Positions 1 to 64,000 of a stretch of 64,000 nucleotides of DNA are shown here, in pieces. Under the pieces are notes generated by a model, which was not told the origin of the DNA, did not search any database, and saw only the letters and a list, made by a program, of their open reading frames with translations. The DNA comes from Thalassotalea crassostreae (GTDB taxonomy: Bacteria; Pseudomonadota; Gammaproteobacteria; Enterobacterales; Alteromonadaceae): positions 1,550,001 through 1,614,000 of the forward strand of contig NZ_CP017689.1 of assembly GCF_001831495.1 (NCBI RefSeq), written 5' to 3'. The position numbers and the translations under genes are program-made. Numbering within the stretch: the stretch's first letter is position 1; each line of letters starts with the position of its first letter.

Positions 1-1082
1 AGTAGATTGGTGTTACGATCAATAAAATATTCACCCGATTGGTCGAGCTCTTCTGCAACGTTATCGAAGAAAAAATGTGAAGCCTTTAATTTATCGCCCA
101 CGCCTGTTAAAGCCGCCCCCAATTCTAAGGTGAACTGCTTTTTTTCTACATCAATGTTGCGTAGCCGGTTATAAGTCCACTCCCAACTAGACGACACAAC
201 ACCATCAATGAATATATTACCGGTGTTGTACCAATGCTTCATTCTGTCAAATTCAACCTCTACAGTACCACCACCATTCATAAGTTGGTGCGAGTGCTGC
301 CAGCCTTTTTTAATGGCTTTTTTTGATAATGCACGTTTACCAATGCCTTTATCAATGACTTTGTTATAAGAAGCAAAGCCGCGAAAATCATCTCTGTCAA
401 GATCGAGTCCCTGCATACGTTTAGTTACTTTAAGAGTCGTATTTGGTGCATTATGATTTGGCCAACGAGCCAATGACATACGGTGACCACCAATGGTAAG
501 CATAGCGGGTGGCACACGGTTTTCAGGCTCTAAGCCCCAAGCGTGAGAAGTGAGCTTTCCTAAGTCATTAACACCTTGTTGTTTAAGGTTGATAACTTTA
601 ATGTGAGCCGCGGCGTTAGGGTCGACTAAACGTTGTGCGAACTCTGAATCGCGGGCGAGCGGATAAAATGCATTGGGGTCGAGTAGTGTACCACCAAAGA
701 AGCGAGCCTTAACCCCCTTAAGCGCACGATAAACTATAGGAGAGTCAGTCGTGCCAGAATCCTGCTCTGTAAGCGTTAACCCTTCTAAGTGAAGATAATC
801 ACCTGCGCCAACTAGAACCTCGAATGAACCTTTAACACCAAGATTTTTTAACTGGCGTATTTTATCGCGGGCACTCTTTAATGAGTTTAACGGTTGTTTA
901 ATCGTACCATTACCGTTTACAGTTCCGTGAGGGCTTATATGTATCACTGTGTGTTGTAATGAATCTGTTGAGGCGGTTGAATCTGCATAGCGGCCATTAG
1001 AGGCGTTATCAGTGTTTGTGCCACATGCTGTTAATAACCATATTGGTATTGTTAAAAAGGAAGAAATTAGTGCGGTTTTCAT
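1..1082 (-). CDS. Right-handed beta-helix lipoprotein, GH141-like, partial (3' end outside window)
   Basis: The first 360 residues of a longer protein whose C-terminus lies beyond base 1. The start at 1082 opens a lipoprotein signal peptide with lipobox LLTAC (Cys20), so it should be membrane-anchored. Residues 45-75 carry the ISPHGT...GNGT...QPLNSL pattern that opens many parallel beta-helix glycan enzymes (DUF1565/GH141-like), followed by the SLARWPN motif near residue 205. The same motif is in the beta-helix lipoprotein at 15366-18341, so the two are probably paralogues. GH141 includes alpha-L-fucosidases and xylanases, and beta-helix folds also occur in other fucan-active families, so the activity is open. 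It is last of three minus-strand genes (sulfatase, GH29, this), but a terminator at 1171-1205 separates it from the GH29 gene. The Shine-Dalgarno sequence is weak. Confidence 0.75.
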   Translation of the reverse strand, partial: MKTALISSFLTIPIWLLTACGTNTDNASNGRYADSTASTDSLQHTVIHISPHGTVNGNGTIKQPLNSLKSARDKIRQLKNLGVKGSFEVLVGAGDYLHLEGLTLTEQDSGTTDSPIVYRALKGVKARFFGGTLLDPNAFYPLARDSEFAQRLVDPNAAAHIKVINLKQQGVNDLGKLTSHAWGLEPENRVPPAMLTIGGHRMSLARWPNHNAPNTTLKVTKRMQGLDLDRDDFRGFASYNKVIDKGIGKRALSKKAIKKGWQHSHQLMNGGGTVEVEFDRMKHWYNTGNIFIDGVVSSSWEWTYNRLRNIDVEKKQFTLELGAALTGVGDKLKASHFFFDNVAEELDQSGEYFIDRNTNL

Positions 1083-1170
1083 CTTTGTTTCATCAAGTTT
1101 TGGAGTGTACCTTTTCGTTAATCGTTACTGCTAAAAATATAGTGCTTGATAATACGGTTTCACTTAAAGT

Positions 1171-1205
1171 AAAAAGGCACAATGCCTAATGCCATTGTGC
1201 CTTTT
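1171..1205 (-). terminator. Intrinsic terminator after GH29 gene
   Basis: A 13-bp perfect stem (1172-1184 with 1193-1205, core GGCACAATG) encloses an 8-base loop and ends in a T-run on the minus strand. It lies just past the GH29 stop at 1218 and before the beta-helix gene start at 1082, so the latter would need readthrough or its own promoter. Confidence 0.8.
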
Positions 1206-1217
1206 GATTGGGATAGT

Positions 1218-2858
1218 TTACTTATCAGCGTTGACGACTTTAATTTCGTCTTCTGGCTCTAATGTGATCTTTTTAAGTTTTTTCAACTTAACGATATTTT
1301 CTTTATCTGGTTCCGTTACGATTAAATCGCCAGCGACTTCAATTTTAAAAGCATGAGCAAACTCACCGTCATAGCCTTGTGGGAATTGAATGTGCAAACC
1401 ATTGTTATCTCTTGACCATTTCACAGTCTTATCACTATCAAGCAAACTAACATTGGTTATTTTGTTATTGCTTGAAATATTATAATCATTGTTTAATGTT
1501 TTAATCGTTAACTTTTTACTTTCTGGCGTACCAAGCACCATCGCATAAAGGTTATTGTCTTTTTGGGTGAAGCGAATATCGTCACTACCTAAAATACGGT
1601 AATCCCAAGCGTAAATGGTTTTTCCTTTCTTAAGCTTTTTGTAGATTAAATGCTTACCTTCACCAAACACAGAGTAACGACGTGTGCCGTAAATTGCTTC
1701 ACCATTAGCATCTAACCAACGACCAATGCCTTTGGTAATTTCAAGTTCGCCCTCTGGGATTGAACCATCACCTTTTGGTGTTAATGACATTAAATAAATA
1801 CCGCCACGAGACACGTTATCGATTAAGAAATCAACGTGAAAATCTGCTCCGTCACGGTAAGTTTTATTATTTACGTATGACCAAGGGTAGCCAATTGCTC
1901 TATCTGTAAGGTAGTAACCTTCAATATGCTCAGGCATATCTCGACCGCCTTCAAAAGAGCGCAGACCTACATTTTCAGGAAAGTTAAATTTACCGGCGTG
2001 TTTATTCGCTAATACAACTTCTTGCTTTCGTTTTTCTGCTTCGTTATAAAAATAACTTAAACTATTTAAAACCGTATTTTCCGACGGGTGATCACTTTTC
2101 ATTGCTTGACGTAAGCCGTCAAACCAAAGTAGATCAGGTTGGTAATTGTCAACAATTTCGTGAACTTTCTTTTCCCAGTCTTTATCAAATTGCTTTAATA
2201 CATCTTTATCTTTACGGTCCCAGAAAAAATCACTGTATTCCGGATTAGACATGTCCCAGTTTTTAGCTTCATCTTTAGAGTCTTTTGGTAAGAATTTAGT
2301 TTTCCAACCTGGCGAGCGACCATGGTGCATAGTTGCAACTAATTTCATATCTGGATATTCGCGAATCGCTTCGGCAATTTCGCCGTAAACGTCACGTTTA
2401 GGCCCCATTTTTTTTGAATTCCAACGACTTACTTTTGAATCCCACAGTAAAAAACCGTCATGGTGAACGACACTTATGCCACCAAATTTAGCGCCGGCAT
2501 TGTGCATAACTGCTGCCCAATTTTTTGCATCGAATTTTGGCGCCGTGAATTTTTTAATTAGATCGGTATAGCCAACTTTATCTAAGTCACCATATTTTTC
2601 TTTATGGTAGCTGTACGCGCCTTTGACGTCTCTTTTATGACTATATAAATTAGGCGCGTAATCGGGGCCACCGTGAGCTGGCACAGAGTAAACACCCCAG
2701 TGAGTATAAATACCAAACTTAGCATCGACTACCCATTCTGGTAATGGTTTTTCAGATAAAGAATCCCAGTTTGCATCATAGTTTTGAGCACTAGCATTAA
2801 ATGAAGCAAGTTGAGCTGATACTAGTAAAGTCGCTAGTGTTAATTTAGATAATTTCAT
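1218..2858 (-). CDS. GH29 alpha-L-fucosidase, secreted (copy 1)
   Basis: 546 residues with a Sec signal peptide ending ASA-Q near residue 25. GH29 hallmarks: FGIYTHWGVYS at 48-58, paired histidines VHHDGF at 131-136, MHHGR at 177-181, and WFDG at 245-248 whose Asp247 fits the retaining nucleophile. A small beta-sandwich-like C-terminus follows from about residue 400. GH29 enzymes release terminal alpha-L-fucose; some act on alpha-L-galactose. It starts 10 bp after the sulfatase gene at 2869-4548, so the two are co-transcribed, and removal of sulfate before or after defucosylation is plausible. It is very similar to the GH29 at 13322-14920, including the C-terminal KTLNNDY and GDLIVTEPD segments, indicating duplication. 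The exact substrate linkage cannot be read from sequence. Confidence 0.93.
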   Translation of the reverse strand: MKLSKLTLATLLVSAQLASFNASAQNYDANWDSLSEKPLPEWVVDAKFGIYTHWGVYSVPAHGGPDYAPNLYSHKRDVKGAYSYHKEKYGDLDKVGYTDLIKKFTAPKFDAKNWAAVMHNAGAKFGGISVVHHDGFLLWDSKVSRWNSKKMGPKRDVYGEIAEAIREYPDMKLVATMHHGRSPGWKTKFLPKDSKDEAKNWDMSNPEYSDFFWDRKDKDVLKQFDKDWEKKVHEIVDNYQPDLLWFDGLRQAMKSDHPSENTVLNSLSYFYNEAEKRKQEVVLANKHAGKFNFPENVGLRSFEGGRDMPEHIEGYYLTDRAIGYPWSYVNNKTYRDGADFHVDFLIDNVSRGGIYLMSLTPKGDGSIPEGELEITKGIGRWLDANGEAIYGTRRYSVFGEGKHLIYKKLKKGKTIYAWDYRILGSDDIRFTQKDNNLYAMVLGTPESKKLTIKTLNNDYNISSNNKITNVSLLDSDKTVKWSRDNNGLHIQFPQGYDGEFAHAFKIEVAGDLIVTEPDKENIVKLKKLKKITLEPEDEIKVVNADK

Positions 2859-2868
2859 CCAATTTGTC

Positions 2869-4548
2869 CTATTTGGTTTCTATAGACGTTGATTTAGAGT
2901 TCTTGTTTTTTTTGTCTTTCTTATTTTTTCTGTTTTTATCTTTATTTTTTTTACTCTTGTCTTTTTCTGACTTTTCAGAGGCTTGCCAGTCAACGTATTT
3001 TCTTTGCATTCGTGAATCCAAATGGCTTAACTTTTCTTCCCAGGCTAGGCTGCGATCAAACATTTTACCAAAGGCTGGGTAGTTACCCGTACTAACGGTT
3101 TCTGTTTGCCACTTAACAACACCAGCGTCAAACTTTTCACGCATCATTTTTAATTGCTTTGCATACTCAGGGTTATTTAATTGATTTACCATTTCATGTT
3201 GGTCTTTGCTAAGGTCATACAATTCTTCAGCTGGTTCCATACCGTGTGAAAAAGGCCAGTAGATATATTTGTATTTGTCAGTGACTACGGTAAGTGAGTG
3301 CGTTGGAGAGCTTCCCCACGCATTGATTAGCATGACATTGTCTTGAACTTTTTGATCTGGATTCTTAAGCAGAGGCAGTAAACTTTTACCGTCAACATTG
3401 CTCGGTGTTTTAACACCTGAAAGTTCAAATATTGTCGGTGCCATATCTAAGTTACTGGTAACACTTTGAACTCTATTATTTTTTCCTAATGAAGGTAAGC
3501 GTGGATCGTAAACAACCATAGGGGTACGAGATGGCTCTTCGTAAGGCAGAACTTTACCACTCATGTTATGCGCGCCAAGACTGTAACCATTGTCACTTAA
3601 AAATAGGATCACGGTGTTATCTGATAAACCTTGTTGCTCAAGTGCTTCAGTGATCATACCTACAGCTTGATCAACGCCATATACTAATTGGTGATATTTT
3701 CGCATATTAGTCTGAAACTTTTCAGGAACGAAATCTTTCATAGTGCGGTACTGACGACCACCTTTCGCTTGTTCAGGTATATGTTTTGCGCCATTCTCAC
3801 CAAAGTTCTTTGGCTCTTCCCAAACGGTGTCAGCGTAGACGTGGTCATATGCTGGATCCGGTGTAAATGCTTTATGCGGTGCTTTAAAACTTACTGATAA
3901 AAGAAAAGGCTTATCTGTTTTTTTCGCTTGTTCTATAAAGTCTATCGATGCTGCGCCAACAGCTTTTGTTGTATGAGGATATTGTTTAGCAAACTTTGCT
4001 ACAGACTTGTTTTTCGCCGTTGCGTAGTTTCCTTGCGACGGCCAGCCATACCAAACATCAAAATCGTTAATAGGTAAATCGTCGTCCTTCTTATAAGAGC
4101 TACCTTTTTCAACATCCTTTACGGCAAAACCAAATTTACCTACAAAACCAGTAAAGTAGCCAGCATCACGTAAAAGTACCTGATAAGACTGCTGCCATTT
4201 TTCAGGTGCTAGCGGTCCATGGGTAAAGTTGGCACCAGTTTTATATTCATACATGCCGGTAAAAACTTGCGCTCTACTCGCCATACAAATAGATGTGGTG
4301 TCATAGGCTCTATCGAAAATAACCCCACGCTCTGCTAATGCGTCAATATTCGGTGTTTTAACTTGATGGTTACCAGAGTAGCCAACGGAATGATAACTTT
4401 GATCATCAGTTAATAATAATATGATATTTGGTCGCTCAGCTTTATCAGCTGTTTTGACCTCAGCAGCTTCAAGTCCGAACGAGCTTACTGCTAACAACGG
4501 GAGTAACAACTTTTGTATTTTGTGGTATTGCTTTTTCATAATACTCAT
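2869..4548 (-). CDS. S1 family sulfatase with Lys-rich C-terminal tail
   Basis: 559 residues with an N-terminal signal peptide. The metal-binding pair is TDDQ at 47-50 and the formylglycine motif is CMASR with Cys88. The substrate-pocket histidine motif APH and the SDNG metal motif are present. The usual G-K-W-H motif reads GKFGF here, so the His that normally helps hold the sulfate is missing; either this subfamily uses another residue or activity is altered. The last about 38 residues are a low-complexity Lys/Asp/Asn tail, which could bind an anionic polymer or the cell surface. The alternative start at 4539 (MKKQ) gives a more typical signal peptide. First gene of a two-gene operon with GH29; five to six TGTAAAG-type half-sites lie 85-146 bp upstream. 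Confidence 0.9.
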   Translation of the reverse strand: MSIMKKQYHKIQKLLLPLLAVSSFGLEAAEVKTADKAERPNIILLLTDDQSYHSVGYSGNHQVKTPNIDALAERGVIFDRAYDTTSICMASRAQVFTGMYEYKTGANFTHGPLAPEKWQQSYQVLLRDAGYFTGFVGKFGFAVKDVEKGSSYKKDDDLPINDFDVWYGWPSQGNYATAKNKSVAKFAKQYPHTTKAVGAASIDFIEQAKKTDKPFLLSVSFKAPHKAFTPDPAYDHVYADTVWEEPKNFGENGAKHIPEQAKGGRQYRTMKDFVPEKFQTNMRKYHQLVYGVDQAVGMITEALEQQGLSDNTVILFLSDNGYSLGAHNMSGKVLPYEEPSRTPMVVYDPRLPSLGKNNRVQSVTSNLDMAPTIFELSGVKTPSNVDGKSLLPLLKNPDQKVQDNVMLINAWGSSPTHSLTVVTDKYKYIYWPFSHGMEPAEELYDLSKDQHEMVNQLNNPEYAKQLKMMREKFDAGVVKWQTETVSTGNYPAFGKMFDRSLAWEEKLSHLDSRMQRKYVDWQASEKSEKDKSKKNKDKNRKNKKDKKNKNSKSTSIETK

Positions 4549-5310
4549 CTGCTCTTATATATTTTAAAATTACATTTATTCATTATGTAACTTATAATCA
4601 ACGAATAAGTGTTTATTGTAAATAGTATTCCTTGTAAAGAGTTTGTAAATTGTTATTAAAGGCAATTGCAAATAAGTTGTAAATCTCTGCAAAAAGAGTT
4701 ACCACGTAGTATTTATGTTCATGTATTAAGAATAATTTGCATGCAAGTGCCTATTATTTAGCCTTCCGCTTTATCTAACTAATAGAACCCTTGTTTCTGT
4801 TGCCATGCTCAATCAAGAATACAAACTTCCTTTAATCAGACGTTTACAAACGTTAAACGCCATTTATAAAGTGCTTTTTTTGGCGTATGAACAGTTTTTT
4901 CGTTGGGTTTTAAACTAATCAAAAGTAAGGGGGAAGAGTGAAATATAGACAACGGCTGTATACAAATACCGCAGCTAACAATAAATTGATTATTTACTGT
5001 TGATTTGGAATTACTGTTGTTGCTTAAATATGGCTCTTTACAAAAAACTTACATATGGAGTGATTAAGGGTTGACTACTTATCAACCAAGTGCTAAAAAT
5101 ATAATTACAAAGTGAATATTATAAGAAAAAAACACTTTAAGAGTTATTTTATTTCGTTTGCCAAATTGTTATTAACGTGAATTTAACATCTTTTTAACAA
5201 GGGGGCAGCAGGGACTTAACAATGATTTAAAGCATTGTATAGTGATTTGTATAGATATAAGCAATGGTTTTTTACCTATAAAATTATTAGGTTAAGCTGT
5301 GGGGAAGATT
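4549..5310. other. Divergent intergenic region between sulfatase and GlyGly-CTERM genes
   Basis: About 760 bp with no credible gene. It must hold promoters for both flanking transcription units. It contains the TGTAAAG half-site array at 4633-4694, and a weaker reverse-orientation pair (CTTTACA at 5036-5042, ACTTACA at 5047-5053, period 11). Immediately before the plus-strand gene a GGGGAAG ribosome site sits at 5301-5307. Confidence 0.6.
4633..4694 (+). promoter_or_regulatory. TGTAAAG half-site array (site A)
   Basis: Heptamers start at 4633 (TGTAAAG), 4644 (TGTAAAT), 4655 (ATTAAAG, weak), 4667 (TGCAAAT), 4678 (TGTAAAT) and 4688 (TGCAAAA), almost perfectly one helical turn apart. The same pair recurs upstream of other genes of this locus. 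It is read in plus orientation although the close gene (sulfatase, start 4548) is on the minus strand. On the minus strand the half-sites read TTTACA, so some may overlap a -35 box. Operator function is inferred. Confidence 0.55.
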
Positions 5311-8300
5311 ATGAATAAATTTAAATATAACAAAATTGCTGTAACCATTGGGGCGGTATTATCGATGACTAGTTTTTCATCAATGGCTGCATTTAACTAT
5401 GTAACAAATGGTGATTTTGAAACTGGCGTTATAGAAACGGTTCCTGATAGCGATCCTGTTGAATACGTCAATTGGGTGCCTACTCATAGTCATATTGTTC
5501 CTTCGATAATAATGGATACTGGTTATGAAGGCGCACAAGAAAGTTTCGTATTGCAAATTTTTGGTGAGGGCGGTCGCGATGGACATTCAAAGGCGGCAAA
5601 ACTAGCCGTTGAATTGGTGCCAGGTGGGTCATATACATTAACAGGCATGGTGAAAATTGACGCTGTAGACGGTACCACTACTAAAGTAATGATTAGTTAT
5701 TCTTATCAAAGTTTAGTCGTCGATGCTTATGTGACTTCAACGGTCAATGGCGACAAAGTAGACTCTGATGGTGTATGGCTTCCATATACATTACAAATCG
5801 ATATTCCTGCAGACGCTGCAGCAGACAAGCCTATCAAGATCTTTCCAAAATCAGCGGGTAGCGGTGACACTAAAAACGTTAATATTTACTTAGATGATCT
5901 CGTGATTGTAAGTAACGACGTTGAAGTTGATACCGACGAAGATGGTTTGCCTGACTCAATTGACCCTGATGATGATAATGATGGTTTTTCTGATGTCGAT
6001 GAACTTGCTGCGGGTACCGACCCATTAGATGATCAAGATAAACCTGCCGATTTTGACGGCGACTTTATTCCTGATGCGAGTGATCCTGATGACGATAACG
6101 ATACTTACAATGATGATATTGAAATATTAGCAGGCTCTGATCCTTTGGATGATACCAGTATTCCGGCAAATACGGATGGTGATGAAGAATTAGATTACAT
6201 AGATGAAGACGATGATAATGATGGTTTTACAGACGTTGATGAGATAGCTGCGGGTACAGACCCTCTTAATAATAGTGATGTTCCAGATGATTTAGATGGT
6301 GATTTTGTTTCTGATGTGACTGATCCTGATATTGATGGCGATGGTGTTCTAAATGACGAAGATGGCGACCCTCGTGATCCATTAGTTGGCAAAGATGATT
6401 TCGATGACGATGGCTATTCTGATAGTGATGAAATAGCTGCGGAATCAGACCCTGAAGACCCTTTAGATACACCAGCAGATAATGATGGTGACTTTATTTC
6501 TGATGTAACTGATACTGATGATGATAATGATGGTGTTAGTGATGTTGACGAAGTTGCGGCAGGTACTGATCCATTTTTAGACACAAGTTTTCCTTTAGAT
6601 ACCGATTTAGATGGCACCTATGACTGGGAAGATACCGATGACGACAATGATGGCTTTACCGATGAAGATGAAACAGCTGCCGGTTCGGACCCTTTGCTTA
6701 TTGATGATGTTCCCGCCGACTTAGATGGCGATTTTATTTCAGATGTTACAGATACAGATATTGATGGCGATGGATTTACTAATGACGATGAAATATCTGC
6801 TGGCACAGATCCTTTACTTGTTGATGATGTACCTGCCGATTTAGATGGTGATTTTATTTCTGATGTGACTGATACAGATATCGATGGTGATGGTATAGAA
6901 AATGATTTAGATTACTACCCATATGATCCAAACTTATCAGCAGAGCCAGCAGGTTCTAAACTTTCAAAAACTGATTCTTATGGCAATCGAGCCGGACGAG
7001 ATTACTGGTCAGCATACGATATATTAGGTCAACGTTTAGATATCATGCGTCTACCGGTTAGTGCAAGTGTAGGCTTACCTGAAGGTGATGAAGCAGGTAC
7101 TGCAAACTATGAAGAAATTGAAGCATGGTTAGCAGAGAATTCGGATTGGAAATGGGCTACCAATGAACAGTATGAAGCAATACATGGCTTCTTTGATGGC
7201 AGTAATTTAGAAAATGTAGACGCTTTTTTCGAGTTGAATGGTTTCGAGTGGTCGACTTGGGCAAGACCAGGTAAACCGTCTAAGTGGTTACCGTTAACAT
7301 TAGACGCAACGCTAGTTGATGTTAGTGTTCCAGTAGAACCTGGAACAACAAAACTCCCCGTTCTTAAATATACGGTATCAGAAGAGGCATTTACTACCGT
7401 AATTAGCACCTCAGACAGTTTTAGTGTTTCAGGTGTAGCATCAGCTCCGTTATTAGTACGCGTTGTAACTTTTGACCCACTTGGCGACAACGATGGAGAT
7501 GGCTACATAAATGATGAAGATGCATTTATGGACGATCCAAATGAGTGGATTGATACTGATGGTGATGGCGTAGGTGATAATGGTGATGTATTCCCTGACG
7601 ATCCTGCAGAAAGTGGTGACGCTGATGGCGATGGTATTGGTGACAATGCTGATGATGACTCGGACAACGACGGCGTGCCAAATGAGACTGATAGTTTCCC
7701 ATTAGATAATGAGCAAAGTATTTCAGTAAGTATTGCTCGTTTTGTTGAATCGCCTGAACAAGTAGGTACAAATATCGTTGAAGGTGAATCATTAACATTT
7801 AATGTAAATATAATTGGCTCTGATGGCTTATCGAAAGGTCAATCAACGTTAAGCCATAGTTGGAAACAACTTTCAGGTCCAACTATAGAGTTTACTGAGA
7901 CTGAATCGGGAATCAATATTGCCGCACTTCCTAATGTTCAAGTAGACGAAGAAGTCGTATTTGAGTTAACTATTAGCAATGACGTTCATACCACTACAGT
8001 GTTAAAAACATTTACGCTTAGTGCGATACCGTCTTTTGTTTCTTCGAGTGTCGATTTGATTGGAGCGAGAGCGAGTGAAGATGACGCCGGTAATAAGGTT
8101 ATTAGCTTAAAGCCTGGTGACGTTATTGAACTTGATGGCAGTGCTTCAACTGATAATTTAGGTGCTGATTTATCGTTTAGATGGGTGCAAACACGTGGTC
8201 CGGTGATCAATATTGTTAATTCAAACAAAAGTATCGCCAGTTTTAAAGTTCCAAAACGTGACAAACACTCGACAAGCATTGGTATTAAATTAATCGTATC

Positions 8301-8439
8301 TAATGGTCAATCCCATGAAGGCGCAGAATCTGTTTCTGTTGTTAACGCTGATATCGAAAGCAGCAGTGACAGTGGTGGTTCATTTGGCATCTGGGGTATG
8401 TTACTCGCTGGTATTGCGTTAATGAGACGAAAACTATAA
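5311..8439 (+). CDS. Surface-anchored acidic-repeat protein with GlyGly-CTERM sorting signal
   Basis: 1042 residues from ATG 5311, chosen because GGGGAAG lies directly before it; an in-frame GTG at 5299 would precede that site. Signal peptide ends near AAF (residue 26). Order: jelly-roll/CBM4/9-like module (about 27-197, NGDFETG start); about eight thrombospondin type-3-like repeats of 40 residues rich in DxDxDG calcium loops (about 206-540); an unrecognised Trp-rich domain (550-665); two more Asp-rich repeats (723-800); two Ig/PKD-like domains (about 806-1013, with WKQLSGP and WVQTRGP). The last 23 residues, GG plus a hydrophobic helix and RRKL, form a GlyGly-CTERM signal processed by rhombosortase after type II secretion. 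The likely role is binding polymer at the cell surface; no catalytic motif is recognised. No rhombosortase gene is in the window. Confidence 0.85.
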   Translation: MNKFKYNKIAVTIGAVLSMTSFSSMAAFNYVTNGDFETGVIETVPDSDPVEYVNWVPTHSHIVPSIIMDTGYEGAQESFVLQIFGEGGRDGHSKAAKLAVELVPGGSYTLTGMVKIDAVDGTTTKVMISYSYQSLVVDAYVTSTVNGDKVDSDGVWLPYTLQIDIPADAAADKPIKIFPKSAGSGDTKNVNIYLDDLVIVSNDVEVDTDEDGLPDSIDPDDDNDGFSDVDELAAGTDPLDDQDKPADFDGDFIPDASDPDDDNDTYNDDIEILAGSDPLDDTSIPANTDGDEELDYIDEDDDNDGFTDVDEIAAGTDPLNNSDVPDDLDGDFVSDVTDPDIDGDGVLNDEDGDPRDPLVGKDDFDDDGYSDSDEIAAESDPEDPLDTPADNDGDFISDVTDTDDDNDGVSDVDEVAAGTDPFLDTSFPLDTDLDGTYDWEDTDDDNDGFTDEDETAAGSDPLLIDDVPADLDGDFISDVTDTDIDGDGFTNDDEISAGTDPLLVDDVPADLDGDFISDVTDTDIDGDGIENDLDYYPYDPNLSAEPAGSKLSKTDSYGNRAGRDYWSAYDILGQRLDIMRLPVSASVGLPEGDEAGTANYEEIEAWLAENSDWKWATNEQYEAIHGFFDGSNLENVDAFFELNGFEWSTWARPGKPSKWLPLTLDATLVDVSVPVEPGTTKLPVLKYTVSEEAFTTVISTSDSFSVSGVASAPLLVRVVTFDPLGDNDGDGYINDEDAFMDDPNEWIDTDGDGVGDNGDVFPDDPAESGDADGDGIGDNADDDSDNDGVPNETDSFPLDNEQSISVSIARFVESPEQVGTNIVEGESLTFNVNIIGSDGLSKGQSTLSHSWKQLSGPTIEFTETESGINIAALPNVQVDEEVVFELTISNDVHTTTVLKTFTLSAIPSFVSSSVDLIGARASEDDAGNKVISLKPGDVIELDGSASTDNLGADLSFRWVQTRGPVINIVNSNKSIASFKVPKRDKHSTSIGIKLIVSNGQSHEGAESVSVVNADIESSSDSGGSFGIWGMLLAGIALMRRKL
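6661..6900 (+). repeat. 120-bp tandem repeat encoding 40-residue calcium-binding unit
   Basis: Two adjacent 120-base units (6661-6780 and 6781-6900) align without gaps. The encoded core PADLDGDFISDVTDTDIDGDG is identical apart from context, while codons differ mostly at third positions, so the protein repeat is held by selection rather than being a very recent DNA duplication. More diverged units of the same kind extend upstream to about 5930. Confidence 0.8.
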
Positions 8440-8461
8440 TAAAATAAACGCAGTAAACATT

Positions 8462-8488
8462 GGCCGAATCAATTGATTCGGCCTTTTT
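8462..8488 (+). terminator. Intrinsic terminator after GlyGly-CTERM gene
   Basis: Perfect inverted repeat GGCCGAATC/GATTCGGCC (8462-8483) followed by five T. It ends the transcription unit 23 bp after the stop codon. Confidence 0.9.
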
Positions 8489-8674
8489 ATTTCCATTAAA
8501 TCTTAAGATAAAAATTCATTTAAATTACTACATTGGCGCTTTATTTTTATCAAAATTTAGCATAAGGTGTATATAGTTTATAATAATCACTTGGTTGGTA
8601 TTTGGATGTAGTGTCTAAATGTAATGACTGATTATTGACACTGTTCCAGAAATAATGATTAAAAGAAAATAACA

Positions 8675-10336
8675 ATGAAATCTAAAATAATTATAACAAT
8701 GAATAAGTTAATGCTTGCATCATCTATGGCTGTGACCCTGGCATCCTGCAGTAGTGCTGAAAATAAACATGCGCAAGAAACGACGACTTATGCTAAGTAT
8801 ACAAAGCCTAACATCTTGTTCATTATGTCTGACGATCATACTCGTCAAGCGATAGGAGCTTATGGTGGCCATTTAGCGCCATTAAACCCTACACCTACGA
8901 TTGATGCGCTTGCCAAGCAAGGTACGCGTTTTGATAATGTATTTGTTACTAACTCTATCTGTACGCCTTCTCGTGCATCAATTATTACCGGCCAGTATAG
9001 TCAAACCAATGGTGCTTTAGATCTTGATGGTAAAATTGGTGCAGAGCAGCAATATTTGCCAACGTTGATGTCTGCTGCGGGTTATGAAACTGCGATGATA
9101 GGTAAATGGCATCTTAAAAAAGAGCCTCTTGCATTTGATTATTACAAGGTACTGCCAAATCAAGGTAAATATTTTGACCCTGTATTTCGAGATATTAATG
9201 GTAAAGGTAAGTGGCCAAACAACAAAGTTCAGGTAAAAGGACATTCATCTGATGTTATTACCGATTTAACCATTGACTGGTTAAACAATCGTACCAGTGA
9301 TAAACCTTTCTTCTTGATGCATCACTATAAAGCGCCGCATGATATGTTTGAAAATGCACCGCGCTATGATGGATATTTGGCCGATATTACAATCCCTGAG
9401 CCAGATAACTTATACGATCGTAAAAATTTTGGCTCAATCGCGAGTCGTGGTGAAAATGATGCAATGATCAGTGAGTTAGGCACGTCAGTGTCAAAGCGTA
9501 ACCCTCGTCGAAATATGGGCATTCATATGGACGTTGATCAAAGTTTATCTGAGCATGACTATACAGCAGAGTCTTATCAGCGCTACTTAAAGCGCTACCT
9601 CCGTACAGTTAAAGGTGTAGACGATAATTTGGCACGTTTATTTGACCACTTAAAGGCTACTGGCCAATGGGAAAATACGGTAATTATTTATACCGGCGAT
9701 CAAGGAATGATGTTAGGTGAACACGACTTTATAGATAAACGCTGGATGTATGAAGGCTCGCTACGTATGCCATTTATTGTTTATCATCCAGGAAAGCCTG
9801 ATGCGCCAAAAGTAAATGACGATATTATCAATAATACTGACTTTGCTCCTTTTATGCTTGATCTTGCTGGCGCTGAAACACCAGATAAAATGCACGGTAA
9901 AAGCTTTACCAATGTACTTGATAACGAAGAGCTAGAAGATTGGCGCACAGGTTCATATTACCGCTATTGGATGCATCGCGCCCATCATGACGTACCGGCG
10001 CATTTCGGTTTAAGAACAGCAGAGCACAAACTAATATTTTTCTACGGCGTTCATTATGACATTGGACAAGCTCAGCAGAATTCAAAAAAATCTACTAAGA
10101 AATTAGCTCGAAAAGATGGTGTTGTACCTTCAACAGTCGCCACTCCCGTTGCATGGGAGTTTTACGACTTAAGCGCAGATCCAGAAGAAAATAATAACGC
10201 TTACAATGATCCAAAATACAAGGACGTTATTGCACAGATGAAAGCTGAATTGTTAGAACAACGACAAGTCTATTCTGAAACCGATGAAAAATACCCACAC
10301 ATTCAAGCCATTATCGATAAACATTGGAATGACTAA
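8675..10336 (+). CDS. S1 family sulfatase, lipoprotein
   Basis: 553 residues. The signal peptide has a lipobox (LASC, Cys25), so it is predicted to be lipid-anchored in the envelope. SDDH at 52-55 starts the metal site, the formylglycine motif is CTPSR (Cys96), GKWH supplies Lys/His, APH follows, and GDQG...GEH forms the second metal loop as in iduronate-2-sulfatase-like S1 enzymes. It resembles the sulfatase at 21901-23493 throughout, including the shared RYW-H-AHH-PAH segment near residue 430 and the FFYG motif, so these two are paralogues. First gene of a plus-strand run with GH117 and another sulfatase, although a strong hairpin (10340-10366) follows it. No TGTAAAG pair was found upstream. 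It needs a formylglycine-generating enzyme encoded elsewhere. Confidence 0.92.
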   Translation: MKSKIIITMNKLMLASSMAVTLASCSSAENKHAQETTTYAKYTKPNILFIMSDDHTRQAIGAYGGHLAPLNPTPTIDALAKQGTRFDNVFVTNSICTPSRASIITGQYSQTNGALDLDGKIGAEQQYLPTLMSAAGYETAMIGKWHLKKEPLAFDYYKVLPNQGKYFDPVFRDINGKGKWPNNKVQVKGHSSDVITDLTIDWLNNRTSDKPFFLMHHYKAPHDMFENAPRYDGYLADITIPEPDNLYDRKNFGSIASRGENDAMISELGTSVSKRNPRRNMGIHMDVDQSLSEHDYTAESYQRYLKRYLRTVKGVDDNLARLFDHLKATGQWENTVIIYTGDQGMMLGEHDFIDKRWMYEGSLRMPFIVYHPGKPDAPKVNDDIINNTDFAPFMLDLAGAETPDKMHGKSFTNVLDNEELEDWRTGSYYRYWMHRAHHDVPAHFGLRTAEHKLIFFYGVHYDIGQAQQNSKKSTKKLARKDGVVPSTVATPVAWEFYDLSADPEENNNAYNDPKYKDVIAQMKAELLEQRQVYSETDEKYPHIQAIIDKHWND

Positions 10337-10339
10337 TAG

Positions 10340-10372
10340 GCATGGGGAATAAATAATTCCCCATGCTTTATT
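10340..10372 (+). terminator. Intra-cluster terminator or attenuator
   Basis: An 11-bp perfect stem (GCATGGGGAAT, 10340-10350, with 10356-10366), five-base loop and T-rich tail (TTTATTT). It lies between the sulfatase stop and the GH117 start at 10401, so it probably lowers downstream expression or protects the upstream mRNA 3' end. Confidence 0.7.
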
Positions 10373-10400
10373 TGAACTTCTGTTAACCAACTGAGGCAAC

Positions 10401-11618
10401 ATGAATATTAAAAACAAGCTTTTAACTTTTGCCGGAATTCTTATTGCAACAACCAGCGGTGTTAGTGTTGCGCAAGAACAACTCGTTAGTTCAGCAATGA
10501 AACGCTATCAGGATATGTGGCAGTCAAAGAACCCTGCTGATAACGAGTTTTATAGTTCATTTAATTACCAAAAAGCGAAAGGCTTGCCTTATGAGGAAGG
10601 GGTGAGTCGAAGGGACCCTAGCCAAATCATCAAGGTCGACGATACCTACTATGTTTATTACACCAAAACTGAAAAAGGGCCGGCGCCTGTAGGCTACGCT
10701 AAAGCTAATCCGAAAACCAACACACCTGCTAATACCTGGGATTTAGCATCAATTTACTATGCAACGTCCAAAGATACTTATAATTGGTCAGAGCAAGGAA
10801 AAGCCGTAGGATTAGGTCCTAAAGGTGAGTTTGATGATCGCAGTGTTTTTACTCCTGGAGTTTTACTGTGGCAGGGGAAGTATTATTTGTACTATCAAGC
10901 GGTACAAAGCCCGTTCAATCAGCGCACTAAGAATGTAATAGCAATGAGTTGGTCTGATAGTCCTAATGGCCCTTGGCATCGACATCCTGAGCCTGTGCTC
11001 ACCACAGGAAAGTCAGGCGTGTGGGATGGTGATGCAGCAATTCGCTCTAAAATTAAGAGCGAAGGAGGGTTTGATAGTTTAAAAGTGCATGACCCATATT
11101 TGCTGGTAAAAAATGGCAAAATTTATATGTACTACAAGGCTCACCCTATGGGCTTAGCTGGTAAAACACAGCTGTCCTACCCTGATTTTTCAGGTGGTTT
11201 AGCCATCGCTGAAAATCCTGCTGGTCCATTCATAAAATCAAAACTAAACCCTGTACTAAATAGTGGTCATGAGGTGGTTTTATGGCCTTATAAAACTGGT
11301 ATTGCGGCTCTCGTAACGGCTAATGGCCCAGAAAAGAATACTATTCAATGGTCTGAAGATGGCGAAAATTTTGAAATTATGGCAAATGTAGTATTGCCAC
11401 CAGATGCTGCAGGACCTTATGTACCTGACGCATATACAAATACTGATAACGGTGTAGGGATCACTTGGGGATTGTCGCATGTTGCTCAACGTAAAAATAA
11501 ACCTTGGCCACATTTAATTCGTTTTGAAACCAGTTTAACAGGTAATAAAGAGCGTAAATTCAAGCGAGAAAATATTCGTTTTACTGAAGAAGCCTTATTG
11601 CGATCAGACAAGCGTTAA
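10401..11618 (+). CDS. GH117-like beta-propeller glycoside hydrolase
   Basis: 405 residues with a signal peptide ending SVA-Q near residue 24. The sequence has the five-bladed beta-propeller pattern of GH117, including VSRRDPSQIIKV at 68-79, YYATSKD, FDDRSVFTP at 144-152, VHDPYLL at 229-235 and GHEVV at 289-293. Asp72, Asp231 and Glu291 fit the acidic catalytic residues of the family by motif position. Characterised GH117 enzymes mostly remove 3,6-anhydro-alpha-L-galactose from neoagaro-oligosaccharides, but the family also holds unassigned clades. In this GH29/sulfatase setting it may act on another L-sugar. The next gene, a sulfatase, starts 45 bp later. GH43 or GH32-like propellers are alternatives but lack the SRRDPS start pattern. 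Confidence 0.78.
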   Translation: MNIKNKLLTFAGILIATTSGVSVAQEQLVSSAMKRYQDMWQSKNPADNEFYSSFNYQKAKGLPYEEGVSRRDPSQIIKVDDTYYVYYTKTEKGPAPVGYAKANPKTNTPANTWDLASIYYATSKDTYNWSEQGKAVGLGPKGEFDDRSVFTPGVLLWQGKYYLYYQAVQSPFNQRTKNVIAMSWSDSPNGPWHRHPEPVLTTGKSGVWDGDAAIRSKIKSEGGFDSLKVHDPYLLVKNGKIYMYYKAHPMGLAGKTQLSYPDFSGGLAIAENPAGPFIKSKLNPVLNSGHEVVLWPYKTGIAALVTANGPEKNTIQWSEDGENFEIMANVVLPPDAAGPYVPDAYTNTDNGVGITWGLSHVAQRKNKPWPHLIRFETSLTGNKERKFKRENIRFTEEALLRSDKR

Positions 11619-11663
11619 TAAAGTCTTAACTAACAAAATAATATATATTGGCGAACTAAAATT

Positions 11664-13157
11664 ATGAAACTTTCTAACGTTATCACACTAATGACAACAA
11701 TCGTTGTTGTTTGTTTGGTACATAATGTAAGTGCAGGGCAGTTAAAAGGGAGTAGGCCAAATATCATTCTTGTAATGACGGATGATCAAGGCATGGGCGA
11801 TTTATCGGTAATGGGTAATAAAGTATTGCAAACCCCAAATATTGATGCCTTTCATATGCGTTCAACTCGATTTACTGACTTTCATGTCAGTCCTACCTGT
11901 GCTCCAACCCGAGCAGCATTAATGAGTGGACGGCATGAATTTAGAAATGGCGTTACACACACCATACGTGAGCGAGAACGTATGGCGTTATCTACCACAA
12001 CGTTTGCGCAATTATTGCAGCAGTCTGGCTATCAAACCGGCTTATTTGGTAAGTGGCACTTAGGTGATGAGCAACAATATTTGCCGCAAAACAGAGGATT
12101 TAGTGAAGTGTTTATGCACGGTGCTGGTGGTATTGGTCAATCATATCCTGGCAGTGCAGCTGACTTTCCGCCCAATCAGAAAAAAGATAATAAGTATTTT
12201 GATAATGTAATTCTGCACAATGACACAGTAGTACAAACCAAAGGTTTTTGTACCGATGTGTTTTTTCAGGCTGCGTTAGGATGGATAAAGCAACAACATG
12301 ACGCTAAACAACCATTTTTTGCCTATATTTCTACAAACGCGCCTCATGGTCCTATGCTTTCCCCTGAAAAATATAAGAAAAAATTTAAGGACATGGGCTG
12401 GGATGGAAAAACGCAAGGTCGTTACGGCATGATCGAAAACATCGACGATAACTTTGGCTTACTAGTGCAAAAATTGGAACAATGGCAGTTAACTGACAAT
12501 ACCTTAGTTATTTTTATGACTGATAATGGTCAAGCCGGTCGAAACGGTAAACTTAATGGCAAAAATAAAAAAATGCATATGGCAGGCTTTAAAACGGGTA
12601 AAGGAAGCGCCCATGAAGGTGGTACTCATGTACCTGCTTTTTGGCGCTGGCCAGGCGTATTACCTGAAAATGTAGACGTTAAAGCGCTAACGGCACATAT
12701 AGATCTATTTCAAACGTTTACTGAGCTTGCTGGCGCAAAAATTCCAAGTGATATTCAACAAATCGATGGGCGCTCGCTTTTGCCATTATTAGAAAATCCA
12801 AAGTCTGATTGGCCGGATCGAGAAATTTTTGTTCACAGAGGCCGCTGGGCAAATGGGAGTAATGTTGAACACAGCAAATACAAAAGGTCTGCCATTCGCA
12901 CCCAGCGTTGGCGATTAGTTAATAATAAAGAACTGTATGACATCATTAATGATCCTTTTGAAGACGTGAATGTTGCTGACAAATATCCAGAGGTCGTAGA
13001 GCAATTAAGGAAAAAGTTTGATTCTTGGTGGAACGAGACTGTGCCTCTTATGGTAAATGAAGATGTTCCATTGGCAGAGCATCAGCCATTTGTTGAACTG
13101 TATGAGAAAGCCATAGCAAGCGGTCCATTACCTTTATGGCAGCCTCCTAAAATTTAA
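11664..13157 (+). CDS. S1 family sulfatase (CAPTR type)
   Basis: 497 residues with a signal peptide ending VSA-G at about 25. Metal-site TDDQ at 39-42, formylglycine motif CAPTR (Cys79), GKWH, APH and TDNG are all present, so the full S1 active-site set is intact. An HEGG motif follows at the place where many arylsulfatases show a YEGG/HEGG turn. It closes the 8675-13157 group, 45 bp after the GH117 gene. It differs in sequence from the other sulfatases here, so it probably attacks a different sulfate position. Regiospecificity cannot be read directly. Confidence 0.92.
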   Translation: MKLSNVITLMTTIVVVCLVHNVSAGQLKGSRPNIILVMTDDQGMGDLSVMGNKVLQTPNIDAFHMRSTRFTDFHVSPTCAPTRAALMSGRHEFRNGVTHTIRERERMALSTTTFAQLLQQSGYQTGLFGKWHLGDEQQYLPQNRGFSEVFMHGAGGIGQSYPGSAADFPPNQKKDNKYFDNVILHNDTVVQTKGFCTDVFFQAALGWIKQQHDAKQPFFAYISTNAPHGPMLSPEKYKKKFKDMGWDGKTQGRYGMIENIDDNFGLLVQKLEQWQLTDNTLVIFMTDNGQAGRNGKLNGKNKKMHMAGFKTGKGSAHEGGTHVPAFWRWPGVLPENVDVKALTAHIDLFQTFTELAGAKIPSDIQQIDGRSLLPLLENPKSDWPDREIFVHRGRWANGSNVEHSKYKRSAIRTQRWRLVNNKELYDIINDPFEDVNVADKYPEVVEQLRKKFDSWWNETVPLMVNEDVPLAEHQPFVELYEKAIASGPLPLWQPPKI

Positions 13158-13217
13158 AATTAGTCGTATAGATTAACGAAAGGCGATTAATTTTTTGTTC
13201 TTTAATCTCCTTTTAAT

Positions 13218-13235
13218 TGTAAAGATTATGCAAAG
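13218..13235 (+). promoter_or_regulatory. TGTAAAG direct repeat (site B)
   Basis: TGTAAAG at 13218 and TGCAAAG at 13229, period 11, with a weak third half-site TGTAGG at 13241. It lies 104 bp before the GH29 start; a TATTTTATAG sequence that could be a -10 box follows at 13251. Function inferred from recurrence. Confidence 0.55.
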
Positions 13236-13321
13236 AAACTTGTAGGTGTGTATTTTATAGGTTAAAAACATTTAGTAGTTTGAGTTAAACGCAATTTTCA
13301 ATTATAAAAAGTGAAACAAAA

Positions 13322-14920
13322 ATGATTAAAGCAATAAAGTTACCACTATCTACCTTAACTATAGCAGTGCTGAGTTTAAGCGCTCCTTCGGCGCTTGCAG
13401 AAAAGACTGAAACGATAAAAGCTGATTGGGATTCAATCGCAACAAAACAAATTCCAGAATGGCTAATTGACGCAAAATTTGGCGTATATACACACTGGGG
13501 AATTTATTCAGTTCCTGCACATGGTGGACCAGATTACGTACGTCAAATGTATTCACCAAAAAATCGTAAAGGAGTGTATGAGTACCATACGAAAAAATAC
13601 GGTTCTTTAGAAGAGTTTGGCTATACAGACTTTATTCCCAAGTTTACTGCACCCAAATTTAATGCCAGCGAGTGGGTCGGCCTAATGAATGAAGCAGGTG
13701 CCAAATTTGGTGGTATCGCTTTAGTACATCACGATGGTTTCTTATTGTGGGATTCTAAGTACAGCCGTTGGAATTCTAAAAATATGGGTCCTAAGAAGGA
13801 TATCTACGGCGAAATCGCTGCAGAAGTCGCTAAATACCCAGATATGAAACTTGCAGCAACATTCCATCATGGTAGAACGTTTAACTATGCTTATGGAGAA
13901 CTAAAAGATAAAGGTGCTGATGCATCTAAGATCAACCCTAAATGGGAGTTGTCTGATCCTGAATTAGGTGACTTTTTCTGGAAAAAAGGTCGTGATTCAG
14001 AAGAGCAATTTAACTCAGATTGGTACGGTAAGATTACTGAAGTTGTAGATACCTACAAGCCTGATTTTATTTGGTTTGATGGTTTATCTACTTCAATGAA
14101 AGGTGGTCACCCAACTGAAGAGAATGTTACTAAAGCTATCTCGTACTATTACAACGAATCAGCGGCACGCGATCAAGACGTAGTCGTGGCTAATAAGTTA
14201 GCTGCCAATTTTAATTTTCCCGACCATGTGGGTTTAAAAAGTTATGAGAACGGTAGAGATATGCCAGAGCATCAACCTGGTTATTGGTTAGCTGATAGAG
14301 CTATAGGTTACCCATGGAGTTATGTTAATAATAAGACTTACCGTGACGGTCCTGACTATCAGGTTGATAGCATTATAGATTTTGCCAGCCGTGGCGGTAT
14401 TATGTTTTTATCATTAACGCCAAAAGGCGACGGTTCAATTCCTGAAGCAGAAGTTGAAATTATGAAGGGTATTGGTCGTTGGATGAAAGTTAATGGCGAG
14501 GCAATATACGGTACGCGTCGTTACAGTGTCTATGGTGAAGGTCCAACTAAAGTAACTAAGTTTGTTAAAATTAAAGGCAAAGAAAAGGTTAAGTGGGATC
14601 ATCGTAAACTTGGTGCAAAAGATGTTCGCTTTACTCAAAAAGACAATACTTTATATGCTATCGCGTTAGGCTGGCCTGAAAATGGTAAGTTAACGATTAA
14701 AACGCTAAATAATGACTACGCAATTTCAAGTTCAGATAAGATCAAAAACATCAGCCTTATTGGCAGTGATGAAAAGATTGAATGGAAACGAGATAGCAAA
14801 GGTTTGCATATAGTATATCCTGAAAAACAAGTAGGTGAATTTGCCTATTCATTTAAAATTGAAGTAGAAGGTGATTTAATCGTTACTGAGCCGGACGCTG
14901 AGCATATTAAAAAGTCTTAA
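13322..14920 (+). CDS. GH29 alpha-L-fucosidase, secreted (copy 2)
   Basis: 532 residues; signal peptide ends ALA-E near residue 27. GH29 motifs: FGVYTHWGIYS at 53-63, VHHDGF at 135-140, FHHGR at 181-185 and WFDG at 251-254 with Asp253 as the expected nucleophile. Nearly every block of the GH29 at 1218-2858 is conserved, so they are close paralogues that may differ in linkage or sulfate tolerance. It has its own promoter region with site B, 164 bp after the sulfatase stop, and ends in a strong terminator, suggesting a monocistronic unit. No anchor is seen, so it is probably periplasmic. Confidence 0.93.
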   Translation: MIKAIKLPLSTLTIAVLSLSAPSALAEKTETIKADWDSIATKQIPEWLIDAKFGVYTHWGIYSVPAHGGPDYVRQMYSPKNRKGVYEYHTKKYGSLEEFGYTDFIPKFTAPKFNASEWVGLMNEAGAKFGGIALVHHDGFLLWDSKYSRWNSKNMGPKKDIYGEIAAEVAKYPDMKLAATFHHGRTFNYAYGELKDKGADASKINPKWELSDPELGDFFWKKGRDSEEQFNSDWYGKITEVVDTYKPDFIWFDGLSTSMKGGHPTEENVTKAISYYYNESAARDQDVVVANKLAANFNFPDHVGLKSYENGRDMPEHQPGYWLADRAIGYPWSYVNNKTYRDGPDYQVDSIIDFASRGGIMFLSLTPKGDGSIPEAEVEIMKGIGRWMKVNGEAIYGTRRYSVYGEGPTKVTKFVKIKGKEKVKWDHRKLGAKDVRFTQKDNTLYAIALGWPENGKLTIKTLNNDYAISSSDKIKNISLIGSDEKIEWKRDSKGLHIVYPEKQVGEFAYSFKIEVEGDLIVTEPDAEHIKKS

Positions 14921-14943
14921 GATACAAATCAAACCTAATAAAT

Positions 14944-14972
14944 AACGCTGTAATCCTACAGCGTTTTTTTTT
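14944..14972 (+). terminator. Intrinsic terminator after GH29
   Basis: Stem AACGCTGTA (14944-14952) with TACAGCGTT (14957-14965), four-base loop, then a run of about nine T. Confidence 0.92.
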
Positions 14973-15254
14973 CGAATAAAATCGTTAACTCTAGTTAAGT
15001 AGTTTTAAAAAATAAGACTTTTAGGAGCATGTCTAACTTTTGAGATGGCCTATGTATAGTGGTCTTTGGTCAACATTTAATACATTTAAAATTCTCATTT
15101 TCTCGTTTTGTCCCTTCTTTGTTTTTTCGTGATTATTATAGTTTAAATACTAATTATAAGTGTTTATTAATATATTTAATCAGAAATAAGTGGTTTAAAT
15201 TTATAATAATCATTAATTTTGGTTGACTTTTATATTAAGAAAATAACATACTGA

Positions 15255-15353
15255 ATGAATAAAAAGTATACAGCAAACTATGCAAAGGAAGCCGTTCTTA
15301 GTGCCTTGTTATTGATAGCAGCGGCATTATTAAACGTTTCGACTACAACCTGA
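15255..15353 (+). CDS. Possible 32-residue membrane peptide
   Basis: ATG at 15255 opens 32 codons ending in TGA. The peptide has a basic start (MNKKYTANYAK) and a hydrophobic Ala/Leu-rich stretch (VLSALLLIAAALLNV). It ends 12 bp before the beta-helix gene, which could couple their translation. The rest of the 14973-15365 interval is AT-rich with no other gene seen. No clear Shine-Dalgarno sequence; it may be a chance ORF or a relic of a signal peptide. Confidence 0.3.
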   Translation: MNKKYTANYAKEAVLSALLLIAAALLNVSTTT

Positions 15354-15365
15354 AAAGAAAAAATT

Positions 15366-18341
15366 ATGAATGCAAAATTACCTTTAACAGCATTAACATT
15401 GAGTGGCTTATTAATTTCCTGTGGCGGCGGTGGCGGTACGAGCGAGGATAATTCACCTCAATCGACAAATGTTGAGTTTTCGATCGCGGGCATAACGGAT
15501 GTCAATGTCGCTGAAAACACAGAGTTTTCTAGTGCTGTGCCTACAACAAGTGGAGATAGTCCGCAAGGCGATTTAATTTGGTCAATTAGCGGTAACGATG
15601 CTCCTTTGTTTGAGCTAAATACTGAAAATGGCGTCTTTACACTTTCGGCTAAAGATTATGAGCGGCCAAGTGATAGTAATGCTGATAATACTTATCAAAT
15701 TCAATTAACAGCTGTTGATGTTGGCAATAATTCGGCGAGTAAGGCGGTTAACGTAACCGTTTTTGACGTCGATGAAAATGACGCAAAGCCCGAACCTGAG
15801 CCTCAGCCAGAGCCTGAAATAGCTTGTACGGTAAATTCAAGCAGCATCGCGAGCGATGCGCTGTACGTTGCTATGAATGGTGACGATTCGAATTCTGGTA
15901 CAGAAACACAACCGTTTGCCAGTATTTCTGCAGCTTTAAACTCACTCGCTGCCAATGGTGTCGTTAATGCCGCAGGCAAGACTATTTATGTAAGACAGGG
16001 TGAATATCATTCTGAAGTCGAAAATATCGCTCTTAATGGTTCACCGGAAAATTATTTATCTATTGAGGCATACCCTTGTGAGCAAGTTACGCTAACGGGA
16101 GCTGTTTCGGTTAATGAGATAAAAATAGATGACTGGAAGCAATTTCATGGTGACATTTATAAGGTCGAAGTAGATCGTCCTATCTGGAAATTGTTAGTTG
16201 ATGATGAAATGCAAATGTTAGCGCGCTGGCCAAATGCAAACTTTTCGATGCCTTCATCGAGCAATTCACAATCGGTATATTCAGCAGCTGTTTGGGCTGA
16301 AGGTGAACAAGATAGCGGTAGTAAAGGCACTAGTGTATCAAATAGAGGATCTAAAAAAGACGGTATCATCACCAATGATGTTTCCGGCTCTGATGAACTC
16401 GTTACTTACCATAACTTAGCAACGGCAAAAGACTATAAAGGTGATTTGCTTGATGTAAGTGGTGCCATAATCGTAGCTAATACTGCAAGCTTCTATACTT
16501 ATTCGCGTATGGTTAAAGCGTACAATGACATGGATCCAATTTTTACTACTTATAACCCTTATACCGGTGCACTTTATAATTACCAAAATAAAGATGTTGC
16601 ACATGTTCCTGGGACTAACGTATTCACTCATGAACCAAGCCTAAAGGCTTATAAGTCTAAGAAACTAAGTTTCTTTCTAGAGGCAAAAGTTGAACTTATT
16701 GACCAACCAGGTGAATGGCATTATCAAAAAGAAAACGGCAAACATTTTGTCTACTTATGGCACCCAAATGGTGGGGCACCTGAGAATAATGTAAAGGTAC
16801 GTGATATTAGTTACAGTTTTAATTTGGAAAACAGTAACTTTATTAAAATTTCAGGATTTGACTTTCTAGCTAGCTCTTTGCGTTGTAATCCATGTAATAA
16901 CATTACCATTGAGAATAACAGTTTTAAATACAGCGCTGCTGATCGTCGTGTATTAAAAATTTACGGTAATAACGACACCGGATATGGTCGCAATCAATAC
17001 ATCGAACTTTATTCAGCAACAGGGAAGCGCAACGATAGTGGCATCATTTTCAGAAACAACAAAATTACTGACAGCGGCGTTCAATCTTTGATTGTATCTG
17101 GAGGACAGGCCATTGTGAGCAATAATTTATTTGAACGCCTCGATTGGTCAAGCGCTGATACGTTAGCTCCACATGCAACGGTTATGACGTTAGATATGAC
17201 TAACCAAAAAGTAGAGTTTAGCTATAACACTATGGACACTATTGGTAACTCCAGTATGTTTGTACCTGAAGGGGGCAGTTTACATGCTACCTATAATGAT
17301 ATGGGAACGGGCGGTTTTGCTCAAAACGACGGAGCTAGCTTTCAACTTCGTAAAGCTCAGCAAGCTGCAGTAAACATGTCCTATAACTGGGCTCATGACT
17401 CTGAGAAATATGGCATTCGTTTTGATGCTCCTTTCGATACAACCAATGAAAGCTGGGGCGGCCAATGGGGAATGATTCATCATAATGTTGTGTGGAATGC
17501 CAAAGGAATAATGGTTAAAGGCGATGATCATCGTGTTTATCACAATACCACTTGGAACAATGATGATGTTGACCTAAGAATGTTAATTGATCCAAATATC
17601 TACTATCGCCATGAGCGTTCTATTGCGGCGAATAATGCCAGTGACTCTATTTCTTCAAAGCGAAATGAAATCACCGATATATCTTCTTTATATCTTGGCC
17701 AAAAAAGCGATACTAGCCCTTTAAAAACACATCGAGAAAATTTTAATGGCGTAGTTATTGATGGTGTTGGTATTGATTTGTCTGAGCGATTAGAAGCACA
17801 ACTTATTGATATTCATAATCGTGATTTTAGGCCAAAACGTGGAGGCGAACTTCACGATGCAGGCGAGGTAATCGATAGTCCTAATAGTTTTTCAAATTAC
17901 TCTGGTAGCGCACCGATACCGCAATATACTGAAACCACAGTGCATGGAGAAGCACTTGACCTAGGTGCCTATGAGCTTGATTCGCCTTATTACTGGATCC
18001 CAGGATTTCGTGGTCCACGTGCAAGCTTTCCAATTCCAAGAGATGAAATTAGCGATGCGCAAGCTTTAGATGTACTACCTACAGTGACTTTAATGTGGCG
18101 AGAAGCTTATCAAGGTGCAGAGCACTACGTTTATTTGGCAACACAGCTTTCTACATTAGAAAATACTGCTGCAGGAGATATCGATAGTAGCTTGTTTAAA
18201 GGTTCTTTTATGGCTAGCGAAGCCAATATATACCAAAGTGAATCAACACTCATTTCTGGCAATAGTTATTACTGGCGAGTCGATGCTAAAGTTAATGATC
18301 GCCTTATTAAAGGAACCGTATGGAAGTTTACGGTTAAGTGA
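15366..18341 (+). CDS. Large right-handed beta-helix lipoprotein, GH141-like
   Basis: 991 residues. The lipobox LLISC places lipid-modified Cys19, followed by a Gly linker. A cadherin-like domain covers about 30-135 (ends in VFDVDEND), then a Pro/Glu linker, then a long beta-helix from about 160 to 860 opening with ALYVAMNGDDSNSGTETQPF and carrying the LARWPN motif near residue 283, as in the protein at 1-1082. Many N-N-x-F and H-N-x-V/T turns (residues 490-730) are typical of helix rungs. The C-terminal 100 residues look like a fibronectin-type sandwich. It may be a GH141-like glycosidase or an unassigned endo-acting fucan enzyme; no polysaccharide-lyase signature was recognised. The combination of membrane anchor, cadherin and helix suggests surface processing of polymer. 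Confidence 0.8.
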   Translation: MNAKLPLTALTLSGLLISCGGGGGTSEDNSPQSTNVEFSIAGITDVNVAENTEFSSAVPTTSGDSPQGDLIWSISGNDAPLFELNTENGVFTLSAKDYERPSDSNADNTYQIQLTAVDVGNNSASKAVNVTVFDVDENDAKPEPEPQPEPEIACTVNSSSIASDALYVAMNGDDSNSGTETQPFASISAALNSLAANGVVNAAGKTIYVRQGEYHSEVENIALNGSPENYLSIEAYPCEQVTLTGAVSVNEIKIDDWKQFHGDIYKVEVDRPIWKLLVDDEMQMLARWPNANFSMPSSSNSQSVYSAAVWAEGEQDSGSKGTSVSNRGSKKDGIITNDVSGSDELVTYHNLATAKDYKGDLLDVSGAIIVANTASFYTYSRMVKAYNDMDPIFTTYNPYTGALYNYQNKDVAHVPGTNVFTHEPSLKAYKSKKLSFFLEAKVELIDQPGEWHYQKENGKHFVYLWHPNGGAPENNVKVRDISYSFNLENSNFIKISGFDFLASSLRCNPCNNITIENNSFKYSAADRRVLKIYGNNDTGYGRNQYIELYSATGKRNDSGIIFRNNKITDSGVQSLIVSGGQAIVSNNLFERLDWSSADTLAPHATVMTLDMTNQKVEFSYNTMDTIGNSSMFVPEGGSLHATYNDMGTGGFAQNDGASFQLRKAQQAAVNMSYNWAHDSEKYGIRFDAPFDTTNESWGGQWGMIHHNVVWNAKGIMVKGDDHRVYHNTTWNNDDVDLRMLIDPNIYYRHERSIAANNASDSISSKRNEITDISSLYLGQKSDTSPLKTHRENFNGVVIDGVGIDLSERLEAQLIDIHNRDFRPKRGGELHDAGEVIDSPNSFSNYSGSAPIPQYTETTVHGEALDLGAYELDSPYYWIPGFRGPRASFPIPRDEISDAQALDVLPTVTLMWREAYQGAEHYVYLATQLSTLENTAAGDIDSSLFKGSFMASEANIYQSESTLISGNSYYWRVDAKVNDRLIKGTVWKFTVK

Positions 18342-18939
18342 TCGTTTAAAGCATAAAATTGAGCGTTAACCGCAAGCATCACTACAGTAGTAGTAGGTGA
18401 GTAACACTGCAATACTCTTCGACTTTTAAGATTTATGCTTTTGTCGTGTCTTTTATATAAATTTAATCAAACTAAAAGCAGAGTATTTAATGATATTTAT
18501 TTTTTATTATTCTTATGTGTAACGTGGGGTGTGGCGAGTTTTAGTGTTACTGTTTAAATAAAAATGTAGAAATGTAAAGATTTAGCAAATATTTTATGTT
18601 AGTGTTTATTATAAAGTAAAAACATGATTTTATAGCGGAGTGGTTAAAAGTCGTACAAACCCATTATTTAATACTTGTTCAGCGCTTATTGAAGCGATTG
18701 TTTTAAACCTTTGGCGGTACTAACACAGCCAAATAAAAACAAATATAAAAATAAATATAAAAACATTACTAAATCTAAAATTGACTAATTTATATTAACA
18801 AAGAAAGTGATTTCGGCTTTATCTTTGTTCAAAAAATTACATAAAAAGAAGTATTTATGGCGATGTTTACATTGCCAATGACTAAATAACAACAAACAAA
18901 AGTTACCAAATAACGAATTTAGGGTTAGGAGAGTAAACA
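18342..18939 (+). promoter_or_regulatory. Leader region of TonB-dependent receptor with TGTAAAG repeat (site C)
   Basis: About 600 bp without a gene. TGTAAAG at 18573 and AGCAAAT at 18584 (period 11) are preceded by TGTAGA at 18565. A candidate -10 (TTATTATAAAG, from 18606) follows, which would leave a roughly 320-base untranslated leader. The ribosome site is TTAGGAGAG just before ATG 18940. No structured riboswitch was recognised. Confidence 0.5.
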
Positions 18940-21816
18940 ATGAAATCTTTTAAAGTCGCTGCGTTAACCAAAGCATGCAAAATTGCATTGCTAGGTACGT
19001 CGTCAATGTTAATGCTTAATTCAACAGCGTTTGCTGAAGAAGAGAACACAACAAGCAATACAGCTAATGAAGAAATCGAAATCATTGAAATTGAAGGTTT
19101 TAGAGCTTCAGAACAAAAATCTCGTGATATAAAAAAAGAAGCTATAGGCGTAGTAGATGCGATTATTGCTGAAGACATCGGTAAAATGCCAGATGAAAAC
19201 GTAGCGGAAGCATTACAGCGAATTACTGGTATAGCGATCACTCGTGAAAATGGTGAAGGTTCACAAGTGAGCGTGCGCGGTATGGCTCCTAATCTAAATA
19301 GAATAGTTGTTAATGGTAAAACCTTGACCTCTGCAGGAGACGATCAGGCAGTTGGTTTAGAGGCATTTTCATCAGGCTTACTTGAACGAGTAGAAGTATT
19401 TAAAACTCCAGGTGCTAGTATGGTAGAAGGTTCTTTAGGGGCGACTATCAACTTGAGAACACGTAGAGCACTTGATTCTAAAAATCGTAAAATAGTGGTT
19501 AGTGCTAATGCCGATTACTCAGATTTATCTGAAGAAGTTGACCCTAAATTACAACTTAATTATATCGATCAATTTTTTGATAAGAAATTTGGTGTAGCTG
19601 CCAACCTAAACTATGAAAAACGTCGAAATCGCCAAGATGGTATGGAAGTGTTTGGTTATATTATGCCAACGTCTGTTACTGGCGGTAAAAAAGGTGCACC
19701 AGATACGATTACTGACCCTAATGAAGGGGTAATTCGTACATTACCGGAAGGTCACCCTGATCGTTTTTTTAATGGCGAAGATCTAGGACCATATGGTGCC
19801 GCTCGTCCAAATAACTTTAATTTCCGCCAATACCAACAAGACCGTGAGCGCATAGGTGGTTCAGTGAGCTTAGAATATCGCCCTAATGACTCCACTGAGT
19901 TTGTGTTCGATATTGGTGCCTCAACATTTGACGTAGAGCAAGACCGTTATCAATTATCGTTAGGTCCTAATTATCTCGATCCAAATACAATGATTTTAAA
20001 TGACAATAATACCGTGGTTTATGGTGATGGTTATTTAACTGATGAAAATGGCGTACCTGACCCAGATTATATGGGCAACATGGTTAGTAATAACGCTTGG
20101 AGTACTAAAGAGGAAACGAACTACATTGTTGGTTTAGAGGCTTCTAAAAACTTTGATAGATTGGCAATTTCAGGCTCTATTGGTTATTCATACACAGAAT
20201 TGGAAACTCCGGAGTCATTTCGCCTATCATTTAATACCAGTCATGCTGGTGTGCGCACTCCATATAGCTTCGACACAAGGTTAGGGGACATGCCGTCGAT
20301 ACTTTGGGGGGAAGAAGATGCTCATTTAGACCCTTCTCGCTATACCATTCAAGCAGTTACATCAACAACAGATATGACTGAAGATGATGAAATTGCCGCA
20401 CAGTTTGATCTTGACTACGACCTTGATTTTTATTGGATTCAAACGTTAGAGTTTGGTGTGCGAGCAACTAAACGTAATAAAGATAGAATTTCAGATTCCC
20501 CTCGTTTTACTTCAAATGCTGAAGGCGTTAATCAGTACAATTGGGACCTGACCTTAGCTGATGAAGGCGTTGAAGAAGATTTCCCGGTAGATAACTTTTA
20601 TGATGGTGTTTCAGGTAATACCATTAAACGTTGGCCGATTGCTAACTTAGACGCCTCACTAGCCGGTTTTGGAATAACCAAAGAAGAGCTGCAAAACAGT
20701 GAATTGTCAGATCCAAATAAACTTAATGGCTATGAAATAGAAGAGCAGACTCAAGCTGCTTATGTTATGGCCAACTTTGAAAATGATTCTGGTGCTTTAG
20801 CTGGTAATATTGGTGTGCGTTTTGTTCGTACTGAAACCACAAGTACAGGTGGCGTAAAAGAAGGTGATGAAATTGTTATTACCGACTTTGAAAACGACTA
20901 CGATAATGTATTACCGTCTTTAAACGTACGCTACATGTTTACTGAAGACACTATTTTAAGATTTGCTGCAGGTCGCGTTATGGCACGTCCATCATTTGGT
21001 GAAATAGCACCAAGATTAAGTATTTCTACTGCAGACTCCACAGGTAAAATCAAAGGTGGTAACCCTTACTTAGACCCTTATCTTTCAGATCAAGTGGATT
21101 TAAGTTTAGAGTATTATATGGGAGACTCAGGGATGATTTCTCTTGGGTTATTTTATAAAGATATTGAAGATTACATCTTAAAAACTACGGTTGTTTCTCC
21201 ATATTATGATGATAATGGAGACTGTTATTTAGGTGGTGATGGCTCAGATAACGATGAAAATGGTTGTAAGTTATTCGAAGTAACACGTCCTATAAATGGT
21301 CCGTCATCGGAAGTCGTTGGTGCCGAGGTAAATGTTTATCGTGACTTAGATTTTTTACCAAGTTTTTGGTCTAATTTTTCAATCAAATTTAATTATACCT
21401 ACAACGATAGTACCGCCGAAATTGTTGACCCTAGTACTGGTAAGGTAGTTGAGGGAACCGAGTTTCCTTTAGAGGGGTTGTCTGAACATACTACTAATGC
21501 AACTTTGGCATATGAAACCAAAACCTTTGGTATTCGTTTATCTCATAACTACCGTTCAGAGTATTTAAATTCGGCGTTTGGTTCGCAAAACAATACCCAA
21601 TATGTTGATGACTACCAACAGTTTGATTTGTCTGGCTCGTATAAGTTTTCTGACACCGTTAAAATGGTAGTAAAAGCCGTTAACATAACAGATGAAGAAA
21701 AAACTGCTTACTTTGACCAATTGCCGTATTGGGAACAAATTGGCACTACCGAACGACTTAAATACTACAATAGTAACGGTCGTCGATTCTCAGTTGGTGT
21801 AACTGCTACTTTCTAG
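18940..21816 (+). CDS. TonB-dependent outer-membrane receptor for the locus
   Basis: 958 residues with a signal peptide ending AFA-E near residue 32. An acidic stretch with EIIEIEGFR near 47-55 resembles the TonB-box region; the plug domain (about 65-180) contains IGKMPDENVAEALQRITG and VSVRGMAPN, the pattern of the large gammaproteobacterial receptors in carbohydrate loci. The rest is a 22-strand-type barrel ending in VTATF with terminal Phe. It is the only such receptor in the window, so it likely imports the oligosaccharides released at the surface. The conserved site C upstream supports co-regulation with the enzymes. No SusD partner is expected or seen. Confidence 0.95.
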   Translation: MKSFKVAALTKACKIALLGTSSMLMLNSTAFAEEENTTSNTANEEIEIIEIEGFRASEQKSRDIKKEAIGVVDAIIAEDIGKMPDENVAEALQRITGIAITRENGEGSQVSVRGMAPNLNRIVVNGKTLTSAGDDQAVGLEAFSSGLLERVEVFKTPGASMVEGSLGATINLRTRRALDSKNRKIVVSANADYSDLSEEVDPKLQLNYIDQFFDKKFGVAANLNYEKRRNRQDGMEVFGYIMPTSVTGGKKGAPDTITDPNEGVIRTLPEGHPDRFFNGEDLGPYGAARPNNFNFRQYQQDRERIGGSVSLEYRPNDSTEFVFDIGASTFDVEQDRYQLSLGPNYLDPNTMILNDNNTVVYGDGYLTDENGVPDPDYMGNMVSNNAWSTKEETNYIVGLEASKNFDRLAISGSIGYSYTELETPESFRLSFNTSHAGVRTPYSFDTRLGDMPSILWGEEDAHLDPSRYTIQAVTSTTDMTEDDEIAAQFDLDYDLDFYWIQTLEFGVRATKRNKDRISDSPRFTSNAEGVNQYNWDLTLADEGVEEDFPVDNFYDGVSGNTIKRWPIANLDASLAGFGITKEELQNSELSDPNKLNGYEIEEQTQAAYVMANFENDSGALAGNIGVRFVRTETTSTGGVKEGDEIVITDFENDYDNVLPSLNVRYMFTEDTILRFAAGRVMARPSFGEIAPRLSISTADSTGKIKGGNPYLDPYLSDQVDLSLEYYMGDSGMISLGLFYKDIEDYILKTTVVSPYYDDNGDCYLGGDGSDNDENGCKLFEVTRPINGPSSEVVGAEVNVYRDLDFLPSFWSNFSIKFNYTYNDSTAEIVDPSTGKVVEGTEFPLEGLSEHTTNATLAYETKTFGIRLSHNYRSEYLNSAFGSQNNTQYVDDYQQFDLSGSYKFSDTVKMVVKAVNITDEEKTAYFDQLPYWEQIGTTERLKYYNSNGRRFSVGVTATF

Positions 21817-21852
21817 TAAATATGCTCATTGAAGTTAAATAGCCTTAATTAT

Positions 21853-21886
21853 AAGCACTCATTGAATTCTCGATGAGTGCTTTTTT
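21853..21886 (+). terminator. Intrinsic terminator after TonB receptor
   Basis: Stem AGCACTCAT (21854-21862) with ATGAGTGCT (21873-21881), loop of 10, then six T. It overlaps an in-frame GTG (21877) of the next gene, which argues for the later start at 21901. Confidence 0.85.
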
Positions 21887-21900
21887 ATCGAAGGAACCCC

Positions 21901-23493
21901 ATGAAACGACTGGTCAGTAAACTATTATTCCCCTTATTTGGCTTGATACTTATTAGTGTACATGCTTTGGCGACAGCTACAATTGAACCCAAATCGCCCA
22001 ACATTATTGTTATTATGTCTGACGACCATGCAACTAACGCCATATCGGCTTATCAAGGTCGTCTTAATCGTGTGTTTCAAACACCAAATATCGACAGATT
22101 AGCAAAAAGTGGCGTTAGGCTTGATGGTTTGTATGCGAGTAATTCTATCTGTACGCCTAGCCGGGCAACTATTTTAACCGGCCAATACTCTCATACAAAT
22201 GGCGTTAAAACATTAGGTGGAAAAATTGCTAAAGAAACACCTACGCTTCCACATGAATTGCAGAGCTTAGGTTATCAAACCGCGATAATTGGTAAGTGGC
22301 ATATTAAAACTGAACCATTTGGTTTTGATTACTACAATGTATTACCGGGTCAGGGTGATTACTACAATCCTAAATTTAAGGAAAAAGGTAACCTTTGGGT
22401 GGATGCAAAAGGTGGTGGTAAAACGATAAAAGGTTATGTTACCGACATAACCACCGATTTAAGTCTCGCTTGGCTTAACAAGCGCGATAAAAGCAAACCT
22501 TTTATGCTGATGATAAACAATAAGGCACCACATGGTCCTTGGGAGCCAGCAAAACGTCATCAACATCAATTTTTAGATGTTGAAATTCCAGAACCAAAAA
22601 GTTTATTGGAACGCGGTAATCACGGTCCAGGCAATGAGGTTGTTGTTAATGGAATTGAAGGCTTTCAATTCGGCTCATCTATTTCAAGACGTTGGACGCA
22701 AAGAAGCTTTGCTAAGCGGTTTTTACAAAAAGGTGTTAAGAAAAAGGTTACTCCATCTAACGAAGCTGAATTAATAGATGAAACAAAACGCGCTTATCAA
22801 ATGTATCTTAAAAACTATCTGTCTACCGTTACCGCGGTTGATGAAAACGTTGGCCGAGTGCTTGATTATGTAGAAGAAAATGGTTTGCAGGAAAACACCA
22901 TAATCGTTTATACCTCAGATCAAGGTATGATGCTTGGAGAACATGATTATGGTGATAAACGTTGGATCTATGAAGAGTCTAGCCGTATGCCATTTATTGT
23001 TAGTTACCCTGGCGTTATAGAACAAGATAAGAGTATTGATAAACTATATACCAATGCCGATATCGCACCAACCTTGCTTAGCTTTGCCGGTAAAGACACG
23101 CCCACTTATATGCAAGGTAAGAGCTTTGCTGCAAGCCTGAAATCCACATCTACAGCTGAAGGTCATGATGCTATTTATTACCGATATTGGTTGCATATGG
23201 CACATCATTACAACCCTGCACACTATGGTATTAGAACTCCTGAATATAAATTAGTGTTTTTCTACGGCCTACCGGCAAAAGAGGGGAGTAAGAAAACCAA
23301 ACCTACACCACCGTATTGGGAAATGTATGACATGAAAAATGACGTACTTGAAATGAACAATATTTATCATGATGAAAAATATAAAGCCGTTCGAGAACGA
23401 TTAAAAGTTCAGTTATTGGCATTAAAAGAAGAATTAGGTGATACCGACGAAAACAATGCTGAACTAATGGCGATTCGCAAAAAGCATTGGTAA
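21901..23493 (+). CDS. S1 family sulfatase (CTPSR type)
   Basis: 530 residues from ATG 21901, preceded by GAAGGAA; the upstream GTG at 21877 sits in the terminator hairpin. Sec signal peptide (to about ALA, 24). SDDH at 40-43, CTPSR with Cys84, GKWH, APH, and SDQGMMLGEH with DKRW are all intact. Paralogue of the lipoprotein sulfatase at 8675 but without the lipobox, so the pair probably works on a similar sulfate in two compartments. Follows the receptor by 84 bp. Confidence 0.92.
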   Translation: MKRLVSKLLFPLFGLILISVHALATATIEPKSPNIIVIMSDDHATNAISAYQGRLNRVFQTPNIDRLAKSGVRLDGLYASNSICTPSRATILTGQYSHTNGVKTLGGKIAKETPTLPHELQSLGYQTAIIGKWHIKTEPFGFDYYNVLPGQGDYYNPKFKEKGNLWVDAKGGGKTIKGYVTDITTDLSLAWLNKRDKSKPFMLMINNKAPHGPWEPAKRHQHQFLDVEIPEPKSLLERGNHGPGNEVVVNGIEGFQFGSSISRRWTQRSFAKRFLQKGVKKKVTPSNEAELIDETKRAYQMYLKNYLSTVTAVDENVGRVLDYVEENGLQENTIIVYTSDQGMMLGEHDYGDKRWIYEESSRMPFIVSYPGVIEQDKSIDKLYTNADIAPTLLSFAGKDTPTYMQGKSFAASLKSTSTAEGHDAIYYRYWLHMAHHYNPAHYGIRTPEYKLVFFYGLPAKEGSKKTKPTPPYWEMYDMKNDVLEMNNIYHDEKYKAVRERLKVQLLALKEELGDTDENNAELMAIRKKHW

Positions 23494-23615
23494 ATTTAAT
23501 TGAGCTTGCTTAATCTGCTCTATGATTAATTGCAAAAGGGTGGAGTAGAATATAACCCAAGGTATTAAAAATTTTTACCCAATGTTTATTATTTATCTTG
23601 TATTAGGAATTAACA

Positions 23616-25103
23616 ATGATATTACGAATTTTAGCTTTTGCAGCAATGAGTTTAATAAGCTCTTTAGCACTTGCAGAGAAAACCAACATAGTATTTATTT
23701 TTGCCGATGATATGAGCTACAAAACCGCAGGGTTTATGGGGCATGATGTGGTAAAAACACCCAACTTGGACAAGCTTGCCAATGACGGGGTGGTATTTAA
23801 TCGCGCTTATAATATGGGAGCCTGGACAGGTGCAGTATGTATTTCATCGCGTACTATGCTTAATTCTGGTTTTTCAGTGTGGAGAGCCCACGAAGTTAAT
23901 AACCTTTTTAAGACGAAAAAAAGCAAAAAAAATTCTGAAGTAATACCGGCTTTGCAGCAGAAAAAACAAACTATTATGGATAACTTTTGGGCTACAAGAA
24001 TGGAGGCTGCCGGTTATGACACATACATTAGTGGTAAGTGGCATGTCAGTGCACCTGCAAAAGCAAGTTTTGATGAAGTTGGTACTATACGACCAGGTAT
24101 GCCAAAACAAACGAAACAGCGTTATGAAAGAACGTTTGATGAGATTAATGATAGTTGGAGTCCTTTTGATAAAAGTATGGGCGGATTCTGGGCTGGTGGG
24201 CAACATTGGACAGAGGCTTTAGCAGACGAAGCTATTAGCTTTTTAAACACTAAAAAACAATCTTACACGCCGTTTTTTATGTATGTTTCTTTTAACGCAC
24301 CGCATGATCCAAGGCAAGCGCCAAAGGAGTTTGTAGATATGTATCCATTAAAAGATATTAATCTACCTGCAAGCTATCAAGAGCAACATCCTTTAATGGA
24401 ACATATGGGGCTGTTATCGCCTAAAGCGAAAAAGAAAAAAATGCTAAGGGATGAAAACTTAGGGCCACTTCCAAGAACCGAGTATTCTACGTTGGTAAAT
24501 CGTCAAGAGTACTACGCTTCAATTACCCATTTAGACAGTCAAATAGGCCGCATATTGGCGCAATTAGAAGCAAATAAACAAATGCAAAACACTGTGATAA
24601 TCTTCACTGCTGATCATGGTTTAGCAATCGGCGAACACGGTCTATTGGGCAAACAAAATTTATATGAGCATAGTATGCGCGCACCATTCTTTATTGCCGG
24701 TAAAGGTATGCCAAAAGGGCAGCGAAGAAATGCGGCTATCTATTTACAAGATGCGATGGCTACCTCTCTTGACCTTGCTGGGGCAGCGCTTGATAACGTA
24801 GAGTTTAAGAGTGTTTTACCATTAGTTGCAGATAAGCAAGCGACTAGTTATAGCACTATTTACGGGGCATATTTAAATACTCAGCGTGCAATAATTCAAG
24901 ATAACTATAAATTAGTGCTATACCCAAAAGCGAAATCAATTGAGCTTTATGATTTAGTTAACGACCCTAATGAGGTTAATAATTTAGCTAAAAAAGCGGA
25001 TATGAAAATCAAAATAAAGTCATTATTCGCTTCTCTTCGCCAAGAGCAAGTACTATTGGGTGATAAATTAAAGTTAGAAGAGACTTATCCAGAATTACTA
25101 TAA
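23616..25103 (+). CDS. S1 family sulfatase with CISSR motif
   Basis: 495 residues with a short signal peptide (LALA-E at 17-21). ADDM metal motif at 30-33. The formylglycine motif reads CISSR (Cys75) rather than C-x-P/A-S/T-R, with Ser in the third place. GKWH, APH and ADHGLAIGEH are present, placing it with iduronate-2-sulfatase/choline-sulfatase-like S1 enzymes. The protein ends in an ELYDL-NDP block usual in the family. Whether the Ser in the modification motif is tolerated by the host maturation enzyme is worth testing; the same change occurs in the sulfatase at 43458. Gene order suggests co-transcription with 21901. Confidence 0.9.
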   Translation: MILRILAFAAMSLISSLALAEKTNIVFIFADDMSYKTAGFMGHDVVKTPNLDKLANDGVVFNRAYNMGAWTGAVCISSRTMLNSGFSVWRAHEVNNLFKTKKSKKNSEVIPALQQKKQTIMDNFWATRMEAAGYDTYISGKWHVSAPAKASFDEVGTIRPGMPKQTKQRYERTFDEINDSWSPFDKSMGGFWAGGQHWTEALADEAISFLNTKKQSYTPFFMYVSFNAPHDPRQAPKEFVDMYPLKDINLPASYQEQHPLMEHMGLLSPKAKKKKMLRDENLGPLPRTEYSTLVNRQEYYASITHLDSQIGRILAQLEANKQMQNTVIIFTADHGLAIGEHGLLGKQNLYEHSMRAPFFIAGKGMPKGQRRNAAIYLQDAMATSLDLAGAALDNVEFKSVLPLVADKQATSYSTIYGAYLNTQRAIIQDNYKLVLYPKAKSIELYDLVNDPNEVNNLAKKADMKIKIKSLFASLRQEQVLLGDKLKLEETYPELL

Positions 25104-25123
25104 ATCTCGATTCATCGTTTAAG

Positions 25124-25155
25124 CCCTATTAATTATCATTAGAAAATTAATAGGG
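25124..25155. terminator. Hairpin between convergent genes
   Basis: 11-bp stem CCCTATTAATT (25124-25134) with AATTAATAGGG (25145-25155), 10-base loop. T-runs are weak on both sides; probably a bidirectional terminator for the sulfatase and the cytochrome operon. Confidence 0.6.
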
Positions 25156-25189
25156 TGATACTTTTCAACGAACAATGCGGTTAGGTAAT

Positions 25190-25813
25190 TTATTTAAGAG
25201 AGGTAATATGTAAGGCGAGGGCTTCTATGTCTTCGTCGGTTAGTCGAACTGCAATTTTTCGCATCATATCGTTTGTATCATTTTTGCGTACACTACTTCT
25301 GAAAAGCTCTAATTGACGGACTAAATACTCAAAGCTTTGACCACTTAGTGCTGGTAGTGTTGCATCACTAATACCATGCCCGTTTATGACATGGCAAGAC
25401 ATACAGGCAGGTATTTGACGTTCATCGTCACCTCTATTGTATAGTTGCTTGCCAGTTTTTGAGCCCTCACTGCTCATTGAATATCTATTTTGCAAAGCAT
25501 ATTGTTTGCTATATTTTTGAATATCCAGCGAAGTTAATTTATGAATTGACGTACTTAGGTGATCAATTTTTCGGGCGCCTTTTGCAAAGTCGGTTAATTG
25601 TTTTGTTAGGTACAAATCACCTTGACCTGCGAGTAAGCCATTAGATGGGCTGTAACTTATTCCCAAAGGAGTATGGCAATCATTACAGCTTTTGTTTGTT
25701 GCATCTATTGCAACTGTTACGCTTTGCTTAACCTTATTATTACTTAAATTTAAAGCATACCAACTTGCGGTTAGTATGCTTACAGTAACTATGAGTAATA
25801 CAGGTTTGTGCAT
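25190..25813 (-). CDS. Diheme periplasmic cytochrome c (c4-like)
   Basis: 207 residues with an uncleaved or cleavable N-terminal hydrophobic segment. Two heme-c sites: CNDCH (Cys43, Cys46, His47) and CMSCH (Cys137, Cys140, His141). The second domain has the LSGQSFEYLVRQL and MMRKIAVRLTDEDIEALA patterns of class I cytochrome c4/c5. It is third in an operon after the DUF1592 and DUF1552 genes, starting 6 bp after the DUF1552 stop, so it likely accepts electrons from that pair and passes them to the respiratory chain. It is embedded in the sugar locus rather than near oxidase genes. Confidence 0.9.
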   Translation of the reverse strand: MHKPVLLIVTVSILTASWYALNLSNNKVKQSVTVAIDATNKSCNDCHTPLGISYSPSNGLLAGQGDLYLTKQLTDFAKGARKIDHLSTSIHKLTSLDIQKYSKQYALQNRYSMSSEGSKTGKQLYNRGDDERQIPACMSCHVINGHGISDATLPALSGQSFEYLVRQLELFRSSVRKNDTNDMMRKIAVRLTDEDIEALALHITSLK

Positions 25814-25819
25814 TTACAG

Positions 25820-27178
25820 TTAGGTTGCTTGATTAAAAATGGCTGATAAAGGCCCCGTGCTATCACCGAATTTTTCAGTGGGTATATCAACGGCGTTGAG
25901 CATACTGACAAATAGGTTGCACATCGGTTCTTTTTCATCAAATACATGGTAACTACCATGATTAACACCCAAGTTACTACCACCTGCTAATATAAGTGGG
26001 TAATTTCTAGCATTGTGGGTATTACTTGTGCCACTGCCGTATAAAATTAACGTGTTATCAAGCAACGAACCATGTTCGTCTTGGGTGTCACTCATGCGTT
26101 GCACAAAATAACTAAATTGTTTCGTTAGCCATTCATCATAACTTCCCCATTCAGCCCAATGACCCTTGGATTTGTCGTGGGTCATTTTATGGTGGCCTTT
26201 GCTCAGGCCTAAGGCGAGTTTAGGGAAGTTTTCACCAAAGCCCATACCATCTTCTCGTGCGATCATGTAACTCACTACACGTGTCATATCTATTTGATAA
26301 CCTAATACCATTAGATCAAAGGTACTACGTATATATGCTTCTGGATCTATTGCGGCATCAACGTCTAAGTTTAGATCTTTAACATTAAACTCTTTCATTG
26401 GAATATCAAGCCACTGCTCACTACGCTGAATTTGTTCTTCCATACTATTTAACGAGGTTAAATATTCATCCATTTTATGTTTATCTTGCGCACCTAACCG
26501 AGCTTGCAATCTTTTAGAGTCCTGCAGAATCAAATCAACAAGTTTTTGATTCTGCTGCAAAGATTTTCTGCGTTCTGTTGACGTTGCACCGCCTGTCGGC
26601 GAGAAATAACGTTCGAAAATTTGACGGTGACGATGCTCAGTTGGGATCGGTTTACCAGCGTTATCAAACGATAAAGTCGCGACTCTAGATTTAAAACCAA
26701 TACCACCATCACTTGATAAAGCAAGGTTTGGATAGCGAGTATATTTTTTTAAAGATTTTGCTGCGAGTTGATCAACTGAAATAGTGTTTTTATAGGCACT
26801 GCCGCCAATGTCGCCACCTGTTAACCAAGTATCAGCCGTCATATGACCTACTAATTTTCGGCTCTTAGGGTGGCTTAAACCGCCCAATATTGACATTTTG
26901 TCGCGAAATGGCGCTAACGATGAAAGTGACTGGTTTAGCTTGTAGTTAGCACCAGGCTCTTTCGGGAACCAATGCCATTTTTGATATTTTGTTTCAGACT
27001 CATGAGGTAGACAAACACCATTAGGGATAAAAACATAACATAAACGTTTTGCTGTTTGCTCAGCTAAATTTGGTTGTGCTGACGTCCCCGCCATACATTC
27101 TAAATAAGGCAGGGCACAGGTAACTCCCAATCCTTTAAGGAAAGTACGACGATTAAGTTTTATCGATTTAATAGCCAT
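25820..27178 (-). CDS. DUF1552 protein with Tat signal
   Basis: 452 residues. The N-terminus NRRTFLKGLGVTCALPYLE is a twin-arginine signal, so it is probably exported folded to the periplasm, suggesting a cofactor or complex assembly. The remainder matches DUF1552, a family of unknown activity common in Planctomycetes and Verrucomicrobia and usually paired with DUF1592 proteins. Segments LYGSGTSNTHNARNYPLILAG and the nearby HGSYH resemble the alkaline-phosphatase/sulfatase-like fold end, which may include metal ligands. Starts 12 bp after the DUF1592 stop with an AAGGAAG ribosome site. Substrate unknown. Confidence 0.88.
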   Translation of the reverse strand: MAIKSIKLNRRTFLKGLGVTCALPYLECMAGTSAQPNLAEQTAKRLCYVFIPNGVCLPHESETKYQKWHWFPKEPGANYKLNQSLSSLAPFRDKMSILGGLSHPKSRKLVGHMTADTWLTGGDIGGSAYKNTISVDQLAAKSLKKYTRYPNLALSSDGGIGFKSRVATLSFDNAGKPIPTEHRHRQIFERYFSPTGGATSTERRKSLQQNQKLVDLILQDSKRLQARLGAQDKHKMDEYLTSLNSMEEQIQRSEQWLDIPMKEFNVKDLNLDVDAAIDPEAYIRSTFDLMVLGYQIDMTRVVSYMIAREDGMGFGENFPKLALGLSKGHHKMTHDKSKGHWAEWGSYDEWLTKQFSYFVQRMSDTQDEHGSLLDNTLILYGSGTSNTHNARNYPLILAGGSNLGVNHGSYHVFDEKEPMCNLFVSMLNAVDIPTEKFGDSTGPLSAIFNQAT

Positions 27179-27190
27179 TAAATTTCTTCC

Positions 27191-30100
27191 TTATAATTGC
27201 TTAAATGTTGGGTGATTAACGATACTCTTAATTAATGAGCGCATACTATAATTATTTTCTTTAACTTCTTTCACTAATGTCTGCAACGTTTCTTCATCAC
27301 TAAATCGTACTTCGCGACCTAAACTATAGCTATAAAGGTGTTTTACTAGCGACATGGTAAATAACTGTGGTTTTTGCTTAATTACGTAAGCTTTAAGATC
27401 ATCAATACCGTTTACTTCAACACCGTCAGGTAATACTGACAAAGCATCTACGGGTTGTTCTTTATTCATCGTTTGATAAATACCTGCAGCATCAAAGTTT
27501 TCAAAAGCGATGCCATATGGGTCAATCATTGCATGACAATCACGACAAGATTCTTTATTGCGATGAGTTTCTAATTGTTGCTTTAAGGTTAGCTTTTCAA
27601 ATCCTGGAGTATCTGGGTCTAACGCCGGCACATTAGGTGGTGGAGGCGGAGGCGGTGTACCTAATATTTTTTCTTTAAACCAAACAGCTCTTTTAACTGG
27701 GTGGGCTTGCTCACCGTCTGAATGACCTGCTAAAAACGCTCCTTGCGACAATAAACCACCACGATGTTGTTCAGGAGAGATATCTACCGCTCTAAATTCA
27801 TTTCCTTTAACATCATTTACGCCATAATACTCGGCAAGGTTTTGATTAAGCATAGCAAAGTCTGAATCAACTAAATTGAAGATAGTTTTATCTTCCACAA
27901 GTACATGATGGATAAATTGATAGGTTTCTTCAGCCATATCTGCCTTAACAAAGCGGGTAAATCTAGGATGCTGATCAACGTTCATTTTCATTGATTGATG
28001 TCTGTCTACCCGTAACCATTCAAACGCAAATGGGCGGATAAAACGCCATACTTTCGGATCTTCTAACATTCGGTCAACTTGTGTTGATAATTGATCACTC
28101 AATTGTCCTGTTTTTGCTAAGTCTAACAATGTTTGATCAGGCGCAGAGTTCCATAAAAAGTATGATAAGCGATTGGCTAGTGCGAATTCCGAAATAGGTG
28201 TTGCTTGATAACTACTAGCATTGGCAGAGCTAATGCCAAATAAACGGCTGAAATTAGCAAGTAGTTTAGTGCTTTGGCTATCATCGACTACAGGCTCTTC
28301 AGGTAAATAAAGAAAGTTAGGCGAGGTAAGAATAGCTGCCATCACTTCAACAACACTTTCTTCGTATTGAGAATAGTCACCTTTAATTGATTGCCAAAAA
28401 TTAAGATATAAGTCTAGTTCTGAACCGTCTAGCGGTCGGCGAAAAGCCTTCTCGGCAAACTGACTAATCACTTCTTTAGTGTAAACGTCTAAATTTTCTT
28501 TATTTGGAGATTCGAAGAAAATATTTGTATGGCTTTTAGTTGGCCATTGCTCAAAGTAGGGCGCTTCTAATTCAATTGCTTTAACTTGCAATGGCGGGCC
28601 TATATGGTCGCTTTCTTTAACTAAAAAGTTATTCCACAAGCCTATTAATGCAATACCAGATAGTCGGTCATTTTTATCTGTGGAAGTGGGTACTGGCAAA
28701 TTTTCTAATCGACCAGTAAACGTATAGCTGGTCGCTTTTTTATTGTTTTGACTTACTTCTGTTGAAGTCGAAAATGTTTGATAGTCCATACCATCATCTA
28801 ATCGAGTACCAACAAAAGGTTGTATTGAAGGAGCGTCATCGGAAAATATTTGTGCATTCACGGCTTGTGCTTTTTTCGCCGCAGCTAATAACTTGTCGTT
28901 GTTGGGCACCTTGGTTAGCACAATATCGTTAAAACCAACGAAGTTGTTCGCTTGTAACTTAATATTCTGCTTACCTTTGTTAAGGTAAATTAACGCTAAT
29001 GCTGATACTTGGCTGTTTTTAGGGCCGACATTAAGCTGTGTTTTTATGGTTCTGCCACCAACGGTCAACTTAAGTCGGTTTCTTGGTAGGTTAACATCCA
29101 CATCTGAGATTACAGGGTGAACTAAGTCAATCTGATAATAAGCATTTTCTGGAATATTAGCTTTTAATATCGCCACTGACTTTTTAGTTTTTACGTTCTC
29201 TGGTAACCAAAAATTTCCTTTTTGTTTTAGGTTTATAAGTTTGCTACTCGTCGACGCGTTAACGATAATGTTGTCTTTATTTGCTACTGCGCTTTGGGTA
29301 CTGGCATTAACCTTAGCGAGGGTTTTATTACTCTTCAGACCTTGTAACTTGCCATTTCCAGACGCGGATAATTCGCCTTTATTGGCGATAACACGCATTT
29401 GAAACGAACCTTCTTTTGGTAATAAATCTTTAATTTGCACCTTTAAATTGGGTGAAGGCCCCATACTAGAGTATGGTTGTTTCTCTATATGAGGTAGGGC
29501 AGAAGCCAGAACAATACCTTCCTTACTCATATCAAAGCGATTATAGGATGAACCTCGTAAACTGATGCTAAATCTCTTCTTAAGAGCGTTAAATTTAGCT
29601 TTCTCTTCTTCGCTTTGTGCGACTACAACCTCGCCATTTTCATCAAGCATTTCGATATCGAAATGCTTGTTATCAAGAGGCACCTCTTTATAGCCGTCAA
29701 GTTCAGTAGTATATTTGCCATCACTAATATTTTGTCCGAAATTAATACGGTAGTGAAATACCTCTGGCTTATCACCTAAGTTGATCGCTTTTAACAATGC
29801 TTGTTTGGCGATGCTCTGAAAATATTCTCCGTGTAATGATGTCATTTGTAGGATTTCGCCATCATTGGTAAAACCCATTTCAGACTTGCCATCATCGGGT
29901 AAAATATTACCGAAATCTATTTCAATGCCTAATAAATCTTGCAATGAATTTGTATATTGCTGTTTAGTTAAACGTCTTATTGGGTGTTGCAGAGCAGATT
30001 TTCGAGCTGACGAGGCTAACTTAATATTATCTGTCATCCAGTCTACAACAACACGTCTATGCTCATTACTCAGCTGTTGTTCTTTTGCAGGAGGCATTTC

Positions 30101-30874
30101 TCCGCTGTTGATCATATCTAATGCAGCATGCCATTGTTCAGCGTCATGACCATTAACCATATCTGGATTTAAAGTATCGAAGCGAACATTGCCTTTTTGT
30201 TTATCTGGGCCGTGACAACCAATACAGTACTCCTGCATTACCGGTTTTACTTGTTGATTAAAGACTGGGTCATCAACTACTTCGGTAACAACAGGTTGTT
30301 CATGTAAACCTAATATAGACTTAATCGGTTCCGGTGTATGCTGAGTTAAATACGTATCACCATGAACTAAATTGCCCCCAGCATGTGCAGCCGCCATAAT
30401 AAGAACAACTAAACCCGCACTAGACGCAGTATAGGTGTAACTTATCCATGATTTATTGAGGCGGTCTCGAGTTATTTGAAGGCCTAAAGTAAACAGAGCA
30501 AGTAAAGCAACGCTCATGCCACCTAACTGATGAGATTGGACTTGTTCGGCTCTAAATCCTTCGTTTGCGGCTAACATTAAACCTAATGCTACGGTAATAA
30601 TGGCACTGATGGCGCCAACTAACCAAAGCAAAGGAATAATAGGTTTTAACGATTTGAAATTCTTTTTAAGAGAAAGTAACTCAACACTAGGGGCGAGTAA
30701 TAGCAACACCACAGGAAAATGCAATACTAGTACATGAAAACGACCTAGAAACCTAAATAGACCGCTACCTGATTCATTATCAATCGGAGCTGCAACCACC
30801 GCAAAAAGAATTGCTAATGCGATAAGGAATAATCCTGCCCATAATTTTTTTAATGATACTTTTGTTAAGATCAT
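27191..30874 (-). CDS. Membrane-bound DUF1592-type diheme protein (planctomycete cytochrome family)
   Basis: 1227 residues. About five transmembrane helices lie in residues 10-170. A PSCyt1-type heme site CIGCHG (Cys217, Cys220, His221) follows, then the DUF1587/DUF1592/DUF1588/DUF1585 succession to the C-terminus, with PPPPPPP before a second heme site CRDCH (Cys1110, Cys1113, His1114) and the DPYGIAFENFD motif. A jelly-roll/CBM-like insert sits near 560-680. Such proteins are multi-domain periplasmic redox enzymes of unknown substrate, expanded in sulfatase-rich Planctomycetes. Head of the operon DUF1592-DUF1552-cytochrome c, downstream of fucP. Its placement suggests oxidation of a sugar, aglycone or other polymer component, which is inference. 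Confidence 0.88.
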   Translation of the reverse strand: MILTKVSLKKLWAGLFLIALAILFAVVAAPIDNESGSGLFRFLGRFHVLVLHFPVVLLLLAPSVELLSLKKNFKSLKPIIPLLWLVGAISAIITVALGLMLAANEGFRAEQVQSHQLGGMSVALLALFTLGLQITRDRLNKSWISYTYTASSAGLVVLIMAAAHAGGNLVHGDTYLTQHTPEPIKSILGLHEQPVVTEVVDDPVFNQQVKPVMQEYCIGCHGPDKQKGNVRFDTLNPDMVNGHDAEQWHAALDMINSGEMPPAKEQQLSNEHRRVVVDWMTDNIKLASSARKSALQHPIRRLTKQQYTNSLQDLLGIEIDFGNILPDDGKSEMGFTNDGEILQMTSLHGEYFQSIAKQALLKAINLGDKPEVFHYRINFGQNISDGKYTTELDGYKEVPLDNKHFDIEMLDENGEVVVAQSEEEKAKFNALKKRFSISLRGSSYNRFDMSKEGIVLASALPHIEKQPYSSMGPSPNLKVQIKDLLPKEGSFQMRVIANKGELSASGNGKLQGLKSNKTLAKVNASTQSAVANKDNIIVNASTSSKLINLKQKGNFWLPENVKTKKSVAILKANIPENAYYQIDLVHPVISDVDVNLPRNRLKLTVGGRTIKTQLNVGPKNSQVSALALIYLNKGKQNIKLQANNFVGFNDIVLTKVPNNDKLLAAAKKAQAVNAQIFSDDAPSIQPFVGTRLDDGMDYQTFSTSTEVSQNNKKATSYTFTGRLENLPVPTSTDKNDRLSGIALIGLWNNFLVKESDHIGPPLQVKAIELEAPYFEQWPTKSHTNIFFESPNKENLDVYTKEVISQFAEKAFRRPLDGSELDLYLNFWQSIKGDYSQYEESVVEVMAAILTSPNFLYLPEEPVVDDSQSTKLLANFSRLFGISSANASSYQATPISEFALANRLSYFLWNSAPDQTLLDLAKTGQLSDQLSTQVDRMLEDPKVWRFIRPFAFEWLRVDRHQSMKMNVDQHPRFTRFVKADMAEETYQFIHHVLVEDKTIFNLVDSDFAMLNQNLAEYYGVNDVKGNEFRAVDISPEQHRGGLLSQGAFLAGHSDGEQAHPVKRAVWFKEKILGTPPPPPPPNVPALDPDTPGFEKLTLKQQLETHRNKESCRDCHAMIDPYGIAFENFDAAGIYQTMNKEQPVDALSVLPDGVEVNGIDDLKAYVIKQKPQLFTMSLVKHLYSYSLGREVRFSDEETLQTLVKEVKENNYSMRSLIKSIVNHPTFKQL

Positions 30875-30943
30875 ATTTCTCTCTACTGCTAATTACTTCT
30901 TTAAAAACTACTAGTGTTAATCACTGCTAAAACTAAAATGACG

Positions 30944-30980
30944 TAGGTGCAAAAAATATAAATATAGATTCAGGCACCTA
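30944..30980 (-). terminator. Possible attenuator between fucP and DUF1592 genes
   Basis: TAGGTGC (30944-30950) is complementary to GCACCTA (30974-30980) around a 23-base AT-rich loop, which can fold further. No strong T-run on the minus strand. It could tune expression of the redox genes relative to the permease. Confidence 0.35.
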
Positions 30981-31023
30981 GTTTTTATTGCTTTATTTAT
31001 TAATCAATAATATCTATTAGTGT

Positions 31024-32370
31024 TTAATCGATACCAAGTGCCGCCTCTTTTTTATGTGCAAATAGGCTATAAATTAATACGATTGCAAAGCAGGTTAAAG
31101 GAACTAAATAGCTAGTATTTACATTCGTTTGATCGATAATCCAACCTTGGAATGGCACTATGATAGCTCCGCCTAGAATTGCCATAATGATAAACGAACC
31201 ACCTAACTTGCGATCTTCACCAACACCGGTAAGTCCTAAGCCATATATAGTAGGGAACATTAAAGACATGCATGAGAAACTTGCTAATAGGGCATAAGTA
31301 CCTACTTCTCCACCAACAAATACTGCGGTACTAACGAAACAAATGGCCAACGTTGCCATCAATGATAGTAAGCGTGATGGTCTAATGTAAGTCATTAAGA
31401 AAGTACAAAGGAAACGGAAGGTGGTATAAACACACAGGCCATAGAAAACAAACTGTGCTGCTTCAGCTTCAGTATTTTCACCGGTTAAGTTAACCATTAT
31501 GTATTTCACCGCATAGGTCCACACGCCTACTTGACAACCTACATAAAAAAACTGCGCAACAACGGAAAATTTCCAGTTGCTGTTTTTCTTTAACCGTTTG
31601 AAAGACTCTCCAAGACTACCAAATTTATCGCCAGATTTACCATCAGGAAAACGCTTGAAGAAAATTAACGTAGCGAGCAATAGGCTAACTAGTCCTACTA
31701 CAATGTAAGCAGTAACAACATTTGAAAGTTCCATACCTTGAATTTTAGCGAGTTCATCCGCGGCCATCGCCGCTCGTTCAGATTCTGAAGCACTATTTAA
31801 TCCTTTCAGGATAACTTCTTTGCCTAAGTAAACGCCCAAAAGGACGCCAATAGGGTTAAATGCTTGAGCAAGGTTGATACGTTGAGTAGCTGTCGCTTCT
31901 GGGCCCATTGAAAGAATATAAGGTGCAGCAACGGTTTCCAAAATGGCACAGCCGGCAGCAAACACATAAAAAGCCAGTAAGAAAAAGTAAAAGCTCATCG
32001 CTTGACTAGCTGGAAAACAAAGTGCTGCGCCAAGGGCATAGATGCCTAAGCCAATTAAAACACCTTTTTTATAGCTGTATTTTTGAATAAGAATAGCTGC
32101 GGGGAGCGCCATGCAAAAGTAAGCCCCATAAAAAGCAGATTGTATAAATGAAGATTCAAATTGACTCATGCTCAGAACTTTTTGGAATGCAGGTACCAAT
32201 AAGTCAGTCATGTTATTGGCTGCGCCCCATAAGGCAAAACAAGCAGTAATTAAAATAAAAGGGATGAGCAGGCCTTTATCAATTATTGCTGAACTAGCAC
32301 TATTTGTATTAGCACCTTGTTCAGATGATTCGATTTGGCTAGGGTCAGCAGCCGTTACTTGTGAGTTCAT
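31024..32370 (-). CDS. fucP: FucP-type L-fucose:H+ symporter (MFS)
   Basis: 448 residues, 12 predicted membrane helices. The signature MGPEATATQRINLAQAFNP and the following GVLLGVYLG are typical of FucP-like MFS permeases, as is the ALWGAANNMTDLLVPAFQK first-helix block. FucP carries L-fucose and also accepts L-galactose and D-arabinose, matching the exo-enzymes around it. AAAGGTAATC precedes the start. It is divergent from the quinoprotein gene, and site D lies in the shared intergenic region. A long N-terminal cytoplasmic extension (about 28 residues) is unusual but unremarkable. Confidence 0.88.
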   Translation of the reverse strand: MNSQVTAADPSQIESSEQGANTNSASSAIIDKGLLIPFILITACFALWGAANNMTDLLVPAFQKVLSMSQFESSFIQSAFYGAYFCMALPAAILIQKYSYKKGVLIGLGIYALGAALCFPASQAMSFYFFLLAFYVFAAGCAILETVAAPYILSMGPEATATQRINLAQAFNPIGVLLGVYLGKEVILKGLNSASESERAAMAADELAKIQGMELSNVVTAYIVVGLVSLLLATLIFFKRFPDGKSGDKFGSLGESFKRLKKNSNWKFSVVAQFFYVGCQVGVWTYAVKYIMVNLTGENTEAEAAQFVFYGLCVYTTFRFLCTFLMTYIRPSRLLSLMATLAICFVSTAVFVGGEVGTYALLASFSCMSLMFPTIYGLGLTGVGEDRKLGGSFIIMAILGGAIIVPFQGWIIDQTNVNTSYLVPLTCFAIVLIYSLFAHKKEAALGID

Positions 32371-32553
32371 ATCTGATTACCTTTATTCGTTTTTATAATG
32401 GGTATGATTTTTATATATTTAAAACATCATATAAAACCCGAGCAACAATTAAAACCTTTTATCATGAAAATTTATCGTTTTGTTAGTTGTTAATTTTCAA
32501 TAAATCTTGTTAACTCATGATGTAGAAGGGTTAAATGTGATGTTGGTGGTTAA

Positions 32554-32570
32554 TGTAAAGGAGTGTAAAG
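32554..32570 (+). promoter_or_regulatory. TGTAAAG direct repeat (site D) between fucP and quinoprotein gene
   Basis: Two perfect TGTAAAG heptamers at 32554 and 32564, period 10. The 300-bp divergent region 32371-32671 holds promoters of both genes; -10-like sequences are TTATAA near 32391-32397 for fucP (minus strand) and ATTATAAAT near 32648 for the plus gene. No other feature seen there. Confidence 0.55.
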
Positions 32571-32671
32571 GTTCATTTTAATTAAAATAATGAGAGGGAA
32601 ATGTGGCAAAAAGGTATTTTTCTTGTTTTTTGAAATTATGGGTGTACATTATAAATAATAATTTCTTTAGT

Positions 32672-34630
32672 ATGAAAAGGCCGATGAATAATAATAAAAT
32701 TAAACTAAAGGCACGCGTTGCACCCGTAATTGCTGTGGCAATGATTGTTAGTGCATGTAATCAAAGTGAAGTTAATGACGCGGTTAAAGGAAATGAAGTG
32801 AATTCTGCAATAGCTGCACAGTCGCAGTGGCCAATGTTTTCAGGACCAAAGACTTCAGGGCAAACAACAACAGAGCTGTCGGTGCCTTATACGTGGTCGG
32901 TCAGAAGTAATAGAAATATTCTGTGGCAAACTGAATTACCCGCGGGTGGACAAAGTGGTATTAGCGTCTGGGGAGATAATGTGTTTTTTACCACCAATAA
33001 GCCACTTGATACACCTAAACTTGAACAACTTGAAGCTGATCTCAAACAAACTCAATCGGCATACCAATCAGACTACGACAATGTTATAAAAACTCTGGTA
33101 GATGATCCTAAATACAAAAAGCTAGTAGTTAATGTGGCTACAAGTGAAGAAATCTGGTCAAAATTTTTATTAAACTATAAGCAAACGAAATTAAAACAAC
33201 TCTCCGATATAAGGTTAAAACGTGCCGTCAAAAAAATTACCAGAGAAAGCCCTAAAGCAAAAGCGGTAGCGGCAGCTCAAAAGGCTTATGATGATTATAT
33301 TCATCAGCAAAATCCACAAATTACAGCATCACTTAAACACTATATCGCAGCTAAAAAACAATTAGCTGCGAAAGGTATGGGTAAAGATATCGTGTTGTAT
33401 TGTGCCAATGCAGTCGACGGTCAAATAAAGTGGCAACGAACTATTTCTGGCGTTATTGATACCATGTACAACTATGCGTTCAGTGATGCAACGTCGCCAA
33501 CACCTGTTACCGATGGTGAGCAGGTCTGGGTTGTAAATGCGACAGGCGCCATGGCGAGTTTTAGCATGTCAGGTGAACAGTTGTGGTCAAAACATTGGAT
33601 GCCGTCAACTGGCAGACCATTTAACAAACAATACGATACCTTAGTATCGGAAGACTTTCTGTTTAATGTGCAGCCGCCATTAGAGAATGATCAAAATCGA
33701 AATGCACAATGGAACTATATTCACGCGATTGATAAATACAGCGGTGAGACTAAATGGGTAAGCACAGAGGCTTTAACTCATTATAATACGCCAATGTTAG
33801 GAACAACTGCATCAGGAAAAGAAGCACTCCTTATAGGTCGAGGTGGACCGCATGGAGTCCCTGAAAAAGAACCCGGATTAAGCTTAATAGACTTAACTGG
33901 AAAAACGCTTTGGAATTGGCAGCCAAGCTCAGAAGCTTTAGGGAAATTAGAACCTTGGGGGGCGACAGATATTCAAATTTGGAATGAAGATAGAGCGATA
34001 TGGATTGCAGGTAAAACAAAGCAAAAGTTATTCAGTATTGATTCACGCACAGGAAAAACACAGCAAACCTACGATTTGAGTAAAGTATCTCGCTATATTT
34101 ACAATGAGCAAACTAAAACCCATCAATTACAACAACAGGAAATGCTCGGTTTTGAGAGGCAACCATATACGCTTGTGCTGATTGATGACGCACTGTATTA
34201 CTTAGTACGCTATGAGCCTTTTATTGGTTATTTGAATTTAGCAACAGGCGAACATTTACAACTAGAAATCCCAACAGAAGTAAGCAATACAAATGACAGT
34301 TTGACTAATTTTATTTGGAAAAAAACACATAAGACAGACCAGCTAAATTCTCGTGGTCAAAGACATAATACAGAGTCACGTTCGCAAGGTGATGGTACCC
34401 AAAAAGCGTTTCTTGCGTCTCCTATCGTTGTTAATAATAATATTTATTTTACCAATGCTCATGGTTTAACCTATGTTGTTGATACTAACGTGCCTTTTAA
34501 CGAAAAAGCACTGATTGCTGTGAATGATTTAGGCAATAAAAGTGAAACCTATTCGTTAAGTTCGATGGCGTACGCAAATGGCATGTTATATCAGCGCAGT
34601 TTGAAAGCTATTTATGCTATTACGCCTTAA
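32672..34630 (+). CDS. Quinoprotein-like PQQ beta-propeller lipoprotein
   Basis: 652 residues from ATG 32672, chosen because it gives a normal lipoprotein signal with lipobox IVSAC (Cys29). A GTG at 32603 is in frame and has a better ribosome site (GAGAGGG), but would add 23 residues before the signal peptide. WPMFSGP and repeated W-x-LWQ/IKWQ blocks with aspartates match PQQ-type eight-bladed propellers, interrupted by a Lys/Gln-rich, probably coiled-coil insert at about 85-190. Such lipoproteins may be true quinoprotein dehydrogenases or only structural propellers; PQQ ligands were not assigned. Divergent from fucP and beside the cytochrome module, which favours a redox role. Confidence 0.75.
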   Translation: MKRPMNNNKIKLKARVAPVIAVAMIVSACNQSEVNDAVKGNEVNSAIAAQSQWPMFSGPKTSGQTTTELSVPYTWSVRSNRNILWQTELPAGGQSGISVWGDNVFFTTNKPLDTPKLEQLEADLKQTQSAYQSDYDNVIKTLVDDPKYKKLVVNVATSEEIWSKFLLNYKQTKLKQLSDIRLKRAVKKITRESPKAKAVAAAQKAYDDYIHQQNPQITASLKHYIAAKKQLAAKGMGKDIVLYCANAVDGQIKWQRTISGVIDTMYNYAFSDATSPTPVTDGEQVWVVNATGAMASFSMSGEQLWSKHWMPSTGRPFNKQYDTLVSEDFLFNVQPPLENDQNRNAQWNYIHAIDKYSGETKWVSTEALTHYNTPMLGTTASGKEALLIGRGGPHGVPEKEPGLSLIDLTGKTLWNWQPSSEALGKLEPWGATDIQIWNEDRAIWIAGKTKQKLFSIDSRTGKTQQTYDLSKVSRYIYNEQTKTHQLQQQEMLGFERQPYTLVLIDDALYYLVRYEPFIGYLNLATGEHLQLEIPTEVSNTNDSLTNFIWKKTHKTDQLNSRGQRHNTESRSQGDGTQKAFLASPIVVNNNIYFTNAHGLTYVVDTNVPFNEKALIAVNDLGNKSETYSLSSMAYANGMLYQRSLKAIYAITP

Positions 34631-34664
34631 CAATCCAAATAGGTTGATATACGTAGCAACAAAA

Positions 34665-34698
34665 CAGCAAGCTTTAAGCGGGAGAATAAAGCTTGCTG
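34665..34698. terminator. Bidirectional terminator
   Basis: Perfect 12-bp stem CAGCAAGCTTTA (34665-34676) with 34687-34698, loop of 10, between convergent genes. A TTTTGTT tail follows on the minus strand, so it primarily ends the bat operon. Confidence 0.85.
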
Positions 34699-34713
34699 GT
34701 TAAGTTAGTCTCG

Positions 34714-37560
34714 TTATATTTTCGTATACGCTCTATTTGGTAGCCAACAGATAGCGCCATTTGTTAACTTCACTTCGCTCCACAATCCATCCGTTTTTAA
34801 TATTCTCAGTTCCGTACCTGCATGCAGTGGCGTAGTGAACGCTGGCGCAAAAATAAGACCTGGACCTTTTCTACTGGTGATTTCTTGGCTCGTAACCACG
34901 GCAGTACTTTGCTCAGGTTTGAAATTGAAACGAGCTACCTGGCTCAATATAGCAATCGACAATAATAATACCGCTAGTTGTATGTGTTTTGCGTTAACAA
35001 TATTATTTTCATTGCTCAATCGACGCCAGATTAATAGCCAGGCGAAACAATAAGTAAACCAACAACAGGCCAGCCATAGCGGGTGATTTGTCATGCTATG
35101 CAGTTTGCTCAACCAAGGAGGAGCAAAATCGTTAGGCAGTTGGTCAAGTCGCTTTAATCGAGCTTGATTTAAATTGTGAGATATAATCTCATCGTTTAGC
35201 GCTTGATTTTCTGCACGACGCAGCCAAAGTATACTTTGACCATAACGACTTGCTTGAAACCAACTTGTACCAATATCATACATTAAGCTAGTCTGGTTTA
35301 ATGACTCATCGCCAATAAATGTGCTGAGCTGTTGCGCTATTTTGGCATGGGCCAGATTGCCTTTATGAGGAGAATCAATATCGAGTTGTAAGGCTCGCTG
35401 ATGGTCTTGATGTAATTCTTCAATATTGATTTTTTTGACGGAGTCAGCTGAACCCATGTCATCTGCGATAGCTTGATTGTCATGACCTAAAAAAGTAAGG
35501 CTGAACACTAATAATACGATTAGCGAGTTACTAATTGATGGTGTTTTTCTTATTTGCTGTGATTCCGCAGTTGGTGCAACACTTTGAGCAATATAAGGGG
35601 GTAAAATTCCTTCCAAAAGCTCAATAATATCGAGTAATTGGGTATTTTGTTGTTGTGTTGCTGGTGTTGAAACTTCGCCGTATCGTTGTTGATAATCTTC
35701 TATCCATGCGGTTAAGCTTTCAATTATCGATTTACTTTCGCTATTGCTCTGAATGTTAGCGCTTCTAGAACCACTGTCTAAACATAAGGTAATGGAGCGT
35801 TTAACATTGTTTGCATCAAATTGAGATGGAGGTAACGCAAAACGTTGCTCACAATAACGGCTAAGGAGTAACAGTGCATCACAACTTTTTATGGTTTTAG
35901 CTTGTGTTAAACCTTTTTTAAGTTGATAAGCTGGTTGTAGAGCTCTGCGTTGATTTAGACGATTTCGCATCGGCCTTAACATCATTATGAGTGCGACAAC
36001 TGGAGGTAATAATAATAAAACCAATATAAACCAAGTTTGTTCTAATAGTGGTTTGCTATTATTGAAACCGTTATTTTCTGAGGATTTTTGCCAGCGTAAC
36101 GCCCAAATCCCTTGCTCATCAACAATAATTTTATTTTTTAATGAAACACCATCATTCGTTTCAATGTCTGAAAATGTAAAGCGACTATTCTCAGTTACTT
36201 GAATAGGAACATTATTGATCACAACGTCTCTAAAAATACCTGTTTTAGGCTCAAAGTAAGTTAGTGTAAATTCCGGTATGACTTGTATATCGGGGCGGCG
36301 AGGGAATAAACTTTGGTTTACCGTCAATGTACCTGTTTTAGTCAGCAAAGTGCTTGCGTCACCAGGTAAGTTAAATGATTGTGTAAAGCTTGGGATTTTT
36401 GACAGCGGCGGTAGATCAAACGTTTCAATATCAGGGTGAATGATATTAAGTAAGTAATTCAATGGTTCACCTTGCATTACACTTGTTGGCGCTGCGCTTG
36501 CTTCAATAATTGGGCGGCCAATAATGCCTGAAAAATTACTAGGTGCATTGTTTGGTAATGCTTTTACATTTAGAGATAACGGCTCACTGCTGGTAAAAAC
36601 TCGATGAGAATTTTTATTACTATCAATTTCTTCGAAAAAATTATTGTTGTAATAAGCTACGTATTGAGTGCCTTTAAATTTCTTCTTAGGCTTAAGCAGT
36701 AAATGATCTATTACATTTGCATATAAAGTGGCAGGTGCTAAAGAATAAGTGCCTGCAACTTTCGGCTTAATAATCGTGGTAAATTGTATTTTTACTTTGT
36801 TACCTTCTAACGATTGCCATTTTGCAATTTGTCTTTGACCATTAACTGGTAAGCCAATACTCTTGTTGTCTTTGTCGTCGGCTTTATCCCAAGGCTGAGT
36901 AACAACTAAATCTTCATCGACCAATGCGGGTAGTCGTAAATTAACCGCAACGAGTGCGGCAACTGGATAGTCAAGGGTAACTGACGTCGTTAGGCGAATA
37001 CTTTGGCCAAGATAAATATCTTGCTTGTTGCTGGTTACCTCAAGCTTTATTTTGTTTGTAAGTTTTGCTGCATTAACATTTACCTTTTTTATCGGTGTTG
37101 ATAATGACTGGTTAGGGTAGCTCAATGTAATAGCAGGAATCGTTAATGTTTCTGCTTTATTTGCTGTGATGTTAATTGGGTAAGCCCAACCGGTTTGGTT
37201 ATCTTGGTTAATAGCAATAGGAGAACTTTGAACCATTTCAAAATCAGATGATTGAGGCAGCTTTAACTGTGGTTTCGAACTCGGTGGATTTAGTGAAATT
37301 AACAGCCATTGACTGCTTTGACCTTGCCATAACTTTTGTTTTGGGGCTTGTAAGTATAACTGCCAATCAGTTTCATTATCTATTCCAGTACTTTCCTTAG
37401 CATTAACTTTAGTATTGGCAGCTAAAGGCGAAGCGATAACGTTGCCAATCGTACAGAGCATTAAGGCAAATAACACAATGTAAACGCAAGGCAATGAAAA
37501 GCAAAGACGATTAACGTTTATACGTGATAACAATAAATGTAATTGATTAAAATGTTGCAT
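34714..37560 (-). CDS. batD: BatD-like protein fused to BatE-like TPR/SH3 region
   Basis: 948 residues. Signal peptide to about 44, then repeated beta-sandwich domains typical of BatD (oxygen-tolerance) proteins up to about 490, a transmembrane helix near 512-533 (FILVLLLLPPVVALIMML) and a cytoplasmic/periplasmic segment. A second hydrophobic segment near 670, then a TPR-like stretch, two membrane helices (about 830-880) and an SH3-like end (ITSRKGPG...LKTDGLWSEVK) resemble BatE. So BatD and BatE appear joined. Last gene of the moxR-bat operon, 12 bp after batBC. Function of Bat proteins is not settled: envelope stress or assembly of exported metalloproteins. Confidence 0.82.
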   Translation of the reverse strand: MQHFNQLHLLLSRINVNRLCFSLPCVYIVLFALMLCTIGNVIASPLAANTKVNAKESTGIDNETDWQLYLQAPKQKLWQGQSSQWLLISLNPPSSKPQLKLPQSSDFEMVQSSPIAINQDNQTGWAYPINITANKAETLTIPAITLSYPNQSLSTPIKKVNVNAAKLTNKIKLEVTSNKQDIYLGQSIRLTTSVTLDYPVAALVAVNLRLPALVDEDLVVTQPWDKADDKDNKSIGLPVNGQRQIAKWQSLEGNKVKIQFTTIIKPKVAGTYSLAPATLYANVIDHLLLKPKKKFKGTQYVAYYNNNFFEEIDSNKNSHRVFTSSEPLSLNVKALPNNAPSNFSGIIGRPIIEASAAPTSVMQGEPLNYLLNIIHPDIETFDLPPLSKIPSFTQSFNLPGDASTLLTKTGTLTVNQSLFPRRPDIQVIPEFTLTYFEPKTGIFRDVVINNVPIQVTENSRFTFSDIETNDGVSLKNKIIVDEQGIWALRWQKSSENNGFNNSKPLLEQTWFILVLLLLPPVVALIMMLRPMRNRLNQRRALQPAYQLKKGLTQAKTIKSCDALLLLSRYCEQRFALPPSQFDANNVKRSITLCLDSGSRSANIQSNSESKSIIESLTAWIEDYQQRYGEVSTPATQQQNTQLLDIIELLEGILPPYIAQSVAPTAESQQIRKTPSISNSLIVLLVFSLTFLGHDNQAIADDMGSADSVKKINIEELHQDHQRALQLDIDSPHKGNLAHAKIAQQLSTFIGDESLNQTSLMYDIGTSWFQASRYGQSILWLRRAENQALNDEIISHNLNQARLKRLDQLPNDFAPPWLSKLHSMTNHPLWLACCWFTYCFAWLLIWRRLSNENNIVNAKHIQLAVLLLSIAILSQVARFNFKPEQSTAVVTSQEITSRKGPGLIFAPAFTTPLHAGTELRILKTDGLWSEVKLTNGAICWLPNRAYTKI

Positions 37561-37572
37561 GTATCTTTTGCC

Positions 37573-39372
37573 TTACCAGTCACGATCGACTTTCGTTTGT
37601 TTTTTATTATGCGGTGCACGTTCAGTTAAGTTCCGTTGCTCAGCTTGTTTAAGTATTTCTTCGGCTGTTGCGTTTGGCGGTGGTAGCTCAACATTTTCGA
37701 GCGCTACACTGCTACTGTCACTCTGCTTGGACTGTTGCTCTTTACTTTGTTCTGATTCATTAGTTTGTTCATCATTTTGTTGCTCATTGTCTTTTGATTC
37801 AGACTCTTGTTGCTTTTTACTTTCTTGCTCTTGATCAGATTGTTGATCTTGAGTTTGTTGTTCGTCACTGTTGTTATCTTCCTCGATTTGTCGCATCACT
37901 AACCATTCTAAGTTTTGCTGACTGGCCTTATGATTCGGCTCATACAGTAATATTCCTCTCAAAAGGTCGGCAGCTTGCGAGTAATAGATTTCAGGATCGA
38001 TGTATTCTTCATCGTCCATATAACCATCAAGACGATTTTCATAAGAGCTATCATCGTACTCGTCAAAAACTTCTTCCTCCGTATTCAAATAACTATCGAG
38101 TTGCTGAGTCAAATCTTCAGCATGATTAATGAGACTTGTCGCTAAGTTATAGTTGGCGGTTATTACAACGTTTGATTTGTTCGTGTGATTGGCTATATAG
38201 CGGTAAACTTCTGCAGCACGCTCAGGAGTTTTATCAAATAACGAACGGGCAAAAGCAAATTGTTCGTTTATTTTAAGTGTTGCTAAATATTCTTGTGATG
38301 TATCGATAAAGTGTTCTATCGCAGCTATCTCGCTGGTATTTGCTTGGTTAGGTAAAGCCTGACTATTAAAAGATAGTAAGACTAATCCGGTTAGCCAAAA
38401 TTTTGTACCTCGTAACCAACATATAATTTGTGCTAATAATGCGATAAATAAACAATAAGGGTAGCCCTGTTGGTAGGTTAGAACTTGGCCTTTAGTTTGT
38501 TCTTTACTTGGCCAAACTTGCTTTAGTTTTTCAATAATCTTAACTAAATCAAATGTTGCAGTGGCCACCGGTATAAACATTCCTTGTTCGGCACCTTCAG
38601 CTAAATTTCGTAAATTATCAGTGTGCATGCGACTCCATACTTCACTACCTTGATAGAACTGCCATCCGTTGCCATCTCGAGTAGGGATGCGAGCACCAAA
38701 CTCACTATCACCTAAACCGATGACAATAAGGCGGGCTCCCAGTTCATTGAGTTTAGTTAGTGCTCGTTGTGGTTGGCTGCCTAAATCTTCACCGTCACTT
38801 ATTAAGATAATATCCATTGCGCTAGATTGATTTTTCTCACTCATCTTATCGAGTACTTTAAAGAGGGCATCTTCTATGCGAGTACCACCTTGTGCAACAG
38901 TGTCAGTATTGACCTGTTGAAGTAAGAAGTTAAAAAATGTCTTGTCATTGGTTAATGGCGACTGGATAGAAGTAGAGCCGGCAAAAACCACCAAACCAAA
39001 ACGGTCGGCTTTACTGGCGTTAATTGTATTTTGAATTGCCTGCCGTGCGACTTCAAGTCGATTAGGCCTTGCATCGTTTGCTAACATTGAACGGGAAACA
39101 TCAAGTACAAATACCAAATCTCGGCCTTTACTTTCACCACCTTGAGGCTGTGGATCCCACCCCGGTCTTGCTAATGCCAATACAAGCATAGAGATGGTAA
39201 TCAACATTAACGTTGGTTGAAGATAAAGCCTCTGTTGGCTAATGTCTACGGCGCTAAAACTTTTTAAATCGAGGACACTTTGCTGTTGGTGAAAACGATT
39301 AATCAAAAGCCAACAAGGCAGCAATAATAATAGCCACAGCCAGTGCGGCTGAAGAAATGTAAAATAACTCAT
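37573..39372 (-). CDS. batB: BatB-like VWA membrane protein fused to BatC-like TPR and Gln/Ser-rich tail
   Basis: 599 residues from ATG 39372 (TAAGGAAA ribosome site; overlaps the batA stop as ATGA, indicating coupling). Two N-terminal membrane helices, then a von Willebrand A domain with MIDAS DVSRS (Asp91, Ser93, Ser95) and LISDGED, a helix near 320, a TPR-type segment (about 345-470), and a low-complexity acidic Gln/Glu/Ser tail (about 480-585). The C-terminal part is the BatC counterpart. The tail is long even for this family and is likely disordered. Confidence 0.87.
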   Translation of the reverse strand: MSYFTFLQPHWLWLLLLLPCWLLINRFHQQQSVLDLKSFSAVDISQQRLYLQPTLMLITISMLVLALARPGWDPQPQGGESKGRDLVFVLDVSRSMLANDARPNRLEVARQAIQNTINASKADRFGLVVFAGSTSIQSPLTNDKTFFNFLLQQVNTDTVAQGGTRIEDALFKVLDKMSEKNQSSAMDIILISDGEDLGSQPQRALTKLNELGARLIVIGLGDSEFGARIPTRDGNGWQFYQGSEVWSRMHTDNLRNLAEGAEQGMFIPVATATFDLVKIIEKLKQVWPSKEQTKGQVLTYQQGYPYCLFIALLAQIICWLRGTKFWLTGLVLLSFNSQALPNQANTSEIAAIEHFIDTSQEYLATLKINEQFAFARSLFDKTPERAAEVYRYIANHTNKSNVVITANYNLATSLINHAEDLTQQLDSYLNTEEEVFDEYDDSSYENRLDGYMDDEEYIDPEIYYSQAADLLRGILLYEPNHKASQQNLEWLVMRQIEEDNNSDEQQTQDQQSDQEQESKKQQESESKDNEQQNDEQTNESEQSKEQQSKQSDSSSVALENVELPPPNATAEEILKQAEQRNLTERAPHNKKQTKVDRDW

Positions 39373-40418
39373 GTTTGTTTCCTTAGCCATGTTGCGTTGG
39401 CAATATTCGCTAAGAAAATGAATAATAATGATAGTAATACAGGCCAGTGAAAAACGGCCTGTTTGTCTTCAAAAATAACCCGCTGAAGGCTAGACGTTTC
39501 TAGTTCATTAATTGATTGATAAATTTTGTGAAGTGATTCAAAGTTGTGCGCTTTTTGGAAAACACCGCCGGTGCTTTGTGCCATTGCCTGCAATGTCCAA
39601 TCGGTGGATACAATCGTTTGCTGAAACTGAATTGTTTTACCTTCATCATTAACAAGGCTGCTTGTGTCATTATCACCAATACTGATGGTATAAATCTTTA
39701 TTCCCCATTGCTCTGCCATGGCCGCAGCCATTAATGGGTCATAACTGCCACTGTTATTTTCGCCATCAGTAAGTAATATGATCACTTTACTTTTTATCGT
39801 GTCATTTTCTAGCCCTAACGAGGTTTCATAATGGTTTAATTGTGCAGCAGCAAGGGCAGTAGCATCGCCAAATGCGGTGCCGTCTTCATTTGGTCTTGTC
39901 GAAGTCGTAATTGCGTTGGTCATATCCACTAATGCGTCATGAGCATTGGTAAGAGGCACTAGTGTGTCAGGGTAACGGGCAAAGGTGATCACCGAAATAA
40001 GATCGTTAGGTCGTCCTGTTAATTTGTCATTATCGCCAAGTACAAACTGCATTAGTGCTTTCTTGGCAACTTCCATTCGCGGCTTTTTATCGCCATCGAT
40101 TTCCATATAAAAATCCATCGAGGTGGATATATCAACAACCATAGAAATTGCGATCCCTTGTGATTGCTCCGATAGTCGTTGCTTTTTAACAAACGGCTGC
40201 GCCATTGCAATAATCATCCCTGTTAAAGCAAATATATGCAGCCAAGGAACGAACGATAAAAACTTTTCTCGAGAGCTTTTCGGCAAGCTTGTTAGCAATT
40301 CAGTATTTGAGTACTGATGTTTGCTGCTGACTTTTGAATTCTCTTTAAAGTTTCTTAAGCAAAATATAGGTATGAGTATTAATAACCAAAGTAACGCAGG
40401 ATATTCGAAATTAGGCAT
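39369..40418 (-). CDS. batA: BatA-like VWA membrane protein
   Basis: 349 residues from ATG 40418, supported by a TTAGGGA site upstream. N-terminal helix, second helix near 58-76, VWA domain with MIDAS DISTS (Asp96, Ser98, Ser100) and LLTDGENNSGS, and a C-terminal helix ending NIANATWL. Overlaps the upstream gene by 8 bp. With MoxR, VWA proteins form chaperone-like complexes; the metal ligands of the VWA domain are intact. Confidence 0.88.
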   Translation of the reverse strand: MPNFEYPALLWLLILIPIFCLRNFKENSKVSSKHQYSNTELLTSLPKSSREKFLSFVPWLHIFALTGMIIAMAQPFVKKQRLSEQSQGIAISMVVDISTSMDFYMEIDGDKKPRMEVAKKALMQFVLGDNDKLTGRPNDLISVITFARYPDTLVPLTNAHDALVDMTNAITTSTRPNEDGTAFGDATALAAAQLNHYETSLGLENDTIKSKVIILLTDGENNSGSYDPLMAAAMAEQWGIKIYTISIGDNDTSSLVNDEGKTIQFQQTIVSTDWTLQAMAQSTGGVFQKAHNFESLHKIYQSINELETSSLQRVIFEDKQAVFHWPVLLSLLFIFLANIANATWLRKQT

Positions 40419-41349
40419 TGTTAGTATCCCTAACATCTTTGTTTTTAATATTTAGGCACAGTTCACATAACTCGATATATTTTTGTTTATTGTTGTTGCT
40501 AAATCGAGCGGAAGTAAACTCTTTACTCAACGCCAAATTTTGCACTTTTATTTCTACTGACAATGGATCGAAACCAAGGTGATCTTGTATGCATTGTTGG
40601 AGCATTTTCCAGTCGTAATTGTCATCATTATTGGCATTGTCGATAAGTATTTGGGGCGAAGTCAAATTGCTACTTATTAATGTTTTATGATCTTTTTGTG
40701 CCACTATTTTCTGTTGCATGCGAAATGCTATAAAAGTAATACCTATAGCCATCAAGGCTAACGCTAAGGCCACCAATACTGGCTTGTCGCTATTGACTTC
40801 CTCTAACTGATGGAAAGGTTCAAGCCCCTGCAGTCTTGGTTTAATAGACGGTTTAGCTGACGTATTGAAGTCATTCATGTTATCAGTAGAATCAAAGCTT
40901 GAAGAAACTTCTATCTCTGGTGAGACAATTAATTGACTACTGTGCTGGTTGCCTAAATAGCTTTGGATAAGCATATTCTCAAAATTATAAATACCAGAGA
41001 TTGGTGCAATAAGCTCTATATTATAGGTAACTTTCCATGCAAGAGCTGTTTTTGAGTTTTCACTTGTTAATAGATAAGGCAGACTTTTTTTATGTTCAAT
41101 CAGGGTAAAAGGCTGCCAATCAAATTGGCTTGGTTCAAAGTAAATATCAACACCATCTCGGTACTCAATATCTATCTCAATACTCGTTTGTTGACCTGGC
41201 GTCAATTGCTTTTGTAGGACTGTCATTGTCGCCTTTAAGTGGGGAGATTCACTGACCTTGGCGTTTGCGACGCTAATGAAGTAGGCGTTGACAACGAAAG
41301 TGATAGCAACATAAGCAGATAATAATAGTGTTTTAACCACCCGTTTCAC
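40411..41349 (-). CDS. Bat-operon membrane protein, DUF4381-position, unknown function
   Basis: 312 residues. Starts with GTG at 41349 or at 41340; the latter is spaced better from GAGGG. Signal peptide, a beta-rich periplasmic domain (about 35-165) of the kind seen at the start of BatD, a single helix near 193-212 and a cytoplasmic C-terminus with a helical LALSKEFTSARFSNNNKQKYIELC block. It occupies the place of the small DUF4381 gene in other moxR operons and its C-terminal part may be homologous. Overlaps DUF58 and batA genes, so tightly coupled. Confidence 0.65.
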   Translation of the reverse strand: MKRVVKTLLLSAYVAITFVVNAYFISVANAKVSESPHLKATMTVLQKQLTPGQQTSIEIDIEYRDGVDIYFEPSQFDWQPFTLIEHKKSLPYLLTSENSKTALAWKVTYNIELIAPISGIYNFENMLIQSYLGNQHSSQLIVSPEIEVSSSFDSTDNMNDFNTSAKPSIKPRLQGLEPFHQLEEVNSDKPVLVALALALMAIGITFIAFRMQQKIVAQKDHKTLISSNLTSPQILIDNANNDDNYDWKMLQQCIQDHLGFDPLSVEIKVQNLALSKEFTSARFSNNNKQKYIELCELCLNIKNKDVRDTNNA

Positions 41350-42226
41350 CCTCGGTTCTTAATCTTCTTGTTTCAAAAAACTCTAACAATGTGGCAACAG
41401 GATCATCAACGAGCGTATGAGACAACAAGTCGACACCACTTTGAGAAAATTGCAGATCGCGTTGTTTAATCCTTTGTTGCATTTGTTCGTTAAATGTTTG
41501 GCGAACATTATCGTTATTACAATCGATAGTCTTTTGCTGTTTATTTTCACTATCGGAAAATTGAAACAGGCCTCGTTTCGGTAATGTGAGCTCTTTCGGG
41601 TCGTCAATTGCAATAGCAAGTAATTCATGTTGTTGAGCTAAAATAGCTAATTCTTGTTGGTAGCTATCATCACTGAAAAAGTCAGAAATCAAAATGATAA
41701 TTGAACGTTTAAGACTAAGTTCATTAAGATGTTTGAGCGCTAGTTTAATATTAGTTTTGACAGTGTCATTTGCTGGCATTAACAGTGTGCTTAAGCAGCG
41801 CATTAATTGACTTCTGCCTCTAGCAGGCGGCAAGTACTCGTCAATACTATGACTAAATTGCAATAAACCAATACGGTCATTATTGGCCAAAGCAGCGCTG
41901 CCAAGTAAGCCGCAAAACTGTGCTGCAACGTATGAACGGGAGGTTTTATCTGTAGTAAAATTAAAAGAGGGTGAGTTGTCTACAATGAAAATAAGATTAA
42001 GTTCACGCTCTTCATGAAATCGCTTTATATGAACTTCGCCGGTTCGAGCCGTAACATTCCAGTCAATAGTTCGAACGTCATCACCTAGAGCATACGGACG
42101 CACTTCATCAAACTCGACGCCTTGCCCTTTAAAGGCACTATGGTAGTGCCCGCTTAACAAGTGAGTTGATTTGTGTCGACAATACAGCTGTAATTGCTGC
42201 AAGCGTTGTTCAAATTGATCAATCAT
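41333..42226 (-). CDS. DUF58 domain protein of moxR operon
   Basis: 297 residues, soluble. The core motif YALGDDVRTIDWNVTAR at 52-68 defines DUF58, followed by a VWA-like fold with IVDNSPS in the MIDAS place. In other bacteria DUF58 proteins always accompany MoxR and are thought to help substrate engagement. Starts 23 bp after the moxR stop; ribosome site is weak. Confidence 0.9.
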   Translation of the reverse strand: MIDQFEQRLQQLQLYCRHKSTHLLSGHYHSAFKGQGVEFDEVRPYALGDDVRTIDWNVTARTGEVHIKRFHEERELNLIFIVDNSPSFNFTTDKTSRSYVAAQFCGLLGSAALANNDRIGLLQFSHSIDEYLPPARGRSQLMRCLSTLLMPANDTVKTNIKLALKHLNELSLKRSIIILISDFFSDDSYQQELAILAQQHELLAIAIDDPKELTLPKRGLFQFSDSENKQQKTIDCNNDNVRQTFNEQMQQRIKQRDLQFSQSGVDLLSHTLVDDPVATLLEFFETRRLRTEGETGG

Positions 42227-42249
42227 TGGTTTTGTAAAATAACTTCTGG

Positions 42250-43236
42250 TTATTCATTTGGAATGGCTACTTGCGCAAGTATCTGTTCAATGATTTGCTC
42301 GGAGCTAATATGTTGAGCTTGAGCCTTGTAGCTAAGGGCAATACGGTGGCGTAATACGTCAGGCACCAATGATCGGATATCACTAGGTTGAACATGATCT
42401 CGACCTTCTAGTACCGCTAGGGCTCGTGCTGCCATTGCTAAGTTAATTGTTGCACGGGGAGATGCTCCAAAACGTATTAAGTCTGACAATGGTAAATTGT
42501 ATTGTTCGGGGTGTCTCGTTGCTGTAACTAAATGCAAAATGTACTTTTCAAGTGTTGCATCAAGATAAACATCACTCATAAGTTGGCATAGTTGCTCTAT
42601 ATCAGCACTCGATAATATCGCTGAAACGGTTGGTTTCTTCTTGCTTGGTTTTGACATACGTCGCAATACTTCAAGTTCATCATCAAACTCTGGATAATCC
42701 ACTTTTAATTTGAACATAAAGCGATCTACTTGTGCTTCAGGTAATGGGTAAGTACCTTCTTGTTCAATTGGATTTTGTGTTGCTAATACCAAAAATGGTT
42801 GCGGCAGTGGGTGAATGGTTTTGCCTAAGGTAACTTGTTTTTCTTGCATAGCCTCAAGTAATGCAGATTGTACTTTAGCGGGGGAGCGATTGATTTCATC
42901 TGCCAATACGATATTTGCAAAAATAGGTCCTTTTTGAGTGTCAAACTCGCCACTACTTGGGTTATAAATTTGTGTACCAGTTAAATCACCTGGTAATAAA
43001 TCTGGTGTAAATTGAACGCGGCTAAAATCTAGACCTAGTGCCTGCGCTAAAGTATTTACGGTTAAAGTTTTAGCTAAACCTGGTATACCTTCTATTAAAA
43101 CGTGGCTTTGACACATTAAAGCGATAATCAATCGTTGCACTAATGCATCTTGACCAACAATTACCTTGCTTATTTCTTCGCGAAGCCTGCCAATATTAGT
43201 CATCAAGTTCTGCTCGGAAGAGTTTTCTATTTCCAT
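42250..43236 (-). CDS. moxR: MoxR-family AAA+ ATPase
   Basis: 328 residues. Walker A GIPGLAKT at 50-57, Walker B IVLADEIN at 109-116, sensor ATQNP and the LPEAQVDRFMFKL arginine-finger block are intact, and the AAA lid follows. First gene of the moxR-DUF58-unknown-batA-batBC-batDE operon. MoxR proteins drive maturation or assembly of protein complexes; this one sits amid sulfatases, so a role in envelope enzyme maturation is conceivable but unproven. It is divergent from a sulfatase, sharing a 221-bp promoter region with site E. Confidence 0.93.
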   Translation of the reverse strand: MEIENSSEQNLMTNIGRLREEISKVIVGQDALVQRLIIALMCQSHVLIEGIPGLAKTLTVNTLAQALGLDFSRVQFTPDLLPGDLTGTQIYNPSSGEFDTQKGPIFANIVLADEINRSPAKVQSALLEAMQEKQVTLGKTIHPLPQPFLVLATQNPIEQEGTYPLPEAQVDRFMFKLKVDYPEFDDELEVLRRMSKPSKKKPTVSAILSSADIEQLCQLMSDVYLDATLEKYILHLVTATRHPEQYNLPLSDLIRFGASPRATINLAMAARALAVLEGRDHVQPSDIRSLVPDVLRHRIALSYKAQAQHISSEQIIEQILAQVAIPNE

Positions 43237-43337
43237 TTGGGTACTCTTATTTTATTTTTGCTTGGGTTGCGGCTCTTTGGCACTACAGTAGTCATATAAC
43301 TTTAATCGGAATGACTTAAGTATAAAAGCAAAACTGT

Positions 43338-43354
43338 TGTAAAGTTGTGTAAAT
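43338..43354 (+). promoter_or_regulatory. TGTAAAG direct repeat (site E)
   Basis: TGTAAAG at 43338 and TGTAAAT at 43348, period 10, 104 bp before the sulfatase ATG at 43458. It is followed by a likely -10 region ATATTATAGTAAAAA (from 43385) that is identical over 15 bases to one after site F. Confidence 0.6.
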
Positions 43355-43457
43355 ACTACTGTACTTGTTTTTATTTTGTGTTGTATATTATAGTAAAAAT
43401 ACACTCGGGTGTTATTCATTAACGCTGAATAATAATGAAAAGACGATAGGAAATAAA

Positions 43458-44939
43458 ATGAGTTTTCTCAAGACCTCATTGGCTATGGCCATATTTATCA
43501 CTAGTATGCTTACACAAGCAGCACAAACTCGACCTAACATAGTATTGATCTTGGCCGACGATGTTAGTCCAGATATGTTTAGTGCATTTGGCCAAGAGGG
43601 AGCAGCAAGCACCCCAAATATTGATAAGTTGGCCGCAAAAGGCGTTATGTTTAAAACGGCGTATGCCACGGCCAAGTGCGCATCAAGTCGCGTGGAAATC
43701 ATGACCGGGCGTTATGCTAACACTACTGGTGTATACGTTAATGAGATTTGGATGGGAGATTCTCGTCACAATGTATATTCCGATAACATTCCTTTTAGTA
43801 AGATGCTTAAAGATGCAGGTTATGCAACTGCGATTACCGGCAAATGGCATGCTGGAGTACAAATGCCCTATGAGGATGTGCTTGCCTTTGATGAGTATGC
43901 GCTGTGGGAAAGTTCGAAATACATTGCCGCTTTAGCTGGGTCACCTAAATTTACAGGTTTAATGGAAGATCATAAAACCACATCACGTTATTGGCACCCT
44001 GGCTTTGTAAAAAATGGCAAGTTAATGGCGACTAAACCTTCCGATTACAGCTTAGATATTGAAGCTGACTTTATAATGGAGTTTATGGAAAAAAACGTGA
44101 AAGCGAATAAGCCGTTTTTAGCCTATTGGCCAACGGTTGCACCACATGGAACTCGAACCGGAATGCCTACCAACCCATTACGGGGCAAGCAAGGGAGTTT
44201 AGCTGCAGAAGAAGGTGATGAGAAAAACGAAGACGAAGTGCGTTTTAAATCACTGATCGAATATTTAGATTTAAAAGTTGGTGAAGTAGTCGCTAAAGTA
44301 GAGTCATTAGGCATTAGTGATAATACTATTATTATTTTTACCTCTGATAATGGTACTGCGGTTACGGCTAAAACCCGTGGCGTTGAAAGAGGCTCACATG
44401 TTGTTCATATTGCCGCTGGCGCAGGGGTTATAAAACGTGGTGCTACCGATGAATTAACTGACCTATCAGATATTACCCCGACGTTAATTGACTTAGCCCA
44501 AGCTTGGGACCATGTACCTGAAGGACATAAATTTGACGGTAAAAGCCTGAAAAATTTTTATACTGGAAAAACCGACGAGCACCGTGATTGGATTTATGGT
44601 TATGCCGCTACTTCGCAACTATTTCGTACTAAAAACTATATGCTTGAAGTGGTTAATCCTGTGATGGGCATGCCAAATGGACGTTTTTATTATACCGCTG
44701 ATAATCGTTTTGGTCATGGCTATATATTGGCCGATGGAAATCCTGAACATGCAAAAGCCCGTGCCAAGTTTGACTCATTTATGGCACAACTACCGGCAAT
44801 AACCAAAGAGCATCCACATTGGAAAACTAAAACAGGTAAAAAAGTATTAAAGAGTTTAGCTAAACCAGCTGTTAAAGAAAAACACCTTTATAATCATCGA
44901 GATTATAAACGTTATGATGAAACATATACTGATAACTAG
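43458..44939 (+). CDS. S1 family sulfatase with CASSR motif
   Basis: 493 residues from ATG 43458, preceded by ATAGGAAAT; upstream in-frame codons give no signal peptide at the start. Signal peptide ends near QAAQ (residue 22). ADDV at 33-36, formylglycine motif CASSR (Cys74), GKWH, APH, and TSDNG with RGSH follow. Third motif residue is Ser, as in the sulfatase at 23616, differing from the usual Pro/Ala. The last 80 residues lack the usual long C-terminal domain pattern. Likely its own transcription unit under site E. Confidence 0.9.
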   Translation: MSFLKTSLAMAIFITSMLTQAAQTRPNIVLILADDVSPDMFSAFGQEGAASTPNIDKLAAKGVMFKTAYATAKCASSRVEIMTGRYANTTGVYVNEIWMGDSRHNVYSDNIPFSKMLKDAGYATAITGKWHAGVQMPYEDVLAFDEYALWESSKYIAALAGSPKFTGLMEDHKTTSRYWHPGFVKNGKLMATKPSDYSLDIEADFIMEFMEKNVKANKPFLAYWPTVAPHGTRTGMPTNPLRGKQGSLAAEEGDEKNEDEVRFKSLIEYLDLKVGEVVAKVESLGISDNTIIIFTSDNGTAVTAKTRGVERGSHVVHIAAGAGVIKRGATDELTDLSDITPTLIDLAQAWDHVPEGHKFDGKSLKNFYTGKTDEHRDWIYGYAATSQLFRTKNYMLEVVNPVMGMPNGRFYYTADNRFGHGYILADGNPEHAKARAKFDSFMAQLPAITKEHPHWKTKTGKKVLKSLAKPAVKEKHLYNHRDYKRYDETYTDN

Positions 44940-45053
44940 TCATAAATTTTGAGCTGGTGTAGCGGTTAAAGCTCTTTTATAAATGGTTAAATCATGATGA
45001 AACGTGGTTTATCCATTTTTTTTGCCGGTCGTATTTATCAGTGAACTAAAAAT

Positions 45054-45071
45054 TGTAAAGGGTATGTAAAG
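45054..45071 (+). promoter_or_regulatory. TGTAAAG direct repeat (site F)
   Basis: Two perfect TGTAAAG heptamers at 45054 and 45065, period 11. The sequence ATATTATAGTAAAAA from 45117, shared with site E's promoter, is a probable -10 region. Start codon of the sulfatase is GTG 45192. Confidence 0.6.
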
Positions 45072-45191
45072 CATACCGCTTTTTATTGACGATAAATGCT
45101 TAATAACTTATTGTGAATATTATAGTAAAAAGTCACTTTGTAGTTTGTTTGATGAACTCATGAATATATTAAAAATATTAAAGGTAATAGT

Positions 45192-46820
45192 GTGAATCTA
45201 TCTAAGCAAATAGAGAAGATAAATAAAATTTATTTTAAAGCAATATTATTAACTGCTTTAACTGGCTTAAGTGTCATCCTAGCCCCTTTAAATGCAACGG
45301 AAATAACGGCTAAGCAGCAACCTAATATTATTTATATTCTTGCCGATGACATGGGACAAGGTGATACGACGGCTTATAATTCAAACAGTAAAATACCTAC
45401 GCCTAACTTAAAGCGTTTGGCCGAAGAAGGAATGACTTTTACCAATGTCCATTCAAATTCTAGTGTTTGTACACCAACTCGCTATGGTGTTTTGACTGGG
45501 CGCTATGCGTGGCGAACCACTTTAAAAAATGGTGTCTATGGCGGTTACAGCCAGCATCTTATACCAACGATTCGAGAAACGGTTCCATCATTACTTAAGA
45601 AGCAAGGTTACGCTACTGCTGTGACAGGCAAGTGGCACTTAGGCATGGATATGGCTAGTAGTGATGGTAAGAAAATTCATAAAGGTTATGGTGAAAATGC
45701 TGATTTAAGCAAGCCTATTAAAAATGGCCCTAATGCAGTGGGTTTTGATTATTATTATGGAATTTCAGCCTCATTAAATATGTCACCACATGCGTATATA
45801 GAGAACGATAAAGTACAAGGGGAACTTGTTTTTTTAAAAGACAAAAAATCGGTTAAGGGTGCTGGCTTAGTCGGTGCTAAAACAGGGTGGATGGCAAAGG
45901 ATTTTAAACAAGACCAAGTGCAAACGACCTTTATAAATAAAGCCATTGATTGGATAGAACAGCAGCAAAAATCAGACAGTAAAAAACCTTTCTTTGTTTA
46001 TATTCCGTTGAATTCACCTCATTCACCAATTGTTCCTAGCAAAGATTTTATCGGTAAAAGTGGTTTATCAGATCACGGTGACTTTACCATGGAAATGGAT
46101 TATGAAATTGGTCGCTTATTAAATGTCTTAGATAAATTGGGCATTACCGATAATACTATGGTTGTCTTTACCTCAGACAATGGCACTTCGCCAGCAGCTA
46201 AGCTAGATAAAATGCAAGCTCAAGGTCATTATTCAAGTATGGAATATAGAGGCCTAAAGGGATCGCTTTATGAAGGTGGTCATAGAGTACCATTTATTGT
46301 CCGCTGGCCAAATACGGTTAAAGCTGGTAGCACTACTAATTACCATGGCTCGTTAGTTGATATGATGGCAACTGCTGCAGACATTACAGGTACGTCACTT
46401 GCTGATAATACTGGCGAAGACAGTGTTAGCTTTTTACCTGTATTACAGGGAAAGAGCGTAGATGATAGTAAACGAGGTGTCGTTTATCATTCCGACGCAG
46501 GTTACTATTCCATAGCCCAAGGCAAGTGGAAATTAATATTGGATAAGAAGGGCGGTACACGCCGTTTAAACCCGAAAGATAAAAATAGCCCGGTTAAAAA
46601 TGCTGAAAATATTCAGCTGTTTAATATGAAAAATGATACTTCGGAGCGAGTGAGTGTTCATAAACAACACCCTGAAGTAGTCGCAAATTTAAGTAAATTA
46701 CTTAAAGAGTATATTGTTAAAGGGCGAAGTAATGGCAATGCGCCAGCCAGTAATGATGATATTGATGAAAAACTGAAAAATAAATGGCAAAGCTTATTAG
46801 GGGAACAAGTGACTCTATGA
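45192..46820 (+). CDS. S1 family sulfatase (CTPTR type)
   Basis: 542 residues from GTG 45192 with AAAGG 8 bases upstream. A longer n-region precedes the signal helix (cleavage near NATE, about 36). ADDM at 51-54, CTPTR with Cys93, GKWH, SPH in place of APH, SDNG and YEGGH are present, so the active site is complete. Resembles N-acetylgalactosamine-6-sulfatase/arylsulfatase A-type S1 enzymes. The next sulfatase starts about 40 bp after its stop; an ATG at 46817 overlaps the stop, so the two are co-translated or at least co-transcribed. Confidence 0.92.
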   Translation: MNLSKQIEKINKIYFKAILLTALTGLSVILAPLNATEITAKQQPNIIYILADDMGQGDTTAYNSNSKIPTPNLKRLAEEGMTFTNVHSNSSVCTPTRYGVLTGRYAWRTTLKNGVYGGYSQHLIPTIRETVPSLLKKQGYATAVTGKWHLGMDMASSDGKKIHKGYGENADLSKPIKNGPNAVGFDYYYGISASLNMSPHAYIENDKVQGELVFLKDKKSVKGAGLVGAKTGWMAKDFKQDQVQTTFINKAIDWIEQQQKSDSKKPFFVYIPLNSPHSPIVPSKDFIGKSGLSDHGDFTMEMDYEIGRLLNVLDKLGITDNTMVVFTSDNGTSPAAKLDKMQAQGHYSSMEYRGLKGSLYEGGHRVPFIVRWPNTVKAGSTTNYHGSLVDMMATAADITGTSLADNTGEDSVSFLPVLQGKSVDDSKRGVVYHSDAGYYSIAQGKWKLILDKKGGTRRLNPKDKNSPVKNAENIQLFNMKNDTSERVSVHKQHPEVVANLSKLLKEYIVKGRSNGNAPASNDDIDEKLKNKWQSLLGEQVTL

Positions 46821-46858
46821 TGTTTAGCTCCTACAAAAGTGACGAAGAAATAAAAACA

Positions 46859-48361
46859 ATGAATATAAATAAATGTTTTAAAAGCCTACTTACAATGGTG
46901 ACGGTGGTTACTAGTACAGCAGCTTTTGCAAGTGATAAAGCCATTTCAACTGCGGATGAAAATCGCCCTAACATTATCTTAATGATGGCGGATGACTTAG
47001 GTTATGGTGATACCGGTTTTACCGGCCACAAAGTTGTTCAAACCCCTAACTTAGATCAAATAGCGAAAGATGGCGCGATCATGACTAACTTCCATGCCGG
47101 AGGGCCAGTATGTTCGCCTACTCGTGGCACTTACCTTACGGGACGCCATTATTTTCGCTATGGTATTTTTAGCGCAAATATAGGTCATTTACCTAAGCAA
47201 GAAATAACTATCGCTGAAGTGTTAAAAGAAAAAGGCTATACAACGGGGCATTTTGGTAAATGGCACCTAGGCACTTTAAGCAAAACAGAGTCTTCTAAAG
47301 GTGCTAAACGTAAACCGGCGGAAAACTATTCACCTGCATCTTGGCATGGCTATGACCAATCATTTGTCGTAGAGTCGTCAATTGCGACTTATATTAATCC
47401 AAACTCTAAAACGAAAGGCAAAAAGAAAGGCAAAAATCCATTTTATATAAATGGCGTTGCAGTTGATATGGATGATGCCCAGTATAAAGGTGGAGCAGGC
47501 CGCATTGTCATGGACCAAGCACTACCATTTATGGAATCAGCAGTTGCTAATAAACAGCCATTCTTTACTGTTATCTGGTTTAATGCGCCTCATGCCCCAG
47601 TGGAAGCTAGCCCCGAACTTCATAAGTTTTACACGGATAAAGGTGTAAAAGATGGTGTTGCGCACTATTACGGTAGTATTACTGAGATGGATCAGCAAAT
47701 AGGTCGTCTTCGTAGCGAGCTAGAACGATTAGGTGTTGCTGATAATACACTGATTGCTTTTACCAGTGATAATGGTCCAGAAGGTAAAGCGTCATCGGCT
47801 GAAACTGATAAAGTGAAAAAAGGTAAGGAGAGATATGCCGGCGTCACTGATGGCTTACGTGGTCGTAAACGTTCATTGTATGAAGGCGGTGTTAGAGTGC
47901 CAACGGTTGTTATGTGGCCAGGTAAGATAAAGCCGAGCACAATAATGCCACAGCAGAGCTCTACACTTGATTACTTACCTACAATGGCTGATTTAGTAAA
48001 TTACAATATGCCAGACGAGCGTCCAATTGATGGCGTCAGTTTATTACCTTTACTAAGCGGCCAAGATACTAACTTCAAACGAAGTAAACCGATTCCATTT
48101 CGTCATCGCAATTCAGCAACTTTGATTGATGGAGACTATAAACTAGTGATGTCTGTCGGTAAGAAGTCCGATAATGCTGAATTATACAATATGAGCGATG
48201 ACAGAGCTGAAACGACCGATATTATTGCTAAGCATCCAGAACGAGCTTCAGCAATGATAAAGCAGCTTAAGCAGTTTCTAAAATCAGCAGAAAAGAGTCA
48301 TAGTGGGGCAGATTATAGCGACCCTAATTATAAACCTGTTGACTCATGGCCAACTAAATAA
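46859..48361 (+). CDS. S1 family sulfatase (CSPTR type)
   Basis: 501 residues from ATG 46859, which begins a proper signal peptide (cleavage AFA-S near 24); earlier in-frame ATGs at 46817/46820 have a closer Shine-Dalgarno sequence but would put 13-14 charged residues first. ADDL at 44-47, CSPTR with Cys85, GKWH, APH, SDNG and YEGG are intact. A Lys/Gly-rich loop (KTKGKKKGKNP, about 177-187) interrupts the fold and may contact the anionic substrate. Second gene of the pair with 45192; ended by a terminator at 48386-48418. Confidence 0.9.
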   Translation: MNINKCFKSLLTMVTVVTSTAAFASDKAISTADENRPNIILMMADDLGYGDTGFTGHKVVQTPNLDQIAKDGAIMTNFHAGGPVCSPTRGTYLTGRHYFRYGIFSANIGHLPKQEITIAEVLKEKGYTTGHFGKWHLGTLSKTESSKGAKRKPAENYSPASWHGYDQSFVVESSIATYINPNSKTKGKKKGKNPFYINGVAVDMDDAQYKGGAGRIVMDQALPFMESAVANKQPFFTVIWFNAPHAPVEASPELHKFYTDKGVKDGVAHYYGSITEMDQQIGRLRSELERLGVADNTLIAFTSDNGPEGKASSAETDKVKKGKERYAGVTDGLRGRKRSLYEGGVRVPTVVMWPGKIKPSTIMPQQSSTLDYLPTMADLVNYNMPDERPIDGVSLLPLLSGQDTNFKRSKPIPFRHRNSATLIDGDYKLVMSVGKKSDNAELYNMSDDRAETTDIIAKHPERASAMIKQLKQFLKSAEKSHSGADYSDPNYKPVDSWPTK

Positions 48362-48385
48362 GCGAACCACCTATTGTTAACATTT

Positions 48386-48418
48386 AAGCATTGTAATATC
48401 TATTTGCAATGCTTTTTT
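48386..48418 (+). terminator. Intrinsic terminator after sulfatase pair
   Basis: AAGCATTG (48386-48393) pairs with CAATGCTT (48407-48414), followed by T-run. Confidence 0.75.
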
Positions 48419-48469
48419 ATCATTTAGTTGCATTGAAGTTAAGGGAATAGGGCAGCAGTTATCAGACGT

Positions 48470-48507
48470 AAAAAAGGTTGAATAGAAATTCTATTCAACC
48501 TTTTTTT
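48470..48507. terminator. Bidirectional terminator
   Basis: Ten-bp stem GGTTGAATAG (48476-48485) with CTATTCAACC (48491-48500), five-base loop, flanked by five A and seven T, so it works on both strands. It also ends the minus-strand GH29 gene. Confidence 0.9.
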
Positions 48508-48542
48508 GTTTTCTAGTTAGTCGTTAACATTAAACCAGATGT

Positions 48543-50192
48543 TTAGTTTATTTTAAATGACATACCATGGTTAAATATTGCCGATGGTTTTTTCGCTGGT
48601 AGTTTGATTTTCAAGCCTTCATTTGTGCGAGTAAATTCAACTTCGCCAAAGCCAAGCATTGATACTTTATTAATAGCTTGTGGGTAATATTCAGAGTTAT
48701 CTTTTAAACTCTTAATTAGCACTTCACCAGATTTAGGCCAAGTTAACGACATGGCATAGAGTTGCCCATCTTTTTGGGTAAAGCGTATTTCACCGTCTTT
48801 TACCTTGTTGTAGCTCCAAACCATTCGCATAACTTGTTTATTTTTACCACTTTTTGCTACTTTCCAAGTAGAAATAGGACCTTCAGCAGGAATGGTCCAG
48901 CGTCTAGTATCGTAAATCGCTTCACCGTTCACCTTTAACCATTGACCAATTTCACGGAAAATTGCTTCTTCAGTAGGATCAATTGCACCAGATGCCATTG
49001 GCGTTAGTGACAATAAATAGATACCGCCACGAGCAACCATGTCCATCAGTGCATCAATATGGTAATTGGCATTAAGGTTGTAGTTCTTGTTTTTAACGTA
49101 AGTCCATGGATAGCTAATTGCTCGATCCACTAAGAAATAACCTCCAACATCGGCCGGCATATCACGACCGCCTTCGTAGGTTGGAATACCTATGTGTTCA
49201 GGAAAGTTAAAGTTAGCACCACCGGGTAGTTTATTGGCAACGACAACTTCTTTTCCTTCTGCTTTAGCATGCTCGTAATAGTAATCTAATGCATCAACAA
49301 CTAAGTTTTCTGGTGAGTTTTGGTTGGTGCGTTTTATGCCGTCAAAAAAGAAAAAATCTGGCGAGTATTTATCAATCACTTCTATTATTTTGTCATGCCA
49401 TTGCTGAGCAAAGACATCAATGGTGGTGGTTTTGCTGTTTCGTCCTGGGTAAAAGTCTTCAAACTGTTGATCGTAAATATCCAGCTTACTTTTCTCTTCT
49501 GCTGTAAAGCTACTCTCATCAATTGATTTGTGCACCATATCCCAAGTTCTTGCGTGATGAAAACTTGCGGCAACTTTAAAATTACGCTTGCGTGCCTCGG
49601 TAACAAACTCGCCATATAAATCACGTTTCGGGCCCATATTTCCAGCATTCCAGCGACTGATTTTACTATCCCACATCAAAAAGCCATCATGATGTACTGT
49701 CCCTAAACCGCCAAATTTAGCGCCAGAGTCAATCATTAGTTCGAGCATGTCTTTAGCGTTGTATTCTTCGGCTTTAAACATATCTACAAATTTGCTGTAG
49801 CCAAAATCCTCGGGCTTACCAAAGTTTTCTAAGTGATATTGATAGATACCACGAGGGTTAGTTTTGTCGTACATATAACGATGATAAACGTTTGTTTCAA
49901 AAGCCGGTACAGAGTAAACGCCCCAGTGGGTATAAATTCCAAATTTTGCATCAATGATCCATTCAGGAATTTTATTTTCTGCTATTTTATCCCAATCTTT
50001 GCGGTACTCAGCTACGGCTGTTTGATAAGTTGGTCTAGTGAACTTACCTTCATGTTTTTTTAATAGAGCAGCTTCTTCTGTCCCTAACTGAGCAACGTTG
50101 GTGTCGGTATAAATATATTGCTTATCGTTATTTGCTAAAACGGATGCAGATATTACCGCCAGAGTTAACAGATTTAGGGAAAATTTTTTCAT
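48543..50192 (-). CDS. GH29 alpha-L-fucosidase, secreted (copy 3, divergent)
   Basis: 549 residues; signal peptide ends VLA-N at 20. GH29 motifs FGIYTHWGVYS (84-94), VHHDGF (166-171), FHHAR (211-215) and FFDG with Asp284 as nucleophile. An about 35-residue N-terminal insertion (22-62) and YQTAVAEYRK segment are absent from copies 1 and 2, and the region around residues 97-115 differs, so it probably has another specificity. Divergent from the sulfatase at 50541. The 348-bp region between them contains sites G and H and the 11-bp tandem repeat. Confidence 0.93.
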   Translation of the reverse strand: MKKFSLNLLTLAVISASVLANNDKQYIYTDTNVAQLGTEEAALLKKHEGKFTRPTYQTAVAEYRKDWDKIAENKIPEWIIDAKFGIYTHWGVYSVPAFETNVYHRYMYDKTNPRGIYQYHLENFGKPEDFGYSKFVDMFKAEEYNAKDMLELMIDSGAKFGGLGTVHHDGFLMWDSKISRWNAGNMGPKRDLYGEFVTEARKRNFKVAASFHHARTWDMVHKSIDESSFTAEEKSKLDIYDQQFEDFYPGRNSKTTTIDVFAQQWHDKIIEVIDKYSPDFFFFDGIKRTNQNSPENLVVDALDYYYEHAKAEGKEVVVANKLPGGANFNFPEHIGIPTYEGGRDMPADVGGYFLVDRAISYPWTYVKNKNYNLNANYHIDALMDMVARGGIYLLSLTPMASGAIDPTEEAIFREIGQWLKVNGEAIYDTRRWTIPAEGPISTWKVAKSGKNKQVMRMVWSYNKVKDGEIRFTQKDGQLYAMSLTWPKSGEVLIKSLKDNSEYYPQAINKVSMLGFGEVEFTRTNEGLKIKLPAKKPSAIFNHGMSFKIN

Positions 50193-50540
50193 ATTAGGAC
50201 TCTCTATGTTGTATTTTATTTTTTAAATTATGCTCAATATAAGCTACTCAATACTAATGTTACGTGTGGTTATTATAATTAAAGTACATTTAATGTACAT
50301 TTAATAATCTAATCTGACAAATCTTATTGTGTAAAATCTATGTAAAGAACTATTGATGAGAATAAATTTAATGGCTTAATACAGCTCTAAATGTTCGGTT
50401 TTAAATGCTTTGCTCAAAGGTTGGTCTTTTTTTTATGTAAAGAGCACGTAAATATATTTGCTAAACTGTTTTGGAGTGGATATTATCGTTAATATACACT
50501 TGGCTTGTTTGGCCGTTATGAATAAATTATTGAGAATAAT
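50193..50540. promoter_or_regulatory. Divergent promoter region with sites G and H and an 11-bp tandem repeat
   Basis: Site G: TGTAAAA at 50330 and TGTAAAG at 50341 (period 11). Site H: TGTAAAG at 50436 and CGTAAAT at 50447 (period 11), followed by a -10-like TATTATC from 50481 for the plus-strand sulfatase. Nearer the minus-strand GH29, GTACATTTAAT occurs twice in direct tandem at 50284-50305; on the minus strand this reads TGTAC every 11 bp, a variant of the same half-site. No gene in the interval. Confidence 0.55.
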
Positions 50541-52139
50541 ATGTATCGTAAATTTTACCAAGTATCTAGCTTGCTGCTAGCTTTATTCGCTACCAGTAAC
50601 GTATTAGCAAACACTGATTTAAAACCTAACATCGTTGTGATCGTAACAGATGATCAGCACCGAATTGATTTTAATTTTTTAAAAGAAGGTCGCGATAAGC
50701 AAGGAAAGCCACTTAACTTATCTCCAAATGTTGATCGACTTGCGAATGAAGGTATTATTTTTGATCAAATGTACGCTACAAGTACAGTGTGTACGCCGAG
50801 CCGTTTTTCAGTACTTACCGGGAATCTTGCGAGTCGCGCCAAAAATAGCCGATTTACTAACGATCTAAATAAATATAAACAAGCGAATGTTGCGTTTAAT
50901 ACCCATATTGAACCACATGACAATAGCATTGCTAAAGTATTGCAACAAAATGGTTACTTCACTGGTGGGGTGGGTAAGAATCACGTATTTGAAAGTAAAA
51001 TCATTCATAAAATAAACCGCAAATCAGATGTTACTAAATCGGACGTAATCGCTAAGCTTGTTGAAAATCAGCAAGCTCAAATCCAAGCATACAAGGATAA
51101 TGGCTTTGACTTTGCTGACCGCATATACACTGGCAATGTTCCAGGTCAATATCCTAAAGCCGTGGAAGCGCATAACCAAGACTGGATTACCGAAGGTGGT
51201 CTTAACTTTATTGACCTTGCCAGTAAAAAAGACGAACCGTTTTTTCTTTATTTTGCAACAACACTTGAACATGGGCCTCATAAGCAAGGTAGCAAGTACA
51301 AAGGTGATCCGCGTATGACGCCAATTGGTTTACTTGCTGATAAAGATATTCCAAATGTACAACCTTCACGTGACAGTATTACTGAAAGAATCAAACAACA
51401 CGGATTAGAAAAACGCGCAGCAGATGTTTTATGGTTAGATGATGCTGTTGGTGCCTTACTTACGAAATTGGAAAGCACCAATGAACTAGATAACACTATT
51501 ATATTTTACTTTAATGATCATGGTGTTGAGGGCGGTAAAGGCAGCATGTACCAAGGCGGCGCATTAACACCTTCATTTGTTTGGTTTGGTGATAAATTTA
51601 AGGGTGCAAGACGCAGCACCGATATTGTTGCCAACATCGATATAGCACCAACTATTTATGAACTTGCAAATGTTAAGAAAGCGCCAAAAACTGACGGTGT
51701 AAGCATGGTGCCTCTATTTAAAGGTGATAATAGTAAGTGGCGCGATTATCTTGTGTCTGAAATTGGTGTTACCCGAGCTATTATCAAAGATGGTTGGAAA
51801 TACATTGCTTACCGTGTTCCTCAAGAAAAGCTGGATATGCCATTATCAGAACGTAAAAAATTAGCCCAGTCGAAAGGTAAAAGTTCTAAAGGGCTACCAT
51901 GGATGCATATGGGCGGGACACCTGGTGGTCGTGGTTTAGAACATTTAGTTGTGAAAACTTATGGTGAAGAAAATTACTACTCAACCGACCAATTATACCG
52001 CTATTTAGATGATCCAAAAGAAAAAAACAACGTAATAAACAACCCTGAAAATAAAGAGATTGTAGAACAATTGAAGCAACAGTTATCGATGGAATTAAAA
52101 CAACGTGTTGGCACGTTTGCTGAGTTCACCGAAGAATAA
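50541..52139 (+). CDS. S1 family sulfatase (CTPSR type, GKNH)
   Basis: 532 residues; signal peptide ends VLA-N at about 23. TDDQ at 36-39, CTPSR with Cys84, and GKNH where most have GKWH, keeping Lys and His. The metal loop reads NDHGVEGGKG, and TLEHGPH replaces the usual APH. So it is a sequence-divergent S1 subgroup with complete ligands. Separately transcribed from site H; the small gene at 52245 follows by 105 bp. Confidence 0.9.
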   Translation: MYRKFYQVSSLLLALFATSNVLANTDLKPNIVVIVTDDQHRIDFNFLKEGRDKQGKPLNLSPNVDRLANEGIIFDQMYATSTVCTPSRFSVLTGNLASRAKNSRFTNDLNKYKQANVAFNTHIEPHDNSIAKVLQQNGYFTGGVGKNHVFESKIIHKINRKSDVTKSDVIAKLVENQQAQIQAYKDNGFDFADRIYTGNVPGQYPKAVEAHNQDWITEGGLNFIDLASKKDEPFFLYFATTLEHGPHKQGSKYKGDPRMTPIGLLADKDIPNVQPSRDSITERIKQHGLEKRAADVLWLDDAVGALLTKLESTNELDNTIIFYFNDHGVEGGKGSMYQGGALTPSFVWFGDKFKGARRSTDIVANIDIAPTIYELANVKKAPKTDGVSMVPLFKGDNSKWRDYLVSEIGVTRAIIKDGWKYIAYRVPQEKLDMPLSERKKLAQSKGKSSKGLPWMHMGGTPGGRGLEHLVVKTYGEENYYSTDQLYRYLDDPKEKNNVINNPENKEIVEQLKQQLSMELKQRVGTFAEFTEE

Positions 52140-52244
52140 AATTTTCATTTAGGTTAGGTATTTTGACCGTGTGGTTAAAGTACCTTATCTTTGAAATGTT
52201 TAATATCATAAAAGTTAACTATTCGAAAAATTATAAGGATTAAC

Positions 52245-52601
52245 ATGAAAAACATAGCAACGATTTTAATCGGCCTTTTATTAGTTACATCAGCATCTAC
52301 ATTTGCAGCGTCAAAAGATAAATCAGCAAAGGTTGCTCAAACGAAAGCACAATCATTTTCGCAAGCAGTAGATCTTACTGAAAGCCAACAAAAGCAAGTA
52401 TATGACATACTTTTGCAAAGTCAGCAGTTAGTAGATGCTGCGAAAGTAAAACACAAAGGTGACAAAAAGGCCTTTAGAGCAGCGACAAAACCAATTAAAG
52501 ATACCACTGAAACAGAGCTAGTTGCTATTATTGGTGAAGATAAAATGAAAGCAGTGAAGGCTTATATGAAGGAACAAAGAAAAGCCGCCAAAAAAAAATA
52601 A
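52245..52601 (+). CDS. Small basic secreted protein, LTxxQ-like
   Basis: 118 residues, signal peptide ending FAA-S near 23. The mature part is helical and Lys-rich, with LTESQQKQVYDIL resembling the LTxxQ motif of Spy/CpxP periplasmic chaperones, but it is much too short and too basic for confident assignment. TATAAGGATT precedes the start. It sits between a sulfatase and the sugar dehydrogenase, so it may be a periplasmic helper or simply hypothetical. Confidence 0.75.
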   Translation: MKNIATILIGLLLVTSASTFAASKDKSAKVAQTKAQSFSQAVDLTESQQKQVYDILLQSQQLVDAAKVKHKGDKKAFRAATKPIKDTTETELVAIIGEDKMKAVKAYMKEQRKAAKKK

Positions 52602-52617
52602 TTTAGCTGATGCTATG

Positions 52618-52650
52618 GCTTGAAGGTGGCTAACTTTCAAGCTCTTTATT
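52618..52650 (+). terminator. Probable terminator after small secreted protein
   Basis: GCTTGAAGG (52618-52626) pairs with CTTTCAAGC (52634-52642) with one G-T pair, followed by TCTTTATTT. Confidence 0.6.
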
Positions 52651-52689
52651 TGAATCGCTATGAGAAAGCAAAATAAAAAGCAGGAACGT

Positions 52690-53706
52690 ATGAGAAAATC
52701 AGTGTCTTTACCTAAGATTGTCTTTGGTACAAGTAGTTTAGGTAATTTGTTTGTTGAGCTCGATAGCTCAACAAAAAATCAACTAGTTCAGGCGGCTGTT
52801 GAAAATAGCCCAACAACGCCACTATTCGATAGCGCTGGTAAATACGGAGCTGGACTAGCATTAGAGTCTTTAGCTGCTGGCCTTAAAGCACTAAATGTTG
52901 ATCCCAAAGACGTTAAAATTAGCAACAAGCTTGGTTGGAAACGTGTGCCGTTAACGACCGCTGAACCAACATTTGAACCTGGCGCATGGATAAATTTGCA
53001 ACATGACGCGGTACAAGATATTTCTTATCAAGGTATTCTAGATTGTTACCATCAGGGTAATGAGCTATTAGGTGAGTACGAATCCCAAATTGTGTCTATA
53101 CATGATCCTGATGAGTATTTAGCAGCTGCAACTGACGATGAAGATTTATGCAAACGTAAACAAGACATACTTGACGCTTATAAAGCATTAATGGAACTTC
53201 GTGATGCAGGTAAAGTTGAGTCGGTAGGCGTGGGCGCAAAAGATGTTAATGTGATTGATTTCATTAGTGATCATATACAACTCGATTGGGCAATGTTTGC
53301 TTGCTCGGTAACTCCATATACTCACAAGGCGTCAACAATAGCGTTATTAAAGAAATTAGGTAATCAAGGGGTTGGCGTGATTAACTCTGCGGTATTCAAT
53401 GCTGGATTTTTGTTAGGTAGTGACAATTTCGATTATAAAAAAATTAATCGACAAAGCCATCCACAAGAGTTTTTATGGCGTGACAAGTTTAATGCATTAT
53501 GTGAAGAGTTCTGTGTGATGCCTGCCGAGGTTTGCGTACAGTTTTCATTCTTATTTGATGAGATTAAAGCAATTGCGCTAAGCTCAAGCTCACCTAAAAG
53601 AGTAAAAAGTAACATTTCCTTAGCACAAGCCAAAGTACCTAAGTCATTTTGGTTAGCGATGCGTGAACAAGGCTTAATTTCAATTGATTTGGATAATATT
53701 ACTTAA
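52690..53706 (+). CDS. Aldo/keto reductase, L-fucose/L-galactose (D-threo-aldose) dehydrogenase type
   Basis: 338 residues from ATG 52690, which has GCAGGAA upstream; ATG 52660 is in frame but has no such site. The catalytic tetrad fits Asp47, Tyr52, Lys80 and His138. The TSSLGN start, FDSAGKYGAG and ISNKLGW segments are typical of D-threo-aldose 1-dehydrogenases, which oxidise L-fucose, L-galactose or D-arabinose to the lactone with NAD(P). This fits the sugar delivered by FucP and the GH29 enzymes. The later genes of the oxidative L-fucose pathway are not in the window. No signal peptide, so cytoplasmic. Confidence 0.87.
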   Translation: MRKSVSLPKIVFGTSSLGNLFVELDSSTKNQLVQAAVENSPTTPLFDSAGKYGAGLALESLAAGLKALNVDPKDVKISNKLGWKRVPLTTAEPTFEPGAWINLQHDAVQDISYQGILDCYHQGNELLGEYESQIVSIHDPDEYLAAATDDEDLCKRKQDILDAYKALMELRDAGKVESVGVGAKDVNVIDFISDHIQLDWAMFACSVTPYTHKASTIALLKKLGNQGVGVINSAVFNAGFLLGSDNFDYKKINRQSHPQEFLWRDKFNALCEEFCVMPAEVCVQFSFLFDEIKAIALSSSSPKRVKSNISLAQAKVPKSFWLAMREQGLISIDLDNIT

Positions 53707-53895
53707 TCGTTGTTAAATTTAGGTTATCTAGGCAATGATTAAATTTATCAGATGAAAAACATCTAACATTAATGTTTTTATTGTGTAAATACATCAAAAT
53801 ATCAATTTTCCCATTTTATTCTTATATACTATAAATAAACAACACTTTGCTATATACTAGTTTTAACTAATACTAATCATAAAAAGGAAATTGAT

Positions 53896-54807
53896 GTGAG
53901 TGCTCAAAGTCACCTTATTCAAGAAACCGTAAACGGTATTTTAGCAACAATAACTGACTATTCTAAAGGCAGTGAAGTCTTTCTCAAAGACAATACCTTA
54001 GCGAAACAACTTAATGTAAGTAGAACAACGATTCGAACAGCATTAATTGAACTTGAAAAGAAAGGTGTTGTATCGATCAATGGTTCACAAAAACGTGTCC
54101 TTCGAGCATCTAATCAAGACGATTATTTTGATACCAGCCAAGGTGTTTCTTCAAAGGAAGAAATCATTGAAAAGTACTTTTTGGATTTAATCAATCACGG
54201 CAAACTATTACCCGGTGATAAGTTCTCAGAACTAGAGTTAGCTAAATCGTCTGGTTGTAACACAATAACTGTTAGAGAGTTTTTAATTAAATTTTCACGC
54301 TTTGGTTTAATTGATAAAAAACCTAGAGCGAAGTGGCAGATGATCGAGTTTGATGAAAAATTTGCTTTAGAACTGGTTGAGTTTCGCCGAATATTGGAAA
54401 TGAGTTCTATTACTAAATTGCTTGCAACGCCAAGCGATGATGAAGTTTGGCAAGAAATTTCTATATTACTAGATAAGCACAATGAAGTGTTAGCGGATGT
54501 AGAAAACCGCTATACAGAATTGAGTGAATTGGATAGGAAATTTCACTTTATTATTCAACGAGCATCTGAAAACAGATTTTTTATGCAGTTCTTTGACGTT
54601 GTATCTTTAATATGTCATTACCATTATCAATGGAACAAGGGTGATGAGTTTGAGCGTAACGTTGTTGCATTAAAAGAGCACGTAGAAATCATGACGCAAT
54701 TATTAGCTCATAATACTTCTGGCGTGATTGCAGCGATGGAAACGCATTTAAATACGTCTAAGAAAACATTACTGCGATCTGCACATGGTTTAGAAGAAAC
54801 GGACTAG
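53896..54807 (+). CDS. GntR-type regulator with two tandem winged helices and FCD domain
   Basis: 303 residues from GTG 53896 with AAAGGAAA upstream. Residues about 8-70 form a first winged helix (TLAKQLNVSRTTIRTALIEL), residues about 88-150 a second (ELELAKSSGCNTITVREFLI), and 155-290 an FCD ligand domain with Asp213, His217, His262 and His284 as likely metal/ligand residues. FadR-subfamily proteins normally have one winged helix. It lies at the end of the PUL, next to the sugar dehydrogenase, so it should sense a pathway intermediate. A single weak TGTAAAT half-site at 53784 with TCAAAAT 10 bp on suggests possible autoregulation. Only transcription factor seen in the window. Confidence 0.9.
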   Translation: MSAQSHLIQETVNGILATITDYSKGSEVFLKDNTLAKQLNVSRTTIRTALIELEKKGVVSINGSQKRVLRASNQDDYFDTSQGVSSKEEIIEKYFLDLINHGKLLPGDKFSELELAKSSGCNTITVREFLIKFSRFGLIDKKPRAKWQMIEFDEKFALELVEFRRILEMSSITKLLATPSDDEVWQEISILLDKHNEVLADVENRYTELSELDRKFHFIIQRASENRFFMQFFDVVSLICHYHYQWNKGDEFERNVVALKEHVEIMTQLLAHNTSGVIAAMETHLNTSKKTLLRSAHGLEETD

Positions 54808-54844
54808 CTTATTATGTGTAAATAATGAGAGCAGTTGATGAAGG

Positions 54845-54870
54845 CCAGTTCAATATGAACTGGTTTTTTT
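54845..54870 (+). terminator. Terminator after regulator
   Basis: CCAGTTC (54845-54851) pairs with GAACTGG (54857-54863), loop of 5, then seven T. Its end touches the yfaE stop on the other strand. Confidence 0.85.
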
Positions 54871-55135
54871 ATTCGCTAGTAATGTCAATGTCTGTAGTAG
54901 GGACTGAGCAGCAAGGTAATATTTCGTCTTCTCGAATAAAGGCTAAAGGTTCACCATTAATGTACTCAACTTCACCTTTATTTAATGTAACTCTACAAGC
55001 ACCACAAAACCCATCACGACAATGATAGTGAATTTCGATGTTATTTGCTTCGAGATATTCGAGTGTGGTTTTGAAAATAAGGTTGTCGAACTGTTGTTCG
55101 ACAACCTTACCATCGATTGTGACTTTTTTACTCAT
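54869..55135 (-). CDS. yfaE: YfaE-type 2Fe-2S ferredoxin
   Basis: 88 residues, plant-type [2Fe-2S] fold. Cluster ligands C39-x4-C44-x2-C47 and Cys75 (LPCC). In E. coli the equivalent follows nrdB and maintains the diferric-tyrosyl cofactor of NrdB. Here it lies 44 bp downstream of nrdB on the same strand, so the role is well supported by context. Confidence 0.92.
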   Translation of the reverse strand: MSKKVTIDGKVVEQQFDNLIFKTTLEYLEANNIEIHYHCRDGFCGACRVTLNKGEVEYINGEPLAFIREDEILPCCSVPTTDIDITSE

Positions 55136-55179
55136 TGATATCTAAACTCATGTGGAGTTGAGTGAGTCAATATCTATAA

Positions 55180-56310
55180 TTAAAGATCGAAATCTTCAAA
55201 GTCACTGGCATCAACTGCCGAATCAGTTTGACCAACTAAGTATGATGAAATTTCTGTTTCTTGTGGTGCTACTTGCACGTTATCACTTGAAAGGTAAGAA
55301 TTAATCCATGGTAGCGGGTTACTCTTAATTTCAAACTGTGGCGCATAACCAATCGCTGTTAAACGTTGATTTGAAAGATACTCAATGTACTGTTTTAAGA
55401 TTTCAGCATTAAGGCCAATCATTGAACCATCTTTAAATAGGTATTCAGCCCATTCTTTTTCTTGCTCAATTACATCAAGGAATAACTGTAACCCTTCTTC
55501 ATGTAACTCTTCTGAAATCTCTTTCATTTCAGGATCATCTTTGCCACTAGCCCAGATATTTAGAATATGTTGAGTAGAAGTTAAATGAACAGCTTCATCA
55601 CGAGCAATTAGCTTGATAATTTTTGCGTTACCTTCAAGTAACTCACGCTCAGCAAAGGCAAATGAACAAGCAAATGAAACATAAAATCGAATCGCTTCTA
55701 AAGCGTTTGTTGAACAAACTGAACGATATAAGGCTTTTTTGATTTCTCGTTGTGTAACAACAACTTCTTCACCTTCAACTGTATAAGTACCTTCGCCTTG
55801 TGATTGGTATAACTGTGTTAATAAAATAACACGGTCAAAATAAACACTGATAGCACTTGCACGGTTTAAGATGTTTTCGTTGATCACGATATCATCAAAT
55901 ACTTCACTTGGATCGGTAAATAAGTTGCGTAAAATATGTGTGTATGAACGAGAGTGGATGGTTTCGTAAAAACCCCAAGTCTCAATCCAAGTTTCAAGCT
56001 CTGGAATAGATACTAGCGGTAACATGCTCACGTTTACGCTGCGTGCCGCGATTGAATCGAGCAATGTTTGATATTTCAAATTTGAAATAAAAATGTGCTG
56101 TTCACTTTTAGTTAGTGATTGCCAATCGGCACGGTCTTTAGAGATATCTACTTCTTCAGGACGCCAAAAGAACGATAATTGTTTTTCAATCAACTTTTCA
56201 AAAATAGGGTGCTTTTGTTGATCGTAACGAGAAACGTTTACTGTTTGTCCTAAGAACATAGGCTCTAACAACGGATCGTTTTTTCCTTGATTAAAGGTTG
56301 AATAGGTCAT
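55180..56310 (-). CDS. nrdB: Ribonucleoside-diphosphate reductase class Ia beta subunit
   Basis: 376 residues from ATG 56310, the E. coli length; AAGGAGAGG lies directly before it, so the 11-residue extension to 56343 is rejected. Diiron ligands Asp85, Glu116 and His119 and radical Tyr123 (RSYTHI) are in place, and the C-terminus ends DFEDFDL, the peptide that docks into NrdA. Makes deoxyribonucleotides with NrdA, which is encoded 4.9 kb upstream at 61191 rather than adjacent. Confidence 0.97.
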
Positions 56311-56935
56311 TACCTCTCCTTTACAAACCGCTTTAATTATCATTTTTTGGGCGGTGTTGTTGAATTATTAGCTTAAAGTTTTATAAATAATTTGTTTATC
56401 AGTAACTTACTTACTGAAGTGCGTTTATCCAAGATAACGGCAGCGTTTATCTATCGTGTCTGCCTGAGTTATTGTTATTATTATCTAGGCCAAAGGCGTA
56501 TTTTTGTTGCAATGACATTAAACATGTCTAACTAGTGTTACTAATTGAGTAATGTCACTACATCTTGTGTCTGAATTTGATAATAGCACCAAATATCCGA
56601 TTATTTCTAGCAATTAATTTGGTAAAAATGCAACTATATTTGTTGATTTTAATGAGCAGATATGAAAGCCATTAACGAAAGCTATAGTGACTCTTCTTTA
56701 GCGCCACGTTGCACCTTAAGTTAACGTACAAATTATATTCAGATTTTCTTCAAATGAGATTAAATTCAATATTTTTTACTGAAAAAATATTTACACTTTG
56801 ATCGTTATTTAATGTTCGCAATGTTGCTTAACTTTGCTATTGTTAATTCTTAACTAAAGGCACTGGCTAAATATCTAATTAACATAATAAAAGTCAATAA
56901 ATGCCGTTAAATTTTACTACAGGTAGCTGTAATAG
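56311..56935. other. Intergenic region upstream of nrdB and SLC13 gene
   Basis: About 625 bp, AT-rich, no gene seen. It must carry promoters of nrdB (minus) and the transporter (plus). GCGTTTATC occurs twice, at 56421 and 56443, with a TTATC/GATAA inverted pair between. No convincing NrdR box pair was recognised by eye. Confidence 0.5.
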
Positions 56936-58774
56936 ATGCTGAATATGACATTCCCAGATTTGCCAAATTACCACGCACTGGCAATTTTACTGTTAACTTT
57001 GTTAGCTCTTTATTTATTCCGTCGTGAAGACATTCCTCTTGAAACCTCATCTCTCGCGGTTATTGCAATCCTTACTGTAATGTTTGCTGTCTTTCCATTT
57101 GAGGTTGATGGCAAATTGCTAGAACCAATCTCGTTTTTCTCGGGCTTTGGTCACGAAGCACTCGTTACTGTGTGTGCGTTAATGATCATAGGTCAATCCT
57201 TGGTAACTACAGGTGCGTTAGAGCCCATTGGGCGGTCGCTTGCAAAAGCCTGGAAGTATAGTCCTGCATTGTCATTATTACTGACTTTAATTATTGCTGG
57301 AACATTAAGTGCGTTCGTTAACAATACACCAATCGTGGTGTTGTTGTTGCCAATCCTTATTAGTGTCGCGTTAAGAACCAAAACGGATGCAACAGGCATG
57401 TTACTACCTATGGGACTAGCAACCTTAGTTGGCGGTATGGTAACGACGATTGGTACATCAACCAATTTACTTGTTGTCAGCGTTGCAGCCGATATGGGCT
57501 TAGAGCGTTTTGGTATGTTTGATTTCGCTAAACCTGCGCTAATTGCTGCAAGTGTTGCGGTAATTTATTTATGGCTTGTGGCACCAAGGTTATTGCCAAC
57601 ACGTGCAGCGAGTTTACCTGATACTTCACCTCGTTTATTTGGAGCTTATTTACATATAAACGAAACCAGTTTTGCTAATGGTAAATCCATTAGTGAAGTT
57701 AAAGCTCTGACACAAAATCAAATTCAAATAGAAAGTATTCAACGCAGTCCAGATAACAGACGACTTGTACCTTTGCCTGATACGCAATTAAGAGTAGGGG
57801 ATAGACTGCATGTTAAGGATACGCCTGATCAATTAAAAGAATATGAAACAGTATTAGGTGCCGAGCTTTATTCTGGTAAACATAAAGCCGATGAAGAGCA
57901 CCCTTTTAAAGCCGACAACCAAATGCTTGCAGAAATAGTTGTTATATTAGGCTCCGGCTTAATAGGCCGTACATTAAAACAGGCAAACTTTGCTATTCGC
58001 CATGGTTTATCAGTGATCGCGCTGCACCGAGATGGTAAAGCTATGGAAGTTGGCCGCCAAAAAATTGGTAATGTACCATTAAAGATAGGTGACATCCTGC
58101 TTGTTCAAGGTGAAGTCTCTCAAGTTGAAAGCCTAAAACAAAAGCAGGGCATCTTGGTACTCGATGGTATCGCCAAATTAGTACAGTCGAAAAAAGCACC
58201 TTTAGCGCTGTCTATTTTATTGGGCGTTGTTGCGATTCCAGTATTTGGTATCGTTCCAATTGCAATAAGTGCTATTTGTGGCGTGTTCTTATTGTTATTA
58301 ACCCAATGCCTTAATTGGAAAGAAGTTGCTGGCGCACTTTCTACGCAAGTTATCTTAATTGTTGCTGCATCGCTTGCTCTTGGCTCTGCGATGATGGTTA
58401 CAGGCGGCGCAGAATATATCGCTCAGGTGTTTGTTGCTTTAGCTCAGGATTTACCAACTGGCGGCGTGTTAGCGGCATTAATGCTATTACTTGCGGTACT
58501 GACTAATATTGTTTCCAATAATGCTGCTGCGGTTATAGGCACGCCAATAGCAATATCTGTAGCAACTCAACTTGGCGCTCCGCCAGAGCCGTTTGTCCTC
58601 GCGGTATTATTTGGTGCTAACTTAAGCTATGCCACGCCAATGGCTTATAAAACCAATTTATTAGTAATGAACGCCGGTGGTTATCATTTTTCTGACTTTA
58701 TGCGAGTTGGTATCCCGCTGATAATTTTAATGTGGGTAATTTTATCGTTCACGTTAAGTTGGATGTATTTGTAG
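56936..58774 (+). CDS. SLC13/DASS-family permease with TrkA-C regulatory domains
   Basis: 612 residues. N-terminal helices up to about 210, then two cytoplasmic TrkA-C (RCK_C) domains (about 225-305 and 315-395, each with a LRVGDRL/LKIGDILLV motif), then the second membrane half. The SNN-type hairpin motifs FVNNTPIVVLLLPI and IVSNNAAAVIGTP are the family's Na/substrate site. Substrate may be sulfate, phosphate or a dicarboxylate. Sulfate export or import would connect with sulfatases, but it is outside the regulon-like region and lacks the TGTAAAG pair. Its position between nrdA and nrdB is unusual. Confidence 0.88.
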   Translation: MLNMTFPDLPNYHALAILLLTLLALYLFRREDIPLETSSLAVIAILTVMFAVFPFEVDGKLLEPISFFSGFGHEALVTVCALMIIGQSLVTTGALEPIGRSLAKAWKYSPALSLLLTLIIAGTLSAFVNNTPIVVLLLPILISVALRTKTDATGMLLPMGLATLVGGMVTTIGTSTNLLVVSVAADMGLERFGMFDFAKPALIAASVAVIYLWLVAPRLLPTRAASLPDTSPRLFGAYLHINETSFANGKSISEVKALTQNQIQIESIQRSPDNRRLVPLPDTQLRVGDRLHVKDTPDQLKEYETVLGAELYSGKHKADEEHPFKADNQMLAEIVVILGSGLIGRTLKQANFAIRHGLSVIALHRDGKAMEVGRQKIGNVPLKIGDILLVQGEVSQVESLKQKQGILVLDGIAKLVQSKKAPLALSILLGVVAIPVFGIVPIAISAICGVFLLLLTQCLNWKEVAGALSTQVILIVAASLALGSAMMVTGGAEYIAQVFVALAQDLPTGGVLAALMLLLAVLTNIVSNNAAAVIGTPIAISVATQLGAPPEPFVLAVLFGANLSYATPMAYKTNLLVMNAGGYHFSDFMRVGIPLIILMWVILSFTLSWMYL

Positions 58775-58812
58775 TTTAAAAGCTTTACTGAAAGCCCTCA
58801 CAAGTTACGTTC

Positions 58813-58893
58813 ATGGAGCCGGCTAAAAAAGCTATTGAGCCTGAATATACGGTGATTACGGTCAAAATAGACTGGCTAACGCAATTTAAATAA
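58813..58893 (+). pseudogene. Possible 3' remnant of a decayed gene
   Basis: An open frame of 26 residues ending in TAA reads like a real protein C-terminus (MEPAKKAIEPEYTVITVK, ending DWLTQFK) and is open a few codons further upstream until a TGA. No ribosome site precedes it. It may be the remnant of a gene lost between the transporter and the cold-shock gene; homology was not recognised. Confidence 0.3.
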
Positions 58894-59234
58894 ATTAATT
58901 TGAAATTAATTTGTTTTTATCTAACGTCGGGTTTTTTAATTAAAAGTCTATACAATCAATGCGTTAAGTTGATTTTCTGGGTTTTTTAACGATTTATTTA
59001 CAATGCTTTGAACAAATTATTACAAACAGACACAAGAAACCGCTCGATTAATTCTCAATATTGTATATAATTCTCTCAGCTTGAAAGTTCGACCTATAGT
59101 TTATGCACAATAATTCGTTGTTATTAATATTAATTATTAACATCGGCCTGTTTTAAATAAAGGATAGTTTGCTTTTAACTTTATGGCCTTCATTGGAAAG
59201 GTCGAAATTAATCTTTATTAAATAGGATATTATT
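58894..59234 (+). promoter_or_regulatory. Promoter and long leader of cold-shock gene
   Basis: About 340 bp AT-rich with no gene. Cold-shock genes usually carry long structured 5' leaders that sense temperature; TAGGATATTATT gives the ribosome site at ATG 59235. Transcription start cannot be placed exactly. Confidence 0.4.
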
Positions 59235-59441
59235 ATGTCTACTACAACTGGTACAGTAAAATGGTTTAACGAAGCTAAAGGCTTTGGTTTCATCGAACAA
59301 GAAAATGGTCCTGACGTTTTCGCACACTTCCGTGCAATCGTTGGTGACGGTTTCAAAACTCTTGCTGAAGGTCAAAAAGTTGAGTTCACTGTAACTCAAG
59401 GTCAAAAAGGCCCACAAGCAGAAAACATCAAACCATTATAA
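59235..59441 (+). CDS. cspA: CspA-family cold-shock protein
   Basis: 68 residues, one OB-fold. RNP1 KGFGFI and RNP2 VFAHF are present with the WFNEAKG aromatic patch. Binds single-stranded RNA/DNA and melts mRNA structure in the cold. Which csp paralogue it is cannot be told from the window. Followed by a UUCG-tetraloop terminator. Confidence 0.95.
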
Positions 59442-59496
59442 TTTGATGTCTGCTTTGATTAATTGAGCAATCAATTAATCAACACAAGATTTAAAG

Positions 59497-59528
59497 AAAA
59501 GGGTAAGACTTCGGTCTTACCCTTTTTT
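59497..59528 (+). terminator. UUCG-tetraloop terminator after cspA
   Basis: Perfect 9-bp stem GGGTAAGAC/GTCTTACCC (59501-59522) closed by TTCG and followed by six T. Confidence 0.95.
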
Positions 59529-59536
59529 ATTTCTAT

Positions 59537-59559
59537 AAACTAGGATCTGACCCTAGTTT
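59537..59559 (-). terminator. Weak terminator for phosphatase-like gene
   Basis: AAACTAGG (59537-59544) with CCTAGTTT (59552-59559); on the minus strand it follows the gene ending at 59588. No strong T-run. Confidence 0.4.
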
Positions 59560-59587
59560 AGTTTCTAGTTTAGCTTTTTGTATTGTC

Positions 59588-60109
59588 CTATTTGTATTCG
59601 TTTTTTACGTCTTCAATAAATGCTTGCCAAGTTTCATTAGGCTGCCATATTGCTAACATATCTTTTGCAGCCAGCTGTTCAGATTCATTCAGTTGAGTTA
59701 CCCGATATAGATAAGTAAACGTCGCACCGCGCCAGTTTAGCTTGCAGTGGGTTAGCGTCATCTCTTCGTTGTCGTTCGCTTTCGCCATTAATGCCACATA
59801 TTTTTTGAAGTTTTCTAACGTTGGGTTGTCCCAGTCTACCGCAATATTATGATAATTTAGCTTTAGCTCTTTTAATAACATCGACTCTTCTGTTCTGTCC
59901 CCTGGGATAAGATCTATGACATTTGTGACGCCCATATTTTGTAACGCTTGAAAGTGCTTCTTATTAGGTAATCCTGAACTGACCATAGTATCGGTATTAA
60001 TCTGAAAATTCTTTAGATCCGATAGTTCAGGATCGATTAATTCTTGTTTTGCAGATACGTTAAAACTGAATAACAACATAAGACTTATTATTATAGAGAG
60101 GGATTTCAT
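59588..60109 (-). CDS. Periplasmic dual-specificity phosphatase-like protein
   Basis: 173 residues with a signal peptide ending VSA-K at 20. The HCKLNWR sequence (His121, Cys122, Arg127) is the CX5R phosphatase signature and FQINTDTMVSSGLP near 35-48 resembles the DUF442/beta-lactamase-hydrolase-associated phosphatases. Export to the periplasm is unusual for such enzymes. Substrate unknown. Stands alone on the minus strand. Confidence 0.8.
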   Translation of the reverse strand: MKSLSIIISLMLLFSFNVSAKQELIDPELSDLKNFQINTDTMVSSGLPNKKHFQALQNMGVTNVIDLIPGDRTEESMLLKELKLNYHNIAVDWDNPTLENFKKYVALMAKANDNEEMTLTHCKLNWRGATFTYLYRVTQLNESEQLAAKDMLAIWQPNETWQAFIEDVKNEYK

Positions 60110-60362
60110 TTCCTACGTTTCCAATGTTAGTGAAGGTCATTACGCTAGTATATGCTTGAATGGGTTAATGTACAAAATAGCGTTCTGTCTGTTAATACTG
60201 TGCGCTTTAGGTAAGAGCTTAAGCTTTGAATTTTAGCTTTGAACTTCACAGTTAATTTAAGGTCGAATATCACTGAGCTGTATGTGTTCAAAGGGTAAAT
60301 CTTTGACTAAATACAATAGTTTAGCCATTATTAATTGTCACTCATTGAAAAAGGAAGCTTTC

Positions 60363-60968
60363 ATGAAAACTAAGTTATTCTCTCTACTATTTTTAGCAAG
60401 TTTAAGTGTTAACTGTTTTGCCAAAAGTACGTCAGATATATTCTATATTTCCCATGATAGAAATGATGAAGATAATATCGAAGCATTAAGAGTCGGTGTG
60501 ATGCAGAAAGATAAGGTGACAAACTTCACATTTAAAGCTGGCTTAGTTGTAACACGTGACAAGTATTTCAGCTCGCTGATACAAGATGACAATAGCCTTA
60601 AGAGCAATTTTCCCAATGAAAGTGGTCAATTCGAGTCTATTCACAACGATGATGGCTACTCTGATTATGCGGTGTCGTTGGAGCTTGGCGGCCAATATGA
60701 TTTTAACAATGAATCGTTTTTAACCCCTTATATTGGTTTGAGTTTATTTACTGATGCATTTTTGACTTATTTTGCTTTAGAGGCAGGCTGTGCGGAATGT
60801 TTTGATGAAGATGTCCGTATGCATCTTGGTGCAACAGCTGAGTTGGGAATTGATTTAAGGTTCACCAAACATTTTGCGGTAAGCGCGTATCATCGAGAAG
60901 TTGTATATATTGCTAATGGCGGCAGAGATTACAGCAGTGACGGTTTGTCGTTAAATTTACTGTTTTAA
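60363..60968 (+). CDS. Small outer-membrane beta-barrel protein, unknown function
   Basis: 201 residues from ATG 60363, preceded by AAAGGAAG; the in-frame upstream ATG at 60282 would put 27 residues before the signal. Signal peptide ends CFA-K. Alternating hydrophobic strands (residues 55-70, 100-145, 170-200) and terminal Phe fit an eight-strand barrel. Not assigned to a named family. Confidence 0.75.
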   Translation: MKTKLFSLLFLASLSVNCFAKSTSDIFYISHDRNDEDNIEALRVGVMQKDKVTNFTFKAGLVVTRDKYFSSLIQDDNSLKSNFPNESGQFESIHNDDGYSDYAVSLELGGQYDFNNESFLTPYIGLSLFTDAFLTYFALEAGCAECFDEDVRMHLGATAELGIDLRFTKHFAVSAYHREVVYIANGGRDYSSDGLSLNLLF

Positions 60969-61008
60969 TTATAGTTTTCCCTTAAAGCGTAGAAAAGTGT
61001 TACATGAC

Positions 61009-61124
61009 ATACAAGGATGTATTAATGCTACGAGTTCATGGATGAACAAGAGTAGTCCCTGTATTTTCGACAAACGCTGTAAATGGAATTACGAGTGCCG
61101 TGATGCTATGGATGGCATTAGTCC
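61009..61124 (+). repeat. ATGGAT-centred palindromic repeats
   Basis: Three short palindromes centred on (A/T)GGA: ATACAAGGATGTAT (61009-61022), GTTCATGGATGAAC (61034-61047) and ATGCTATGGATGGCAT (61103-61118). The last two lie in similar frames, from ACGAG to AGTCCCT (61030-61060 and 61091-61124). Arms differ but stay complementary. Confidence 0.55.
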
Positions 61125-61132
61125 CTTAAAGT

Positions 61133-61158
61133 AAAAAAGAAGGCCGCAGCCTTCTTTT
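61133..61158. terminator. Bidirectional terminator downstream of nrdA
   Basis: Ten-bp stem AAAAGAAGGC (61135-61144) with GCCTTCTTTT (61149-61158) around CGCA, flanked by A and T runs. Confidence 0.85.
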
Positions 61159-61190
61159 CTAATGTCTAAATTAATACTTATAAGACCTAT

Positions 61191-63509
61191 TTAGATCTTA
61201 CATGCACCGCCTTCACAGCCGTCATCCATATCACCTTGGCTATCATCTGCACCATCACGAGTGTTGTGATAATACATGGTCTTAACACCGAGTTTATAAG
61301 CTAATAGAATATCTTTTAAAATTTGTTTTACTGGTACTTTACCGTTTTCAAATTTCATTGGATCGTAGTTAGTATTTGCAGAAATTGTTTGGTCAACGAA
61401 TTTTTGCATAATTGCGACTAACTCTAAATAACCTGTGTTGTCAGGGATATTCCAAAGTAGTTCATAGTTATGCTTAAGCTTTTCATACTCTGGTACAACT
61501 TGCTTAAGTACACCATCTTTCGATGCTTTAATAGAAATCAAACCACGAGGCGGCTCAATACCATTTGTCGCATTAGAAATCTGTGAGCTGGTCTCAGATG
61601 GCATAAGTGCAGATACCGTAGAGTTACGTACACCGTGCTCTTTAATACTCGCTCGTAAACCTTCCCAATCTAAGTGTAAGTCTTCGGTACAAATCTTATC
61701 TACATCTTTTTTGTATGTATCAACAGGAAGAATACCCTGTGCTAGCTTAGTTTCATTGAACAGTGGACAAGCGCCTTGCTCTTTTGCTAACTGATTTGAG
61801 GCTTTTAATAAGTAATATTGAATCGCTTCAAATGTTCTATGTGTAAGGTTGTTTGCACTACCGTTTGAGTAGAACACACCATTCTTAGCTAAGTAATATG
61901 CGTAGTTGATTACACCAACACCTAAAGTACGACGACCCATAGTGGCATTAAATGCTGCTGGAACTGGGTAGTCTTGATAATCTAATAAGCTATCTAGGGC
62001 ACGAATCGCTAAATCAGCAAGTCCTTCAAGTTCATCTAAACTGTCAATTTTACCTAAGTTAAATGCAGATAATGTACAAAGGGCAATTTCGCCATTTGGA
62101 TCGTTAACATCTTCCATAGGCTTAGTCGGTAGGGCAATCTCTAAACAAAGGTTTGATTGACGAACCGGTGCAACTTTCTGGTCGAACGGACTGTGATTAT
62201 TACAGTGATCAACGTTTTGTAAATAAATACGACCAGTACTTGCACGCTCTTGTGCAAATAAAGTGAATAATTCAATTGCTTTAATACGTTTCTTACGAAT
62301 CGACTCGTCGTTTTCGTACTTAACATAAAGCTCTTCAAACTTGTCTTGGTCTTGGAAGAATGCGTCATATAAACCAGGTACGTCAGAAGGAGAGAATAAC
62401 GTGATGTATCCACCTTTGATCAAACGTTGGTACATAGTTTTGTTAAACTGCACACCGTAATCTAAGTGACGAACACGGTTTTCTTCAACACCTCGGTTAT
62501 TTTTAAGTACCAGTAAGCTTTCGACTTCTAAATGCCATAATGGGTAGAATAAAGTCGCTGCGCCACCACGAACACCACCTTGTGAACAACTTTTTACTGC
62601 TGTTTGGAAGTGTTTATAGAATGGAATACAACCTGTATGGAATGCTTCGCCGTTACGAATCGTGCTACCTAATGCACGGATGCGACCAGCATTGATACCA
62701 ATACCAGCACGTTGTGAAACGTATTTTACAATTGAGCTCGTAGTCGCGTTAATTGAATCTAAACTGTCGCCTGCTTCAATTAATACACAAGAAGAGAACT
62801 GACGAGTAGGTGTACGTACACCGGCCATGATCGGCGTTGGTAATGAAATTTTAAACGTCGAAATAGCGTCATAGAAACCTTTTACATATTGTAAACGAGT
62901 TTCTTGAGGGTATTTTGCAAATAAACATGCCGCAACCAACATATATAAAAACTGTGCACTTTCATATATTTCACCAGTTACACGGTTTTGTACTAAGTAC
63001 TTACCTTCTAACTGCTTAACCGCAGCGTAACTGAATGTTTTATCTCGCTCGTGGTCAATAAACGAATCCATTTGTGCAAATTCTTCAGCAGTGTAGTCTT
63101 CAGTTAAATGCTTATCGTATTTACCTGAGCCCACTAACGCTTGAACATGTTCGTAAAGTGCAGGTGGCTCATATTGGCCATAAGCTTTTTTACGTAAATG
63201 GAAGATCGCTAAACGCGCAGCTAAATACTGATAATCAGGTGTTTCTTCTGAAATTAGATCCGCTGCGGCTTTAATAATCGTTTCATGAATATCTTCGGTT
63301 TTGATGCCGTCATAAAACTGTATATGTGATTTAATTTCGACCTGTGAAACAGATACAGAGTCTAGGCCTTCAGCAGCCCAGTCGATTACCTGGTGGATTT
63401 TGTCGAGATCAATAGGTTCTTTTTCACCGTTGCGTTTGGTGACAGAAAGGTTGTTATTCATTGGTTGATTATCTTTATTTATATTTAGCTTAGCTTCAGG
63501 GGCATTCAT
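61191..63509 (-). CDS. nrdA: Ribonucleoside-diphosphate reductase class Ia alpha subunit
   Basis: 772 residues from ATG 63509; ATG 63530 (779 residues) is in frame but lacks a ribosome site, while AGGAAA precedes 63509. ATP-cone at about 20-100 (TKRNGEKEPIDLDKIHQV), finger loop Asn-x-Cys-x-Glu in NLCLEI, AGIGINAGRIRALGS nucleotide site, and the C-terminal CEGGACKI redox pair. Works with NrdB. No adjacent nrdB, so the subunits come from separate transcripts. Confidence 0.97.
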   Translation of the reverse strand: MNAPEAKLNINKDNQPMNNNLSVTKRNGEKEPIDLDKIHQVIDWAAEGLDSVSVSQVEIKSHIQFYDGIKTEDIHETIIKAAADLISEETPDYQYLAARLAIFHLRKKAYGQYEPPALYEHVQALVGSGKYDKHLTEDYTAEEFAQMDSFIDHERDKTFSYAAVKQLEGKYLVQNRVTGEIYESAQFLYMLVAACLFAKYPQETRLQYVKGFYDAISTFKISLPTPIMAGVRTPTRQFSSCVLIEAGDSLDSINATTSSIVKYVSQRAGIGINAGRIRALGSTIRNGEAFHTGCIPFYKHFQTAVKSCSQGGVRGGAATLFYPLWHLEVESLLVLKNNRGVEENRVRHLDYGVQFNKTMYQRLIKGGYITLFSPSDVPGLYDAFFQDQDKFEELYVKYENDESIRKKRIKAIELFTLFAQERASTGRIYLQNVDHCNNHSPFDQKVAPVRQSNLCLEIALPTKPMEDVNDPNGEIALCTLSAFNLGKIDSLDELEGLADLAIRALDSLLDYQDYPVPAAFNATMGRRTLGVGVINYAYYLAKNGVFYSNGSANNLTHRTFEAIQYYLLKASNQLAKEQGACPLFNETKLAQGILPVDTYKKDVDKICTEDLHLDWEGLRASIKEHGVRNSTVSALMPSETSSQISNATNGIEPPRGLISIKASKDGVLKQVVPEYEKLKHNYELLWNIPDNTGYLELVAIMQKFVDQTISANTNYDPMKFENGKVPVKQILKDILLAYKLGVKTMYYHNTRDGADDSQGDMDDGCEGGACKI

Positions 63510-63530
63510 AGGTGCCAGTTTCCTGTTCAT

Positions 63531-63830
63531 CGTTTATAATTTTTGTTGTTGATATACACAAGATAATGAGGTTTAGGACTTATTGCAACCCCTATATATA
63601 GTGTTTGGCCATCGGTATTTTTACTTACCGTAATTAGGTTAGTAGCAACTAACTTAGTATCCTTTGTTTTCTGTCTATTAACAAAAGATCAAGATTTATT
63701 TATCGAAAAAAAAATAATTTAATAAAATTTTGGGTTATTTTCGTAGTGCAAAAATCACTGTTTTGGTGCATTTGAAATACCTAATAAATACAACAACTTA
63801 AAACGCCTGTACGATCTTTGTGCGAGTTGA
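63531..63830 (-). promoter_or_regulatory. Promoter region of nrdA
   Basis: About 300 bp between a HAD gene and nrdA. One NrdR-box-like CCCCTATATATAGTG lies at 63589-63603; a second box at the expected 31-bp spacing was not found. AT-rich, with no gene seen. Confidence 0.4.
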
Positions 63831-64000
63831 TTATTTCGTGAGCGACAGTATATCCAGTGGGTGTTCTAGGGTATGGTGAGCCGCCCATGAAGGGAGTTCG
63901 TCATAGTCTTTTATATAACCCCATTTGGCAATACCTGTGGTCATACTAGCAGCGTGACCTGCTTCAATGTCTCTTTTCGCATCCCCTATATATAGTATTT
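63831..64000 (-). CDS. HAD phosphatase (Gph/MupP-like), C-terminal part
   Basis: The last 55 residues, with stop at 63831-63833; the start lies beyond base 64000. YIGDAKRDIEAG is HAD motif IV of phosphoglycolate phosphatase-like enzymes, followed by GHAASMTTGIAKWGYI. This class includes Gph and the MurNAc-6-P phosphatase MupP; with only this fragment they cannot be distinguished. Confidence 0.85.
   Translation of the reverse strand, partial: ILYIGDAKRDIEAGHAASMTTGIAKWGYIKDYDELPSWAAHHTLEHPLDILSLTK

Follow-up and report, generated by a model that had tools for sequence, protein, structure and literature searches.

A 24-bp dyad and a CpxR-like tandem repeat as candidate operators in the promoters of an apparently fucoidan-type gene cluster of a Thalassotalea species

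Regulators of the GntR family bind short operators of the TNGTNNNACNA type, and those with an FCD domain usually carry one winged helix per chain. Envelope-folding genes are known targets of the response regulator CpxR. How marine Gammaproteobacteria regulate their polysaccharide loci has, to our knowledge, been little worked out. The CpxR box, GTAAA-N4-8-GTAAA, is described for E. coli and for mexA of P. aeruginosa, where it reads GTAAACCTAATGTAAA, and is reported to be active in either orientation (PMC5063474, in excerpt). The box of RstA is given as TACATNTNGTTACA, and R199, V203 and R207 are reported as the DNA contacts of the Klebsiella protein (PMC4117788, in excerpt). The site of SO2426 from Shewanella oneidensis consists of two CAAAA copies in tandem, joined by a 4-bp linker (PMC3127752, in excerpt).

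The window analysed here is a stretch of 64 kb which, judged by its gene content, appears to be a fucoidan-type polysaccharide cluster of a Thalassotalea species, with fucoidan as the presumed substrate; the genome has 56 sulfatase matches. Two elements were observed in its promoters, a direct repeat of TGTAAAG (tandem A) and a dyad (B). They are enriched, paired with each other and partly conserved in orthologous promoters, and A resembles the arrays found at cpxR promoters. Both also occur in T. fonticola. For comparison, stretches from a second species (G010), unseen in the first-pass annotation, were used. Coding regions were masked by greedy ORF calls, with two starts moved and a few short genes or a truncated gene at the edge inserted manually in the window. 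The labels cpxP, cpxR, LacI, DUF1800, DUF4397 and efflux were assigned by eye from translations and adjacency, except those from the Pfam tally.

Eight TGTAAAG pairs had been listed in the first-pass annotation. A TGTAAAG-like pair is present at all eight places, but the direct repeat is exact in only two of them (32554/32564 and 45054/45065); the copies differ by one mismatch at 4633, 13218, 43338 and 50330, by two at 50436 and by three at 18573, where the second copy is AGCAAAT. The period is 10 at 32554 and 43338 and 11 in the other six. The pairs, including one absent from that list, are as follows.

4633..4650, minus strand: tandem A, TGTAAAG..TGTAAAT on the plus strand; nearest is minus-strand sulfatase gene 2869-4548
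5036..5053, minus strand: additional tandem A, TGTAAGTTTTTTGTAAAG, 73 bp before B at 5109
13218..13235, plus strand: tandem A preceding GH29 gene 13322-14920
18573..18590, plus strand: weak tandem A preceding TonB receptor gene 18940-21816; A start to B start 26 bp
32554..32570, plus strand: exact tandem A of period 10 preceding a PQQ-like gene, probable start near 32672
43338..43354, plus strand: tandem A of period 10 preceding sulfatase gene 43365-44939, probable start near 43435
45054..45071, plus strand: exact tandem A of period 11 preceding sulfatase gene 45192-46820
50330..50347, minus strand: tandem A, TGTAAAA..TGTAAAG on the plus strand, upstream of minus-strand GH29 gene 48543-50192
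50436..50453, plus strand: tandem A, second copy CGTAAAT, preceding sulfatase gene 50541-52139

Around the 4633 pair, extra TGYAAA copies stand at 4617, 4667 and 4678, and the array also precedes the G010 orthologue. For the pairs at 4633 and 50330, which point the opposite way, the nearest genes are on the minus strand. Most pairs had been placed 85-155 bp before a start codon, which is only roughly right: measured to the listed ORF starts, the distances come to 84, 86, 349, 32, 10, 120, 137 and 87 bp in coordinate order. The listed starts 32603 and 43365 are probably too early, because B falls within them and ATGs come after. The proposed geometry in promoters of this polysaccharide locus, with direct copies spaced by one helical turn as is typical of the OmpR/PhoB family, was borne out. 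Palindromes of the CRP or LacI type were set aside for A because its copies are direct repeats.

It could be argued that tandem A arose by chance, as selected near-matches in AT-rich promoters: single copies of the heptamer show no enrichment (17 in the window, 15.1 expected, with 37 of 100 shuffles reaching 17), six of the eight pairs are imperfect, and the left extension of the same locus has one A pair in 40 kb and an A density (2.25 per 10 kb) equal to the background. As pairs, however, the copies are rare in randomised sequence. Two exact pairs occur in the window against 0.00 across 100 shuffles, and TGTAAA is the first-ranked 6-mer at period 10-11 (at most one mismatch between copies), with 10 pairs in 6,714 intergenic bases, ahead of the AT-only ATTTAA with 9. 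The mean for TGTAAA over 200 first-order Markov randomisations was 0.90, and in none of the 200 did any word with at least three letter types reach 10 pairs. When periods 6-17 were scanned, intergenic TGTAAA pairs with zero mismatches were found only at periods 10 (two), 11 (three) and 16 (one). The intergenic density of A per 10 kb was 19.1 in the window, where the matrix was trained, 13.7 in the untrained G010 stretches and 2.06 in the background.

The description of A as locus-wide misplaces it, as it also stands close to sulfatase genes in other parts of the genome and at cpxR promoters and is nearly absent from the left extension. Genome-wide there are 13 exact pairs, five of them inside the window; six of the eight outside have a sulfatase match at most 5 kb away, compared to 6.8 % of random positions (P 2.5e-6), as do five of eight one-mismatch pairs outside the cluster (P 6.9e-5). 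This enrichment also argues against chance, which is disfavoured and in our judgement very improbable. In 18 other genomes of the family, exact TGTAAAG-N3/4-TGTAAA was found 28 times (8 at cpxR-like promoters) and the reversed pattern 7 times. A Pfam tally of the genes next to A in 17 genomes took in 57 loci of 141 matches and 50 neighbour genes within 350 bp, of which 44 were scanned and 6 short or opposite ones dropped. Among the loci inspected, sulfatases made up 5 of the 44, followed by efflux OEP and TSP3 (3 each) and GH29, GH10 and TonB plug (2 each), the remainder being mixed; A is thus not sulfatase-specific outside genomes with rich loci.

The second element, B, is a 24-bp dyad, GTGnnTATTATAnnTAAtatnCAC, with 14 sites in the window and a symmetry correlation r of 0.68 at zero offset against 0.40 for the next best. 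A literal search genome-wide (at most 3 mismatches) gave 24 hits against 36 for the reversed control and was therefore useless, and a matrix was used instead. It was seeded with three window sites chosen by eye and trained on own and G010 sites, so that only L084-L086, L258-L260 (L258 being from G007) and the background were held out. The sites, listed without strand, are as follows.

4606..4635: B, 21.5 bits
5109..5138: B, 26.8 bits, preceding 5299-8439
8564..8593: B, 27.0 bits, preceding sulfatase gene 8675; not found before the G010 orthologue
13245..13274: B, 26.6 bits, preceding GH29 gene 13322
15126..15155: B, 23.5 bits, preceding 15366; not found before the G010 orthologue
15187..15216: B, 23.1 bits, preceding 15366; not found before the G010 orthologue
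18599..18628: B, 24.8 bits, preceding the TonB receptor gene
32401..32430: weak B, 18.7 bits, preceding minus-strand MFS transporter gene 31024-32370
32639..32668: B, 21.2 bits
43378..43407: B, 26.5 bits
45110..45139: B, 27.6 bits
50263..50292: B, 29.0 bits, preceding minus-strand GH29 gene 48543-50192
50473..50502: B, 28.6 bits
53819..53848: weak B, 18.7 bits, in the promoter of the GntR gene itself

The first-pass annotation had noted a -10-like TATTATA some 34-63 bp from several A pairs. The distance is about right, and this TATTATA is the left half of dyad B, a putative operator that had been overlooked. A consensus scan found TTGCTA-17-TATTAT at 50458-50486, with its -10 inside B at 50473..50502. 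Since B holds TATTATA at a plausible -10 place, it might be a mere consensus of strong -10 regions and no regulator's operator. We consider this improbable, as 640 kb of background gave no match above 16 bits in the matrix scan (compared to 8 in held-out G010 stretches), the element has flanking GTG/CAC at fixed spacing together with two-fold symmetry, and it recurs beside a GntR gene in Colwellia.

In the two species, an A pair lies at most 110 bp upstream of B at 14 of 37 B sites, compared to 6 of 507 background windows, which were not restricted to intergenic DNA. G010 alone contributes 6 of 16 (P 2e-7), a recurrence that chance would hardly produce. The 23 B sites without a nearby A pair include all of those in the left extension (0 of 7 paired). 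Offsets of 26, 26, 27, 27, 37, 37, 40, 55, 56 and 85 were seen. The comparison with a related genome suggested in the first-pass annotation found A kept in 7 of the 9 orthologous G010 promoters where our species has A; B was kept in 10 of 14 and missing in 4. The A-B spacing (own/G010) was kept before 13322 (27/27), 45192 (56/55) and 50541 (37/37) but not at 48543 (55/44). Of five promoters that were aligned, two show elements more alike than their surroundings (A 15/18 and B 23/30 identical, against 59/142 and 67/142 elsewhere), while in the other three the contrast is smaller or absent (45192, A 11/18; 48543, B 13/30; 2869, A 23/43).

The cluster has its own regulator gene.

53896..54807, plus strand: GntR-FCD regulator, candidate B-binder, two predicted tandem winged helices

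Its GntR winged helix and FCD domain were confirmed by PF00392 and PF07729 above cut-off. The GntR matches have E 4.8e-8 (residues 32-62) and, in the second half, 1.7e-4, the latter under the curated cut-off; the predicted structure shows helices and strands in both winged helices (mean pLDDT 85.5, pTM 0.63). A half of B, TATNAATAAACNNCA, was present in all eight GntR promoters read. In the Colwellia locus L260 the GntR is 72 % identical and six B sites of at least 16 bits occur; at three of these an A pair lies 33-37 bp away, scoring 21.0, 16.3 and 15.3 bits. Beside other GntR orthologues, one B above 16 bits was found in G011 (90 %, 77 kb) and none in G007 (85 %, 30 kb) or G017 (76 %, 40 kb); the locus is broken or absent in G011 and G007 and was not found in the G017 stretch. 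It is likely that B, rather than tandem A, is the locus-specific operator and the target of GntR. The gel shift of GntR on tandem A proposed earlier is thus probably the wrong pairing.

As for A itself, the statement that no described operator has this sequence does not stand. Six of the eight pairs match the published CpxR box literally, as GTAAA-N5/6-GTAAA (4633, 32554, 43338, 45054, 50330 and 50436), and 13218 and 18573 have GCAAA as the second copy. The period-10 pairs, 32554 and 43338, also fit the RstA box TACA-N6-TACA, which reads TGTA-N6-TGTA from the opposite strand; the six period-11 pairs have N7. Among 16 cpxR orthologue promoters (a 17th genome, G005, is without an orthologue at the cut-off), all have an A pair of at least 13 bits and 14 have one above 16 bits. 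The A halves beside B do not share the base preferences of these arrays at position 1, where T occurs in 27 of 30 distinct halves compared to 21 of 52 in the cpxR arrays (P 7e-6); at position 3 the counts are 24 of 30 and 33 of 52 (P 0.14). The position-1 bias suggests a better fit to the TGTA core of the RstA box than to the cpxR arrays.

An RstA-like response regulator (1788076-1788789 in the same genome) may therefore read A, controlling its own operon and the sulfatase clusters. RstA ranks first for it in NCBIfam (258.7 bits, under the cut-off of 330), about 146 bp ahead of its gene stands a triple repeat of TGTAAA type, and R199, V203 and R207 appear to be kept when its recognition helix is aligned with that of Klebsiella RstA, the register being set by eye. 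An A pair above 16 bits is kept in 7 of 20 promoters of its orthologues, but 13 (L173 among them) are without one, compared to the 14 of 16 cpxR promoters that have it. In addition, eight genomes of the family are without an RstA-like match at E 1e-60, and in four of these the exact motif still stands at cpxR-like promoters; those copies of A that have a C at position 3, TGCAAAG, are CpxR-like. The RstA-like regulator is thus the main rival binder, less likely than CpxR, and we regard its role as rather doubtful. Less probable still is another of the OmpR/PhoB-family regulators, or an AraC-type protein: the half-site geometry is common to many members of that family, and the genome has 14 Trans_reg_C matches, but of the 12 regulator loci scanned only three have an intergenic A pair above 14 bits, namely RstA-like, CpxR and L148, where the pair (16.3 bits) is ahead of a neighbouring gene.

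On balance, we lean towards B being a locus-specific GntR operator over the -10 region and tandem A a shared CpxR-type input upstream. From the sequence we infer the binding proteins, the sign of regulation and the signals as follows. Many promoters of the locus carry the two-fold-symmetric putative operator B covering a -10-like element, to which the double-winged-helix GntR-FCD would most likely bind, repressing when substrate is lacking and controlling its own gene via half-B. Part of the B promoters also have A further upstream. A would be a box of CpxR type, read by a response regulator of the OmpR/PhoB family; the most likely activator at this site is phosphorylated CpxR, the RstA-like regulator being a less likely one. 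As A is common to other sulfatase clusters of the genome, it would provide a general envelope-state input over cluster-specific repression. It is possible, although we propose this wider reading only tentatively, that in Thalassotalea and Colwellia the use of sulfated polysaccharides is co-regulated genome-wide, over cluster-specific repressors, by a two-component system of the envelope-stress type (CpxR or an RstA-like relative), and that the GntR repressing the fucoidan cluster has two winged helices in each chain and reads a 24-bp operator, each chain on outer GTG and inner ATTA. If true, a response-regulator box shared across sulfatase clusters would link the use of algal polysaccharides to the state of the envelope, the route by which such cells export many sulfatases. 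B offers a specific, testable operator for listing the fucoidan regulon in related genomes. In the CC-licensed PMC literature, judged by title and the start of the abstract, we found neither work in which sulfatase or fucoidan regulation is connected with CpxR or RstA nor a GntR with two DNA-binding domains.

Compared to the CpxR box, A has the same half-site, direct-repeat geometry and use of either orientation, with similar arrays at the cpxR promoters of this genus, but a stricter T ahead of GTAAA. Its presumed targets belong to polysaccharide loci and encode sulfatases, fucosidases and surface proteins, whereas those known for CpxR are envelope-folding or efflux genes. In its period-10 pairs it resembles the RstA box, which read from the opposite strand also has its two TGTA cores at a distance of 10 bp, and an RstA-like regulator with apparently kept contact residues is present; A has AAAG after TGT and mostly period 11 (6 of the 8 first-listed pairs), whereas the enterobacterial box has TGTAAC. 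SO2426, a CpxR-like orphan regulator with a tandem site controlling uptake genes, is similar in arrangement but uses another pentamer and another target set, siderophores (PMC3127752, in excerpt). The GntR-FCD of the cluster departs from the usual layout in its two predicted winged helices. Its residues 97-290 align with the standard winged helix plus FCD of the solved 3fms and 3sxy, and compared to proteins of this type it would have one more winged helix, at the N-terminus, and its dyad operator would be longer, at 24 bp.

The window lies in a single contig of 3.86 Mb (bases 1,550,001-1,614,000), and its gene content (three GH29 fucosidases, many sulfatases, a TonB receptor, an MFS transporter and a GntR-FCD gene) identifies a fucoidan-type locus. 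The locus runs on leftwards of the window with a sulfatase, an amidohydrolase, a zinc dehydrogenase and an altronate-hydrolase-type gene. A MoxR/VWA/BatD-like operon (34714-43236, minus strand) stands in its middle, divergent from sulfatase 43365, and cytochrome c, HXXSHH (DUF1552) and PSD/planctomycete-type cytochrome genes lie at 25190-30874.

The first-pass annotation had listed eight direct TGTAAAG pairs with a period of 10-11 bp. A TGTAAAG-like pair (tandem A) was present at all eight places, but only two pairs were exact. The lone heptamer was not above chance in the window (17 vs 15.1 expected), but the pairs are not chance: exact ones numbered 2 vs 0.00 by chance. In addition, TGTAAA was the top word repeated at period 10-11 in the intergenic DNA of the window, and in 0 of 200 Markov randomisations was its count equalled by any word with at least three letter types. 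Exact TGTAAA-N4/5-TGTAAA occurred 13 times genome-wide, five of them inside the window, compared to 3 for the reversed control. With at most one mismatch in 14 bases, pattern and reversed control gave 68 and 31 hits for N4 and 73 and 21 for N3 in 17 genomes; the same search gave 15 vs 2 in this genome and 25 vs 4 in a second species, G010.

The -10-like TATTATA, also pointed out earlier, does exist, but it forms part of a 24-bp dyad, GTGnnTATTATAnnTAAtatnCAC (element B). Element B was first spotted by eye, and its matrix was seeded from three sites and refined on 30 (14 in the window, 7 in the 40 kb adjoining it on the left, 9 in G010). The matrix agreed most closely with its own reverse complement when the two were aligned without offset (r 0.68); the second-best alignment gave 0.40. 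No site above 16 bits was found in 640 kb of same-genome background (32 stretches), and another 100 kb, surrounding the locus and a GntR paralogue, had none above 13 bits. Held-out G010 stretches contained 8 sites above 16 bits, and the flanks of the GntR gene in two Colwellia assemblies (GntR 80 % and 72 % identical) had 3 and 6 sites of at least 16 bits, three in the second assembly with a tandem A 33-37 bp away. Stretches with a 52 % identical GntR paralogue (80 kb; genomes G004, G006 and G009) gave one site, of 16.6 bits. Beside closer GntR orthologues there was one site above 16 bits in G011 (77 kb, 90 %) and none in G007 (30 kb, 85 %) or G017 (40 kb, 76 %); G011 and G007 have a broken locus or none, and in the G017 DNA examined the locus was not found. 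The G011 stretch (L068:14365-17425), with the 90 % GntR kept, one exact tandem A and an adjoining GH29-like gene broken into several ORFs (by eye), is a decaying locus.

Among the 37 B sites scoring over 17.5 bits, 14 had a GYAAA tandem at most 110 bp upstream (8/14 in the window, 0/7 in the left extension, 6/16 in G010); for comparison, 6 of 507 windows upstream of background genes, drawn from intergenic and other DNA alike, had one. In ten cases tandem A had the orientation of the gene, with its start 26-85 bp ahead of B; the other four were reversed. TATTAT starts some 8 bases inside B, which leaves about 16 bp or more between the end of A and TATTAT. At the promoter of 50541 a consensus scan, which overall finds promoters at chance level, placed TTGCTA right after A and TATTAT within B. 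The upstream regions of reciprocal-best gene pairs were compared with G010: of 14 that have B in this genome, 10 have it in G010 too, and of 9 that have A, 7 do; A-B spacing was kept at three (27/27, 56/55, 37/37) and changed at 48543 (55/44). In two of five aligned promoters, identity was 15/18 in A and 23/30 in B vs 59/142 and 67/142 in the remainder; in the other three the contrast was weaker or absent. The DNA itself shows that both elements exist, are enriched, occur paired and are conserved in part.

The annotation had known of no described operator of this sequence. However, the tandem fits the published CpxR box, GTAAA-N4-8-GTAAA, reported to be active in either orientation (PMC5063474), and six of the eight pairs match it literally. 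Orthologues of this genome's CpxR are present in 16 of 17 genomes, and their promoters, its own included, carried a pair of at least 13 bits in 16/16 and above 16 bits in 14/16, scored with the matrix from this window's tandem sites (e.g. TGCAAAG-TTG-TGCAAAG-CAA-CGTAAAG-ATTA-AGTAAAG). Together, the literal matches and these arrays mean that the sequence of tandem A was already described. The exact motif occurred 28 times in 18 further family genomes (control 7); eight precede a CpxR-like regulator, seven of these with a CpxP-like gene facing away (by eye). We favour CpxR as the regulator of A, by about two to one, even though the base before G is T in 27 of 30 distinct halves of the pairs beside B but in only 21 of 52 halves from cpxR arrays (P 7e-6). 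The less probable candidate is an RstA-like regulator: the RstA box reads TGTA-N6-TGTA on the other strand, and the regulator apparently keeps the residues contacting DNA in Klebsiella RstA. However, only 7 of 20 RstA-like orthologue promoters kept a pair above 16 bits, and of the eight same-family genomes having no RstA-like match at E 1e-60, four still carry the motif at cpxR-like promoters. The RstA-like two-component operon (1787913-1790079; L135:7913-10079), whose promoter has a triple TGTAAA-type repeat, may be a CpxR target rather than self-regulated.

Nor is tandem A "locus-wide". The left extension, with one pair, was at background density (2.25 vs 2.06 per 10 kb intergenic), and outside the locus 6 of 8 exact pairs had one of the 56 sulfatase matches no more than 5 kb away, against only 6.8 % of random positions there (P 2.5e-6). 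One-mismatch pairs elsewhere in the genome behaved similarly (5/8, P 6.9e-5). The two remaining exact pairs stand before the RstA-like operon and a DUF1800-type gene; a similar gene in G004 likewise has a tandem pair (by eye). A second sulfatase cluster with LacI-type regulators (by eye; L140 and L141, 3.59-3.63 Mb) has five A-type pairs above 16 bits and no B site above 15 bits, which supports A as a shared layer. Small lipoprotein genes of several genera (DUF4397-like, mostly by eye; L216, L229, L240, L274, L280, L285, L286), preceded by A-type pairs, are probably a core member of a Cpx-type regulon.

The candidate regulator of B is encoded in the window:

53896-54807, GntR-FCD regulator, predicted to have two winged helices in tandem (Pfam and structure model)

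In the N-terminal part, each half has a Pfam match to a GntR helix (E 4.8e-8 and 1.7e-4, the second under the cut-off), and FCD follows. The predicted model (mean pLDDT 85.5, pTM 0.63) has helix-helix-helix-strand-strand twice, at residues 6-68 and 86-149, and then six helices. Solved GntR-FCD chains, e.g. 3fms, align with the protein from residue 97 onwards. With two winged helices in each chain, a dimer would have four, which would suit the 24-bp dyad. Among the best 120 of 2,123 homologues (E 1e-3), the named close ones are from Thalassotalea and Colwellia, and two more distant ones are named L-galactonate regulators by one source. One half of B, TATNAATAAACNNCA, is kept in 8 of 8 GntR promoters examined, which suggests autoregulation, although a -10 may be conserved between orthologous promoters on other grounds. 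The GntR protein would repress at B as long as no fucose-pathway metabolite is present, and a phosphorylated OmpR-family regulator at A would raise expression; A sits in a usual activator position, but might also repress.

In the CC-licensed literature we found neither a report of such a box in this gene set nor a GntR protein with such a double DNA-binding layout. Tandem A belongs to a known type of box, whereas element B with the doubly winged GntR protein is the newer part of the finding.
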